A stretch of 64,000 nucleotides of DNA, from positions 15,560,578 to 15,624,577 of the forward strand of contig OZ025868.1 of assembly GCA_964019415.1 (NCBI GenBank). The letters run 5' to 3'. The DNA is from Ianthella basta. Lineage: Eukaryota > Porifera > Demospongiae > Verongiida > Ianthellidae. Numbering within the stretch: position 1 is the stretch's first letter; every line of letters begins with the position of its first letter. The position numbers and the translations under genes are program-made. The notes under the pieces were generated by a model. That model was not told the DNA's origin. It made no database searches and worked only from the letters and a program-made list of their open reading frames with translations. Positions 1 through 64,000 of this stretch are shown in pieces.

Positions 1-130
1 GCAGCATGGGGAGGGGACTGGGCATGGGAGGAATGGTATGGAGGTGGTGTGAGTACAAGGGAGTCAATGAAAGGGAACACACTGCTCCAGTACACCTCTG
101 TCACACACCACACACACCTTCAGGGACCAA
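1..130 (-). pseudogene. SIK-derived Q/P-rich exon fragment at left window edge
   Basis: Read on the minus strand this edge encodes the same S/P-rich peptide (VYWSSVFPFIDSLVLTPPPY...) as the longer exons at 56190-56554 and 60190-60555. It is the 3' side of a repeated exon from the disordered C-terminal half of the SIK-like gene. The exon is cut by the window edge. No function can be assigned to the fragment alone. It belongs with the broken kinase copy at 240-1009. Confidence 0.5.
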
Positions 131-239
131 AGGGGGAGGAGTCCAACCTAGGAATGCCTATTAAAGATGTGCCACTGGGGGCAGGTCCTGGATGAGGAGG
201 AGGGACCTCCTCATCCACTGGGAGTCAATGAACATCAAA

Positions 240-286
240 GTCATTGTACGTACATCTTATCCTCAACAGCCTATGTGAAGATCAAG
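240..286 (-). pseudogene. SIK UBA second-half exon remnant (copy A)
   Basis: After an intact-looking acceptor (cacatag) the minus strand reads AVEDKMY, the start of the second UBA exon. A four-base insertion then shifts the frame to a stop. The intact version continues NDFAAIYYMLLEQW (30602 downwards). After the equivalent of NDF the DNA switches to unrelated sequence, at the same junction as in copy B (28274-28313). Confidence 0.55.
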
Positions 287-418
287 AGGGAGAGAAAGTG
301 AGGGTAGCACAAAGGGCTATTATACAATACAGACAACAAACCCCCTACTACCATCATACACTCTCCCTCCAAACCCCTTCATTCACTTTACTACTCTCCC
401 CTTCACACTCCAGCTCAC

Positions 419-663
419 CCTCTTGACTTCGTTCACATCTAGTCCCAACTGTTGAACAGCCACCAGCACAGGTTCACACCACTACACCATACCGCCGTCC
501 TCGTACACCTGCATGCATCGCTCCATTTCTTTCCTTGGTTCTCCCTCCCCGCCCCCAGCCCCGCCCTTTCTCTCAGCCATCATTCACTTGTGTGTGAGCA
601 CCTTGCTGAGAGGCTGCCTCTTGGCTGGGTTAGTCACCAGCATGCGTCGGATATACTGCTCAC

Positions 664-666
<3 letters not shown>
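419..666 (-). pseudogene. SIK: SIK-like kinase: C-lobe end plus first half of UBA, broken (copy A)
   Basis: The translation CEQYIRRMLVTNPAKR, then QPLSKVL, matches the last kinase subdomain of SIK/AMPK-related kinases (pattern CE.LIRRMLV..P.KR). It runs on to CEPVLVAVQQLGLDVN, the first part of a SIK UBA domain. The length is 248 bp, as in copy B (28461-28708), with a donor GTGAGC at the low end. Two in-frame stops are visible: one replaces the Trp of the HKWM motif, the other follows GMV. The acceptor CAG seen in copy B reads CAT here. This exon is therefore almost certainly dead. Confidence 0.75.
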
Positions 667-1048
<382 letters not shown>

Positions 1049-1200
1049 TCACAGCTCTTCCACTTCACATGCAATACAATAGCAAAGAACAATGAAGTGA
1101 ATATCAACTCGCACACTATTCCCCATGCACTCCATCTTACCTCACTTCTTTCCTGACTCCACCCCCTTCAGTGGTGGGTTAGATGTTACGTAGGACAGCA

Positions 1201-1480
1201 GGCAGTGCCCTCAATAGAGAGGTGATTTCTGAACAGTGGAACCTGTCTATTCCAGGCAGTGCCCTCATTAGAGAGGTGATTTCTGAACATTGGAACCTGT
1301 CTATTCCAGGCAGTGCCCTCAATAGAGAGATGATTTCTGAACAGTAGAACCTGTCTATTCCAGGCAGTGCCCTCATTAGAGAGGTGATTTCTGAACAGTG
1401 GAACCTGTCTATTCCAGGCAGTGCCCTCATTAGAGAGGTCATTTCTGAACAGTAGAACCTGTCTATTCCAGGCAGTGCAA
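1201..1480. repeat. Minisatellite, 54-bp unit, about 5 copies
   Basis: The unit begins ggcagtgccctcatt and contains gaacagtggaacctgtct. Copies start at 1201, 1255, 1309, 1363 and 1417, followed by a partial unit. As 54 is divisible by 3, both strands carry long open frames with an 18-residue repeat; these are not taken as genes. The same array occurs at 29241-29520 and, with two units, at 58627-58734. Confidence 0.9.
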
Positions 1481-1849
1481 ACTCTACTCCAGAAAGAGGA
1501 CTCTCTCTCACATGACTGTCAGCTGACACAGCGGGTAGTCAGCTCTCTCCTCCACTCCACTTAGTCATACAGTGGAGAAGAGAGGAGATCGTGAAGTGAT
1601 ATAACACACAGTACTGTCAGTGTGACATGGACACACAAATACACACACACCTTCAATCAGAGAACACATTGCAGGGCTCAAAGAGTGGACAGAGGGAGAA
1701 GTCCACAGGTACAAACATGAGAAAATGCAGTCATGTGACTGTCACCTGATGTGGAGTTGTAGCTATCTGACTCCACCACTCCACTTAGTCACCTACGTAT
1801 GGTAGAGAGGAGAAGAGATATGCAGTGGTACACGACACTACTGTCAGTA
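1481..1849. other. Intergenic spacer, no gene seen
   Basis: This spacer holds short-range similarity only (two related copies of a cacttagtcatacagtgg / cacttagtcacctacg segment, and small CA runs). It is repeated almost unchanged at 29521-29889 and 58745-59115. Confidence 0.6.
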
Positions 1850-1975
<126 letters not shown>

Positions 1976-2014
1976 AAAAAACCAAGAGTAGACATATCAA
2001 ATAAAACTGCTCGC

Positions 2015-5000
2015 TCACTTACTGCTCACTCCATACGTCTTTGCCAATTCCTCTGCCAGTTTCCTATCCTTCAATTTCCTCACTGCCTCCACCAATGTCT
2101 GCCATGTGCGAGGGAGATCACCACTTCCTTCATACTTGTCCACCCACTTGGTAACCAGGTCTAGCATGCAGTCAGTGACACTCTTGCTATTGTCACTCTG
2201 AATTGTGTCCATCAGTGAGGGCTCAAAACGAAGAAAAGTGCCAAAATGTCTCCACTTTGAATCAGCTTTCCCCCCAAGGGCCTCTATCACATCTGTCATA
2301 TAACACAACAATGTGAACATCTTATGATAACAACAAGTCACTGTATTCAATGTCCTTACCAGATGCATGGGTTACATCCTGTATACTGGTCACTTGTCCA
2401 CCAGCAGCTCCACCAGGTGGTGGGATATGCACAGCTGTGGAATGGAAGGAGGGATGTGTGAGGGGTCAAACACTTCAGCCATGTGCATACAGCTCAACAC
2501 ATTGAAAATTTACAAACTATTTTACTCCTGTATGCATTGAGACAAGTCAAGCCCCACTCTAGTGTGCACACACACTAGAGCAGAGCTTGCTTTTGTTGTT
2601 GGTCTTGTGGTATTAAACCTCACATTCAAAATTTACTATGGGCTAACACTTTTCAGCTGTTTAATATTCTGACGGAATCTCAAAGTTTACTATATTTATT
2701 ACTATATTTTGTGCTATAACTTAAAGAGGCACAATCAGGTTTAGCAAAGATCTTTAAAATTCAAATTAGTGGGTTCGCAGCTTTAACTTAATTATTAACA
2801 CATACTGCATTACTAGTGGGTAACAAAGTAGTGGACAGTCATGACAGCAAGTATAATCTCTAAAAATTCGTCACCCATTGTGCCCAGAAATTTTGTCACT
2901 CGGTGGCAATTAGAATGGTAATGAACAAGATGGCCGAGGGTGATGAATATTTAGATTGTCACACTGAAACATTAGAGCAGATGGCAAAATCTTGGTGCGC
3001 TTTGTTAGGGGCGTTTCTTAATGAAATGGCAGATTTTGAACTCACTGTTGGGACAATCATTCGAGGCTAACATGCTCACACAGACTCCTGGACGCTGACG
3101 ACCACCTGCGAGAACATGCCAATAAATGCATCAGGCACACTGTAGCCATGTAAGGAGACGGAGATGATGTACTTGGGCACCCTCCAAAAGAATAGAGCAA
3201 TGAGCGGCTGTCTACTGAGGAGAAATATCTGACACAATTTGTGTTTGGTGAAATATTCGAGTAATGCGACGAATATTGGAATACTTAAAATTTGTCAGAA
3301 ATTAGAATACATTTGGACAGGCTTTTCAGGGGTGGCGAAAATATATAGTGCCAAATTTTTAGAGAGAATACGGTAGGTATGGACTATTTCATCCCCGCTT
3401 CACAAAAGGAGAAGACACTCCACACAGCTCACCTTCACTGAAGTGTGGACTCCTCTCTGTGGCAACTGCTCCTCCACTCACAACTGGAGCAGAACTGGAG
3501 ACAGGTCTGAAGGGACCACTCACAGCTACCGTCTGAGAGGAGGAGGTGGAGGTAACACAAACACTAGCACACATGACAGGAGAGCTACACTTGCCTCCTC
3601 CAGACAGCACACCACACAGCACCTTCACTCAACACACAACACCGCACACTTACCTGGTGAGCTCCTCCCACTTCTGATACAATATTGCCTCTGAGCTTAA
3701 CCATAGTGCATTCTACTTCAGAGTGGCCCAAGGCATCCAACAGGGTCTTCCAGGTCACACTGCTACCGTGCTCCAACCAGTAGCTCAGGGTCTCCAGATA
3801 TCGATTGTCGTCATTCGGGAATTGTTGCCCAAGACCATCGAGTGTGTTCTTCTTCATGCCAAGAGCCAGTCCAACTCTCTTCCAGTGTCTCACTTGGATG
3901 TAAGGTAGGACAAGTGTGACTACATCCCCATGGTCAGGACGCTGGCCCAAGACCTGCTCCTTTATAGTCTGTCCACCAAGGATACTCAAGAAAACCTCCT
4001 TAACCTCCTGTCCCCCTACGTTCAACTTACACACACTGCTCAGCACATTATAAGCAGACATGAGGCCAGTAGAATGCTTACTGAGGACGTCAGGAGGTAT
4101 ATTTGCCCACACTCCTGGACGTCCACCTGCCCCCTCAATCAATGCAGCTATGTCGTGGAGTTCAAACTGCCGAGCTAGGTCAAGAGGACTTAGACCATTT
4201 GGGAAGTTTTCATTGACTGTTTCCTTCAACACAGGGTGGGACAACAGCTTGGTAACGAATAAGGTGTGGTCCGTGGTACCATTTCGAATGCCACCTATGG
4301 CAAACCCCATTTCAAAGCATTTCAATGACAGCAGCGACAACTGCAAAGGATACAAGGCAATGTCATCTGGTATACCAAGCTGGTTTAAGAAGGTAACACC
4401 TTCACCTATACAGAAATAGTATTTGGCACTTTTCATAGCTGCTGGCATGGCACAGACTTCAGAGGTAACTAGTTCACTGAACTGGTCTTCCAAGAATACA
4501 CTGTCTCCAGATATGGCACACAAACACAGCACTTTGTGTGCATCAACCAGACCACTAGCGATCAAGGTTGCCAAAGTACCCCTCAGCCCTTCTCCACTGC
4601 TCCCAATGCCACATGCCTCACAGAACTGGCTCAGTTTGCTGGCATGACCACCAACAAAGCAGTGCTCAAGTGTAGACACAGAATGAGTGTCTCTGTCAGT
4701 GATAGCTCCACCTTTCACTGCATTCACATCACACCCTCTGCCTACCAACACCTTAAATACTTCTACATGACCACCATAAGCTGCAGAATGCAGAACAGTC
4801 TCCCCATAACTGTCCACTACATCAATAAAACACCCTTGCGCCAACATGGCCTCAACAGTCTGCACATGTCCAAAAAGGGCTGCTTGATGAAGTGGAGTAC
4901 CACAATTACCAGCAACCACTGACTTGGTTGCACCAAGTCTGATTAGTTCACCAACTGCTTCTGTTCTACCACAAGCAGCAGCAGAGTGGAGGGGAGTACA

Positions 5001-7025
5001 GCCATTTGCTTTCACTGCATTCACATCACACTCTCTGTCTACCAACACTTTAATTACTTCAACATGGCCACCTTGAGCTGCAAAATGCAGAACAGTCTCC
5101 CCATCACTGTTCACTACATCAATAGCACACCCCTCTACCAACATAGCTTCAACAGTCTCCACATGTCCAAAAAGGGCTGCTTGATGAAGTGGAGTACCAC
5201 AATTACCAGCAACCACTGACTTGGTTGCATCAAGTCTGATTAGTTCACCAACTGCGTCTGTTCTACCATGACCAGCAGCACCATGGAGGGGAGTACAGCC
5301 ATTTGCTTTCACTGCATTCACATCACACCCTCTGTCTACCAACACTTTAATTACTTCAACATGGCCACCTTCAGCTGCAAAATGCAGAACAGTCGCACCA
5401 TTACTGTCCACTACATCAATAAAACACCCCTCTACCAACATAGCTTCAACAGTCTCCACATGTCCCTCAAGGGCTGCTTGATGAAGTGGAGTCCCATATT
5501 CACCAGCAACCACTGACTTGGTTGCATCAAGTCTGATTAGTTCACCAACTGCGTCTGTTCTACCATGACCAGCAGCACCATGGAGGGGAGTACAGCCATT
5601 TGCTTTCACTGCATTCACATCACACCCTCTGTCTACCAACACTTTAATTACTTCAACATGGCCACCTTCAGCTGCAAAATGCAGAACAGTCGCACCATTA
5701 CTGTCCACTACATCAATAAAACACCCCTCTACCAACATAGCTTCAACAGTCTCCACATGTCCAAAAAGGGCTGCTTGATGAAGTGGAGTACCACAATTAC
5801 CAGCAACCACTGACTTGGTTGCACCAAGTCTGATTAGTTCACCAACTGCTTCTGTTCTACCATGACCAGCAGCATCATGGAGGGGAGTACAGCCATTTGC
5901 TTTCACTGCATTCACATCACACCCTCTGTCTACCAACACTTTAATTACTTCAACATGGCCACCTGAAGCTGCAAAATGCAGAACAGTCGCACCATTACTG
6001 TCCACTACATTAATAGCACACCCCTCTACCAACATAGCTTCAACAGTCTCCACATGTCCAAAAAGGGCTGCTTGATGAAGTGGAGTACCACAATTACCAG
6101 CAACCACTGACTTGGTTGCATCAAGTCTGATTAGTTCATCAACTGCTTCTGTTCTACCACAACCAGCAGCATCATGGAGGGGAGTACAGCCATTTGCTTC
6201 CACTGCATTCACATCACACCCTCTGTCTACCAACACTTTAATTACTTCAACATGGCCACCTGAAGCTGCAAAATGCAGAACAGTCTTTCCAATACTGTCC
6301 ACTACATCAATAGGACACCCTTCCGCCAACATGGCTTCAACAGTCTCCACATGTCCACTAAGGGCTGCTTGATGAAGTGGAGTACCAAAATTACCAGCAA
6401 CCACTGACTTGGTTGCACCAACTCTGATTAGTTCACAGACTGCTTCTGTTCTACCAGAACCAGCAGCATCATGGAGGGGAGTACGGCCATCTGCTTCCAC
6501 TGCATTCACATCACACCTTCTGCCTACCAACACCTTAATTACTTCAACATGGCCACCTTCAGCTGCCCAATGCAGAACAGTCGCACCATTACTGTCCACT
6601 ACATCAATAGGACACCCTTCCGCCAACATGGCCTCAACAGTCTCCACATGTCCCTTAAGGGCTGCTTGATGAAGTGGAGTCCCACAATCACCAGCAACCA
6701 CTGACTTGGTGGCTGCCATTCTAATTAGTTCCCGAACTGCCTTTGTCTGTCCCATTGCAGCAGCCCAGTGCAGTGGAGTGAGCCCCCTACCATCAACTGA
6801 GTCTACATCACATCCCCTCCTGATGAGAAGCCTCATTGTGGTCACATGACCACCCTCTGCTGCCCAATGCAATAAACACTTCCCCTCATCATCCTTAGTG
6901 TCAATTGGGACACCTCTGTCTAACAGGTCTACAACAGTTTCTGTGTCACCAGTTCTGATAGCTCTAATTAATGCACATTTGCTGAAAGCCAATTGCAGAG
7001 CAGCTGCAGCAGGTGACTGGTCCAT
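2015..7025 (-). CDS. ANK gene 1: 23 ankyrin repeats plus two DEATH domains
   Basis: Four exons are proposed: 7025-3654, 3532-3433, 2434-2360 and 2292-2015. All have GT-AG junctions (donors GTAAGT, GTGAGC, GTAAGG) and give about 1274 aa. Residues about 20-780 form 23 ankyrin repeats (G.TPLH.AA..GH..). Repeats 4-21 are six near-identical 99-residue triplets. Residues 785-1030 are a conserved middle region of unknown fold. Residues about 1035-1115 form a DEATH domain (RHWKRVGLALGMKK ... TWKTLLDALGH). Exon 2 is an S/P-rich linker, exon 3 a G/P-rich linker. Exon 4 is a second DEATH domain (KWRHFGTFLRFEPS ... RTWQTLVEAV). Exons 3 and 4 join in phase 1. The start is chosen because MDQSPAA is shared by all four genes. 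A strong donor (GTAAGT at 2022-2017) just before the stop could extend the gene. A cytosolic adaptor or receptor is the likely role; the ligand is unknown. Confidence 0.85.
2854..3373. mobile_element. TA-flanked MITE with a 51-codon ORF (degraded copy)
   Basis: This is the homologue of the clean element at 36611-37132. The left end reads taatctctaaaaattcgtcac and the right end gtgccaaatttttagagaga, a decayed inverted repeat. It lies inside the intron between exons 2 and 3 of ANK gene 1. A 51-codon frame (2915-3070, plus strand) is shared with the other copy without indels. Confidence 0.75.
4683..6662 (-). repeat. Tandem 297-bp (99-aa) ankyrin triplet array inside ANK gene 1
   Basis: The ankyrin coding DNA repeats every 297 bp, three 33-residue repeats at a time. 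Neighbouring units around 5270-5860 are almost identical at DNA level, which indicates recent unequal crossing-over or gene conversion. The three repeat types are G..GTPLHQAA, S.G.TVLH.AA and A.G.TPLH.AA. Confidence 0.9.
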
Positions 7026-7072
7026 CTGTACCTTTTAATCTTTACAGAGAAGAGAAGAGGTTGTGTTCCTAG
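7026..7072 (-). promoter_or_regulatory. Conserved 5' leader of ANK gene 1
   Basis: Immediately upstream of the ATG, all four ANK genes share a pyrimidine-rich stretch, then tctgtaaaga, then gtacag or gacag touching the ATG. The acag/ATGG junction resembles a 3' splice site, so a non-coding first exon further upstream is possible. Equivalent leaders lie at 19839-19885, 36062-36105 and 49442-49490. No TATA box is claimed. Confidence 0.45.
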
Positions 7073-7616
7073 CAAATGCACTGTTGCATGAACATGCACA
7101 CACATACGCACACGCACATGTGCACGCATGCATGGAGTGAGCCTGGGAGATATGCTAGCTGATGATGATATTGCATTTCAAAATGTTAACGACCCTTGGA
7201 TGGGGTTAGGTTAGAACAGTTTTGGCTTTGTAGGGTAACGTGGGTGAAATGATCAGTGAAGTTTGTGCACTTATACGAACGTATTCCAGACTTTTCCATC
7301 AATCTTCAATGAGGCATATGTAGCAGGAGTGTGTTAAAAAAAGAAAATGTTGAAGTGGGAAGGACTCTTTGGAGACCAGTGCAAGATGAAATCTGCTCCA
7401 CCAATGACACCAAAAAGCATTATGTATACAACAACTGAATAGACCTCTGCCTAAGTTGATTGCACAACTGCACATACACTGCAGGTCACCTGATGTGCAT
7501 GCGATAATCCAGCTGAGAGACATGGCTGAGAGGTTTGTCATGGTCAAATCTTCACCCAGTAGGATATATCAACTAGTACCACAGATGGATTGTGGGCACA
7601 TTGTAGTTTAAGCATA
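7073..7616. other. Spacer with no gene seen
   Basis: Upstream of ANK gene 1. It contains a short alternating purine-pyrimidine run (cacacgcacatgtgcacgcatgcatg near 7107-7132, in two adjoining parts). No ORF shows family resemblance or splice support. Confidence 0.5.
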
Positions 7617-8080
7617 CTAGCTGAATACCAATCCTTCGGGTGGATTCCCATTCTATCAGTTGAAACTTGAGCAGTACAACCAATTGAAACTGCCTGTTCA
7701 ATGAAGGAACATTCTATAGACTCACTCCACAAAACTCCGTGCAAACAGAATTTTTTGTTAATTCATTTCGTCCAAAGAAGTCCAGCGGCAAAGACGCTAA
7801 CCACCTTAAGTCACACCCCGGATTGCCGTGATATATACTCTTCCAATTTCGATAAATTTGGTAGAAAATTGAAGGGGTTTGTGAACAACCAAACATGATC
7901 TTTTCCCTATTTCTTAGATATGGCGACGACCGTAAAACACAGAACAACTCAGATGGAACGGTTTTAACCCAAATTCAGCTAGACTGTGTTACTCTTGCTA
8001 CATTTCTCCACATTCCTACCATGCTTGGTGGCTATCATCAAAAATTGAAGGAGTAATTCCTGAACATAAAATGTGCCTTA
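7617..8080 (-). mobile_element. Diverged Helitron-like 3' segment, minus orientation
   Basis: Read on the minus strand this segment aligns over roughly 450 bp with 51925-52378. Shared stretches include ttttacggtcg..gccatatctaag and the sequence around ccacccgaagg. It ends in the same way: a small hairpin (ccacccgaagg...), a short spacer, then CTAG followed by T. CTAG lies at 7617-7620. It is diverged and carries no transposase, so it is a non-autonomous relic. Confidence 0.6.
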
Positions 8081-8729
8081 CAGATGGGATTTTCAAGTGC
8101 AGCTTCAATTGTGACAAGTCACAGCCAAGGTGGTAGCTAGGCGTTGCTGACTGAGCTGAAAACACAAAAGTAAGTGCTCGGTATCATAAAATAAGTTTAT
8201 CTTGCGTAGCCACACAGCCATTTTTGCTGTGACTCCACCTCTACAAAAGACTGAATCTCAGCAAAATGGCAGACTGGTTATGTGGGACTAATTACCAGAT
8301 GTGAGTGGTCACATTCACATGCAACAACTGGAAATGAAGATTTAAAATCATCTCATTTCTCACAGGAACACAATGTTTTTACAGAAGACTGGGAATTGCG
8401 GACAATACATCAAGTAGAATACTCTGTCCACCATATTATTAAATACCTGACTCCAGGGTAGACTAGTTACTCATTGTGGACAACATAGAAGAAATAGGCC
8501 TTTTGTAAATTTACATCTAGTAGCTAAGCAGCCAGCTACGTGGTGAACTAGGGTTGGTTTACAGACAACACATGCTCATGCGCTCACTCAAGACATGCTC
8601 ATTCAAGTTCTACAATTCCACCATACGTATAATTATGATACTTGGAAACCACAGGCCGTCCATATAGCTCACACTCGCACACACACACACACACACACCG
8701 TTAACTGATGTTGGTATCGCCCATGGCAC
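8081..8729. other. Spacer with no gene seen
   Basis: No ORF with supporting similarity. It contains a short CA microsatellite at 8678-8698. Confidence 0.5.
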
Positions 8730-9024
8730 TCCAGTCAATCTGCAGTAACACGCTCTATGTAATAGCTTGTCTCAGTGGCTGGAGTGCTGCTGCTTAGAGG
8801 AGCATCTCACCAAAGGTAAGTACAAGTCAATAGCATGGTGTGCTGTCTGTTCACTTGGACATATAATGGTTCTTGTTACGGAAACACTTATACTATTCTC
8901 GTCTATAGTCATAAGAATAGAGTTGAGGCATTCCTTCTAATTCCAGCACTGTTCTATTTGAATGAGAATTGTCACCACCTGCTGATCATGCAAAATGACA
9001 GAACTAATAGCAGTGGGTATTAGC
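8730..9024. repeat. ANK-gene upstream flank repeat (copy 1)
   Basis: The segment ggagtgctgctgcttagagg onward to about 9020 is nearly identical to 20205-20463 and 49815-50059, each upstream of an ANK gene. It includes a plus-strand donor-like site (aaaggtaagt) and a small plus frame beginning MVCCLFTWTY. It marks the right border of an ANK-gene duplication unit. A plus-strand exon here is possible but not supported. Confidence 0.6.
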
Positions 9025-9199
9025 CAGATACTGGTAGAATACAGTGAGGGATCATGGCACAATGAAGAATGGACAGTGGTACTGTCCCCAAATTTAACCA
9101 ACAAACACAAGTATGTGAAATCTCCTCTAGCTGGGGTACTGAGGATACATTCTGCGAGGCATCGATCCGTGAGTCAACGCCTCGAGGAGAAACCCAGGG

Positions 9200-10100
9200 G
9201 TAATCCCCACTACGCATCCCCACTTTGTCTGATGTCATTCCCCAAATTATATTACATAGGAGACATGGTTTCTCACAGCTGCAAGAGGGGACGAGCTCAG
9301 TGTGCGAAACACCTACCAAACACACTAGTACTGCCCAATGAGTGTGCTGCCAAGATTCAAGCAAATCAATAGATGAATTTCATTATTTTCACAATGGGTA
9401 CCTGAATCTATGAGGGGGTCCCCACATCTATTGTAGATATGGACGTCCCATTTCTACGTGGAATCAAAGACAGGTCGCTCTCCACTTCTAGGTAGATTTG
9501 GGGACGGTTCATGGTACACAAATTTAGGGGTGCCCATCACAAACTCAAACATCCCTTCACAAACTATGTGAACTTGCAAAAGCAGAAGCCTAAAACAAAG
9601 TCTCCAGAGTGGGATGGTGTCTATGAGGAAGGACATGACAGTTCAGCATGGGCAGAGTACACTGAATGCAAGGAATAGCTTCACTGCATTGTACTAGCAC
9701 CCCTCAAAGAGCATGGTCTCTGCCTACCACCTGTGCTATTGGTAGCTTGTGTTGATACCAAGAGCATCTGTGGACATCTCTGGATGCCATAAAAGTTGCA
9801 TTTCGCTACTTTGCACTACTCTACTGCACCACTTTTCTACACTCGTCCGGAAACACCCGCTCTTGACCGGAAACACCCTCTGTGACAGTGCTGTGATTGC
9901 GTCAGAGTTTCTCTGCACTAATAGCAGCAGGAGCCTCAATCGGTTTAGTGTTGTGCACAGTAGTACTCTGCCTTCCTCCAAGGTAGGCTAGTAGCACATC
10001 AAAGTCCCATCTTGCCTGAAGAGGACTCGCCTCATCTTACGTAACCGGAAATACCCCATACTACTCTAATGACACATGATTTAGTCCTGAGTGGTACGTA
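9200..10100. repeat. Left part of the 16-kb segmental duplication
   Basis: From about 9200 (atccccactacgcatcccca) this region matches 39811 onward at high identity. Within it, about 9590-10070 is present once here and twice in the partner (about 39240-39780 and 40140-40660). The small minus frame at 9736-9981 is repeated at 39444-39689 but is broken in the third copy, so it is not called a gene. Confidence 0.75.
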
Positions 10101-11424
10101 TCCATATATATATAAAGAGGTAATGAGCAGAACAGTTGTCCGCAAAGTGCTCCCGCGAGCGGCCACCAATTGAGACCAAACTTTCCCAGATTATGGATGC
10201 CACACCCGGTCTCAATCTAAGGGGGCGACGTGCGCGAAGAAGCTCCTGTTGAGGAGCGCGCGGCGAAAAACCTCCAAACGACCGTCCGCCATCGTGGATT
10301 TACGGAGAAAATATATGGTTTTCCGGGCACGCTCCTATGCTGCCAATACAAAAGAGGAGCCCCAACCGTTGTTCGCGAACTCCTCCCGCGAACGTTGACG
10401 AAACGTGCCCAAACGTTTCCAGCTGTCGCACGCTGTACCCCATCTCAATATAAAGTGGTAGAGGTGCTGAAATAAGTTGCTGCCAAGGAGCGCGCGGCGA
10501 AAGCCCAGAATGAACTGACCGCCGGCCATCTTGGTGGAAGAAAGTATGCCGTATCCTTGGTGTTCATGCAGGTGCGAGGACTACATCCAAGCTAGCGCGA
10601 TGCCGAAGCGGAGAAAAAAGAAAGGGGGAGTCGTCTCACACACAGGAACCGTAAGCTTCTTACAACTATCCATTGTTTGTCTACGGTGATCTTCCATGTA
10701 AATTGCATGCACACATTGTAGGTCAGTCACACTGACATCACCAGGCCAGCCTGGACTATCATTTGCCAGAGCATGCATGACCAGTCAGTGCATTACTAGC
10801 TGGGGCCTGAGTAGCAATGGCATTACCAGCCTGTGTCCGACCAGCTGGCATATGCCGAGCACATGGAGAGACCCGCCCTTATGTACCTTATGTGGTAAGA
10901 CCAGGAATGTTGTTTATAGAGAAGTACTATAGCTAAAGGGTGTGTAAAAATGTTTCCTCCAAAAACAAGGGCAGATGTAGGGATGGTGCAGTGCATACCT
11001 GCAAGGTACGGCAAAACCACCTGGCGGAAAAAACGTAGTAACAAGGAGGAGGGCCGGTCCATGCAAAGAGAGGGGGCAGTTGGTCCATGCAACAAGGAGG
11101 AGGGGCGGTCCATGCAAAACCCAGGTCATTAACATGCGCTGACTTTGAATACGTTTTCACCATCCCTACATCTGCCAACATTTTGCTGCATTCCTTTGTA
11201 CATTATATAGCTTTATATTGCAGAACGTCTGCATGGACATGGTAGGTCAGTCACACTGACATCACCAGGCCAGCCTGGACTATCCTTTGCCGGAGCATGC
11301 ATGACCAGTCAGTGCATTACTAGCTGGGGCCTGACTAGCAATGGCATTACCAGCCTGTGTCCGACCAGCTGGCATACGCTGAGCACGCGGAGAGACCTGC
11401 CCGAAGGGCGGGTCTGTCCGCTAG
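10101..11424 (+). mobile_element. Helitron-like non-autonomous element 1
   Basis: It starts with TC (tccatatatatataaagagg) after an A. It ends with a hairpin (acctgcccgaagggcgggt), a short spacer and CTAG at 11421-11424 followed by T. These are the termini expected of Helitrons (5' TC, 3' hairpin plus CTRR, A/T insertion site). It is absent from the paralogous segment near 40691-40695, so it inserted after duplication or was lost there. The 3' region (about 10722-10877) recurs at 11232-11420, suggesting a nested insertion. No Rep/helicase ORF is seen. Confidence 0.7.
10970..11176. mobile_element. Small nested element with 19-bp perfect inverted repeats
   Basis: Arms at 10970-10988 (ggcagatgtagggatggtg) and 11158-11176 are exact reverse complements. 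Between them are three copies of a gtccatgca-containing motif. It lies within Helitron-like element 1, between the truncated and complete copies of that element's 3' region. It is probably an independent MITE. Confidence 0.6.
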
Positions 11425-11974
11425 TCTATATATATAAAGAGTTGAGCAGAACGGTTGTTCGCGAAGTCCTCCCGCGAGCAACGACGCATGGACACCAAAC
11501 TTTCCCAGATTATGGAAGTCAGACTCGGTCTCGATCTAAGGGGGGCGACGTGCGCGAAGAAGCCCCTGCCGAGGAGCGCGCGGGAAAACCTCCAAACGAC
11601 CGTCCGCCATCCTGGATTTACGGAGAAAATATACGGTTTTCCGCGTACGCTCCTATGCTGCCAATACAAAAGAACAACCCCAACCGTTGTTCGCGAACTC
11701 CTCACGCGAACGTCGACGAAACGTGCCCAAACGTTCCCAGCCGTGGCACGCTGTACCTCACATCAATATAAGGTGGTAGACGTGCTAAAATAAGCTGCTG
11801 CCGAGGAGCGCGTGGTGAAAATCCAGAATGAACCGACCGTCGGCCATCTTGGATCTGCGAAAAACGTACAGGACCCCTCTACAGGACGCACTAGCCCACA
11901 CTGCAGGAAACACTCGACCACTTTACAGTTTACCCTCCTACAGGGCCTGCCGAAGACGGGGGCCCTGCAGCTAG
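11425..11974 (+). mobile_element. Helitron-like non-autonomous element 2, head-to-tail with element 1
   Basis: It starts TCtatatatataaagag directly after the CTAG of element 1 and ends CTAG at 11971-11974 followed by T. A GC-rich imperfect hairpin lies just upstream (gggcctgccgaagacggg...). Its first about 430 bp are homologous to 10101-10540. The tandem head-to-tail arrangement is typical of Helitrons. The open frames inside (e.g. 11301-11771) cross the element boundary and are not genes. Confidence 0.7.
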
Positions 11975-12521
11975 TATATGATTATAATGACAAAGTAGAC
12001 GTCACAACGTTGCACAATGTTGTTACTGTAACTTACACCATTTGCCTTATCATTTGAAATTGGACAAACATTCTGAAACCGACTGTAAGGCTTCCCCGTA
12101 GCTACCTACCCATGAGATTCAGTACACCATTTATGATTGGAATCAAACCAATCAACCCTGACACTCGTGACTCCACCAACACCACTGACACACTGTCATA
12201 ATTCGCCACACATAGCACTTACCAATGATCCACTGACGGAGATCACAAGCCGAGACTCCAAGACCGCGTGTTGTGATCAGATTCGACTGTCGTTCGTTCC
12301 ACCTCCACCTCAAAAGAACGTAGGCCGATGTAGTTACAAGTAGTCCTGTCGTACTCACTTACAGACACCGAAAAAGAATCAGCTCTCGGTCCTCGCCTAG
12401 CTCGTCCGATATATTTAACCCTCGAGAATAAATCTGTTCTGCCTCACTGCGGAGTAGAGTATGCCCACATAGACAAACTCGTTTGTCTGTGGTCCCCACG
12501 ACGTGCGTGCCCCAGTTTGTC

Positions 12522-12547
12522 TGACGTCATGCAATCTCCAAATTAGG
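12522..12547. promoter_or_regulatory. CRE plus CArG box composite
   Basis: A palindromic CRE (TGACGTCA, 12522-12529) is followed nine bases later by CCAAATTAGG (12538-12547), a perfect CC(A/T)6GG CArG box. The pair recurs at 24587-24608, 41216-41241 and 54577-54598, with a decayed form at 36453. CRE and CArG sites bind CREB and SRF in animals; function here is inference. Confidence 0.4.
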
Positions 12548-12740
12548 AGACAGATTGGTAACACAATCCTTGTATCCCGAAATAGAACAATTACACTGTT
12601 AGTAGGAAATATGACGTCATTAATTAAATGTCATGTTGTCAAGTGCAATGCACAGCATATATACATCACACACACATTGAGGGGAGTTTGGGGTGGTTTG
12701 TAAAGTACAGAGGAGGTGGTGGTCACTGTAGTGGGGCTAG

Positions 12741-13003
12741 CTACACCACGGAGGGCTGCACTAGTTTGCTGCTGATTTCTCGAATGATGGTCTGGTAGAC
12801 ATCAACATCTCCCTGCATGTGGAGTGGCTCCAGGTTAATGTGGCCATTGGAAGTTTGACTGAGGACAATCTTGAGCACTGTGCTGTTGTACTGTACGAGG
12901 AACTCACTTGGGGACACACGGTGGTGGGAGAGGCCGATGTTAGTCAGCACAGCATCCAGCTGGTTGCAAGCAGCTGACAGATACGCCTCAGTGGAGGGAG
13001 GGG
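12741..13003 (-). pseudogene. SIK-like gene C-terminal exon (copy L)
   Basis: The acceptor is cctccccag; entry is phase 1. It reads PPSTEAYLSAACNQLDAVLTN and ends SSKLVQPSVV with a stop at 12741-12743. The phase fits the donor after NMEAPG in the preceding exon type. The core (SEFLVQYNSTVLKIVL ... YQTIIREISSKL) has a strand-strand-helix look reminiscent of a KA1-type tail, but this is uncertain. The exon is open and conserved at 41435-41708 with a two-residue deletion. Upstream exons of this copy are disrupted. Confidence 0.6.
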
Positions 13004-13117
13004 CTGGGGAGGAGAGGGAGGAGGAATGAACAATCTACTCAAAAAGTATTAAGAGTCATTTTGGCAGATATGGAGCTACCACTCTAAGAACACTACGTAG
13101 TGCTGTCTACCTAGACA

Positions 13118-13376
13118 CTAGTCCAGTGCAGTGGAATACTCACACACGCCCCCTGACACACCCACCTGGTGCCTCCATGTTGCTCTGACCATGCATGGGA
13201 TACCCCCTCTTGTGCCACTCGCAGCTGCACCCAAAATGGGCAGGTGGGCTCCTAAGTACTGGGTCATCATCGACTGTGGTGGCGGTGCAGGTGCACCAAT
13301 CGAGGGCTTTTGAGAGCTGTTTCCTGATGAGGTGGGTGACGCCCTTCCAGACATGTGGCCCTGAGTAAGGCTCCCC
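13118..13376 (-). pseudogene. SIK-like S/P-rich exon, frame disturbed (copy L)
   Basis: The 3' end in one frame gives MHGQSNMEAPG followed by a donor, homologous to the exon ends at 56211 and 57351. The more protein-like 5' part (SGRASPTSSGNSSQKPSIGA) is in a different frame. A frameshift inside the exon is the simplest reading. The same arrangement is present at 41810-42030, so it precedes the segmental duplication. Confidence 0.4.
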
Positions 13377-13377
13377 T

Positions 13378-14395
13378 GGCGCTCCGGGCTAGTGTCTCCA
13401 CCACTACGCTGGATGATGTTGAGCTGCTACAGTTGGCATTGGAGGTGCAGAAGAGAGGTTGGAGGGCAATGCACAGCATAGCAGGACACATGACAAATGA
13501 CGTAAACGTAATTCATTCTCTCCAACCTCATGTTGAAATTCAGTCACTATGACAAACTTGTTGAATGATGTATATAGCAATACATGAAACATGGAGTTTG
13601 GATATGTATTATGCAGTATTTAGCGATATACTTCAACTTGTGTAGTTTCATTAGGCGCTATGGCAACAAATCCATAGTTTAGTGAGCTACGTACAACTGA
13701 CTTGTAGTTTGAAACATTCTGAAGAATAGCCGTTTACTTCGGGGTTAAGGTTAGCCATTGAGCACGTCTGAGATATACGAGACATGCACAGGAACTCAGA
13801 CATTTCCTGTTGTCAACAATAGAGCCTCTTGTTAGCCCCTTGTTAGTTGCTAACGTACCAACACAATGGGATATTGGCTGCTGTGCTATATACCTTCAAT
13901 CTAGTGGTACGCACAAATCTTCCTAGTTTTACTAGCGTCTACCGTCAGAACTTGGGAAAGACATTCATTGTTGATTCACTTATAGTTCACTTTCAAAAAG
14001 GTAACAATCCAGTTATGTTGTGACACTCACAGGTGCTAATCTACCTAAACACACTCAGGTGCTTCACATCCTCATCAGGAAATACATTACACTGTTGCCA
14101 TTAAATGAATACAACTAACGCTAACACAACTCTTTTGTAGCATTCCACCCAGTTTAATGCTAGCTCCTGACATTCTCCTAATACTAGCAAATTGCTACTT
14201 TCAATGAACTCATTAAGTGACACCATCAGCAGTTCACACCCTACAAGCATCGCACACCATTACCAGGAGAGCAGACACACCTTCTGGGACTGTGCCACTT
14301 GTTCCTGCAGGGACATTGGGGTGGCAAGGTCAGAGAGATGGCCACTGGCATGGGGGGCTTCCCCCTATGCTTCCCTGAACCGCACCCACACCAGA
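13378..14395. other. Spacer within the SIK-derived region
   Basis: 13378-13450 resembles the Q-rich SIK exon (LQQLNIIQRSGGDTS-like on the minus strand). The rest shows no supported ORF. Most of it is duplicated at 42040-42685. Confidence 0.4.
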
Positions 14396-14397
14396 CA

Positions 14398-14640
14398 TTA
14401 GACTGTAGATCCACTCATCTGACCGGAGCCATCAATCATGGCCAACTGGTTTGTGTTGGTGTGGCGCACTTGCATCATCTGCTGGTATTCATTCGGCTTC
14501 CATGCACCATCAGAAACACGTCTGTGAGCAATGCGGCTGTGGCAACAAACACTGCCACCCTGGGGAGTGGGGAGTCCCAGCGCTGAGTAGATTGAATCTA
14601 AATTGGAAATGGAAGTGGACACAGCATTACCCCTGACAGA
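14398..14640 (-). pseudogene. SIK: SIK-like exon carrying the RRVSDG phosphosite (copy L)
   Basis: The minus strand reads HRRVSDGAWKPNEYQQMMQV. The RR.SDG core matches the conserved PKA/14-3-3 site in the C-terminal half of SIK kinases. This is independent support, with the UBA and kinase pieces, that the repeated gene is SIK-like. A stop follows at 14398. A degraded form with VSDGVW occurs at about 61680-61745. The copy at 42688-42930 is identical. Confidence 0.6.
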
Positions 14641-14691
14641 TGGCTACTGTTCAGTTTTCACTTGATTGTAAGTTGTGTGGTATTCCATTGG

Positions 14692-14870
14692 TACACAGTG
14701 GAACCTGTCTAAGGTGGTCGCTGTACAAGGCAGCCGCTTTACTAAACAGTCAGCCTCCTTGGACCCAAATAGCACTAATACATTGCAATCTACCTCTGTA
14801 GGGCAGCCACCTCTCTGTAAAGGCCATTAAAGCTTGCCATAAGCGGTTGTCTTAGACAGGTTCCACTGTA
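14692..14870. mobile_element. MITE with 17-bp inverted repeats (cagtggaacctgtctaa)
   Basis: Left end cagtggaacctgtctaag and right end cttagacaggttccactg are reverse complements, next to TA/TACA. About 180 bp, no ORF, probably a pogo/Tigger-like deletion derivative. The same sequence is at 42982-43160. The core gaacctgtct also occurs in every unit of the 54-bp minisatellites. Confidence 0.8.
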
Positions 14871-15173
14871 CAATGCAACACTTCAACATTATGCAATACT
14901 TGACCAAGTGTGTACGTTCACACTGGTATCTTACAGTGCAAGCACAAAACATGGTATCATTAAATGAAGTCACCTGATAGCCTTACACAGCTTGCATGTA
15001 AGTGATTAATACAGTTCAAACGCTAATGGAATGTACATATTAAACTGATTACGAAGATTCATTCATCAGTGGTGTGACCATCAAAAGAACCCAGAGCAAA
15101 CATCTCCCCATGTCTATGAGCCCACACACACTCCTTTGGTGGCCACAGAGATACAGCGTAACACAATTACCTA

Positions 15174-15420
15174 TTAAGAAGAATGTGCGTGCCATGTCTT
15201 CTCCGACTCACGAGGAGGGCGGTGGTGAAGTGGCTGAGGGTGCATTAGCTCGTTTTGAACAATCACATTGGGTGTGGCACCGAGTCTACTGGCCGACCCG
15301 TCCACTTCAGCCCCTCCCTCTGCCCCGCCCACTCCCTGCTGCATGCCCTCCTCTGCCAACTGGGTGAGATGCTGCAACTGATCAGGTGTGGGGGGAATCC
15401 CCACAATGGTTTGTTCGCAG
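15174..15420 (-). pseudogene. SIK-like internal exon (copy L)
   Basis: An open frame on the minus strand, TIVGIPPTPDQLQHLTQLAE, followed by G/A-rich sequence and LMHPQPLHHRPPRE, ends near a possible donor (taggtaatt). The composition suits the disordered region between UBA and phosphosite. It is conserved without change at 43464-43710. The exon assignment is by position only. Confidence 0.4.
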
Positions 15421-15503
15421 CCAGCTAGCTAGGAAGTTGCCAGCACTTGGGTTGGGACCTGTGGAGATGTATGTGCATGTGTGTGTGTATGTGCGCATGT
15501 GTA

Positions 15504-15963
15504 TTATGTGGGGAGCGAGAGTGTAGGAGGCAAGGGATGGCAGTGATCTAACAATGCGGGCACTGCTGGAGTGCTAGCATACAGAGCACTACAAACACAT
15601 TCACAGATTGAACAAGTCACAGGTTCTGAAAATACTGTAGTACAGGTCACAAATATGCCCCTACTGCAGTACCTGACACGAGAACACACTGAACAAACTC
15701 CAACTTCCTCTTCCGCTCCCTCACCAGTAATCTCTATAGGGCTTCTCCTCAACTCCTCCCCTGGACCCATTGCCCCTCCCTCCATCAATAGTGAGCCAAC
15801 CATTGCAGTGGGGTGGGCAGTACTAGGGTCAATGACAATGCGGGGTGGCTGCAACATTGTCGGAGGCTGGGTCGCCTAGCAACAAGCTTCCCCTTGGACC
15901 ACTGCTCAAGTAGCATGTAGTAGATAGCAGCAAAGTCATTGTACATCTTATCATCAACAGCCT
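15504..15963 (-). pseudogene. SIK: SIK UBA second-half exon, frameshifted (copy L)
   Basis: After the acceptor cacatag (15964-15965) the strand reads AVDDKMYNDFAAIYYMLLEQ and then WSKGKLVARRPSL. This is the second half of the SIK UBA domain (family pattern NHFAAIYFLL.E). At 15861-15864 one base is missing relative to 30517-30520, throwing the PTMLQPPRIV continuation out of frame. The identical lesion at 44151-44156 shows that it predates the duplication. Confidence 0.7.
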
Positions 15964-16119
15964 ATGTGAAGATCAAGAGGGAGAGAAAGTGAAGGGTAGC
16001 ACAAAGGGCTATTCTAGCATACAGTCTACACTCTTACTGTCTTCATGCACTCTCCCTCCAAACCCCTTCTTCTTCATCACTGCATGCTCTCGCTACACAC
16101 TCCAGCTCACTCTCTTGAC

Positions 16120-16260
16120 TTCATTGAACGCATCTGCATGCGTCGCTCCATTTCTTTCCTTGGCTCTCCCCCCACCCCCCAGCCCCACCCTTCCTCTTAG
16201 CCATCATCCACTTGTGTGTGAGCACCACGGTCAGAGGCTGACACATTGTACAAGGTCCAC
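16120..16260 (-). pseudogene. SIK kinase-end remnant (copy L)
   Basis: The reverse strand reads QPLTVVLTHKWMMAKRKGG, matching the end of the kinase domain. A frameshift and a deletion of the VYEDNGMVQWCEP segment follow. The 5' part of the exon and the kinase exon proper are absent. Confidence 0.6.
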
Positions 16261-16534
16261 AAACTACATCCAGGCTATCTTGACTGCTGCATCATTTGAT
16301 TGATGTGTCTTCAGCAGTAAAGGGGTGGGGTCCTCAGAGGGCGTGGTCAAGGGGCGGGGCCACCATGAGGAGTGAGACCTGATGCACAGAACAAGGTAGA
16401 GGGTACCACTGGCCATCTTACAATGAACAAAGTGCTCTTACACTAGCTTGATGGGTATTGCAATATTTCGCTGTCAGTAAGATTCACAACTTTCACGAAT
16501 GCAGCAGTCACAAATATTTCTATCACGACCATTT

Positions 16535-17063
16535 ATGTACCGTATTTGTCCATCTAGAAGCTGGGCTCAATAGAGGCTGGGGCTCAAATAGAAGCCGGGT
16601 TCAAACGGATGCTGGGTCAGTCTGGAATCCACACACAGACACTCTTCAGCATCTGAGCGGCATGCTTTAGGTACGAATCAAACACAGTGCAACGTGTGGT
16701 GACTGATTGGACTCCCCTAAGCAGTAGTGTTGTCCAAGAGAAAGCACACCACGTACTTCTTCCTGCATCTAAAGGTCTGAAGTGAGCGTAGAAGAGCCGT
16801 GAAAGAAGCCGCTGTGAGGGAGGTGGGTGTCACTAGATCAGACCGAATTGTGATGTTGTTGACTTCTGAGGACTCGTGCCTTCTAGAAAGAGCTCAACGC
16901 GTGCAGACATCAATGGTAGCCATTTTTATTTTTATCTCAGATTTTATACAGTAAACATGGCTAGGTAATCATTTTATTTTGTACAGATTTTTAATAAAGG
17001 CTGGGACAAAACCTCTTAAAGGAAATAGATGCCCGGGCCTCTATTCAGACAAATAAGGTACAT
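16535..17063. mobile_element. MITE with atgtacc.tatttgtc inverted ends
   Basis: The left end atgtaccgtatttgtcc and right end gacaaataaggtacat form an imperfect inverted repeat of about 16-27 bp. The interior has repeated 'gaggctggggctcaaatagaa'-like segments. An identical copy is at 44827-45355, and a fragment of the family (gtctgaatagaggccc) is at 63869-63884. No transposase. Confidence 0.65.
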
Positions 17064-17248
17064 AGAAATAGGCATTGCTAGTGGTATAAAACAATAGTAG
17101 CATGGTACCATAGAAAGATGGCAGAATAGTGACAATGACTGAAGCGCTTGCTTGCTGGATTTAGGAAGCCATGCCAGCTAAGTCCAATGTACACCAGTGT
17201 ACCCGACAGTGTCTTACACCATACGTATATCTGTGTGTACAGAATACA

Positions 17249-19838
17249 CTAATACAAACCTCCTTCTCGTAGTTTCCTTAGCATGAAGGCAGCAAACTTG
17301 TTCATCTTTTTGTAGCTTGTCTTCTCAGAAGCAATTCTGAACACTTCTGTCACTGTTTCCTCATCTGCATCCTCTTTGAGATAGTTCAAGAGGACAGCGT
17401 TACCTTCCTCCCTACTCTTTGACCTATGGATGTCACTCTCAACACTCTCTGGAACTAGCTCCAATGCTCTCAGCTCAGCTGCAATTGCTTTGCAGTTCAT
17501 TTCTTTGAGAAACCTCTCAGCATGTTTCTGAACAACCTGCGCAAGTGTGGCTGAACCACAAGAGAGATGTAAGTGGTGAAGCAGCCAGTAATGCATGCGT
17601 GAGACCTAGGTAGGCTTGAACAAATAATAGTATGCTGGTCAGAGCCTGAACCACACACAATCCAGTGCACAGTCCGAGCTAGTACAAGGCCCCAACACAC
17701 CTTAGAGGATAGTCATGAGGGAAAGAAGTACGGAGACACTCCACACAGCTCACCTTCACAGACGGGTGGACTCCTCTCTGTAGCAAATGCTCCTCCACTC
17801 ACAGCTGGAGCAGAACTGGAGACAGGTCTGAAGGGACCACTCACAGCTACCGTCTGAGAAGAGGAGGTGGAGGCAGCACAAACACTAGCACACATGACGA
17901 GAGCAGCACTTGCCTCCTCCAGACAGCGCACCACACAGCACCTTCACTCAACACACACCACTGCACACTTACCTGGTGAGCTCCTCCCACTTCTGATACA
18001 ATATTGCCTCTGAGCTTAACCATAGTGCATTCTACTTCAGAGTGGCCCAAGGCATCCAACAGGGTCTTCCAGGTCACACTGCTACCGTGCTCCAACCAGT
18101 AGCTCAGGGTCTCCATATATCGATCATCGTCATTTGGGAATTGTTGCCCAAGACCATCGAGTGTGCTCTTCTTCATGCCAAGAGCCAGTCCAACTCTCTT
18201 CCAGTGTCTCCCTTGGATGTAAGGTAGGACAAGTGTGACTACATCCCCATGGTCAGGACGCTGGCCCAAGACCTGCTCCTTTATAGTCTGTCCACCAAGG
18301 ATACTCAAGAAAACCTCCTTAACCTCCTGTCCCCCTACGTTCAACTTACACACACTGCTCAGCACATTATAAGCAGACATGAGGCCAGTAGAATGCTTAC
18401 TGAGGACGTCAGGAGGTATATTTGCCCACACTCCTGGACCTCCACCCGCCCCCTCAATCAATGCAGCTATGTCATGGAGTTCAAACTGCCGAGCTAGGTC
18501 AAGAGGACTTAGACCATTTGGGAAGTTTTCATTGATTGTTTCCTTAAACACAGGGTGGGACAACAGCTTGGTAATGAATAAGGTGTGGTCCGTGGTACCA
18601 TTTCGAATGCCACCTATGACAAACCCCATTTCAAAGCATTTCAATGACAGCAGCGACAACTGTAAAGGATACAAGGCAATGTCATCTGGTATACCAAGCT
18701 GGTTTAAGAAGGTAACACCTCCACCTTCACCGAAATAGTATTTGGCACTTTTCATAGCTGCTGGCATGGCACAGGCTTCAGAGGTAACTAGTTCACTGAA
18801 CTGGTCTTCCAAGAATACACTGTCTCCAGATATGGCACACAAACACAGCACTTTGTGTGCATCAACCAGACCACTAGTGATCAAGGTTGCTAAAGCACCC
18901 CTCAGCCCTTCTCTACTGCTCTCAATGCTACATGCCTCACAGAACTGGCTCAGCTTGCTGGCATGACCGCCAACAAAGCATTGCTCAAGTGTAGACACCG
19001 AATGAGTGTCTCTGTCAGTGATACCTTTCACTGCATTCACATCACATCCTCTGCCTACCAACACCTTAAACACTTCCACATGACCACCTACAGCTGCAGA
19101 ATGCAGAACAGTCGCACCATTACTGTTCACTACATCAATAGGACACCCTTCCGCCAACATGGCCTCAACAGTCTCCACATGTCCCTTAAGGGCTGCTTGA
19201 TGAAGTGGAGTCCCAATATTACCAGCAACCACTGACTTGGTTGCACCTAGTTTGATCAGTTTACAAACTGCTTCTGTTCTACCACAACCAGCAGCATCAT
19301 GGAGGGGAGTACAGCCATCTACTGAAACTGCATTCACATCACACCCTCTGCCTACCAACACCTTAATTACTTCAACATGACCACCTTGAGCTGCAAAATG
19401 CAGAACAGTCGCACCATTACTGTCCACTACATCAATAGGACACCCTTCTACCGACATAGCTTCAACAGTCTCCACATGTCCATTAAGGGCTGCTTGATGA
19501 AGTGGAGTCCCACAATTACCAGCAACCACTGATTTAGTTGCTCCCATTCGAATCAGCTCTCGAACTGCCTTTGTCTGTCCCATTGCAGCAGCCCAGTGCA
19601 GTGGAGTGAGCCCACTACCATCAACTGAGTCTACATCACATCCCCTCCTGATGAGAAGCCTCATTGTGGTCACATGACCACCCTCTGCTGCCCAATGCAA
19701 TAAAGACTCCCCTTCATCAACAACTCTGTATAACAGGTATACAGCTGTTACAATTGTGACAGCCAAGGTTACTAAAGCTGTGTAAAAGATCCATATAATA
19801 TTCACTAGTAGAGCAGTTGCAGCAGGTGACTGGTCCAT
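17249..19838 (-). CDS. ANK gene 2: membrane helix, 7 ankyrin repeats, DEATH, CARD-like
   Basis: Exons 19838-17973, 17853-17754 and 17550-17249 join with GT-AG sites in phases 0 and 1, giving about 755 aa. Residues 9-38 (LLVNIIWIFYTALVTLAVTI...) are hydrophobic and replace the first ankyrin repeat of the other genes, predicting a membrane anchor. Ankyrin repeats run to about residue 270, then the conserved middle region. A DEATH domain (RHWKRVGLALGMKK ... TWKTLLDALGH) ends exon 1. Exon 2 is the S/P linker. Exon 3 (VVQKHAERFLKEMN ... SREEGNAVLLNYLKEDADEE) looks like a CARD or other death-fold helix bundle; the exact class is uncertain. It ends EGGLY with a TAG stop. Its paralogue is gene 4. Confidence 0.82.
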
Positions 19839-19885
19839 CTGTACAGTTTGTAAGTCTCTTTACAGAGCAAGAGAAGTAAGGGAAA
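19839..19885 (-). promoter_or_regulatory. Conserved 5' leader of ANK gene 2
   Basis: The leader ctctgtaaagagacttacaa / actgtacag abuts the ATG and is identical to that of gene 4, with a pyrimidine tract upstream. It may be a 3' splice site or an initiator region. Confidence 0.45.
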
Positions 19886-20089
19886 AGGAATCTCAAGTGC
19901 ATGAGGCAGGATTGAAATGTTCCATGAACACAACGAGTGATATTCAGAACACATGACCATGGATGTGTGTGTTATTGTCAACTATTTACTATTACTGCAA
20001 TTTCAAACATCAAATGAGAATTGTGAGTGAGCCCCACTCAAATGTGAAATTGAGGGCCGTCATCATTAATTTGCTGACACTATGCTTGT

Positions 20090-20463
20090 CTGTACCTTCC
20101 CCAATATTGCAATGTGTAAATGGCCATCGTCTGCACCACCAGACAGTACAAGGAGGTTCAGAGATGTGGTCACAGCCGGTGAAAGTGTTTGTGATCTACG
20201 TAATAGCTTGTCTCAGTGGCTGGAGTGCTGCTGCTTAGAGGAGCATCTCACCAAAGGTAAGTACAAGTCAATAGCATGGTGTGCTGTCTGTTCACTTGGA
20301 CATATAATGGTTCTTGTTACGGAAACACTTATACTATTCTCGTCTATAGTCATAAGAATACAGTTGAGGCATTCCTTCTAATTCCAGCCCTGTTCTATTT
20401 GAATGAGAATTGTCACCACCTGCTGATCATGCAAAATGACAGAACTAATAGTAGTGGGTATTA
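20090..20463. repeat. ANK-gene upstream flank repeat (copy 2)
   Basis: Matches 49690-50060 over its length and 8760-9020 over the right two thirds. A plus frame (RRFRDVVTAGESVCDLRNSL) precedes a strong plus donor (aaaggtaagt). A two-base difference near the would-be acceptor changes the frame between copies, so no gene is called. Confidence 0.6.
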
Positions 20464-20599
20464 GTAGCCTCCATTTCTAGGTAGATTCGGGGGTTCATGG
20501 TACACAAATTTGGGGGTGCCCGTATTTACGTGACAATGACATGAGTTCTCTTTGCTTTTATTACAAGCTTCAGCCAATTCTAATTCCAGGCCTGTTCTA

Positions 20600-21060
20600 C
20601 TGTACTGATTAGAAATACTATACCATAAAACCGCACACCAAACGCTGGCGACCGCACGCGCGCGTACGTGTTATGCGGGTACGCGCAGTTACGCGCACTT
20701 GTAAGCACAATTCTTTATACAAAATTCTTGTAACGGCAAGGGCTTTTAAACAGGCTTTTCTCTTCTGAAATTGACATAAAGCCGTCGACGCTCGATCAGA
20801 TACGATGCATCTTCGTTCTGTATTAAGTTTCGTTCGCTACGTCATTGCGTACAAGGCATTAACACCTATTACCTAGTCACGCATAGATGCTGCCGCCTGC
20901 GTCCATTTTTACTATGACGTCAGAGCGATGACGAAACAGCGGCCCTTATACACGTATTGAAGTGTTAGCTTTGCGCTTACTCGCGCATACCCACACGCTG
21001 CTCGCACGTAGGTGCAGTCTGAACGCACTCACTATGGTACAGTATTTCTAATCAGTACTG
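20600..21060. mobile_element. 461-bp TIR element, CpG-rich interior
   Basis: The ends (ctgtactgattagaaatact at left, reverse complement at right with two differences) are flanked by TA at 20598-20599 and 21061-21062. It is absent from the paralogous segment at about 49998, where flanking sequence is continuous. The interior is unusually rich in CG dinucleotides and contains a CRE-like tgacgtca. No ORF. A Tc1/mariner-type MITE is the likely class. Confidence 0.8.
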
Positions 21061-21349
21061 TATTTGAATGAGAATTGTGATCATGCAAAATGACAGAACT
21101 AATAGCAGTGGTTAGTACTGACTATCACACCCAGTCTTGAGAACAAAACTGGAAAGTTCTAACTGTGCAACATTGCCTGTTTAGGGGAAAACCTGCTGCC
21201 AAGTAGCTGAAGCAGGTGTTTGGTCCACTTGTCCCATTTACAGGAAGACTCTCATGTATGGTGCGATAGACTTGTTACATGAACACACACACACACATGA
21301 ACATGTGTTCCTATACATATGCACAAAACAATGCATGGGTTGAAAGAGG

Positions 21350-22075
21350 ATATTTGAGTATGTAGTGGATGACTGACGTCACCACACACATCATGCGAGT
21401 GATGTCACGTCCTCACTACCATCGTGTGTCATGACGGGAAAGACAGCAGAATTTAAGGACTGTTAGTGAACTGCCACTAGGGCACTCTTATAGGTTTTCA
21501 TGTGCATGGTTTAGTAGTAATGGATCATTGTCAACACGACTCCTCATCCTGCGCTACATTGGTGACCTGGACATGATCATTAACCACGCAACCTACAACC
21601 TATCTCTCAAGAGTCCCTATCGCGACCAGTTACTAACGCGGAACTCCCTTTTTCAAGCTGAAAACCTGCAGGTCACGGACACTGCCTCGCCTCTGTTGGG
21701 CACGGCAACGGACGCTACCTCGCCACCATGGTTTACAGGTACAGCTCGGCCTTCACGCTACTCCGAGACAGTCCGGCCTTACCACCTCCTCTCCAGCCGC
21801 CACCATTGTCCATCTGCCAGCTCGGCCTATCATTGCCCTATCTGGCCCACAACAGCCTTCCACCAGCCTGACCATTCCCTACTTGGCCTGTACCCCCTGT
21901 CCACCTGCCCACTTGGTCCCCATCGGCCCCTCGCCAGCCCATCTGGTCTTTCAACCCCCCCCCCCCAGTGGCCTGCCTCATTGGCCCACTTGCCCACCCA
22001 TTGGTCCTTAGCTGCCCCAGCTTTGCCTGCGCTCAGCCCCCTCATGACCTCAAGTTGCACACCCCATGAGTACAT
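21350..22075. other. Copy-specific insertion with a P/S-rich open frame
   Basis: This stretch is missing from the partner segment (compare 50300-50365). It holds a 204-codon plus frame (21528-22142) starting MSTRLLILRYIGDLDMII, then becoming P/S-rich. The frame runs past the insertion boundary, has no splice or homology support, and contains a poly-C run. I do not recognise it. Confidence 0.35.
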
Positions 22076-23480
22076 ACGTATGAAGCATGTCCTGGGAGAC
22101 ACGAGCAGCACTGTAATAGGCACAGGATTTGTAGTTAACTAAGTTCCTGTCACATTGGGGGATCAGCCCCTTCCAATCCTCCCTCTCTTTCACACTCACA
22201 ACGTGACACTAAGTAAACCCACTTTTGCCCATTGTGTGTGAGGCTCTTCTTCACTCTGACTTCATAACTACCACAATATCAAACATGGTCTTCCCTTGTC
22301 TTATGCAAGTTGGCACTATGAGTTCAATAATAATGATAGCCGGCCAACATGGTATGAGACATGGTAAAACTTGCTCCAACGCTCTACTTATCGGATTGCC
22401 ACCGGCACTCAGATCCTAGTCCTTGACCTAGGTATGTAAATCCTCATGCACTATTTAGGTGTATAGGTGTCCTGTGTCGTGCGCTAGGAGCACGCAAAAA
22501 TTTAGTGAAAAGGAGGAGGAGAGTATGAAAAGACAAATGGGGTAAAAGCAGCCTATGATGCTTTTCTCTCATGTGCACTCCAGGCTGGCTTTGGGTGCAC
22601 TGCCATCTTCAATACATCAAATGAAGCCTATCCTTCTATTGTTCTTCACCATTTTGCCAGTTTCACCAAAGCACGCTAATACATTAAGATTGGAGTAGCC
22701 ATTTTTGTTGGGCATGTTCCTAAATAGACGTCACAAGAGTGATATCTGATAAGAACTAGCTGCCATGTGGCAGTGAGCCAACTATATGCAATTGATTGAA
22801 ATATCATTTGGTTAGGGTGCTTAGCATTCACTTTTCCTGTGTATACATGTTTATAGACATTTGCCATTTGGTCTGTGTGGCCGTCATGCTCAAATAGACA
22901 AAACACAGTGTTGCCCGAGGTCTACAGTCGTGATAAGTTCTATAGCTTATCATGAAAGGACCTAACCTCACAGAGATATAGGTGAGTGGATTTGACAAAA
23001 GAGCCCACTTGTCACTATTTGTCGATTGAGTTAGTGGTACTGGGTGGAAGCACAGTAGATGAGCTCTTCGTTGCACTTTGTTTGTTTCAATAGCTGCTCC
23101 CGTTTCCGAGATACGCTCGCTCAAAGTACGAAAATATGCCCGGCGCAATCATGAGAAAATGGCCTGTAACCCTTCCGTTGTTATATCCATAAACATGGTG
23201 ATGGCGTAACAGTTCTTCCTGGTTTGAAGCGCAGGAAAGGACTACGGGTTTCAAACTTGGCCAGGGTGTTGGGACAATACCACTGGTACGAAAGATGCAA
23301 AAAATACAAATATACTCAAAACATCACACGGTTGCATGTTTTCGTCTGTAGTGACACTTTATGCATAGTGACAAGTGGCCCCTTTTGTCTAATCCACTCA
23401 CATATAGTGAAGGAGGTTTGCAGTCACGCATGAATCATGAATAGGATCGAGGTGGGCATGTATGCGTGTAGTTCACTAAC
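22076..23480. other. Duplicated spacer, no gene supported
   Basis: It matches 50365-50620 and 52446-53470. The partner is interrupted at the position equivalent to about 22332 by the 1.8-kb TIR element. Small frames here are not conserved in length between copies. Confidence 0.5.
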
Positions 23481-23487
23481 TGTTGAA

Positions 23488-23675
23488 TGCTGCAGGTCGC
23501 AATTGACTACAGTTGGACAGGTCTTCCAGGTCTTCAGGACAATCCAAACTTAATCATGAGGCACCTCCCTAAAGCTGAGACAAGGAGGAAGTATGAAAAT
23601 GAATTGAAAGTTGGTAGCTATAAGCAAGTAATCAGTTATAACAGCATCCACTGGTTTGACTCTACTTCAAAATGA
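23488..23675 (+). CDS. Possible terminal exon, conserved in both duplicates
   Basis: After an acceptor-like tgctgcag (ending 23495) the plus strand reads VAIDYSWTGLPGLQDNPNLI and then HLPKAETRRKYENELKVGSY before a stop. The frame, length and stop are the same at 53478-53665. Between copies I count seven replacement and two silent changes, so purifying selection is not shown. The family is not recognised. Confidence 0.3.
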
Positions 23676-25130
23676 TGTTTACGGACACGACCACATTGAC
23701 AGAGCTGGGGATTGAGCATGACGACCACAAAACATAACCCCCTTAACACTAATTTAATAGACGGCCCTAAACAAAGTTGTTGTAGAGGTGACCAAAGCCA
23801 AGCTGTTGTAGAGGTGACAGTAGCTATAAGTTGTTGGGGTTGTCACAGGATACTTCCAATTACGTCATTGTACCATATTAGAGTTATACCTGCAAAGTCA
23901 GTTGATCCAATTTCTCTTCCACTGTCACACTGAAAAGGAGCACGAGATTTCACCTTTTGCTATCAATACAATATGAAGTTTATAGGACGTTCTGTGGACA
24001 CTGCATGGCTGAGATACAGCCCACAGCGGCTGATAATTGGCAGGCTACATACGAATTGCAGCAATCTGACTCAGATAGCTACAATGCTTTGAATTCAATC
24101 CCTCTGGGGAGCAAATCTGCCAAGTAGCTATATATGTAACGCTAGTCACTCCCACACGAGATGTGTTCAGTTGTAAGGTCCACTGTCTGTGAGGTGGTGT
24201 GAATGAACTTCGCAGTGCTATAGGGCGCCGTGATGGGGTTCCTATCCCAGCCCAGGTCCACCAACTCGTCACTCGTCCCCCAACACCCATCGCCACGACA
24301 CACTTACCCAGCTCACCTTCAACTGATCCACTGTCTATGGCTAGCTGAGCGCGAGGGCGCAAGGTCGAACACCACTTTCAGCGGAGACTGTGTTGCGATC
24401 AGATTACACCGTCGCTCGTTCTATCACGTCTTCGCGTGCACAAAGAAGATGGACCTAGAAGTAGCTCTATTGCATTCAGTCATACACCAAAACGTAAGAC
24501 GCAAAAGACCGCTCTGTCCTCAGTAGCAAAGAGATCTGTTTCAATAGGTGTCCTTCGCCCTTCAGGCGCCCCACCCAGTTGTCTTCTGACGTCACTCTCC
24601 AAATTAGGAGATCTGCTCACGTGCACACTTGATCCCATGCATGCAATTTATATTGGATTTGGACATGTTTTAAGCTAATTTCATTACAACTGTGTGACTA
24701 TACCACATAGGGTTTCTATGCATATTATATATATATAGCTAGCTAGTCCTGACTGAGTTTGTGCTTTCTCTCAATAGTGACCACAGTATTGGAAATACAA
24801 TAGACTTAACTAAGCACATAGCTACAAGAATCAATCAATGTACTTGTCCAACACTTTATTCACACAATCAAGAGAAAGCGCAAAGCTTAAGTCAATCGGG
24901 ACTAGAAGCCCTAGAACCACTAAAGATATCTCCTCAACCATACACATAGTATGTCCAGCTGACTGCTATAAAGAAAGGTGGTTGAGATGGCTAGCTAAAA
25001 GTGTCTCCGACCACATGAGACATGTGATGAGTGTGCAGTCTCATTAGTGAGATGATGCAGAATGTGTGCAGTGTCTTGGCTGTCTTCTTCTCTGTCTCTC
25101 AAATACCTGCTCACAACTGACAGTGGACCT
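23676..25130. other. Duplicated spacer, no gene supported
   Basis: It matches 53666-55115. It contains the CRE plus CArG pair (24587-24608) and a GC-rich gagcgcgagggcgcaagg segment. Minus frames around 24050-24360 differ in frame between copies and are not called. Confidence 0.45.
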
Positions 25131-25134
25131 ACAG

Positions 25135-25641
25135 TTAACAGGAGCAGAGGGGTGGGGCAATATGAGCAGGGAGGGGTGGGGCAATAGGAGCAGGGAGGGG
25201 CGGGGCAATATGAGCAGAGAGGGGTGGGGCAATAGGAGCAGGGAGGGGTGGGGCAATATGAGCAGGGAGGGGTGGGGCAATATGAGCAGGGAGAGGTGGG
25301 GCAATATGAGCAGGGAGGGGTGGGGCAATATGAGCAGGGAGGGGTGGGGCAATATGAGTAGGGAGGGGTGGGGCAATATGAGCAGGGAGGGGTGGGGCAA
25401 TATGAGCAGGGAGGGGTGGGGCATAGTGAGCAGGGAGGGGTGGGGCAATATGAGCAGGGAGAGGTGGGGCAATATGAGCAGGGAGGGGTGGGGTAATATG
25501 AGCAGGGAGGGGTGGGGCAATATGAGCAGGGAGGGGTGGGGCAATATGAGCAGGGAGGGGTGGGACAATATGAGCAGGGAGGGGTGGGGCAATATGAGCA
25601 GGGAGGGGTGGGGCAATATGAGCAGGGAGGGGTGGGGCAAT
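25135..25641. repeat. G-rich minisatellite, 24-bp unit, about 21 copies
   Basis: The unit is gagcagggaggggtggggcaatat with few variants. As the unit is 8 codons, all six frames stay open, giving false ORFs (MSREGWGN on plus, LLILPHPS on minus). Runs of GGG/GGGG every few bases suit G-quadruplex formation. The partner array is at 55118-55954 with about 35 units. Confidence 0.97.
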
Positions 25642-25852
25642 TGATGGTGTAATGTATACTTATTCATAGTAAGATTACATCAGAAAGGGTTGGTTCTCTA
25701 ATACCAGCTTCACAACAGGGTTGAAAACCTTGCCGACATTTCGACCAGATGCTCTGGTCTTCTTCTTTGCCCTGAGCCAGCTGAGAAGCCCTCACTTCAA
25801 GATTACACTATACTACACACACTGCAAGTTAATACTAGCAATTGTTACTGCA

Positions 25853-25940
<88 letters not shown>
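25853..25940. repeat. (CA)n microsatellite
   Basis: An uninterrupted CA run of about 88 bp with no counterpart in the 56-kb paralogous flank at the same place. Confidence 0.97.
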
Positions 25941-25941
<1 letters not shown>

Positions 25942-27225
25942 GCATGTGGGTTATGGCACCTATGTAAACAATGTGGCTTCGCGCGGCCAATTTTTTACCT
26001 TCGTATTCTCCCTTCTTTCTCCTAGAGTTAAGACCAGAACAAGCTAAGCTATACATGAAACTGTAGCTGTGACAGTTTCCTAGACGGAGAATCGCGGCCG
26101 AGGACAGTACATCTAAAAGCGCACTCAATCGCTGTGTAGGAGTCGGTGGAGAGACTGAGAGCGGATTACAGGGCATAGAACAGTACGCAGTCACACGATC
26201 TAACTTTTCCATGTGTCCGCAGTTGAAAAACGAATCCATTGGAGAGTTATGTTGGGAAAACCACTTTCCTTCTTCGCGGTCGAAGCTTTCGCACATAATA
26301 ACTCACGATAGAAAACTGGTATCAAAAGCGGACACATGGAAAAGTTAGAAAACATCTTTACCATCACACCTCTACCTTCGTTGTGAAACATTCGGCTGTT
26401 CTGACGTCCCACACGGCGGTTTACCGAAGAAACCCATTTTGCCTCCTCCAACAGCTAGAGTCACATGATGCTCTCGTGACTTCCTGTCTCAGTGGGTAGG
26501 CGTAACATACGTCAACGAAATGGCGACCGTGGGATACTCAACTTACCGTGATGTCTTGCGCCGCGCGTGGCCTACTTCGTTTTCCATATATACAAGAAAT
26601 GGACTTCTGCTTACCTGCTCCGGTATCTAACTTGTCGTTTCGCCTCTACGTCTTGTACCAGATGTTACATTCCTAGACGATGGCGTGACGTAATCAATTG
26701 AGGCAGCCCTGGCACGCGCACATCACGCGGTGTCACATGCGTAACTAGGGTAACGTAGAAGAATGCGCTGAAACCGCACGGTCCAAGCTTGTGTAAACAA
26801 AGCTGCCATAACCCACATGCGACACACACACACACACACACACACTCCCCCCAATACAGTAGCAATGTCATATGAACAGCTCAACATAGCCCATCATAAC
26901 ACGTATGTGCTTGGCCACTTACTGTAAACAGAACATACATACATCTACATATAGGCCATGACAATAAGGCTATGTCTAAGGGCTTGTACAGAGCTTCACT
27001 GCCAGATACTGCAATCACTGATGGCATACCAGCTGTATACACTGAGTGTGATGGCCCCATCTTCCCCCTCACCCTCACCCTTCCCCTCACACAGCCTCTT
27101 TGATACTGATTGAGTTTAGTGTAGCTGTGTTATGGCTCAAGACGACCAGTGATGATCTCTTCTAACTACACAAGTGAGGACGGGAGGGAGGTAGACACTG
27201 AGCAACCAACACATGCACAAGTACT
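25941..27225. other. CpG-richer single-copy stretch, possible promoter region
   Basis: From about 26080 to 26800 CG dinucleotides are commoner than in neighbouring DNA. Two candidate first-exon signals are seen. On the plus strand there is an ATG at 26520 (MATVGYSTYRDVLRR...) that stops without clear splicing. On the minus strand an MGFFGKPP start near 26433 runs about 20 codons to a GTAGAG donor-like site. A minus donor (gagcaggtaagc) lies near 26617-26628. A short CA run is at 26821-26845. None is strong enough to call as a gene. Confidence 0.3.
26201..26347. repeat. 20-bp perfect inverted repeat, 107-bp loop
   Basis: taacttttccatgtgtccgc at 26201-26220 and its exact reverse complement at 26328-26347. 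No flanking TA duplication is evident. It could be a small palindromic element or a stem-loop. Confidence 0.75.
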
Positions 27226-27227
27226 AT

Positions 27228-27716
27228 GACACTGTACACCTCTCACTGTACGCCTCTCACTGTACACCTCTCACTGTTCACCTCTCACTGTACACCTCTC
27301 ACTGTACACCTCTCACTGTACACCTCTCACTGTACGCCTCTCACTGTACACCCCTCACTCCACACCTCTCACTGTACGCCTCTCACTGTACGCCTCTCAC
27401 TGTACGCCTCTCACTGTACGCCTCTCACTGTACACCTCTCACTGTACACCTCTCACTGTACACCTCTCACTGTACACCTCTCACAGTACACCTCTCATTG
27501 TACACCTCTCACAGTACGCCTCTCACTGTATGCCTCTCACTGTACGCCTGTCACTGTACGCCTCTCACTGTACGCCTTTCACTGTACACCTCTCACTGTA
27601 CACCTCTCACTGTACACCTCTCACTGTTCACCTCTCACTGTACACCTTCCACTGTACACCTCTCACTGTACACCTCTCACTGTTCACCTCTCACTGTACA
27701 CCTTCCACTGTGGTTT
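27228..27716. repeat. Minisatellite, 15-bp unit, about 32 copies
   Basis: The unit is ctctcactgtacacc with variants (tgtacgcc, tgttcacc). Long frames in all three plus registers (SLYTSHCTPLTVH) follow from the unit length of five codons and are not genes. Confidence 0.95.
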
Positions 27717-27904
27717 ATAGGGTACATAATTATTAGCTAAACTCTCAAGATCGTGTGCATGCACACACACACAGTTCATTACCTTATTAAGGAAGTGTGT
27801 CTTCAAACTGTCAAACCACAGAAATTAATATAACTTCCAGATCCCCCAGTCTGTGTATTGCTTCGCTGCTGCTCACACGCACTCACAATGCATGCATTAC
27901 TCAG

Positions 27905-28020
27905 AAATGGCTCTCGCTTGGGGACACACGGTGGTGGGAGAGGCCGATGTTAGTCAGCACAGCATCCAGCTGGTTGCAAGCAGCTGACAGATATGCCTCA
28001 GTGGAGGGAGGGGCTGGGGA
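27905..28020 (-). pseudogene. Truncated SIK-like C-terminal exon (copy B)
   Basis: The minus strand matches 12885-13003 (STEAYLSAACNQLDAVLTNI then HHRVSPSE) but breaks after SPSE into unrelated sequence with an early stop. The last about 48 residues of the full exon are missing. Confidence 0.6.
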
Positions 28021-28273
28021 GGAGAGGGAGGAGGGGACAGTGGGTAACCTGCTAAAAGGAGTACTGAAGAGTCAAGATGATAAAGATGGGGCTGTGACTC
28101 TAACTACATGCCTGTCCAGTGAGTACAAGGGAGTCAATGAACCACTGTCACACACCACACACACCTTCAGGGACCAAAGGAGGAGGAGTCCAACCTAGGA
28201 ATGGAAATTATAGGTGTACCACTGGGGGCAGGTCCTGGATGAGGAGGAGGGACCTCCTCATCCACTGGGAGTC

Positions 28274-28313
28274 AATGGACATCAAAGTCATTGTACATCT
28301 TATCCTCAACAGC
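28274..28313 (-). pseudogene. SIK UBA second-half exon, truncated after NDF (copy B)
   Basis: It reads AVEDKMYNDF, then DVH and a stop, because UBA sequence is replaced by unrelated DNA at the same breakpoint as in copy A (near 233-250). Copies A and B therefore derive from one already truncated ancestor. Confidence 0.65.
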
Positions 28314-28460
28314 CTATGTGAAGATCAAGAGGGAGAGAAAGTGAAGGGTAGCACAAAGGGCCATTATACAATACAGTCTACAAACTTACTACCATCATGC
28401 ACTCTCCCTCCAAATCCCTTCTTTTTCACTTTACTGCCCTCTCTTCACACTCCAGCTCAC

Positions 28461-28708
28461 CCTCTTCACTCTGTTCACATCTAGTCCCAACTGTTGAACA
28501 GCCACCAGCACAGGCTCACACCACTGCACCATACCGTTGTCCTCGTACACCTGCATGCGTTGCTCCATTTCTTTCCTTGGTTCTCCCTCCCCGCTCACAG
28601 CCCCGCCCTTTCTCTCAGCTGTCATCCACTTGTGTATGAGCACCTTGCTGAGAGGCTGCCTCTTAGCAGGGTTAGTCACCATCATGTGTCAGATAGGTTG
28701 CTCACACT
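28461..28708 (-). pseudogene. SIK: SIK-like kinase end plus UBA first half (copy B)
   Basis: The acceptor tttcag is intact and the exon enters in phase 1 as (E)CEQPI. One in-frame TGA stands where the family has Arg of IRRM. After it the frame is open through MVTNPAKRQPLSKVLIHKWM and CEPVLVAVQQLGLDVNRVKR to a GTGAGC donor. Apart from the stop it is the best-preserved copy of this exon in the window. Confidence 0.75.
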
Positions 28709-28899
28709 CTGAAAGGATAAGAGCCCTATGTACATGAGATAAGAGCCCAGATTGTAAAATAAGAGCCTGGTACCACTATAGTGGGATAGCAGCCAATAAT
28801 TCTTGCAATAAGAGCCCAGGCTGTTAAAGAGGAAGGTCTAACAAGCAAAGAGCCCAACAGAGAGGGACCGCAGATCTGTAAGAGACACAACATTGGCTA

Positions 28900-29088
<189 letters not shown>

Positions 29089-29240
29089 TCACACCTCTTC
29101 CACTTCACATGCAATACAATAGCGAAGAACAATGAAGTGAATACCAACTCACACACTATTCCCCATGCACTCCATCTTACCTCACTTCTCTCCTGACTCC
29201 ACCCCCTTCAGTAGTGGGTTAGGTGTTACGTAGGACAGCA

Positions 29241-29520
29241 GGCAGTGCCCTCAATAGAGAGGTGATTTCTGAACAGTGGAACCTGTCTATTCCAGGCAGT
29301 GCCCTCATTAGAGAGGTGATTTCTGAACAATGGAACCTGTCTATTCCAGGAAGTGCCCTCATTAGAGAGGTGGTTTCTGAACAGTGGAACCTGTCTATTC
29401 CAGGCGGTGCCCTCATTAGAGAGGTGATTTCTGAACAGTGGAACCTGTCTATTCCAGGCAGTGCCCTCAATAGGGAGGTGATTTCTGAACAGTGGAACCT
29501 GTCTATTCCAGGAAGTGCAA
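29241..29520. repeat. Minisatellite, 54-bp unit, about 5 copies
   Basis: The same unit and copy number as 1201-1480, with independent point changes in individual units. Confidence 0.9.
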
Positions 29521-29889
29521 ACTCTATTCCAGAAAGAAGACTCTCTCTCATACGACTGTCAGCTGACACAGGGGGTAGTCAGCCATCTCCTCCACTCGAC
29601 TTAGTCATACAGTGGAGAAGAGAGGAGATCGTGAAGTGATACAACACACAGTACTGTCAGTGTGACATGGACACACAAATACACACACACCTTCAATCAG
29701 AGAACACATTGCAGGTCTCAAAGAGTGGACGGAGGGAGAAGTCCACAGGTACAAACATGAGAAAATGCAGTCATGTGACTGTCACATGATGTGGAGTTGT
29801 AGCCATCTGACTCCACCACTCCACTTAGTCACCTACGTATGGTAGAGAGGAGAAGAGATACGCAGTGGTACACGACACTACTGTCAGTA

Positions 29890-29913
29890 GACACACACAC
29901 ACACACGCACACA

Positions 29914-30008
<95 letters not shown>
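29890..30008. repeat. (CA)n microsatellite
   Basis: About 119 bp of CA with early CG variants (gcacacacgcgc). Paralogous to 1850-1974. Confidence 0.97.
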
Positions 30009-30009
<1 letters not shown>

Positions 30010-30224
30010 ACTCACATACATTTGTCACTCAGCCAACTGTTAGCACACTCCACCTTATGACGTTACTAAAAGTAATCTAGCATGCCAGACCCTCTCCACT
30101 TGCACACACTCCCTGTATACAACAGTGGCAATGGGCACTGCAGACACTCCATGTAGGCAACTATAGCACACTCACTTCTAGTACATACCAAACATTGACA
30201 TTGATGCATCTTAGGATACCACAC

Positions 30225-30380
30225 AATGTCTCCTTGCTCCTCCTATGTCCTCTCCAATTCCTCCTTTCTCCCTTCTCTCCCTCCCTTTCCCCTCCCCCTC
30301 CTCCTTTTTTCTCCTGTACTCCCCTCCCCTCCCCTCCTTCCCCCTCCCCTCCTGTTCCCCTCCTCCCTCCCTCCCTCACT
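30225..30380. repeat. Homopyrimidine/homopurine tract
   Basis: About 150 bp of almost pure C/T on the plus strand, placed where the upstream part of the SIK UBA exon's intron would be on the minus strand. Such tracts can form triplex DNA. Its length makes the overlapping frames spurious. Confidence 0.85.
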
Positions 30381-30606
30381 AGTAATCTCTATAGGGCTTC
30401 TCCTCAACTCCTCCCCTGGACCCATTGCCCCTCCCTCCATCAATAGTGAGCCAACCATTGCAGTGGGGTGGGCAGTACTTGGGTCAACGACAATGCGGGG
30501 TGGCTGCAACATTGTCGGCAGGCTGGGTCGCCTAGCAACAAGCTTCCCCTTGGACCACTGCTCAAGTAGCATGTAGTAGATAGCAGCAAAGTCATTGTAC
30601 ATCTTA
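30381..30606 (-). pseudogene. SIK: SIK UBA second-half exon, frame intact (copy C)
   Basis: After the acceptor cacatag the strand reads AVEDKMYNDFAAIYYMLLEQ, WSKGKLVARRPSLPTMLQPP, then RIVVDPSTAHPTAMVGSLLM. This is the only copy with the UBA exon in frame throughout: it has the base missing at 15861 and 44151. It ends near 30381 at the homopurine tract. The upstream kinase-end exon (30840-30965) is decayed, so the copy as a whole is incomplete. Confidence 0.72.
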
Positions 30607-30829
30607 TCCTCAACAGCCTATGTGAAGATCAAGAGGGAGAGAAAGTGAAGAGTAGCACAAAGGGCTATTCTAGCATACAGTCTACACTCTTACTGTCTTC
30701 ATGCACTCTCCCTCCAAAGGTAGCACAAAGGGGTATTATACAATACAGATAACAAACCTACTACCATCATGCACTCTCCCTCCAAACCCCTTCTTCTTTC
30801 TCACTGCATGCTCTCGCTACACACTCCAG

Positions 30830-30970
30830 CTCACCCTCTTAACTTCATTGAACGCATCTGCATGCGTCGCTCCATTTCTTTTCTTGGCTCTTCCTCCCCG
30901 CCCCCAGCCCCACCCTTCCTCCCAGCCATCATCCACTTGTGTGTGAGCACCACGGCCAGAGGCTGACACA
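30830..30970 (-). pseudogene. SIK kinase-end remnant (copy C)
   Basis: QPLAVVLTHKWMMAGRKGG is readable on the minus strand, then the frame is lost. It is the same truncated form as at 16120-16260 and 44412-44552. Adjacent 30700-30780 duplicates part of its own flank (caaaggtagcacaaaggg). Confidence 0.55.
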
Positions 30971-31348
30971 TTGTACAAGGTCCACAAACTACATCTGGGC
31001 TATCTCAACTGCTGCATCATTTGATTCAAATGTTTTCAGCAGTAAAGGGGTGGGGTCCTCAGAGGGTGTGGTCAATAGGGTGGTGTCAGTAGGGGATGTT
31101 ACTAAAGAGTTCATTGGTGGTAGTAACCAATCTTGTCTGCTAGACTATTCAATGGAGTGAGGTCTGAAGTGCATACCATATCCACACACCGGAGGTGGTG
31201 AGCATGAGACAAATGAAACCAAGAGAATTGTAAATGGCTGAGAGGACATGACACTGCAGTCACATGTTCCATCTGGAATAGTGAGAGGAGGGAACAAGAA
31301 CCGAGTGCACAAGTGTGTACAATCAATCATGCAAACCCACACCACATC

Positions 31349-31390
<42 letters not shown>

Positions 31391-31400
31391 CACACACACA
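31349..31400. repeat. (CA)n microsatellite
   Basis: A CA run with an aaaa interruption near its end. Confidence 0.95.
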
Positions 31401-31454
31401 AAACAGACCACACAGAGAGTGACACAACTCACTCAATTCTACTCACCATCAAGT

Positions 31455-31885
31455 GCGCACTCTCCCATCACAGCTACACTGCTGGCTACTGCGCACTCTC
31501 CCATCACAGCTACACTGATGGCTACTGTGCACTCTCCCATCACAGCTGCACTGCTGGCTACTGTGCACTCTCCCATCACAGCTGCACTGCCGGCTACTGT
31601 GCGCTCTCCCATCACAGCTGCACTGCCGGCTACTGTGTACCCTCCCATCACAGTTGCACTGCTGGCTACTGTGCACTCTCCCATCACAGCTGCACTGCTG
31701 GCTACTGTGCACTTTCCCATCACAGCTGCACTGCTGGCTACTGTGCACTCTCCCATCACAGCTGTACTGCAGGCTACTGTGCACTCTCCCATCACAGCTG
31801 CACTGCTGGCTACTGTGCACTCTCCCATCACAGCTACACTGCTGGCTACTGGTGCACTCTCCCATCACAGCTGCACTACTGGCTG
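31455..31885. repeat. Minisatellite, 36-bp unit, about 12 copies
   Basis: The unit is centred on catcacagctgcactgctgg followed by ctactgtgcactctcc. It is a multiple of three, so it opens frames on both strands (minus: MGECTVASSAAV). It lies just downstream of the AlbA_2 fragments and occurs once in the window. Confidence 0.95.
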
Positions 31886-31938
31886 CTGGTGTACTGTCAG
31901 TTCACATGTGAGCAGTCACTCTCAAAGCTCCATACCTC

Positions 31939-32483
31939 TCACTTCACATGCTTGGCATCCTTGAATCTCTCCACCAACATGTCTGCAGGCATTGGCTCAC
32001 TGTTGGCTCCTTGTCGGTAGTAAGCAACAGTTTTGTCGCAAGAAAGGAGAGCAACTTTATCATGCGGAGTCACACATATGTCAAAGCGCCACCATTCGGT
32101 TGGCTCTCCCAAGCTGTTCAGGAGGTGCACTGATTGAATCTGCCCAAACAAACCGCAGCTGGACTGCTGGATAGAACATACTCCTGCAGTAGTTGACCAA
32201 CCTAAGTTGGCAGCTAATCATCAACAGAAAACATGCATGTTGGTTGAGGTCCAGTCCCTCCTCTACTGCGCATGTGTTGTTCTGGTCTGCATGCACACAC
32301 ATCTGTAGAGCCCACAGGGACCACTCCATCAACATGTCTACAAGCATTGTATGGTTCACTGTTGGCTACAGCATGGCGGAAATCAATAAAAATGTTGGAA
32401 GACATTTGTGTAAAGTTCGTTGAGTTCTTGAATATTCTCAGTGGCCTTGTAATACTTGCCGTGACATAGTTTAATCCTTCCAA
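31939..32483 (-). pseudogene. Decayed AlbA_2 (Schlafen-type) C-terminal fragments
   Basis: 31939-32151 reads GEPTEWWRFDICVTPHDKVA and YYRQGANSEPMPADMLVERF before a stop, aligning with the WRFDIVVKP and YHRVGPQTVRM parts of gene 3. Further upstream HAVANSEPYNACRHVDG and VEEGLDLNQ are repeats of the same region in shifted frames. The pieces look like a tandemly duplicated, frameshifted relic. Confidence 0.6.
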
Positions 32484-32509
32484 ATGTCACATGACACTTC
32501 TAGTACCCG

Positions 32510-32967
32510 TGAGGTAACTGGCCTGCAGGCTCAGCTCTGACTCTCTGCACCAACTCAGCAGTAGTCATGCGCACGTTTCTGGGTCCCTGACAGTAGTATA
32601 CGTGTATGCAGTACTATTTGAGAATAACAACTGTTTTGTGTGATTTCGTGACAATGTCAAAGTGCTACTGACTGGTTAGCTTGGGCTTGTCATTTCAGAC
32701 GTTGACTGGTTAAAAGTGCAGAAAATGTGAATCAACTGGAGGCCAGAAGTTCTTCAGCACCTCGCCAACCGCCATTCTCAGCTGGTCGATGACATGGTTC
32801 TGCTCAAGGTCCAGCCCCACCTCCACCATGCCATCGTCATGGATACCAAAGTGTATGCTGCCTCCAGTGGGGTAGTTCAGCATAGTGTTGATCCCTCTTC
32901 TACAAGTATCAATAGCGGCCCTCTTGACAATGCCACTCATGCTGTTCATTAGGGAGTTGATGTGCAT
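32510..32967 (-). pseudogene. AlbA_2 domain pseudogene with in-frame stops
   Basis: It reads RRGINTMLNYPTGGSIHFGI, then DDGMVEVGLDLEQNHVIDQL and VGEVLKNFWPPVDS, colinear with gene 3. Beyond 32712 the same frame continues recognisably (HFDIVTKS, GPRNVRMT) but with four stops. No frameshift is needed to follow the homology, so this is a fairly recent loss. It lies about 160 bp downstream of gene 3. Confidence 0.75.
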
Positions 32968-33130
32968 ACGATTGCAGCACGGGTCCCATACAATATATAT
33001 TGTAATGATACAACGTTTGCTGTAGCTTAGTATATAAGACTTGCTTAAAATAAGTTAGTCCCTTCCAGATCAATACCACATGCCATAACAGTGTAACAAC
33101 TACAGACACCAGCTAGTCCCTCTTCACTGC

Positions 33131-36061
33131 CTACTCATAGCCCTTCTTCTTGGAATGCTTCTGAGAAGGTTCCTTTTGGCCCTTTCGGCATCTCCCATCT
33201 GACTGTCTGCTGTCACTCCCTGATTTCCCCTTCATTGGTCTTTCTTCATGTGGTAAAGGTTGCCCATGTGACCTACCTCCAGGCTTAGGCCGTGACTTCC
33301 GTGAATCACTCGCAGTCTCCATGAATCTCCATGTAAACTGATCTTCTGTCATACGCACTGTTTGTGGTCCCACACGGTGGTAAGCATGACCGTCTACTTT
33401 AACACCTTCTTTGCATGGTTTCACGACAATGTCAAAACGCCACCGACCAGTTAGCTGGTTGTTGTCATACCTGAGGTTGACTGGTTCAACTTGTGCTTTT
33501 GATGACTCAACTGGAGGCCAGAAGCTATTCAGTATGTCACCAACCTTCTTTCTCAGCTCATCTATTGCACGGTTCTGCTTAAGGTTAAGCCCCTCCTCTA
33601 CAATGCCATCATCTCCTATACCAAAATGTATGCAGCCTCCAGTGCGGATGTTCAGCATAGCATTAATTGCCTTTCTGTAAGTAGCTTTATTCACCCGCTC
33701 ATGAAGGCCTCGCAAGGTGCTCAAGGGTTGACTCACACCATCAACGTACTCCATGAGCGACTTGTACTCGTGGTCATCTCTCTCTGCCCCAACATCAGCA
33801 CCAACAATAGCTGCATTGGGATGCCACAAAGGCTGCTGGAGACAACTGGAAAGCACACTCTTGATGAACCAAAAGCCATGCTCACTATCCTCAGCAATAG
33901 CCTTGATAGAAGCATAAGCCTCTTTCAATCGTGGCAGTGCTAGAGGATGCTTAACTTCTATTTCCTGTGGTATGCCAGACCACACTCCTGGACGTCCACC
34001 TGTCCCCTCAATCAAATCAGCTATTTTGGGGAGTTCAAACTGCCGAGCTAGGTCAAGCAGACTTAGACCATTTGGGTACGGTTCATTGACTGTTCCCTTC
34101 AACACAGGGTGGGACAACAGCTTGGTGATGAATGAAGTGTGGTTGTTAGTACCCTTTTGGTTAAAAGAGTCAGCGAAATCCATTCTGAAGCATTTCAATG
34201 ACAGCAGTGATATGTGCAATGGGCTTAAGGAATCCCCATCCAGTAAATGGAGCTGGTCAATGAAGGGAACACCTTCACCACGGTGGAAATAATGCTTGGC
34301 CCATCTCACTGCTGCAGGCATTAAACATTCATCAGAAGCAACTAACTCAATGAATTGTTCTTCCAGGAATACACTGTCTCCAGAAAAGGCACACAAACAC
34401 AGCACTTTGTGTGCATCAACCAGACCCTTAGTGATCAAGGTTGCTAAAGCACCCCTCAGCCCTTCTCCACTGCTCCCAATGCCACATGCCTCACAGAACT
34501 GGCTCAGTTTGCTGGCATGACCACCAACAAAGCACTGCTCAAGTGTAGACAAAGAATGAGTGTCTTTGTCAGTGATAGCCCCACCTTTGGAGGTCAGCAA
34601 TTTGAACACCTCCACCTGTCCACCCTGTGCAGCATACATGACAGGAGTCTCACCAACTGAATCACAAACACTAATGAGATTACTGTCAATTTGTATTTGC
34701 GAGGATGCTACATTAATTGTGCTCAAATCAGGTTCATAAGTGTCATCCTCCAAAAGGACTTCAACAGTCTCCACATGTCCTGCAAAGGCTGCTTGATGAA
34801 GCGGAGTCCCAAAATTACCAGCAATCACTGACTTGGTTGCACCAAGTCTGATCAGTTCACGAACTGCTTCTGTTCTACCACAAGCAGCAGCAAAGTGGAG
34901 GGGAGTCCAGCCGTTTGCTTTCACTGCATTCATATCACACCCTCTGCTTACCAACACCTTAATTACTTCGACATTGCCACCTGCAGCTGCACAATGCAGA
35001 ACAGTCTTCCCGTTACTGTCCATTACATCAATAGGACACCCTTCCGCCAACATGGCTTCAACAGTCTCCATATGTCCACTAAGGGTTGCTTGATGAAGTG
35101 GAGTCCCACAATTACCAGCAACCACTGACTTGCTTGCACCAAGTCTGATCAGTTCACGAACTGTTTCTGTTCTACCACAACCAGCAGCAAAGTGGAGGGG
35201 AGTACTGCCATTTGCATCCACTGCATTCACATCACACCCTCTGTCTACCAACACCCTCATTACTTCAACTTGACCACATTGAGCTGCACAATGCAGAACA
35301 GTCCCTCCAATGCTGTCCACTACATCAATAGGGCACCCTTCCGCCAACATGGCTTCAACAGTCTCCACATGTCCACTAAGGGTTGCTTGATGAAGTGGAG
35401 TACCAAAATTACCAGCAAACACTGACTTGGTTGCACCAAGTTTGATCAGTTCATGAACTGCTTCTGTTCTACCCCAACAGGCAGCATCATGGAGGGGAGT
35501 ACAGCCATTTGCATCCACTGCATTCACATCACACCCTCTGTCTACCGACACCTTAATTACTTCGACATGGCCACCTTCAGCTGCAGAATGCAAAGTAGTC
35601 TTCCCACTATTACTTCTCACTTCATCAATAGCACACCCTTCTTCCAACATGGCCTCAACAGTCTCCACATGTCCACTAATGGCTGCTTGATGAAGTGGAG
35701 TACCATACACTATAGCAACCATTGACTTGGTGGCTCCCATTCTAATCAGCCCTCGAACTGCCTTTGTCTGTCCCATTGCAGCAGCCCAGTGCAGTGGAGT
35801 GAGCCCTCTACCATCAACTGAGTCTACATCACATCCCCTCCTGATGAGAAGCCTCATTGTGGTCACATGACCACCCGATGCTGCCCAATGCAATAAGGAA
35901 TTCCCCTCACCATCCTTAGTGTCAATTGGGACACCTGACAGGTCTAACAGGTCTACAACAGTTTCTGTGTCCCCTCTTCTGACAGCTGAAATTACTGCCC
36001 GTATATTATACACCAATTTCAGAGCCACCTTTATAGCAGCTGCAGCAGGTGACTGGTCCAT
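33131..36061 (-). CDS. ANK gene 3: 14 ankyrin repeats plus Schlafen/AlbA_2-type domain
   Basis: A single open exon of 976 aa starts MDQSPAAAA like its paralogues. Ankyrin repeats occupy residues about 25-520, the last two diverged. The conserved middle region (CFVGGHASKLSQFCEACGIG ... PLDLARQFEL) runs to about 680. The DEATH domain of genes 1, 2 and 4 is absent. Residues about 785-930 (RKAINAMLNIRTGGCIHFGI then DDGIVEEGL, FWPPVE, RWRFDIVVKP, GPQTVRM) match the AlbA_2 fold of Schlafen-like proteins (pattern I.AMLN..GG.I.FGI.D.G). The last about 50 residues are K/R/S-rich. AlbA_2 domains bind or cleave nucleic acid in known Schlafens; activity here is inferred. No intron is needed. Confidence 0.85.
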   Translation of the reverse strand: MDQSPAAAAIKVALKLVYNIRAVISAVRRGDTETVVDLLDLSGVPIDTKDGEGNSLLHWAASGGHVTTMRLLIRRGCDVDSVDGRGLTPLHWAAAMGQTKAVRGLIRMGATKSMVAIVYGTPLHQAAISGHVETVEAMLEEGCAIDEVRSNSGKTTLHSAAEGGHVEVIKVSVDRGCDVNAVDANGCTPLHDAACWGRTEAVHELIKLGATKSVFAGNFGTPLHQATLSGHVETVEAMLAEGCPIDVVDSIGGTVLHCAAQCGQVEVMRVLVDRGCDVNAVDANGSTPLHFAAGCGRTETVRELIRLGASKSVVAGNCGTPLHQATLSGHMETVEAMLAEGCPIDVMDSNGKTVLHCAAAGGNVEVIKVLVSRGCDMNAVKANGWTPLHFAAACGRTEAVRELIRLGATKSVIAGNFGTPLHQAAFAGHVETVEVLLEDDTYEPDLSTINVASSQIQIDSNLISVCDSVGETPVMYAAQGGQVEVFKLLTSKGGAITDKDTHSLSTLEQCFVGGHASKLSQFCEACGIGSSGEGLRGALATLITKGLVDAHKVLCLCAFSGDSVFLEEQFIELVASDECLMPAAVRWAKHYFHRGEGVPFIDQLHLLDGDSLSPLHISLLSLKCFRMDFADSFNQKGTNNHTSFITKLLSHPVLKGTVNEPYPNGLSLLDLARQFELPKIADLIEGTGGRPGVWSGIPQEIEVKHPLALPRLKEAYASIKAIAEDSEHGFWFIKSVLSSCLQQPLWHPNAAIVGADVGAERDDHEYKSLMEYVDGVSQPLSTLRGLHERVNKATYRKAINAMLNIRTGGCIHFGIGDDGIVEEGLNLKQNRAIDELRKKVGDILNSFWPPVESSKAQVEPVNLRYDNNQLTGRWRFDIVVKPCKEGVKVDGHAYHRVGPQTVRMTEDQFTWRFMETASDSRKSRPKPGGRSHGQPLPHEERPMKGKSGSDSRQSDGRCRKGQKEPSQKHSKKKGYE

Positions 36062-36105
36062 CTGTCCCGTTTACAGGTATCTTTACAGAACATGAGAGGC
36101 ATAGA
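36062..36105 (-). promoter_or_regulatory. Conserved 5' leader of ANK gene 3
   Basis: Carries the shared ctgtaaagata...gggacag/ATGG arrangement, slightly diverged from genes 2 and 4. Confidence 0.4.
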
Positions 36106-36608
36106 TAAGGAAAAGAATTCTCAAGAGAGGTGTGATTGAATTGCTACATGTACACAACATGCAGGTCATATCCAGAATACATGACCATGTGTGTCACTGT
36201 CCACTATACTCATAGGATGATATATGATCATCAAACTTAACATCCATTTGTATGTGGCCGGTTTATGCCCGTTGTAAGCAATATGCCTTGCAGGTGAAAA
36301 ATTTATAATTAGCCTTAAATTTTCATTTCCCCTTTGCAGACAAACAGGATAGAGAAGCTTTCAATTACAGATTATCTATATATAGACTCAACACATGTCC
36401 AACGTTTTCCACTGTCTACCTGTTTCCTTCAGGCACCATGCTCAGTTGTCTTTGACGTCATTCGCAAACTAGGAGTTCACACTCACATGCACACACGCTC
36501 CCACACCCATACACATACACATACATACAGTGGTTTTAGGGATACTAGTCCCGGTTGACTGTGCACTTTCGCTCAATCTGTTCACATGAATATAATATTG
36601 GAAAGGTA
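36106..36608. other. Spacer, no gene seen
   Basis: Contains a CRE (tgacgtca, 36453-36460) with a decayed CArG box next to it, and a short CA-like run at 36480-36530. Confidence 0.5.
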
Positions 36609-36610
36609 TA

Positions 36611-37132
36611 CTGTATTCTCTCTAAAAATTCGTCACCCATTGTGCCCAGAAAATTTCGTCACTTCGTGGCAGTTAGAATGGGAATAAACAAGATGGCTGA
36701 GAGTGACGAATATTTGGATTATTGTGACGAAACATTAGAGCAGACGGTGAAATCTTGGCACGTTCTTTTAGGGACGTTTCTCGATGAAATTGTGGATTTT
36801 GAACTGACCACTGGGACAGTTGTTCAAGGCTAACGTGCTTACACAGACTATTGGATGATGACGACCACCCGCGAGTGCCAGTAAACGCATCAGGCATGCT
36901 GTAGCCATGTAAGGAGACTGAGATGATGTACTTGGGCGCCCTCCAAACGAATAGAGCAACAAGCGGCTGTCTACTGAGAAGAAATATATGATGAAATTCT
37001 TGTCTGGCAAATTATTAGAGTAATGTGACGAATATTAGAACACCTGAAATTTGTCAGGAATTAGAGTGCGTTTCGACAGGTTTTTCAGGGGTGGCGAAAA
37101 TATAGAGTGACGAATTTTTAGAGAGAATACAG
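36611..37132. mobile_element. 522-bp MITE with 26-bp perfect TIRs and a 51-codon ORF
   Basis: The left end ctgtattctctctaaaaatt / cgtcac and the right end are exact reverse complements, flanked by TA at 36609-36610 and 37133-37134. This is the signature of a Tc1/mariner-type deletion derivative. An internal frame at 36678-36833 (MGINKMAESDEYLD ... DFELTTGT) is also open in the degraded copy at 2854-3373. Confidence 0.9.
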
Positions 37133-37134
37133 TA

Positions 37135-38080
37135 TTAGCACGTGCTTCATTTTACCCTCTGTGGCATTTTGTGCCCTGCTGTTGTTTCACCAGATTACAA
37201 CTCAGTTGGTGATCGTTTAGCCTAAATAAGTCATCACTAAACTATACCATCTATCATTCGTGGTGGGTAGTAGGCTACCACATGACAGCACAATGTATTA
37301 GCTGGTTACAAATGTAGCACAGTGCATTGTTACCACCAGTGCTCGTGACTTTTATCAACTAATGTTGAGTTATGTATGCATACATAATTAGGTGACACTT
37401 CGTTTCTTTGTTATGTGCATACGTGTTTTACTGCTATCTGTACTGAGCTGTATTGGCTCTCTGATTTGAGTTATCTGAGCAGTACCAGTTGCATGCCCAA
37501 GTTGCATTCCTCACACCAACTTCCAGTCAGCTAGTCACGATTACACAAATTATTATAGCAGTATATGACTATGCAAGTACTTGTGGGTATCTTCCTGTGT
37601 ACACATGAAAACTTAATTAACGCGGACAACATGGTACAGTATCTTTAATTACCAATGAAACCCAAACTGAGCTGGACAGTTAAGCATTCTTCATTGTCTA
37701 CATTCAATGCATCACACAAACTGCTAGTGGCAGTCTGAAGACAGTAATAATTTAGTCAACATCAATGTCTCAACCATTGTTCATCAACTCCATTTCTAGA
37801 TATGGAAAGCTTTTGTGTGGTTGCAATTGCCAATGTATATAGTACACAAATTTTGAGGTGCCCATCTTAATGTAACAACAGCACCAGTTCTCTTCTCTAT
37901 TATTACAAGTTTCAGCTACGTAATTTCAGAAAGGTTCTCCAAATGCCACGTGGTAAATTGCAAATGCATGGCACATGGTAAATGGCATAGAGTAGCGTAA
38001 CGGTGGGCTATTTCCGGTCAGCGGCTATTACTGGACTTGTGGATGTAATTTGTCCATCGACACAGCGTGAAACTCCAAGT
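37135..38080. other. Spacer, no gene seen
   Basis: AT-richer single-copy DNA. 37795-37930 is a diverged member of the repeat also seen at 9480-9540 and 20465-20600 (ttctaggtagatt, acacaaattt..ggtgccc). Confidence 0.5.
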
Positions 38081-38083
38081 ACT

Positions 38084-38187
38084 AGTTATAACATGGCCGC
38101 GAGGGCGCTGGCTGATTCATCACACGAGGGCGCAAAGCGCCCAAGTGCGATAAATCAGCTAAGCGCCCGAGCGGCCATGTTATAACT
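38084..38187. repeat. 104-bp near-perfect palindrome
   Basis: The left arm agttataacatggccgc and right arm gcggccatgttataact are exact, and inner segments (gagggcgct / agcgcccg; ctgatt / aatcag) continue the pairing. The centre is another hairpin, gagggcgcaaagcgccc. It could be a foldback element or a cruciform-forming site. Confidence 0.85.
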
Positions 38188-39235
38188 GACTTGTTACGAT
38201 TCAAACAGCGGCGATTAGCGTTTGAATTCGTTCGCTGTCGAATGAATTTACCGAACGAACCTGACTGAAGTTACTATAGAAACCAGAGAACACGCTCTTC
38301 TCGGAGCACAAGGCGAAAGGCGAGAAGCATCGCAAGAAAAAGGCTGTCAGCGGCCTCTCGTACTGAATAAAGCATCGGCGCCGCTTGAGTCGGCACTACG
38401 GCAGATGATTAGAAGTCCTACAAGCAGCGTATGAAGAAAGAACTTTCTTTTTAGAGAGTGTACTAGGATTAAAGGACTCGAGAACTTGGGAGTGGCGAGA
38501 CCTACCTTCAAGTTGATCTATCAAGTGAACTCGGGAAAGGGACTTGAGTTTCTCTATCACTAAAGACATTACATGCACAATTACATGTCACTGCCATAAA
38601 AGTACACGTGCAGTGCTGTGCTAGGCATAAATTTATGTTGATGACCATGCTTCCAAGTGCCAAGCACTCAACATTCCAGAGCCAATGGTCATAAGAAAGT
38701 TCACAAGGTGATGAATATCAAAGGCATTTTGCTAAAGCAGTAAACAAAACGTTTGTTTAAGGCTAGAAAGTGATTGGGTTAGCAAATAAGAGCCCCCGTC
38801 AACGCAGTGTGTTATGAGGTGTGAAAGCATAAACAGTGGCGTTATGCAAATTAGCACACTGCAAGCTTGCTTTGATGTATGGCTTCCTCATGTAACAAAC
38901 TTCAGTTATGACTAGCTATACACCTGCTGCATTTCACATGCTAAAGCGGTCAGCCTGCAACATTGCTTACCAGTGGTAGATCCTTATAAGTGATTCGTGA
39001 TGTAACTGTTGCATTGCAAATCTGAAACACCTAAGAAATACCCTTGTAATGGAAGAAGCTAGCGCAACTACTCAGTATTGCTATTGGCCATTTAATGTAC
39101 AAATTTGCAGTACTACCTATGCCTAACACAACACCAAATTGTGCAGTAGCTGAAGCTTTCCATTCCTGGAGAACCAACCACTTGAACACATGAACCAGTG
39201 GAGGGTATTACCAGACACATGAATGCATGCCTCGT
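38188..39235. other. Spacer with one short coding-like tail
   Basis: A plus frame ending at about 38364 (KAKGEKHRKKKAVSGLSY, stop, then aataaag) resembles the end of a basic protein followed by a polyadenylation signal. It is too short to name. The remainder shows nothing. Confidence 0.25.
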
Positions 39236-39239
39236 TTTC

Positions 39240-39805
39240 CTTCACAAACTATGTGAACTTGCAAAAGCACAAGCCTAAAACAAAGTGTCCAGAGTGGGGT
39301 GGTGTCTATGAGGAAGGACATGACAGTTCAGCATGGGCAGAGTACATTGGATGCAAGGAATGGCTCCACTGCATTGTACAAGTACCCATTGCATTATGTT
39401 AAGTACCCCTCAAAGAGCACGGTCTTTACCTGCCACTTCTGTGCTATTGGTAGCTTGTGTTGATACCAAGAGCATCTGTGGACATCTGTGCTGCATCTAA
39501 ATGCTGCATTTCGCTACTTTGCACTACTCTACTGCACCACTTTTCTACACTCGTCTGGAAACCCCTGCTTGTGACCGGAAACACCCTCTGTGACAGTGTT
39601 GTGATTGGGTCAGAGTTTCTCTGCACTAATAGCAGCAAGAGCCTCATTTGGTTCGTTGTCGCACAGAGTAGTACCCTGCCTTCCTCCAAGGTAGGTTAGT
39701 AGCACGTCAAAGTCTCGTCTTGCCCCAAAAAGGACTCACCTCATCTTACTTGACCGGAAATACCCCACGCTACTCTAATGACATAATGCAGAACAGTCTC
39801 ATGAG
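39240..39805. repeat. Local duplication of 40140-40690
   Basis: The block from cacaaactatgtgaacttgc through the taccccacgctactctaatg end is repeated about 900 bp downstream. The corresponding copy-L region (9565-10070) has it only once. Confidence 0.75.
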
Positions 39806-41215
39806 AACAGTAATCCCCACTGCGCATCCCCACTTTGTCTGATGTCATCCCCCAAATTATATTATATAGGAGACATGGTTTCTCATAGCTGCAAGAGGGA
39901 CGATCTCAGTGATGCAAAACACCTACCAAACACACTAGTACTGCCCAATGAGTGTGCTGCCAACATTCAAGCAAATCAATAGATGAATTTCATTATTTTC
40001 ACAATGGGTACCTGAATCTATGAGGGGGTCCCCACATCTATCGTAGATATGGACGTCCCATCTCTATGTGGAATCAAAGACAGGTCGCTCTCCACTTCTA
40101 GGTAGATTCGGGGACGGTTCATGATACACAAATTTGGGGGTGCCCATCACAAACTCAAACATCCCTTCACAAACTATGTGAACTTGCAAAAGCAGAAGCC
40201 TAAAACAAAGTGTCCAGAGTGGGATGGTGTCTATGAGGAAGGACACGACAGTTCAGCATGGGCAGAGTACATTGGATGCAAGGAATAGCTTCAATGCATT
40301 GTACTAGCACCCCTCGAAGAGCATGATCTCTACCTGCCACTTCTGTGCTATTAGTAGTTTGTGTTGATACCAAGTGCATCTGTGGACACCGTAAATGCTG
40401 CATTTCGCTACTTTGCACTACTCTCCTAGCACTTTTCTACACTCGTCCAGAAACACCCTCCGTGAGAGTGCTGTGATTGGGTCAGAGTTTCTGTGTGCTA
40501 GTAGCAGCAAAAGCCTCATCTAGTTCGGTGTCGCGCACAGTAGTACCCTGTCTTCCTCCAAAGTAGGCTAGTAGCACGTCAAAGTCCTGTCTTGCCCCAA
40601 AGAGTACTCGCCTTGTCTTATGTGACCAGAAATACCCCACGCTACTCTAATGACATAGTGTGACGTGTGAATTAGTCCTGAGTGGTACATATGATTATAA
40701 TGACAAGGTATACATCACTATGTTGCACAATGTTGTTACACCATTTGCCTTATCATTTGAAATTGGACAAACATTCTGAAACCGACTTTAAGGCTTCCCC
40801 GTAGCTAGCTACCTACCCTTGAGATTCAGTACACCATTTAAGATTGAAATCAAACCGGGCACTCGTGACTCCACCAACACCACTGACACACTGTCATAAT
40901 TCGCCACACCTATCACTTACCAATGATCCACTGACGGAGATCACAAGCCGAGACTCCAAGACCGCGTGTTGTGATCAGATTCGACTGTCGTTCGTTCCAC
41001 CTCCACCTCAAGAGAACGTAGGCCGATGTAGTTACAAGTAGTCCTGTCGTACTCACTCACGGACACCGACTAAGAATCAGCTCTCGGTCCTCGCCTAGCT
41101 CGTCCGATATATTTAACCCTCGAGAATAGATTTGTTCTGCCTCGCTGCGGAGTAGAGTATGCTCACATAGACAAACTCGTTTGTCTGTGGTCCCCACCAC
41201 GTGCCCCAGTTTGTC

Positions 41216-41241
41216 TGACGTCATGCAATCTCCAAATTAGG
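41216..41241. promoter_or_regulatory. CRE plus CArG box composite
   Basis: TGACGTCA at 41216-41223 and CCAAATTAGG at 41232-41241, identical in sequence and spacing to 12522-12547. Confidence 0.4.
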
Positions 41242-41434
41242 AGACAGATTGGTAACACAATCCTTGTATCCCGAAATAGAACAATTACACTGTTAGTAGG
41301 AAATATGACGTCATTAATTAAATGTCATGTTGTCAAGTGCAATGCACAGCATATATACATCACACACACATTGAGGGGAGTTTGGGGTGGTTTGTAAAGT
41401 ACAGAGGAGGTGGTGGTCACTGTAGTGGGGCTAG

Positions 41435-41691
41435 CTACACCACGGAGGGCTGCACTAGTTTGCTGCTGATTTCTCGAATGATGGTCTGGTAGACATCAAC
41501 ATCTCCCTGCGTGTGGAGTGGCTCCAGGTTAATGTGGCCAGTTTGACTGAGGACGATCTTGAGCACTGTACTGTTGTACTGTACAAGGAACTCGCTTGGG
41601 GACACACGGTGGTGGGAGAGGCCGATGTTAGTCAGCACAGCATCCAGCTGGTTGCAAGCAACTGACAGATACGCCTCAGTGGAGGGAGGGG
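41435..41691 (-). pseudogene. SIK-like gene C-terminal exon (copy R)
   Basis: Same exon as 12741-13003, ending SSKLVQPSVV and stop. Two residues are missing (SQTGH instead of SQTSNGH), an in-frame six-base loss. Open over its whole length. Confidence 0.6.
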
Positions 41692-41804
41692 CTGGGGAGG
41701 AGAGGGAGGAGGGATGAACAATCTACTTAAAGGGTATTAAGAGTCATTTTGGCAGATATGGGGCTACCACTCTAAGAACACTACGTAGTGCTGTCTACCT
41801 AGGC

Positions 41805-42060
41805 ACACCTCCTGACACACCCACCTGGTGTCTCCATGTTGCTCTGACCATGCATAGGATACCCCCTCTTGTGCCACTCGCAGCTGCACCCAAAATGGGC
41901 AGGTGGGCTCCCAAGTACTGGGTCATCATCGACTGTGGTGGCGGTGCAGGTGCACCAATCGAGGGCTTTCGAGAGCTGTTTCCTGATGAGGTGGGTGACG
42001 CCCTTCCAGACATGTGGCCCTGTGTAGGGCTCCCCTGGCACTCCATTGAGCACGTCTGAG
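41805..42060 (-). pseudogene. SIK-like S/P-rich exon, frame disturbed (copy R)
   Basis: Carries the same frame conflict as 13118-13376. The intervening stretch present at 13370-13755 is missing here, so the sequence passes directly from GVPGE to the following spacer. Confidence 0.4.
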
Positions 42061-42687
42061 ATATACGAGACATGCACAGGAACTCAGACATTTCTTGTTG
42101 TCAACAATAGAGCCTCTTGTTAGCCCCTTGTTAGTTGCTAACGTACCAACACAATGGGATATTGGCTGCTGTGCTATATACCTTCAATCTAGTGGTACAC
42201 ACAAATCTTCCTAGTTTTACTAGCGTCTACTGTCAGAACTTGGGAAAGACATCCGTTGTTGATTCACTTATAGTTCACTTTCAAAAAGGCAACAATCCAG
42301 TTATGTTGTGACACTCACAGGTGCTAATCTACCTAAACACACTCAGGTGCTTCACGCCCTCATCAGGAAATACATTACACTGTTGAGCCATTAAATGAAT
42401 ACAACTAACGCTAACACAACTCTTTTGTAGCATTCCACCCAGTTTAATGCTAGCTCCTGACATTCTCCTAATACTAGCAAATTGCTACTTTCAATGAACT
42501 CATTAAGTGACACCATCAGCAGTTCACACCCTACAAGCATCGCACACCATTACCAGGAGAGCAGACACACCTTCTGGGACTGTGCCACTTGTTCCTGCAG
42601 GGACATTGGGGTGGCAAGGTCAGAGAGATGGCCACTGGCATGGGGGGCTTCCCCCTATGCTTCCCTGAACCGCACCCACACCAGACA

Positions 42688-42930
42688 TTAGACTGTAGAT
42701 CCACTCATCTGACCGGAGCCATCAATCATGGCCAACTGGTTTGTGTTGGTGTGGCGCACTTGCATCATCTGCTGGTATTCATTCGGCTTCCATGCACCAT
42801 CAGAAACACGTCTGTGAGCAATGCGGCTGTGGCAACAAACACTGCCACCCTGGGGAGTGGGGAGTCCCAGCGCTGAGTAGATTGAATCTAAATTGGAAAT
42901 GGAAGTGGACACAGCATTACCCCTGACAGA
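42688..42930 (-). pseudogene. SIK: SIK-like RRVSDG phosphosite exon (copy R)
   Basis: Identical in protein sequence to 14398-14640, including HRRVSDGAWKPNEYQQ. Confidence 0.6.
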
Positions 42931-42981
42931 TGGCTACTGTTCAGTTTTCACTTGATTGTAAGTTGTGTGGTATTCCATTGG

Positions 42982-43160
42982 TACACAGTGGAACCTGTCT
43001 AAGGTGGTCGCTGTACAAGGCAGCCGCTTTACTAAACAGTCAGCCTCCTTGGACCCAAATAGCACTAATACATTGCAATCTACCTCTGTAGGGCAGCCAC
43101 CTCTCTGTAAAGGCTATTAAAGCTTGCCATAAGCGGTTGTCTTAGACAGGTTCCACTGTA
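42982..43160. mobile_element. MITE with cagtggaacctgtctaa ends (duplicate)
   Basis: The duplicate of 14692-14870, copied as part of the segmental duplication and not an independent insertion. Confidence 0.8.
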
Positions 43161-43463
43161 CAATGCAACACTTCAACATTATGCAATACTTGACCAAGTG
43201 TGTACGTTCACACTGGTATCTTACAGTGCAAGCACAAAACATGGTATCATTAAATGAAGTCACCTGATAGCCTTACACAGCTTGCATGTAAGTGATTAAT
43301 ACAGTTCAAACGCTAATGGAATGTACATATTAAACTGATTACGAAGATCCATTCATCAGTGGTGTGACCATCAAAAGAACCCAGAGCAAACATCTCCCCA
43401 TGTCTATGAGCCCACACACACTCCTTTGGTGGCCACAGAGATACAGCGTAACACAATTACCTA

Positions 43464-44255
43464 TTAAGAAGAATGTGCGTGCCATGTCTTCTCCGACTCA
43501 CGAGGAGGGCGGTGGTGAAGTGGCTGAGGGTGCATTAGCTCGTTTTGAACAATCACATTGGGTGTGGCACCGAGTCTACTGGCCGACCCGTCCACTTCAG
43601 CCCCTCCCTCTGCCCCGCCCACTCCCTGCTGCATGCCCTCCTCTGCCAACTGGGTGAGATGCTGCAACTGATCAGGTGTGGGGGGAATCCCCACAATGGT
43701 TTGTTCGCAGCCAGCTAGCTAGGAAGTTGCCAGCACTTGGGTTGGGACCTGTGGAGATGTATGTGCATGTGTGTGTGTATGTGCGCATGTGTGTATTATG
43801 TGGGGAGCGAGAGTGTAGGAGGCAAGGGATGGCAGTGATCTAACAATGCGGGCACTGCTGGAGTGCTAGCATACAGAGCACTACAAACACATTCACAGAT
43901 TGAACAAGTCACAGGTTCTGAAAATACTGTAGTACAGGTCACAAATATGCCCCTACTGCAGTACCTGACACGAGAACACACTGAACAAACTCCAACTTCC
44001 TCTTCCGCTCCCTCACCAGTAATCTCTATAGGGCTTCTCCTCAACTCCTCCCCTGGACCCATTGCCCCTCCCTCCATCAATAGTGAGCCAACCATTGCAG
44101 TGGGGTGGGCAGTACTAGGGTCAATGACAATGCGGGGTGGCTGCAACATTGTCGGAGGCTGGGTCGCCTAGCAACAAGCTTCCCCTTGGACCACTGCTCA
44201 AGTAGCATGTAGTAGATAGCAGCAAAGTCATTGTACATCTTATCATCAACAGCCT
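43464..44255 (-). pseudogene. SIK: SIK-like internal and UBA second-half exons (copy R)
   Basis: Contains the TPDQLQHLTQLAE frame (43464-43710) and the UBA exon AVDDKMYNDFAAIYYMLLEQ (about 44158-44255). The one-base loss after RRPSL at 44151-44156 is the same as at 15861. An intron with a GTGTGTGTAT run lies between. Confidence 0.65.
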
Positions 44256-44411
44256 ATGTGAAGATCAAGAGGGAGAGAAAGTGAAGGGTAGCACAAAGGG
44301 CTATTCTAGCATACAGTCTACACTCTTACTGTCTTCATGCACTCTCCCTCCAAACCCCTTCTTCTTCATCACTGCATGCTCTCGCTACACACTCCAGCTC
44401 ACTCTCTTGAC

Positions 44412-44552
44412 TTCATTGAACGCATCTGCATGCGTCGCTCCATTTCTTTCCTTGGCTCTCCCCCCACCCCCCAGCCCCACCCTTCCTCTTAGCCATCATC
44501 CACTTGTGTGTGAGCACCACGGTCAGAGGCTGACACATTGTACAAGGTCCAC
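44412..44552 (-). pseudogene. SIK kinase-end remnant (copy R)
   Basis: Duplicate of 16120-16260 with the HKWM motif followed by frame loss. Confidence 0.55.
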
Positions 44553-44826
44553 AAACTACATCCAGGCTATCTTGACTGCTGCATCATTTGATTGATGTGT
44601 CTTCAGCAGTAAAGGGGTGGGGTCCTCAGAGGGCGTGGTCAAGGGGCGGGGCCACCATGAGGAGTGAGACCTGATGCACAGAACAAGGTAGAGGGTACCA
44701 CTGGCCATCTTACAATGAACAAAGTGCTCTTACACTAGCTTGATGGGTATTGCAATATTTCGCTGTCAGTAAGATTCACAACTTTCACGAATGCAGCAGT
44801 CACAAATATTCCTATCACGACCATTT

Positions 44827-45355
44827 ATGTACCGTATTTGTCCTTCTAGAAGCTGGGCTCAATAGAGGCTGGGGCTCAAATAGAAGCCGGGTTCAAACGG
44901 ATGCTGGGTCAGTCTGGAATCCACACACAGACACTCTTCAGCATCTGAGCGGCATGCTTTAGGTACGAATCAAACACAGTGCAACGTGTGGTGACTGATT
45001 GGACTCCCCTAAGCAGTAGTGTTGTCCAAGAGAAAGCACACCACGTACTTCTTCCTGCATCTAAAGGTCTGAAGTGAGCGTAGAAGAGCCGTGAAAGAAG
45101 CCGCTGTGAGGGAGGTGGGTGTCGCTAGATCAGACCGAATTGTGATGTTGTTGACTTCTGAGGACTCGTGCCTTCTAGAAAGAGCTCAACGCGTGCAGAC
45201 ATCGATGGTAGCCATTTTTATTTTTATCTCAGATTTTATACAGTAAACATGGCTAGGAAATCATTTTATTTTGTACAGATTTTTAATAAAGGCTGGGACA
45301 AAACCTCTTAAAGGAAATAGATGCCCGGGCCTCTATTCAGACAAATAAGGTACAT
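44827..45355. mobile_element. MITE with atgtacc.tatttgtc ends (duplicate)
   Basis: Duplicate of 16535-17063, nearly identical. Confidence 0.65.
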
Positions 45356-45369
45356 GGAAATAGGCATTG

Positions 45370-48300
45370 CTAGTGGTATAAAACAATAGTAGCATGGTAC
45401 CATAGAAAGATGGCAGAATAGTGACAATGACTGAAGCGCTTGCTTGCTGGATTTAGGAAGCCATGCCAGCTAAGTCCAATGTACACCAGTGTACCCGACA
45501 GTGTCTTACACCATACGTATATCCGTGTGTACAGAATACACCAATACAAACCTCCTTCTCGTAGTTTCCTTAGCATGAAGGCAGCAAACTTGTTCATCTT
45601 TTTGTAGCTTGTCTTCTCAGAAGCAATTCTGAACACTTCTGTCACCGTTTCCTCATCTGCATCCTCTTTGAGATAGTTCAAGAGGACGGTGTTACCTTCC
45701 TCCCTACTCTTTGAACAATGGATGTCACTCTCAACACTCTCTGGAACTAGCTCCAATGTTCTCAGCTCAGCTGCAATTGCTTTGCAGTTCATTTCTTTGA
45801 GAAACCTCTCAGCATGTTTCTGAACAACCTGCACAAGTGTGGCTGAACCACAAGAGAGATGTAAGTGGTGAAGCAGCCAGTAAAGCATGCGTGAGACCTA
45901 GGTAGGCCTGAACAAATAATAGTATGCTGGTCAGAGCCTGAACCACACACAATCCAGTGCACAGTCCGAGCTAGTACAAGGCCCCAACACACCTTAGAGG
46001 ATAGTCATGAGGGCACGAAGTGTAGAGACACTCCACACAACTCACCTTCACAGACAGGTGGACTCTTCTCTGTAGCAACTGCTCCTCCACTCACATCTGG
46101 AGCAGAAGTGGGGACACTCACAGCCTCTACACTTCTTCCACTATCAGTCAAGTCACATCCAGCTACTGTCTTAGCTGGTGGATGGTCTTGAGTGTCACCC
46201 TCTGGGGACCGCTTCCTCTGCCAAGGCACACCTGGAGGATGAGCAACAATTGGAGGTGATGACACATTACTTGGGCAAATAGATCACCAACTGAACACAG
46301 TCCTTGTACCTTCTTCATCTGATGTTCTCCTCCGCTTTGCCAATGGCCAACTCAGCTCTGCTGTCCTCTCAATGTGAACAAGAGACCTTGAGGAGCTGGC
46401 CAGCTGGGGAGAGACCTGAGAGCATACAGGAAACAAGACAGATACAGAGGAAGGGAGGGGATTAGAGGGGAGGAAGAGGGGAAAAAAGGAAGAATAGAGG
46501 AGACAGAACAACACAAGCACACGTGACAGGAGAGCAACACTTGCCTCCTCCAGACAGCACACCACACAGCACCTTCACTCAACACACAACACTGCACACT
46601 TACCTGGTGAGCTCCTCCCAGTTCTGATACAATCTTGTCCACTAGTCCATCAATAGTGTGTTTAGTCTCAGAGTGGCCCAAGACATCCAACAGGGTCTTC
46701 CAGGTCACACTGCTACCGTGCTCCAACCAGTAGCTCAGGGTCTCCAGATACTGATCATCGTCATTCGAGAATTGTTGCCCAAGACCATCGAGTGTGCTTT
46801 TCTTCATGCCAAGAGCCAGTCCAACTCTCTTCCAGTGTCTCACTTGGATGTGAGGTAGGACATGTGTGACTACATCCCCAAGGTCAGGACGCTGGCCCAA
46901 GACCTGCTCCTTCACCAACTGACTGTCATCGACTTGTACTGTATCGTCCATTTGCCTACCAAAGACGCCAAAAAACAAGCTCTCTATGAATTTACGGCCA
47001 TCTTCACTCTCTGAAACAATATTCCTCATTTCTGGAAAAGCCTCAAGCACTTTAACCAGCCCTGCATGATGCTTAACCACAATACTCTGTGGTATGCTGG
47101 GACACAATAGACCACTTGCTTCCTCATATGCAGCTATGTTGACCTGGACAGACAGGTTGGCTTCATGACCGAACAAGCTGTTTTCTTCATTGCAGCGAAT
47201 AAACAGTGAGGGCCTGGACAGCTGGAGGGAGGCCTGAGAGGAGAAAAGGGAGAAAAAAGAAGAGAATTAAGAGAGGAAGAAGGAGTCAGCACACAAGCAC
47301 ACGTCACAGGAGAGCAACACTTGCCTCCTCCAGACTGCACACCACACAGCACCTTCACTCAACACACAACACTGCACACTTACCTGGTGAGCTCCTCCTA
47401 GTTCTGATACAATTTTCATGTCTGTCCAGTCCCGTTTATTCAACAATTGACTCCCTTCAGCTGCAAGTATAGTACAGTCCACAGACTTCCTCACACTAGC
47501 TGCATTGGAACCATCCTGCTCCTCCACCAACTGTTCACCAAGGAGTTTTATCACAGCCAACCTCACATTCTCATGACAACCTTGGCTGGGATCAAACACC
47601 GCAATTAGCGATTCATAAATCATGAACCGCTCATTAGGATACCTAAAAAACACATCTTGTGGTATGTCAGCCCACACTCCTGGACGTCCACCCGCCCCCT
47701 CAATCAATGCAGCTATGTCATGGAGTTCAAACTGCTGAGCCAGGTCAAGAGGACTTAGACCATTTGGGTAGCATTCATTGACCGATTCCTTTAACACAGG
47801 GTGGGACAACAGCTTGGTGATGAATGATTTGTGGTCGTTACTACCCATTTGAATTGAAAACTGAGCAAATCCCAAAGTAAAGCATTTCATTGATAGCAGT
47901 GAAATGTGCAATGGGTTCAATGCATTCTCATCTGGTATACTGAGCTGGTTAATAAATGAAATACCTTCACCTCTGCAGAAATAGTACTTGGCAAATTTCA
48001 CAGCTCCAGGCATGGCACAAGCATCAGAAGCAACTAATTCAATGAACTGGTCTTCTAGGAATACACTGTCTCCAGAAATGGCACACAAACACAGCACTTT
48101 CTTCGCATCAATCAGACCCTTAGTGATCAAGGTTGCTAAAGTATCCCTCAGCCCTTCTCCACTGCTCCCAATGCCACATGCCTCACAGAACTGGCTCAGT
48201 TTGCTGGCATGACCACCAACAAAGCAGTGCTCAAGTGTAGACAAAGAATGAGTGTCTCTGTCAGTGATAGCCCCACCTTTGGAAGTCAACAATTTAAAGA

Positions 48301-49441
48301 CTTCCACCTGTCCATACCTTACTGCCCACATAACAGGAGTTTGTCCAAATGAATTACAAGTGTTAATGACACTACGTTGAGCTAACTCTGGTTTTGAAGG
48401 TATAGTGCCATGATTGGCCAAATCAGATTCACAAATTTCTTCCTCTAACAAGACTTGAACTGTCTCTGTATGTCCATTTGCTACTGCTTGATGCAAAGGT
48501 GTACCATACATTCCAGCAACCACTGACTTGGTTGCACCTGATGAAAGTAGCTTACAAACTGCTTGTGTTTCGCCACTAGCAGCAGCATCATGGAGGGGAG
48601 TACAGCCATCAGCATCTGGTGCATTCACATCACACCCTCTGTCAACTAACTCCCTCACTGTTTCAACACAACCACCTTCAGCTGCAGAATGCAGAACTGT
48701 GGACTTATTGCTATCCACTACATTAATTAGACACTCCTTCTCTAACATGGCCACAACAGTCTCCACATGTCCATTAAGGGCTGCTTGATGAAGTGGAGTC
48801 CCATACTCCCCAGCAACCATTGACGTGGTTGTACCAAGTCTGATTAGTTCACGAACTGCTTCTGTTCTACCATCAGCAGCAGCATCATGGAGGGGAGTAC
48901 AACCTTCTGCATCTCTTGCATTCACATCACACCCTCTGTCTACCAACTTCCTCACTACTTCAACATAGCCTTCTTCAGCTACATAATGCAGAACAGTAGA
49001 CCCATCACAGTCCACTACATCAATAGGACACCCTTCCGCCAACATGGCTTCAACAGTCTCCAAATGTCCCTTACTGGCTGCTTGATGAAGTGGAGTCCCA
49101 TACTCTCCAGCAACCTCTGACTTGGTTGCTCCCATTCGAATCAGTTCTCGAACTGCCTTTGTCTGTCCCATTGCAGCAGCCCAGTGCAGTGGAGTGAGCC
49201 CTCTACCATCAACTGAGTCTACATCACATCCCCTCCTGATGAGAAGCCTCATTGTGGTCACATGACCACCCTCTGCTGCCCAATGCAATAAGGAATTCCC
49301 CTCATCATCCTTAGTGTCAATTGGGACACCTCTGTCTAACAGGTCTACAACAGTTTCTGTGTCACCAGTTCTGACAGCTCTAATTAATGCACGTTTGTTG
49401 ACAGCCAATCGCTGAGCAGCTGCAGCAGGTGATTGGTCCAT
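45370..49441 (-). CDS. ANK gene 4: 11 ankyrin repeats, DEATH, CARD-like, stop-loss tail
   Basis: Proposed exons are 49441-47384, 47233-46604, 46403-46310, 46231-46046 and 45842-45370 (GT-AG throughout; phases 0,0,1,1), about 1146 aa. Residues 20-400 hold 11 ankyrin repeats, then the conserved middle region. Unlike genes 1 and 2 the first exon has no complete DEATH domain. Exon 2 encodes a linker (ASLQLSRPSLFIRCNEENSL...) and the DEATH domain (RHWKRVGLALGMKK ... TWKTLLDVLGH). Exons 3 and 4 are K/R- and S/P-rich linkers, one with a possible nuclear-localisation-like PLAKRRR. Exon 5 is the CARD-like module shared with gene 2. The gene 2 stop codon is TGG here (45541-45543), adding about 43 residues. 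A splice at ggag/gtttgt could avoid this tail. Confidence 0.78.
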
Positions 49442-49490
49442 CTGTACAGTTTGTAAGTCTCTTTACAGAGCAAGAGATCGAAGAAAGGAA
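49442..49490 (-). promoter_or_regulatory. Conserved 5' leader of ANK gene 4
   Basis: The leader ctctgtaaagagacttacaa / actgtacag touching the ATG is identical to gene 2, with a pyrimidine-rich stretch before it. Confidence 0.45.
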
Positions 49491-49689
49491 AAATGATTCT
49501 CAAGTGAGGTAGGATTGAAATGTTCCATGAACACAACGGGTGATATTCTGAACACATGACCATGGATGTGTGCGTTATTGTCAACTATTTAGGATTACTG
49601 CAATTTCAAACATCAAATAAGAATTGTGAGTGACCCCCACTCAATGTGAAATTGAGGGCCGTCATCATTAATTTGCTGACACATGCTTG

Positions 49690-50060
49690 TCTGTACGTTC
49701 CCCAATATTGCAATGTGTAAATGGCCATCGTCTGCACCACCAGACAGTACACAGGAGGTTCAGAGATGTGGTCACAGCCGGTGAAAGTGTTTGTGATCTA
49801 CGTAATAGCTTGTCTCAGTGGCTGGAGTGCTGCTGCTTAGAGGAGCATCTCACCAAAGGTAAGTACAAGACAATAGCATGGTGTGCTGTCTGTTCACTTG
49901 GACATATAGTGGTTCTTGTTATGGAAACACTTATTCTATTCTCTTCTATAGTCATAAGAATACAGTTGAGGCATTCCTTCTAATTCCAGCCCTGTTCTAT
50001 TTGAATGAGAATTGTCACCACCTGGTGATCATGCAAAATGACAGAACTAATAGCAGTGGT
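49690..50060. repeat. ANK-gene upstream flank repeat (copy 3)
   Basis: Matches 20090-20463 and, in part, 8760-9020. Continuous across the site where the 461-bp MITE sits in copy L. Confidence 0.65.
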
Positions 50061-50640
50061 TAGTACTGACTATCACACCCAGTCTGAGAACAAAATTGGA
50101 AAGTTCTACTGCATGTGCAATATCACCTGTTTAGGGGAAAACCTGCTGCCAAGCAGCTGAAGCAGGTGTTTGATTCACTTGTCCCATTTATAGGTAGATT
50201 CTCATGTATGGTCTGATAGACTTGTTATGTGAACACACATGCACACACATGACCATGTGTTCATATACGTATGCACAAAACAACGCATGGGTTGCCAAGA
50301 AAAATAAAAAAAAAATATAGTGGAATGGCACAAAATTAATAGAAAAGAGGATAGTTCAGTACACACGTATGAAGCATGTCCTGGGAGACACGAGCAGCAC
50401 TGTAATAGGCACAGGATTTGTACTTAACTAAGTTCCTGTCACATTGGGGGATCAGCCCCTTCCAATCCTGCCTCACTTACACACTCCCACCGTGACCCTA
50501 AGTAAACCCACTTTTTGCCCATTGTGTATGAGGTTCTTCTTCACTCTGACTCCACAAGTACCACAATTTTGAACATGGTCTTCCCTTGTCTTACGCAAGT
50601 TGGCACTATGAGTACAATAACTAGGCGAATGCAAGCATTG

Positions 50641-52444
50641 TGGGGCGAGCCTGAGCGAGCGTCACGTACTCTGGCAGTGATTGTGGCCTAGAGAGTGGGT
50701 GATGACAGGAATGGAGCACACATGCATGATGGGTGTAGGTGAATGAAAACAGGTTATAGGAAATGTGGATAGGCCTATTGAGGACGGGCACACCTCCATG
50801 CGCATGAGTACCAAATGCAGAGCATAAGACAGCAAGTTACTGCATTGATACCAGTTTACCTCTAGTATGTTAATGGGTACACCCTGGACAACTGGACTAA
50901 TCTGTCATGTTACTGCGTTCTGATTGCTGCACCATGATTGTGTTGAGTTACAATGGCATGTTCTTGTATTGTGCATTATATTTCACTTGTTTTGACATAA
51001 TTATTTCGCATTATAAACTTCAATGTAAAATGGTGGGCAAGATGGTGACTCTCTGACTGTCTTCCTCAGCATAATGTGCTAGACACCATGGCAACATGCA
51101 AGGTGATATCATGGAGTGGGGCAGACGGACCACTTACCCATGCCCACAAATATACTGACAACGTCATTGCATCAGCATGTATGCACTAGATGAGCAGCCT
51201 GCTCGAAGGGAACTCGCTGCAGCCAGCTTTGATTGCTGAAGAGATCTGGTCCCTGGCTAGAACTATAGCTGGAGTGCGCTGTCCTTCCCGTGAAATGTTG
51301 ACTGTAGCCGCCTGAGCATAAAGTTCACGCAAAAGCCGTGCATAAAAAATTGGCACCCTAGCCGACGTGGGGACCCGCTGCTTTCCCATAGCTACAACAA
51401 CAAAGGTAGGGGAGAGCGTTCTTGACACAGCGTCGTGAGTGCGAGCGACGTCCCAACGGGGTGTGTGCGGTTCCTAAGGCATCTTTGTTTCGAAGTCTGC
51501 ACGGTTAGTAAGGCGTCTTTGTTTCGGAGTGTGCACGGCTGGCAAGCGAACGGCATGTAGCCGTGTTCTTCTACACCGGCGAAGAGAGTCGGCTTGGGGC
51601 ATATATAGACGTCTTATGCTTGGGGCTATGACCTATACGAAATCGGCCCCGGGGGCCAAAACGGACGCACCATCTATACATAATGATAATAATAATAATA
51701 ATAATAATAACTACCGCTGCTGATGATGACTAGGCTGCATGTTCTTAATAGTTTCTGCTTTAGTTGTCTCTTATTTACCTTTCCATATTATTAGTAATAT
51801 TGTAGCATCATTTATTATTATTAATTAGTAATTTTATTATATGAATTATAAATCATTTCAGTAATAATTCATATTATTATTGCAAAAAAATCTTATTATA
51901 ATAAACGTAACTCACATTTCATTGTTCGGGATAATCTCCTTCAATTCTGGACGAAACGTCACGAAACTTGGTAGGATTACGAAGAGGGGGACTGTGAGTA
52001 ACCTCGCCGAGCCGAAATTTGGTTTAAGGTCGTTCCGTCCGAGTTCTTGCCACTTTTACGGTCGCTGCCATATCTAAGAGATAGGGGACAAGATCGTGTT
52101 TGGTTGTGCACGAGCTCCTCCTTCAATTTTTCACCAATCTTCGCCAAACTTGGAAGAGCATATCACGGCAATAAGGGGGGTGACCTAAGGTGGTTATTGC
52201 CTTCGCCGCTGGACTCCTTTAAACGAAATGGATTAACATAAGTAAATTCTGTACGTACGGAGTTTTACGGAACGAGTCTACGGAATACTCCCAATTAAAT
52301 GGACGGTTCTGATTGGTTAAACGCTCAAATTTCAAACGATATGATGGGAACCCACCCGAAGGGCGGGCATTCGGCTAGTAATAATAAAACAGAGACTTCC
52401 GCCTACACTCCACGCCAGAGTGGGGCTTGCTCAGGCTCGCCCCA
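50641..52444. mobile_element. 1.8-kb element with inverted ends tggggcgagcctgagc
   Basis: Left tggggcgagcctgagcgagc (50641-50660) and right gcttgctcaggctcgcccca (52425-52444) are reverse complements with one mismatch; similarity continues inward around actctggc. It is absent from the paralogous site at about 22332. The boundary could include up to 20 more bases on the left (ctaggcgaatgcaagcattg). No transposase-length ORF is present. It carries a nested Helitron-like 3' end and an (AAT)n run at 51681-51711. Confidence 0.7.
51925..52378 (+). mobile_element. Helitron-like 3' segment nested in the 1.8-kb element
   Basis: Ends with hairpin cccacccgaagggcggg, spacer cattcgg, CTAG (52375-52378) and T. 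It is homologous to the reverse strand of 7617-8080. The 5' TC end could not be fixed. It shares the hairpin type of the elements ending at 11424 and 11974. Confidence 0.65.
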
Positions 52445-53477
52445 ATTATGATAGCCGGCCAACATGGTATGAGACATGGTAAAACTTGCTCCAACGCTCT
52501 ACTTATCGGATTGCCACTGGCACTCAGATCCTAGTCCTTGACCTAGGTATGTAAATCCTCATGCACTATTTAGGTGTATAGGTGTCCAGAGTTGTGCGTT
52601 AGGAGCATACAAAAATTCAGTATATAGAAAGGAGGAGAATATGAAAAGACAAAATGGGGTAAGAGCAGCCTATGATGCTTTTCTCTCATGTGTACTCCAG
52701 GCTGGCTTTGGGTGCACTGTCATAATAGACGTCATGAGTATTACGTCTGATAACAACTAGCTGCCATGTTGCTGTGAGCCAACTATATGCAATTGAGTGA
52801 AATATCATTTGGTTAGGATGCTTAGCATTCACTTTTCCTGTGTATACATGTTTATAGACATTTGCTATTTGGTCTGTGTGGCCGTCATGCTCAAATAGAC
52901 AAAACACAGTGTTGCCCGAGGTCTACAGTCGTGATAAGTTCTATAACTTATCATGAAAGGACCTAGCCTCACAGAGATATAGGTGAGTGGATTTGACAAA
53001 AGGGCCCACTTGTCGCTATTTGTCGATTCAGTTAGTGGTACTGGGTGGAAGCACAGTAGATGAGCTCTTTGTAGCACTTTGTTTGCTTCAATAGCTGCTC
53101 CCGTTTCTGAGATACGCTTGCTCAAAGTACAAAAATATGCCCGGTGCAATTATGAGAAAACGGCCCGTAACCCTTCCGTTGTTAAATCCGTAAACATGGC
53201 GTCAGCATAACAATTCTTCCTGGTTTGAAGTGCAGGAAAGGACTACGGGTTTCAAACTTGGCCAGGGTGTTGGGACAATACCACTGGTACGAAAGACGCA
53301 AGAAACGAATTTACTCAAAACATCACATGGTTGCATGTTTTCGTCTGTAGTGACACATACTTTAGTGACAAGTGGCCCCTTTTGTCTAATCCACTCACAT
53401 ATAGTGAAGGAGGTTTGCAGTCACACATGAATGTGATTGAGGTGGGCATGTATGTGTGTAGTTCACTAACTGTTGAA

Positions 53478-53665
53478 TGCTGCAGGTTGCAATTGACTAC
53501 AGTTGGACAGGTCTTCCAGGTCTTCAGGCCAATCCAAACTTAAGCATGAGGCACCTCCCTAAAGCTGAGAAAAGGAGGAAGTATGAAAATGAAGTGAAAG
53601 TTGGTAGCTATAGGCAAGTCATCAGGTATAACAGCATCTACTGGTTTGACTCTACTTCAAAATGA
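53478..53665 (+). CDS. Possible terminal exon, duplicate of 23488-23675
   Basis: Same acceptor-like tgctgcag, same length and stop. The frame reads VAIDYSWTGLPGLQANPNLS then HLPKAEKRRKYENEVKVGSY. Unrecognised family; coding status unproven. Confidence 0.3.
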
Positions 53666-54576
53666 TGTCTACAGACACAACCAATGACAAACTTAACATA
53701 ACCCCCTTAACACTAATTTAACAGATGGCCCTAAACAAAGTTGTTGTAGAGGTGACCAAAGCCAAGTTGTTGTAGAGGTGACCAAAGCCAAGTTGTTGTA
53801 GAGGTACGTGACAGTAGTTATAAGTTGTTGGGGTTGTCACAGGATACTTGCAATTACATCATTGTACCATATTTGGTTCTATCTGCAAAGTCAGTTGATC
53901 CAATTTCTCTTCCACCGTCACACACACTAAAAAGGAGCACGAGATTTCACCTCTCGCTATCAATACAATATGAAGTTTATAGGACGTTCTGTGGACACTG
54001 CATGGCTGAGATACAGCCCACAGCAGTTGATAATTGGCAGGTTACATACGAATTGCAGCAATCTGACTCGGCTAGCTACAATGCTTTGAATTCGATCCCT
54101 CTGGGAAGCAAATCTGCCAAGTAACTATATATGTAACACTAGTCACTCCCACATGAGATGTGTTCAGTTGTAAGGTCCACTGTCTGTGAGGTGGTGTGAA
54201 TGAACTTCGCAGTGCTATAGGGTGCAGTAATGGGGCTCCCATCCCAGCCCAGGTCCACCAACTCGTCACTCGTCCCACCACCATCACCCATCGCCACGAC
54301 ACACTTACCCAGCTTACCTTCAACTGATCCACCGTCTACGGCTAGCTGAGCGCAAGGGCGCAAGGTCGGTCACCGCTTGCACAAAGCGAGGGCGCAAGAT
54401 CGGTCCTCGCGTGCACAAAGAAGATGGACCTAGAAGTAGCTCTATTGCGTTCAGTCATACACCAAAACTTAAGACCCAAGAGACCGATCTGTCCTCAGTA
54501 GCAAAGAGATCGGTTTCAATACGTCTCCTTTATCCTTCAGGCGCGCGCCACCGGTACCACGTGGCCAGTTGTCTTC

Positions 54577-54598
54577 TGACGTCACTCTCCAAATTAGG
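54577..54598. promoter_or_regulatory. CRE plus CArG box composite
   Basis: TGACGTCA at 54577-54584 followed four bases later by CCAAATTAGG at 54589-54598, matching 24587-24608. Confidence 0.4.
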
Positions 54599-55117
54599 AG
54601 ATCTGCTCACGTGCACTCTTGATGCCATGCATGCAATTTATATTGGATTTGGACATGTTCTAAGCTGATTTCATTACAACTATGTGATTATACCACCATT
54701 TAGGGGTTCTATGCACATGTAGCTAGTCCCAACTGAGTTTGTGCTTCTCTCAATAGCGAGCACAGTATTGGAAATACAATAGACTTAGCTAAGCACATAG
54801 CTACAGGAATCAATGTACTTGTCCAACACTTTATTCACACAATCAAGAGAAAGTGCAAAGCTCAAGTCAATCGGGACTAGAAGCCCTAAAACCACTAAAG
54901 ATATCTCCTCAAGCATACACATAGTATGTCCAGCTGACTGCTATAAAGAAAGGTGGTTGAGATGGCTAGCTAAAAGTGTCTCCGACCACATGAGACATGT
55001 GATGAGTGTGCAGTCTCGTTAGTGAGGTGATGCAGAATGTGTGCAGTGTCTTGGCTGTCTTCTTCTGTGACTGTCTCTCAAATACCTGCTCACAACTGGC
55101 AGTGGACCTACAGTTAA

Positions 55118-55954
55118 CAGGAGCAGGGAGGGGTGGGGCAATATGAGCAGGGAGGGGTGGGGCAATATGAGTAGGGAGGGGTGGGGCAATAGGAGCAGGA
55201 AGGGGTGGGGCAATATGAGCAGGGAGGGGTGGGGCAATATGAGCAGGAAGGGGTGGGGCAATATGAGTAGGGAGGGGTGGGGCAATATGAGTAGGGAGGG
55301 GTGGGGCAATATGAGCAGGGAGGGGTGGGGCAATATGAGCAGGGAGTGGTGGGGCAAAATGAGCAGGGAGGGGTGGGGCAATATGAGCAGGGAGTGGTGG
55401 GGCAAAATGAGCAGGGAGGGGTGGGGCAAAATGAGCAGGGAGGGGTGGGGCAATATGAGCAGGGAGGGGTGGGGCAATGTGAGCAGGGAGGGGTGGGGCA
55501 ATGTGAGCAGGGAGGGGTGGGGCAATATGAGTAGGGAGGGGTGGGGCAATATGAGCAGGGAGGGTGGGGCAATATGAGCAGGGAGGGGTGGGGCAATGTG
55601 AGCAGGGAGGGGTAGGGCAATATGAGCAGGGAGGGTGGGGCAATATGAGCAGGGAGGGGTGGGGCAATGTGAGCATGGAGGGGTGGGGCAATGTGAGCAG
55701 GGAGGGGCGGGGCAATATGAGCAGGGAGGGTGGGGCAATATGAGCAGGGAGGGGTGGGGCAATATGAGCAGGGAGGGGTGGGGCAATATGAGCAGGGAGG
55801 GGTGGGACAATATGAGCAGGGAGGGGTGGGGCAATATGAGCAGGGAGGGGTGGGGCAATATGAGCAGGGAGGGGAGGGGCAATATAAGCAGGGAGGGGTG
55901 GGGCAATATGAGCAGGGAGGGGTGGGGCAATATGAGCAGGAAGGGGTGGGGCAG
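55118..55954. repeat. G-rich minisatellite, 24-bp unit, about 35 copies
   Basis: Same unit as 25135-25641 but about 14 units longer. Some units lack one G (gggagggtggggc), which breaks the eight-codon frame. This shows that the long frames on both strands are a by-product. Confidence 0.97.
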
Positions 55955-55993
55955 TGGATGGTATAATGTAAAATTACTCATAGTAAGATTGCA

Positions 55994-55994
55994 T

Positions 55995-56027
<33 letters not shown>
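55994..56027. repeat. (CA)n microsatellite
   Basis: A short CA run directly after the minisatellite. Confidence 0.9.
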
Positions 56028-56031
<4 letters not shown>

Positions 56032-56210
56032 ATTCACCTCACGACCTGTTAAGAGATGTACTACAGTCTTGTAATTAGACACTCACCCACACACACTGAG
56101 TGATGTTCACTGACACACTCTCAACAACCCTCAACACACACCTTGATGTACAACCTAGGATGGACACACCACAGAGATGTGCACACACCATAGACGCGCC
56201 CCTGACACAC

Positions 56211-56554
56211 CCACCTGGTGCCTCCATGTTGCTCTGACCATGCACTGGGTTCCCATTAGTCACTGCATTAGACACCACCACACTACATCCGTGGTGGAGC
56301 TGTGTTTGAAGGGGAGGGGCAACCACTGCTGGGCTAGTGTCTCCACCACTACACTGGCTAATGTTGAGCTGCTGCAGTTGGTGTTGGAGGTCAAGACCCT
56401 GGAATGGCCTTAGCTGGGACTGGAGGTCAGGGGCAGGACCAGCAGCATGGGGAGGGGACTGGGCATGGGAGGAATGGTATGGAGGTGGTGTGAGTACAAG
56501 GGAGTCAATGAAAGGGAACACACTGCTCCAGTACACCACTGTCACACACCACAC
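56211..56554 (-). pseudogene. SIK-like Q/P-rich exon (copy D)
   Basis: The frame reads SLVLTPPPYHSSHAQSPPHA, LQSQLRPFQGLDLQHQLQQL, then NISQCSGGDTSPAVVAPPLQ, ending HGQSNMEAPG at a GTGGGTG donor. Q-rich disordered sequence is typical of SIK C-terminal halves. Open and protein-like, but isolated from any complete kinase. Near-identical at 60218-60555; its 3' part is also at 57351-57475. Confidence 0.55.
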
Positions 56555-56699
56555 ACACCTTCAGGGACCAAAGGGGATCGAGGAGTCCACAGGAGAGACC
56601 CAAAACAGGGACTGTGAACAAGGTGAGCCATTGGGGGTGGGTCTAGGAAGAGGTACACAATACACCTTCACTCAAATCAGAGCTGGCCACTCCTGATGT

Positions 56700-56999
56700 G
56701 TTCACTGGTGGATCATATGACTGAACCGAAGGGGACTCACCAGGCTAGGGAACAACCAGACCTAGCTGTGTTGTCCATCGATGAGTCAGTTAGGGAACTG
56801 CAAGTGAGGAGGAGGGGTATCCTCATCCATTGAATTTGGGGTCAGCTGAAGGAGTCGCCAAAGGGGCGGGGTCATCAAACAGTTGAGTTAAAAGAAGTGG
56901 TGTTAGGGCACATCTAATGGTTGCTTCATCCGCCTCAGTCTACTCAGCCATGTAGAGTGAGGAAGTGGAGGGATCATCACAGAGCAGTTCATCTCATGT

Positions 57000-57055
<56 letters not shown>

Positions 57056-57230
57056 TCAGTGAAGACCACTGGAGGACTTGACAGAGTGGGGGCAGGAGTC
57101 CACAGGTAGACACATGGGAACATAAGGGTGCAGTCATGTGACTGTCAGCTGACACAGGAGTGTGATATGTCTCAGTGGAGGGAGGGGCTGGGGAGGGGAG
57201 GGAGGAGGGATGAACAATCTACTTAAAGAG
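56700..57230. other. Spacer with CA run, no gene seen
   Basis: Includes CA microsatellite 57000-57052. 57170-57215 retains the acceptor region of the SIK C-terminal exon (gtggagggaggggctgggg) without the exon body. Confidence 0.5.
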
Positions 57231-57350
57231 TATTAAGAGTCATTTTGGCAGATATGGGGCTACCACTCTAAGAACACCACGTAGTGCTGTCTACCTAGAC
57301 ACATGTCCAGTGCAGTGGCATATTCACACACGCCCCCTGACACACCCACC

Positions 57351-57746
57351 TGGTGCCTCCATGTTGCTCTGACCATGCACTGGGTTCCCATTAGTCACTG
57401 CATTAGACACCACCACACTACATCCATGGTGGAGCTGTGTTTGAAGGGGAGGGGCAACCACTGCTGGGACTACCGGCAGTGGACTCACAAACTGACCGGC
57501 AGCCATTGCAGGAGGGCTTGCATAGAGAATAGGTGGTGGATGAATGTAGGATGCCTGCTGAGCAAGATTGGAAGCGTCTGCCAGTCTACTTGCTGGGTTG
57601 ATGGCGTTTGGTCTCACGGCATCAAAGGATGCTCCTGGGCCGCTCTGAGTGGAGTGGAGTTTGCGGTGGGTGTTGTTAGGATCCTTGACAACAGAAGAAA
57701 ACTGGTTGGGGAGTTTGGGCGAGTTGATTGACTGCTGCTGCTGCTA
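57351..57746 (-). pseudogene. SIK-like long disordered exon, open (copy D)
   Basis: After the acceptor aatcctag the strand reads QQQQSINSPKLPNQFSSVVK, then SGPGASFDAVRPNAINPASR and ASYIHPPPILYASPPAMAAG. It ends VHGQSNMEAPG at a donor. The whole 396 bp is open. It gives the fullest view of the low-complexity tail of this kinase. No intact downstream C-terminal exon follows. Confidence 0.55.
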
Positions 57747-57959
57747 GGATTGTGAGGGAGGAGAGAATAATAGTGAGGAGGTTAAGAGGAGACAAAACCT
57801 ACTTGCATTTCACTCTGTATGTAAACAGTAATGTGTTAGTAAAGTACTGTGTGTCTGTCACGAGACTTGCATGCACTCACATTAAGAATATTGACCATGG
57901 GTGTTGGTTGTGGGTACTACTCTACCTGTGCCCAAAATCATTGGCTCTCCTTCCCACAG

Positions 57960-58068
57960 CCCCGCCCTTTCTCCCAGCCGTCATCTCCCTTATGTGTGAG
58001 GACCTTGCTGAGAGGCTGCCTCTTGGTTGGGTTAGTCACCAACATGCGTCGGTTAAGTTGCTTACCCT
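57960..58068 (-). pseudogene. SIK-like kinase-end exon, decayed (copy D)
   Basis: The acceptor ccttcag is retained and the frame reads GKQLNRRMLVTNPTKRQPLS then KVLTHK, after which the conserved Trp-Met is replaced by GDDGW. The Cys-Glu at the start of the motif is lost. The UBA part is missing. Confidence 0.6.
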
Positions 58069-58285
58069 CTGAAGGATAAGAGCCCAGGGGCTATACATAA
58101 ACCATAGATATGAGATAAGAGCCCAGACTATGAATAAGAGTCAGGTACGTTGAGAGATACAGCAGCAGCCAGTTACTATAGAGATATGAAAGGGCCAAAG
58201 ATGACAAAAGGTCTGACCAGAAGGGTAAGAGCCCAACAGGAGCTAGGGGTCACAGCTAGATCTGTAAGAGACACAACATTGGCTA

Positions 58286-58474
<189 letters not shown>

Positions 58475-58626
58475 TCACACCTCTTCCACTTCACATGCAA
58501 TACAATAGCAAAGAACAATGAAGTGAATATCAACTCGCACACTATTCCCCATGCACTCCATCTTACCTCACTTCTCTCCTGACTCCACCCCCTTCAGTAG
58601 TGGGTTAGGTGTTACGTAGGACAGCA

Positions 58627-58734
58627 GGCAGTGCCCTCAATAGAGAGGTGATTTCTGAACAGTGGAACCTGTCTATTCCAGGCAGTGCCCTCAATAGAGA
58701 GGTGATTTCTGAACAGTGGAACCTGTCTATTCCA
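58627..58734. repeat. Minisatellite, 54-bp unit, 2 copies
   Basis: The short allele of the arrays at 1201-1480 and 29241-29520. Confidence 0.85.
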
Positions 58735-59405
58735 GGCAGTGCAAACTCTGTTCCAGAAAGAGGACTCTCTCTCATATGACTGTCAGCTGACACAGCGGGT
58801 AGTCAGCTGTCTCCTCCACTCCACTTAGTCATACAGTGGAGAAGAGAGGAGATCGTGAAGTGATATAACACACAGTACTGTTAGTGTGACATGGACACAC
58901 AAATACACACACACCTTCAATCAGAGAACACATTGCAGGTCTCAAAGAGTGGATGGAGGGAGAAGTCCACAGGTACAAACATGAGAAAATGCAGTCATGT
59001 GACTGTCACATGATGTGGAGTTGTAGCCATCTGACTCCACCACTCCACTTAGTCACCTACGTATGGTAGAGAGGAGAAGAGATATGCAGTGGTACACGAC
59101 ACTACTGTCAGTAGACACACACACACACACACACACACAACCTATGTACGTATGTGCCATTTGTCACTCAGTCAACTGTTAACACACTCCACCTTATGAC
59201 GTTACTAAAAGTAATCTAGCCCGCCAGACCCTCTCCACTTGCACACACTCCCTGTATACAACAGTGGCAATGGGCACTGCAGACACTCCATGTAGGCAAC
59301 TATAGCACACTCACTTCTAGTACATACCAAACATTGACATTTCAGTGGAGTGAGAATCAAACACACCTTCACACCTCTTCCACTTCACATGCAATACAAT
59401 AGGTA

Positions 59406-59626
59406 CAGTCGATTTCAGAGTGCTTGGCCAAATGGCATGGCATTAGTTTTGCTGCTTGCCACTACGTCACACCTACTGTCTAGTACTGCTATTTGTTATG
59501 ACCTCACACCTACTGTCTAGTACTGCTATTGGTTATGACGTCACACCTACTGTCTAGTACTGCTATTTGTTATGACGTCACGTCATTTGTTATTTACCTT
59601 TTGGACAACCTTTCTGAAATCAGCTG
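59406..59626. mobile_element. TA-flanked MITE containing a 3x tandem repeat
   Basis: Ends cagtcgatttcaga and tctgaaatcagctg are near-perfect reverse complements, flanked by TA at 59404-59405 and 59627-59628. Inside, a unit with tatgacgtcacacctactgt is repeated three times, so the CRE-like tgacgtca is multiplied. A partial relative ends at about 12090 (tctgaaaccgactgta). Confidence 0.7.
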
Positions 59627-59742
59627 TAAGAATATAAATATAATATAATATAAATAAATATAAACTCACACACTATTCGCCACTCCATGCATCTTACCTC
59701 ACTGCTCTCCTCACTCCACCTTATCCAGGTGTTAGGATGGAA

Positions 59743-59977
59743 GGCAGTGTCCTCATTAGAGAGGTGATCTGCAGGCAGTGCCCTCATTGGAGAGGTGATC
59801 TGCAGGCAGTGCCCTCATTGGAGAGGTGATCTGAAGGCAGTGCCCTCATTAGAGAGGCGATCTGCAGGCAGTGCCCTCATTGGAGAGGTGATCTGCAGGC
59901 AGTGCCCTCATTGGAGAGGTGATCCGCAGGCAGTGCCCTCATTGGAGAGGTGATCTGCAGGCAGTGCCCTCATTGGA
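59743..59977. repeat. Minisatellite, 31-bp unit, about 7-8 copies
   Basis: The unit ggcagtgccctcattggaga / ggtgatctgca is the same core as the 54-bp unit without the 23-bp gaacagtggaacctgtctattcc part. Confidence 0.9.
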
Positions 59978-59979
59978 GA

Positions 59980-60190
59980 GACCATTCTGCTTCTGCATTG
60001 CATGAAGTTTACGGAACTCTTTCTTGATCTGAAGCATGCTCCCACTGCAATGAGGAGAGAGGAGAAAGAGGCAGTGGGTAACCTGCTAAAGGAGTATTGC
60101 AGAGTCAAGACGGATGGGGCTATGACTCTAACTAGATGCCTGTCCAGTGCTTGGGGGCAGGGACATACTCCAAAGACATCCTCACACATC
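59980..60190 (-). pseudogene. SIK-like tail fragment (copy E)
   Basis: The minus strand contains SMLQIKKEFRKLHAMQKQNG, related to the shifted-frame HFRKLHVMQKQYGW at about 61400-61450. 60050-60150 is shared with 28035-28120. Its relation to the kinase tail is by position only. Confidence 0.35.
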
Positions 60191-60217
60191 CTAGACACAC
60201 CCCTGACACACCCACCT

Positions 60218-60555
60218 GGTGCCTCCATGTTGCTCTGACCATGCACTGGGTTCCCGTTAGTCACTGCATTAGACACCACCACACTACATCCGTGGTGGAG
60301 CTGTGTTTGAAGGGGAGGGGCAACCACTGCTGGGCTAGTGTCTCCACCACTACACTGGCTAATGTTGAGCTGCTGCAGTTGGTGTTGGAGGTCAAGACCC
60401 TGGAATGGCATTAGCTGGGACTGGAGGTCAGGGGCAGGACCAGCAGCATGGGGAGGGGACTGGGGATGGGAGGAATGGTATGGAGGTGGTGTGAGTACAA
60501 GGGAGTCAATGAAAGGGAACACACTGCTCCAGTACACCACTGTCACACACCACAC
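60218..60555 (-). pseudogene. SIK-like Q/P-rich exon (copy E)
   Basis: Same exon as 56211-56554 with few substitutions (LQSQLMPFQGLDLQHQLQQL), ending NMEAPG at a donor. Confidence 0.55.
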
Positions 60556-60735
60556 ACACCTTCAGGGACCAAAGGGGGAGGAGGCCACAGGAGAGACCCA
60601 AACAAGGACTGTGAACATTGGGGGCGGGCCCAGAATGAGGAGGAGGGAACTCCTAATCCACCAAACATGACTGACGTGCCTTCTGAAGAGTGAAGGGGCA
60701 GGGTCATCAGACGGCACATACACTCGTACGCTCAA

Positions 60736-60737
<2 letters not shown>

Positions 60738-60831
<94 letters not shown>
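60738..60831. repeat. (CA)n microsatellite
   Basis: A long uninterrupted CA run. Confidence 0.97.
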
Positions 60832-60833
<2 letters not shown>

Positions 60834-61150
60834 TCATGATCCAAATACTGCCAGTACACAACAAAAATGGAAGAGCTAGGGTGTAGTCCATGGAATAAGA
60901 TGAGCCACTGTGGGCAAGTCCAGGATGCGGAAGAGGGTCATCCTCATCCACTGAATTTGGCTGATGTGAAGTGGCGGGGCTATCAGAGGGAATGGCCACA
61001 AAGCAGGGAGATCAAACAGATGAGTTAGCTAAAACAAGTGGTATTAGGGGCACATCCATTGGTGGCTTCATCCACTTCAGACTACTCAGTCATCTACAAA
61101 AGGAGTGAATTTGGAGGGATCATCACGGAGCAGTTCATCACATACTGCAT

Positions 61151-61151
61151 G

Positions 61152-61240
<89 letters not shown>
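61151..61240. repeat. (CA)n microsatellite
   Basis: A CA run with a few CG variants near the left. Confidence 0.97.
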
Positions 61241-61242
<2 letters not shown>

Positions 61243-61790
61243 CTAGCAAAGGTCAGAGATGTTGCCACTGAAATGGGAGATTCCTCCCACAATTCCTTGG
61301 ACCCCACCCACACCAGACATTAGACTGTGGACACTCTGGGGGTCCACTTGAGTCAAGTTCATCACTGGCTTGTATGTGATGTGTGACTGAGGCAGCCAAC
61401 CATACTGTTTCTGCATCACATGAAGTTTACGGAAATGTCTTCCTTGATCTGACGCATGCTCCCACTGCAATGGAATAATTGAAGTGATTTAAACTATTCA
61501 CTCCTCAGTCCACTGTGTCACCATCCACAGACGCTCTTGACATGCACTGAAACACTTACTAATGCTTGGCATATGACCCACATATACCATCAACCATGCC
61601 CCAAACACACCCTCAAACACCCCAGACACTCCTCTTGACACACCCCTTGACACACTCCACTAACTGGTTGGCGTTGGTGAGGCTCACCTCCATCATCTGA
61701 TGATATTCACTCAGTTCCACACACCATCAGACACACACCTTGGAGTGAAGTGGCTGTAGCAACCCCTTGGGGAGGGGGGAGTCTACTATG
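61241..61790 (-). pseudogene. SIK-like phosphosite-region remnants (copy E)
   Basis: SLMSGVGGVQG at about 61300-61330 and VSDGVW at about 61720-61740 correspond to the region around the RRVSDG exon at 14398-14640. Stops and frame changes interrupt it. No gene is readable. Confidence 0.45.
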
Positions 61791-61880
61791 TCTCCTTAAG
61801 GCTACAGTCATACAAGACCTGTTCTTCAGAATTTAAAGTATGACATTGTAGACTTGTACTTGGAACGTAGACATTCATGT

Positions 61881-63375
61881 TCACTTAAATAGGTTAGGGT
61901 TCACAGCAGGAGGAGGGCAGAGATACCGGTCAACCACACCTCTTATCACCAAGGCGATAGAATGCAGAGTGGCAACCTGCTGGCGAACATCGTCACCCAC
62001 TTCTTCTGTTTCCTTCCCAAAGAAGTTAGTTTTTCCATCAGCACTTTTGTCCTGCCCACCATCAGAAACACCCTTTACTACAGCAAACTTGGGAATGGTT
62101 TGGTATCCTAGCTTCTGACACGAACCCAATGCCTTCATGAAGCCTACAGCCTCCATTTCTATACCAGCTCTGTATGCTACTCCACGGACGTCAGCTGCAT
62201 ACTCAGCTGATTTAACCACAAAGGGTCCTACCTCAAACCTGGGAACTTCCTTAATAGGAATGTCTTTGAATTTCTCACCGTCAGTACCTGGCTGTATTGT
62301 GGGATTTGTAATGTGGAGCTTTTGCAGGCGAGATATCCAATCTTGATCAGTTTTGTAGACCTCAGGGTGGTGCTGTATGTGACTGCCCTCGGTCATCTTG
62401 CCACGATTGAGGTAAGCTTCAAATTCACTGGTCAGGAGAACATGACCCATTGAGTTCCCTCCACTCTTGCCATCATCTGCAAAGCCGCAACACCCAACTG
62501 AAAACAGATCGCTTAGCTGCCGGCAGTGTCTATTAGCACACTCGAGCAGATCGGTTGTTGTGTCCAGTGCGCCACCTTCAGTGAAGGCAGCCTGCTGTCG
62601 GCACTTGACATGGACACCAATCACCTTCTCACTCCCACCCTTCTTTGTGAGAGTAAATGTTTCATAGTTATCATCTAAAACACCTTCATTCTTGACTGTC
62701 ACACCATTGATTTTGAGGTACGGATCATTCTCCCAGGTGCAGTCGCTGGCTCCATCCCAAATTGTACCAGTGGGTCCGAGCTGCAGGAAATGTCTCACCA
62801 TATTCTCCTCTGTTGGGTTGGCAGTGACAACAGCAAATACTGTGGGAGGGCCTGCAAGTAGGAAGTGCACACAGGAAACAGTAACATTGCAGGGTGTGCC
62901 AGAGATTCTATAAACAACCCTTACCTAGCTGAGTGCAATGTAACTAACGCCTGTTACCTTGACAACCAATGCACTTTATAGGATGTCAACTGACTGCCTA
63001 AGTGTTTGCAACAATCTCGCACCAACCAAAGCTAAGTGGACTAAACCTGAGACTCAAAACACAGTCCTCCAAACACACTATGTACATACCCCATGGTCAC
63101 ACATTCTGGCAAGTACACTGCAGTATGAATATACATCACTCTCACCTACACACAACAACTTGTACATAACAGGTGCAATAAACCATCCATTAGTACAGAC
63201 AGTGACCTAAATAGAAGCTGCCATCCCATCAAACTGCATCATATATAGAATTTCAGAACACAGAGGATCTGATTCACTACATGTCATTGCAGCACTGCAT
63301 GCTACATACCTTTTGCTCCCGCTTGGGTCTCTGTCCGAGCAGCACCACTGGTCTCACCAGATGGTTGGAAAGTTA
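61881..63375 (-). CDS. ANK-family-like gene 5, 3' part: nucleoside-phosphorylase-like domain
   Basis: Two exons are seen: 63375-63310 (66 bp, T/G/A-rich linker TFQPSGETSGAARTETQAGA) and 62851-61881. The junctions are GT-AG and phase 1. The last exon encodes a nucleoside phosphorylase superfamily (PNP/MTAN) fold: N-terminal FAVVTANPTEENMV, SVGCCGFADDGKSG, GIEMEAVGFM and FAVVKGVSDGGQDKS. The GIEMEAVGF and VSDGG motifs match the substrate Glu region and the catalytic-Asp loop of the family. It ends VNPNLFK at a stop. The upstream part lies beyond the window, so whether it carries ankyrin repeats is unknown. The phase-1 linker matches the C-terminal architecture of genes 1, 2 and 4. The reaction and substrate are not proven. 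Confidence 0.75.
62852..63309 (-). other. Intron of gene 5
   Basis: Bounded by donor GTATGT (63309 downward) and acceptor cttgcag (62852-62853). No conserved frame. Confidence 0.6.
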
Positions 63376-64000
63376 CTGTACAAAGAAAGAGATGTCAGCC
63401 ACTCTACTGGTACATGCATGCAAGGATATGGGGTCAATTATAACGGTAAAAATTTTAATATGTACACACAAAGCGTAAACACCCAATATCACCTGGTACT
63501 GTGTGATAGCAAGAACAACAGCTTCTTGTAATGAGAGTTTATAGAACACACATCCTGTGCACTATAAAGCATAAGACCATGCAGACTATTAAAATGGCCG
63601 CTGGAAGTGGGCTGCATGGTTAACGGACCCATGTGCAGCCTGGTCGCACCTTTCTGGTGGTGTCATTATGGCGTTTTATACTGATGCATGTCAATTGAAG
63701 ATGAAGGAGTAGTGTTCCATCTACTACTCACCAAGAGTAGCGGACTAGCTTTTCCACATAATTTATAGATATGAAGAGAGAACAGAAATTGAAGTGTCTT
63801 GGCGCTTTTCCAACTGCAAGACACAAAACAGCCGTGATTTATAGTCACATACCATATATGTCTGAATAGAGGCCCCTGTCTGTGCTCTGAAATTTGTATT
63901 GGTATAAGCATCCAATCATTAGCATCCAGCGTTGCCTAATCAACACTGTCCATTGTGGTCCACTGAGTACGCTGCACCATGCAACTATATATGACATCGC
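63376..64000. other. Right edge, no further exon recognised
   Basis: Probably intron sequence of gene 5. A fragment of the MITE family (gtctgaatagaggcccctg) is at 63869-63887. No further splice-bounded coding exon could be identified. Confidence 0.4.

Follow-up and report, generated by a model that had tools for sequence, protein, structure and literature searches.

Does a run of ankyrin genes in the sponge Ianthella basta encode one sensor scaffold fitted with different tails, and might such a family act in innate immunity? The window analysed is a stretch of 64,000 nucleotides (GenBank assembly GCA_964019415.1, contig OZ025868.1, positions 15,560,578 to 15,624,577 of the forward strand). 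An earlier note on this DNA had described four genes with a common start, ankyrin array and middle region, a fifth neighbour ending in a nucleoside-phosphorylase-like (PNP) domain on a phase-1 exon, and an NLR-like family lacking NACHT.

Gene models

The four genes are there as described, all on the minus strand, with the ends DEATH plus DEATH (gene 1), DEATH plus CARD-like (genes 2 and 4) and AlbA_2 (gene 3). The features are as follows (window coordinates).

7025-3654, 3532-3433 and 2292-2015, minus: gene 1, 1249 aa, ankyrin array, middle region, DEATH, linker and second DEATH; joins predicted from splice sites
3654..7025, minus: gene 1 large exon, with ankyrin array, middle region (4074-4703) and DEATH (3666-3962)
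3433..3532, minus: gene 1 linker exon, predicted, phase 0 to 1
2015..2292, minus: gene 1 terminal exon with the second DEATH, predicted phase 1 start
19838-17973, 17853-17754 and 17550-17249, minus: gene 2, 755 aa, ankyrin array, middle region, DEATH, linker and CARD-like; joins predicted from splice sites
17973..19838, minus: gene 2 large exon, with hydrophobic N-terminal segment, ankyrin array, middle region and DEATH
17754..17853, minus: gene 2 linker exon, predicted
17249..17550, minus: gene 2 CARD-like exon, predicted phase 1 start, CARD identity weak
33131..36061, minus: gene 3, a single open frame of 976 aa that encodes the ankyrin array, the middle region (33947-34576) and AlbA_2 (33311-33772), without DEATH
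32542..32961, minus: another AlbA_2-like copy, 3' of gene 3, either degenerate or split by an intron, stops within the match
47384..49441, minus: gene 4 first exon, ankyrin array and middle region (47639-48268), DEATH not recognised in frame
46604..47266, minus: gene 4 DEATH frame (DEATH 46616-46912), 3' end at a CAG/GTAAGT donor, 5' end not fixed
46046..46169, minus: gene 4 linker exon, predicted
45370..45842, minus: gene 4 CARD-like exon, 3' end not fixed
61881..62851, minus: terminal exon of gene 5, encoding a nucleoside phosphorylase/nucleosidase-fold domain (phase 1 start, by eye), with the preceding exons beyond the window

By splice-site scan, the large exons of genes 1 and 2 end at CAG/GTAAGT in phase 0, and a predicted linker exon of about 34 aa, running from phase 0 to 1, precedes the second DEATH (DEATH2) or CARD-like exon. 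A phase 1 start is possible for both of these exons, which have candidate acceptors in other phases too. The full open frame carrying DEATH in gene 4 reads from 47266 to 46355 and is followed by linkers and then the CARD-like exon. The fifth neighbour does end in a PNP-like exon with a phase-1 acceptor, read by eye from the DNA (the phase script did not reach the window's copy); as a DEATH-PNP gene it extends past the window edge, its ankyrin, middle and DEATH sequence lying at about +66.2 to +70.3 kb, with the ankyrin array spread over two frames. Joins to the DEATH2, CARD-like and PNP tails are splice-site predictions. The objection that the tails might not splice to the ankyrin exons cannot apply to AlbA_2, which in gene 3 is fused to the ankyrins by a shared open frame and needs no splicing.

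Domain assignments

Pfam ankyrin matches are many in the window exons, and the middle region looks like a series of degenerate ankyrin repeats. Its structure model reaches moderate confidence (mean pLDDT 66, pTM 0.46) and starts with two genuine, poorly modelled repeats; several structural matches cover model residues 120-259, within the middle region, and the matches to this region include RNase L ankyrin domains. A novel fold was rejected, as the Foldseek matches listed consist of ankyrin repeats and so do many VIA-align rows. SAMD9 chains do not appear among the 50 structural-match rows listed, which carries no weight in either direction. Nor does the region point to housekeeping proteins of an unrelated kind; ankyrin domains also occur in 119 of the 120 homologues listed for the gene 3 middle region plus tail.

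The first DEATH scores 17.8, 21.4 and 22.0 bits against Pfam Death in genes 1, 2 and 4 (all under the 22.6 cut-off), and the second DEATH of gene 1 scores 23.7, above it. A joint DEATH profile searched against the PDB matched THOC1 (E 6e-5), FADD (E 4e-4), RIPK1, Fas, ankyrin-2 and PIDD death domains, all at E 0.1 or better, which by sequence profile places the module in the death-domain superfamily. The CARD-like ends claimed earlier hold up as a recurrent module after the predicted linker; the name CARD is weak, since Pfam CARD matched 2 of 15 aligned copies, below threshold (best E 0.003), and no CARD structure matched the exon in the PDB.

Only ankyrin and AlbA_2 are among the credible Pfam matches of the complete 976-aa gene 3 frame (AlbA_2, 31.0 bits; cut-off 25.3), and a piece of gene 3 matched no NCBIfam family. 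The nearest solved relatives of this AlbA_2 are SAMD9 and the Schlafens, and its fold is assigned to their type. Putative catalytic residues of human SAMD9 are E184, E196, E218 and D241 (PMC13245274, in excerpt). Among 13 aligned copies, the aspartate of FGI.D, which the aligner pairs with FGVKD, is present in 11; HE[YF]K, resembling the SAMD9 HEFK/HEYK, is present in 9, with the stretch missing from 2 rows (this pairing was made by eye; spacing 42-51 versus 41); E184 and E218 have no clear counterpart.

The PNP exon itself had no Pfam or NCBIfam match, and a sequence search with it alone brought up no solved structure of relevance. What identifies it are diverged copies and a structure model with the fold of an MTA/AdoHcy nucleosidase, which places it in that superfamily by overall fold. 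G[IV]EME and KG[IV]SD are present in 17 of 18 aligned copies and are paired with MTAN by the aligner, in a weak match (E 0.35); they supply the ME and SD aspartate expected by sequence in the nucleoside phosphorylase/MTA-AdoHcy nucleosidase superfamily, which we take to be the catalytic residues. No protein spanning both DEATH and PNP was found among 94 matches. Compared as profiles, the AlbA_2 and PNP alignments showed no relation, as expected. The effector-like folds proposed for these two tails are borne out, for AlbA_2 by its nearest solved relatives and for PNP by its model.

Copies in the genome

The combination exceeds chance, recurring over 74 close copies in the genome. Within 5 kb downstream we counted DEATH for 66 of these copies, a third DEATH type (DEATH3) for 26, CARD-like for 15, AlbA_2 for 10, DEATH2 for 7 and PNP for 4; DEATH-only types are the dominant class. 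Input to the tally comprised 74 of 124 middle-region rows (close and full), 76 of 111 for DEATH, 18 of 68 for the AlbA_2 query, 4 of 39 for PNP, 22 of 150 for CARD-like, 10 of 150 for DEATH2 and 37 of 150 for DEATH3; the 150 were those scored out of 644, 678 and 753 candidates for the last three, respectively. The AlbA_2-query rows left out were linker-only matches, one AlbA_2 piece (C1:11949335) or elsewhere.

On a tree of 35 of the 74 middle regions (three with a stop), the 7 AlbA_2 genes require 7 changes, which rejects a single origin and shows that tails have been reassorted among scaffolds. The earlier claim of one scaffold with exchangeable tails is upheld by this tree, according to which AlbA_2 has been joined to different scaffold lineages more than once. 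One mixed copy (DEATH, AlbA_2 and CARD-like) was kept in the tree and the overall label count and omitted from the AlbA_2-versus-DEATH count.

Relation to known systems

The scaffold is NACHT-free, as had been claimed: Pfam found no NACHT in the window exons scanned, and none of 102 scored matches (of 469 candidates) of a genome search lay on this contig. Sponge NLRs (NACHT-LRR with CARD or DEATH; PMC12909245, in excerpt) are likewise expanded and combine DEATH/CARD modules with a repeat-array sensor, whereas here no NACHT switch is recognised, ankyrins replace the LRR and the death folds sit C-terminal to them. The family does not consist of NLRs, having neither the NACHT/NOD nor an N-terminal death fold with C-terminal LRR; "NLR-like" is acceptable only as an analogy, perhaps in how the proteins work.

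Also comparable is the NCOA6-clade TRADD-N family of Amphimedon, excerpts of PMC8195603 describing a massive expansion of varied architecture, read as immune, in which death folds are joined to ankyrin repeats, to kinases or to enzymatic tails, a "PNPase" among them (taken as nucleoside phosphorylase, whose structure paper is cited there). Combinatorial death-fold proteins, some with PNPase, were thus already reported in a sponge, and the version on an ankyrin scaffold is a variant of that kind. In the family so described, an N-terminal Death-like plus TRADD-N part is constant and the C-terminal part, ankyrins included, is variable; here the ankyrins are N-terminal and constant, and AlbA_2 is directly fused. 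TRADD-N had no Pfam match in the scanned exons, and in the structure model the middle region consists of helices resembling those of ankyrins.

Gene 3 shares its AlbA_2 fold with SAMD9/SAMD9L and Schlafens but has an ankyrin array where SAMD9 has SIR2-like, P-loop NTPase, TPR and OB domains, none of which is among its credible Pfam matches; it is not a member of the SAMD9 family by core architecture. SAMD9-family members in other animals can bear DEATH-superfamily domains (PMC12331169, PMC13245274 and PMC5445408, in excerpt). Like RNase L, gene 3 would join an N-terminal ankyrin sensor to a C-terminal RNA-cutting domain, that activity of AlbA_2 being predicted; unlike RNase L (ankyrin, kinase-like and KEN ribonuclease), it has AlbA_2 in place of the kinase-like and KEN domains, both absent in the Pfam scan, and so is not RNase L. 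One KEN-type exon was found genome-wide, on another contig, and an OAS1_C genome search gave 0 matches, as did its control search. Four sponges examined have OAS and lack RNase L (PMC6307210, in excerpt). Nucleosidase/phosphorylase folds serve as effectors in PNP_UDP-bearing fungal NLRs and bacterial defence proteins (PMC10197012, PMC4986451) and in fungal PNP-STING (PMC12424679); compared with these, the domain here forms the C-terminal end of a predicted animal ankyrin-DEATH protein.

Interpretation

The reading we somewhat favour is a family of innate-immune sensors, probably intracellular, that has expanded in tandem and whose output the tail would set. The variable ankyrin array and middle region share one open frame with DEATH or, in a minority, AlbA_2; a short linker exon would then lead to exchangeable phase-1 exons (further DEATH types, CARD-like, nucleosidase-fold domain), as predicted from splice sites and gene order. 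The array may bind a microbial, viral or altered-self ligand and the proteins may oligomerise, after which the outcome would depend on the tail: recruitment of adaptors and of caspases or kinases by death folds, RNA cleavage by AlbA_2 (tRNA being the likeliest target, by analogy with SAMD9), and cleavage of purine nucleosides or nucleotides by nucleosidase domains, by analogy with bacterial defence. This immune role is what we infer for the family. A bolder version, which we consider unlikely, makes ANK-AlbA_2 and ANK-DEATH-PNP direct-acting, NTPase-free receptor-effectors, in which ligand on the ankyrin array alone would trigger cleavage of tRNA or purine nucleotides in the same polypeptide, effectors being exchanged by exon and tandem-array recombination. 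In the boldest form of this version, we speculate that ANK-AlbA_2 is a sponge counterpart of RNase L and might be the missing receptor of the 2',5'-oligoadenylates that sponges make.

That the terminal CARD-like, DEATH2 and PNP exons are separate short genes between the ankyrin genes would fit the gaps of up to 3.9 kb between PNP and the upstream scaffold, the in-frame ATG codons not far upstream of DEATH2 and CARD-like (own starts are possible) and the occurrence of all three modules away from the ankyrin family. We judge this quite improbable: of 30 high-identity copies of the three modules on the contig, 25 have a middle region no more than 8 kb upstream, on the same strand in all 25 cases (tandem duplicates are not independent), the exon phases suit a common linker exon, and AlbA_2 and ankyrins share one frame.

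An ordinary ankyrin-DEATH scaffold or adaptor family of apoptosis or development, with AlbA_2 and PNP tails as by-products of tandem duplication and recombination and no selected function, has perhaps a minor share of the probability. Such a family would suit the dominance of DEATH-only types, the degenerate second AlbA_2 copies, the split frames and stops in some copies, and an ankyrin surface without detectable diversification. On that last point, piN/piS at ligand-facing positions was 0.89, 1.12 and 1.04 in three repeat classes versus 0.72, 0.77 and 0.76 elsewhere on the surface (based on 341 distinct repeats among 391 found, with 34 of unclassified type left out), with contact and core positions assumed from designed ankyrins. 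Equal or higher values came from 19 to 33 percent of random 7-position non-core sets and 4 to 35 percent of all-position sets; diversifying selection was discarded as evidence because random sets reach such values this often. Against by-products speak the AlbA_2 and nucleosidase signature residues conserved among divergent copies, the repeated attachment of AlbA_2, and ankyrin plus AlbA_2 in 22 of the 120 homologues listed, on various contigs. Allorecognition or symbiosis-tolerance receptors, in which a variable tandem array would discriminate between own and foreign tissue, or between resident and foreign microbes, and death folds would give the output at contact zones, would suit the large tandem clusters of similar copies and their variable ankyrin number; we rate them a long shot, as genes 1, 3 and 4 show nothing in their first 120 residues comparable to the hydrophobic stretch of gene 2 and the ligand-face difference is not significant.

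If the sensor reading is true, an early-branching animal assembles intracellular receptors in fungal and bacterial style, swapping adaptors and enzymatic effectors on one sensor without a NACHT switch. RNA cutting of the SAMD9/Schlafen type and nucleosidase effectors would then be coupled to ankyrin sensing, and the family would be a concrete, expressible candidate downstream of nucleotide or RNA signals in sponges lacking RNase L.

The genome that holds the window (C1:15560578-15624577) comprises 209 Mb in 96 contigs. Genes 1 to 4 were described in the earlier note as sharing a start, an ankyrin array and a middle region while ending in different tails, and sequence, domain search and gene models all bear this out. 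Each gene starts with the peptide MDQSPAA and carries an ankyrin array, variable in length, and a common middle region of ~210 residues.

Domain order of the five genes (ANK, ankyrin array; CARD-like, weak identity; PNP, nucleoside phosphorylase/nucleosidase fold)
7025-2015, minus strand: gene 1, ANK-middle-DEATH-linker-DEATH2
19838-17249, minus strand: gene 2, ANK-middle-DEATH-linker-CARD-like
36061-33131, minus strand: gene 3, ANK-middle-AlbA_2 in a single open frame of 976 codons
49441-45370, minus strand: gene 4, ANK-middle, followed in other open frames by DEATH, additional linkers and CARD-like
62851-61881: terminal PNP exon of gene 5, which starts beyond the right end of the window; DEATH lies ~3.4 kb before this exon

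Between DEATH and the PNP exon, gene 5 has a linker exon homologous to the linkers of genes 1, 2 and 4. Its ankyrin array is broken over two frames (extracted locus L039, about position 5700, minus strand), and a copy at C1:15477897 (same contig) has a near-identical PNP exon, with its middle region lying inside a long open frame. This points either to a recent segmental duplication, after which one copy decayed, or to a sequencing error. In gene 4 (46350-45990) and gene 5 (about +65.6 to +66.0 kb, L039), additional linker-like open frames contain basic stretches (e.g., AKRRRTSDEEG) that may be nuclear localization signals. In the first 40 residues of gene 2 (exon 19838-17973), a strongly hydrophobic stretch, possibly a membrane anchor, takes the place of the initial ankyrin repeat (mean hydropathy over 19 residues, 2.23, versus 0.58 to 1.44 in genes 1, 3 and 4; first 120 residues).

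Between the ankyrin genes, the minus strand carries three similar exon-like pieces of a SIK/MARK-type kinase (785-1048, 28900-29088 and 58286-58474); a 45-residue fragment best matched SIK3 in the PDB (E value, 6.9e-16), with a subthreshold Pfam kinase match, and a kinase gene or its remnants seem to be carried along within the tandem unit. Long minisatellite-like arrays that read open in several frames also occur between the genes (24995-25679, 27195-27740 and 54966-55993).

In genes 1 and 2, a CAG|GTAAGT donor closes the large exon in phase 0, and a linker exon of ~34 residues ends in phase 1. Candidate acceptors permit a phase-1 start for the DEATH2 and CARD-like exons, and a phase-1 acceptor was read by eye at the PNP exon. 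Because other-phase candidate acceptors are also present and splice sites were read from DNA alone, the joins through the linker to the DEATH2, CARD-like and PNP exons are predictions. DEATH2 has a phase-1 donor too, in gene 1 and one copy on contig C10, so this exon could be internal and symmetric.

The middle region matched 124 places in the genome, 74 of them close, full-length copies, for which same-strand tails were tallied within 5 kb downstream: first DEATH in 66, DEATH3 in 26, CARD-like in 15, AlbA_2 in 10, DEATH2 in 7 and PNP in 4. First DEATH was the only tail in 16 of the 74, two had none of the tails, and no opposite-strand tail fell within this distance among the tail matches tallied. 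Of the more distant copies, the two inspected (contigs C7 and C22) each have DEATH followed by three more DEATH-like matches over two open frames. CARD-like, DEATH2 and DEATH3 also occur elsewhere (>600 candidates each, 150 of them scored), as does PNP (C3, C5, C6, C7 and C9). Diverged PNP matches follow DEATH2 matches within 5 kb at C7:4370986-4375913 and C7:4390236-4395153, with none of the 124 middle-region matches nearby. At C10:2522677-2525897 (L066), an open frame with a weak, subthreshold COR-B (Roco) match (E value, 0.001) is followed, some kilobases downstream, by a DEATH2 exon and by a match to AlbA_2; the same tails may sit there on a different scaffold.

In a tree built from 35 middle regions, the seven from AlbA_2 genes cost seven changes, at least five of them forced by well-supported branches, and a single AlbA_2 group (constrained tree) was rejected (p, 4e-122). 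Gene 3 falls amid DEATH3 and PNP genes, and another AlbA_2 gene (L013) lies next to genes 1 and 2. All tail labels together were clustered (17 changes versus a shuffled mean of 23.0), whereas AlbA_2 labels were not clustered above shuffled labels, which argues for descent as well as exchange. As far as middle-region sequences go, the tree shows that AlbA_2 was repeatedly re-paired with different scaffold lineages; gene conversion of scaffolds, instead of tail exchange, would give the identical picture.

The nearest description found concerns Amphimedon, in which proteins with Death-like plus TRADD-N domains have expanded and vary at their ends, ankyrins and "PNPase" among them (PMC8195603, section 10). 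That precedent covers the principle and perhaps also the use of a PNP tail by a sponge. Here, in contrast, the order is inverted, the ankyrin scaffold is constant, no TRADD-N was recognized, AlbA_2 is fused directly, and tail exchange is backed by a tree. Among literature matches listed for ankyrin with Schlafen/AlbA_2, nucleoside phosphorylase, death domain or sponge, judged by title and start of abstract, none described the present family. The many NACHT matches scored lie on contigs other than the window's, and the family therefore exists alongside the NLR repertoire and is not part of it.

In RNase L, an ankyrin sensor is coupled to an RNase; in gene 3, one is coupled to AlbA_2. Two papers report OAS present and RNase L absent in four sponges examined (PMC6307210) and 2',5'-oligonucleotides in marine sponges (PMC2852836); by analogy, ANK-AlbA_2 proteins might answer to these, which is unlikely on priors.

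Diversification at ligand-facing ankyrin positions was looked for and was not significant. By sequence, the family is a repeat-array scaffold carrying death-fold or enzyme-fold tails. Judging from known families, the ankyrin arrays would bind proteins or small ligands, death folds would polymerize and recruit partners, and AlbA_2 tails would cut RNA, as in SAMD9 and Schlafens. Nucleosidase-fold domains serve as ATP nucleosidases in bacterial defense (PMC10197012), and nucleosidase-fold tails might attack the purine pool likewise. This bacterial role was reportedly first described in 2023. In the simplest joint reading, which we consider reasonably probable, the family encodes receptors and has two kinds of output, death-fold signaling and direct shutdown of translation or the purine pool.
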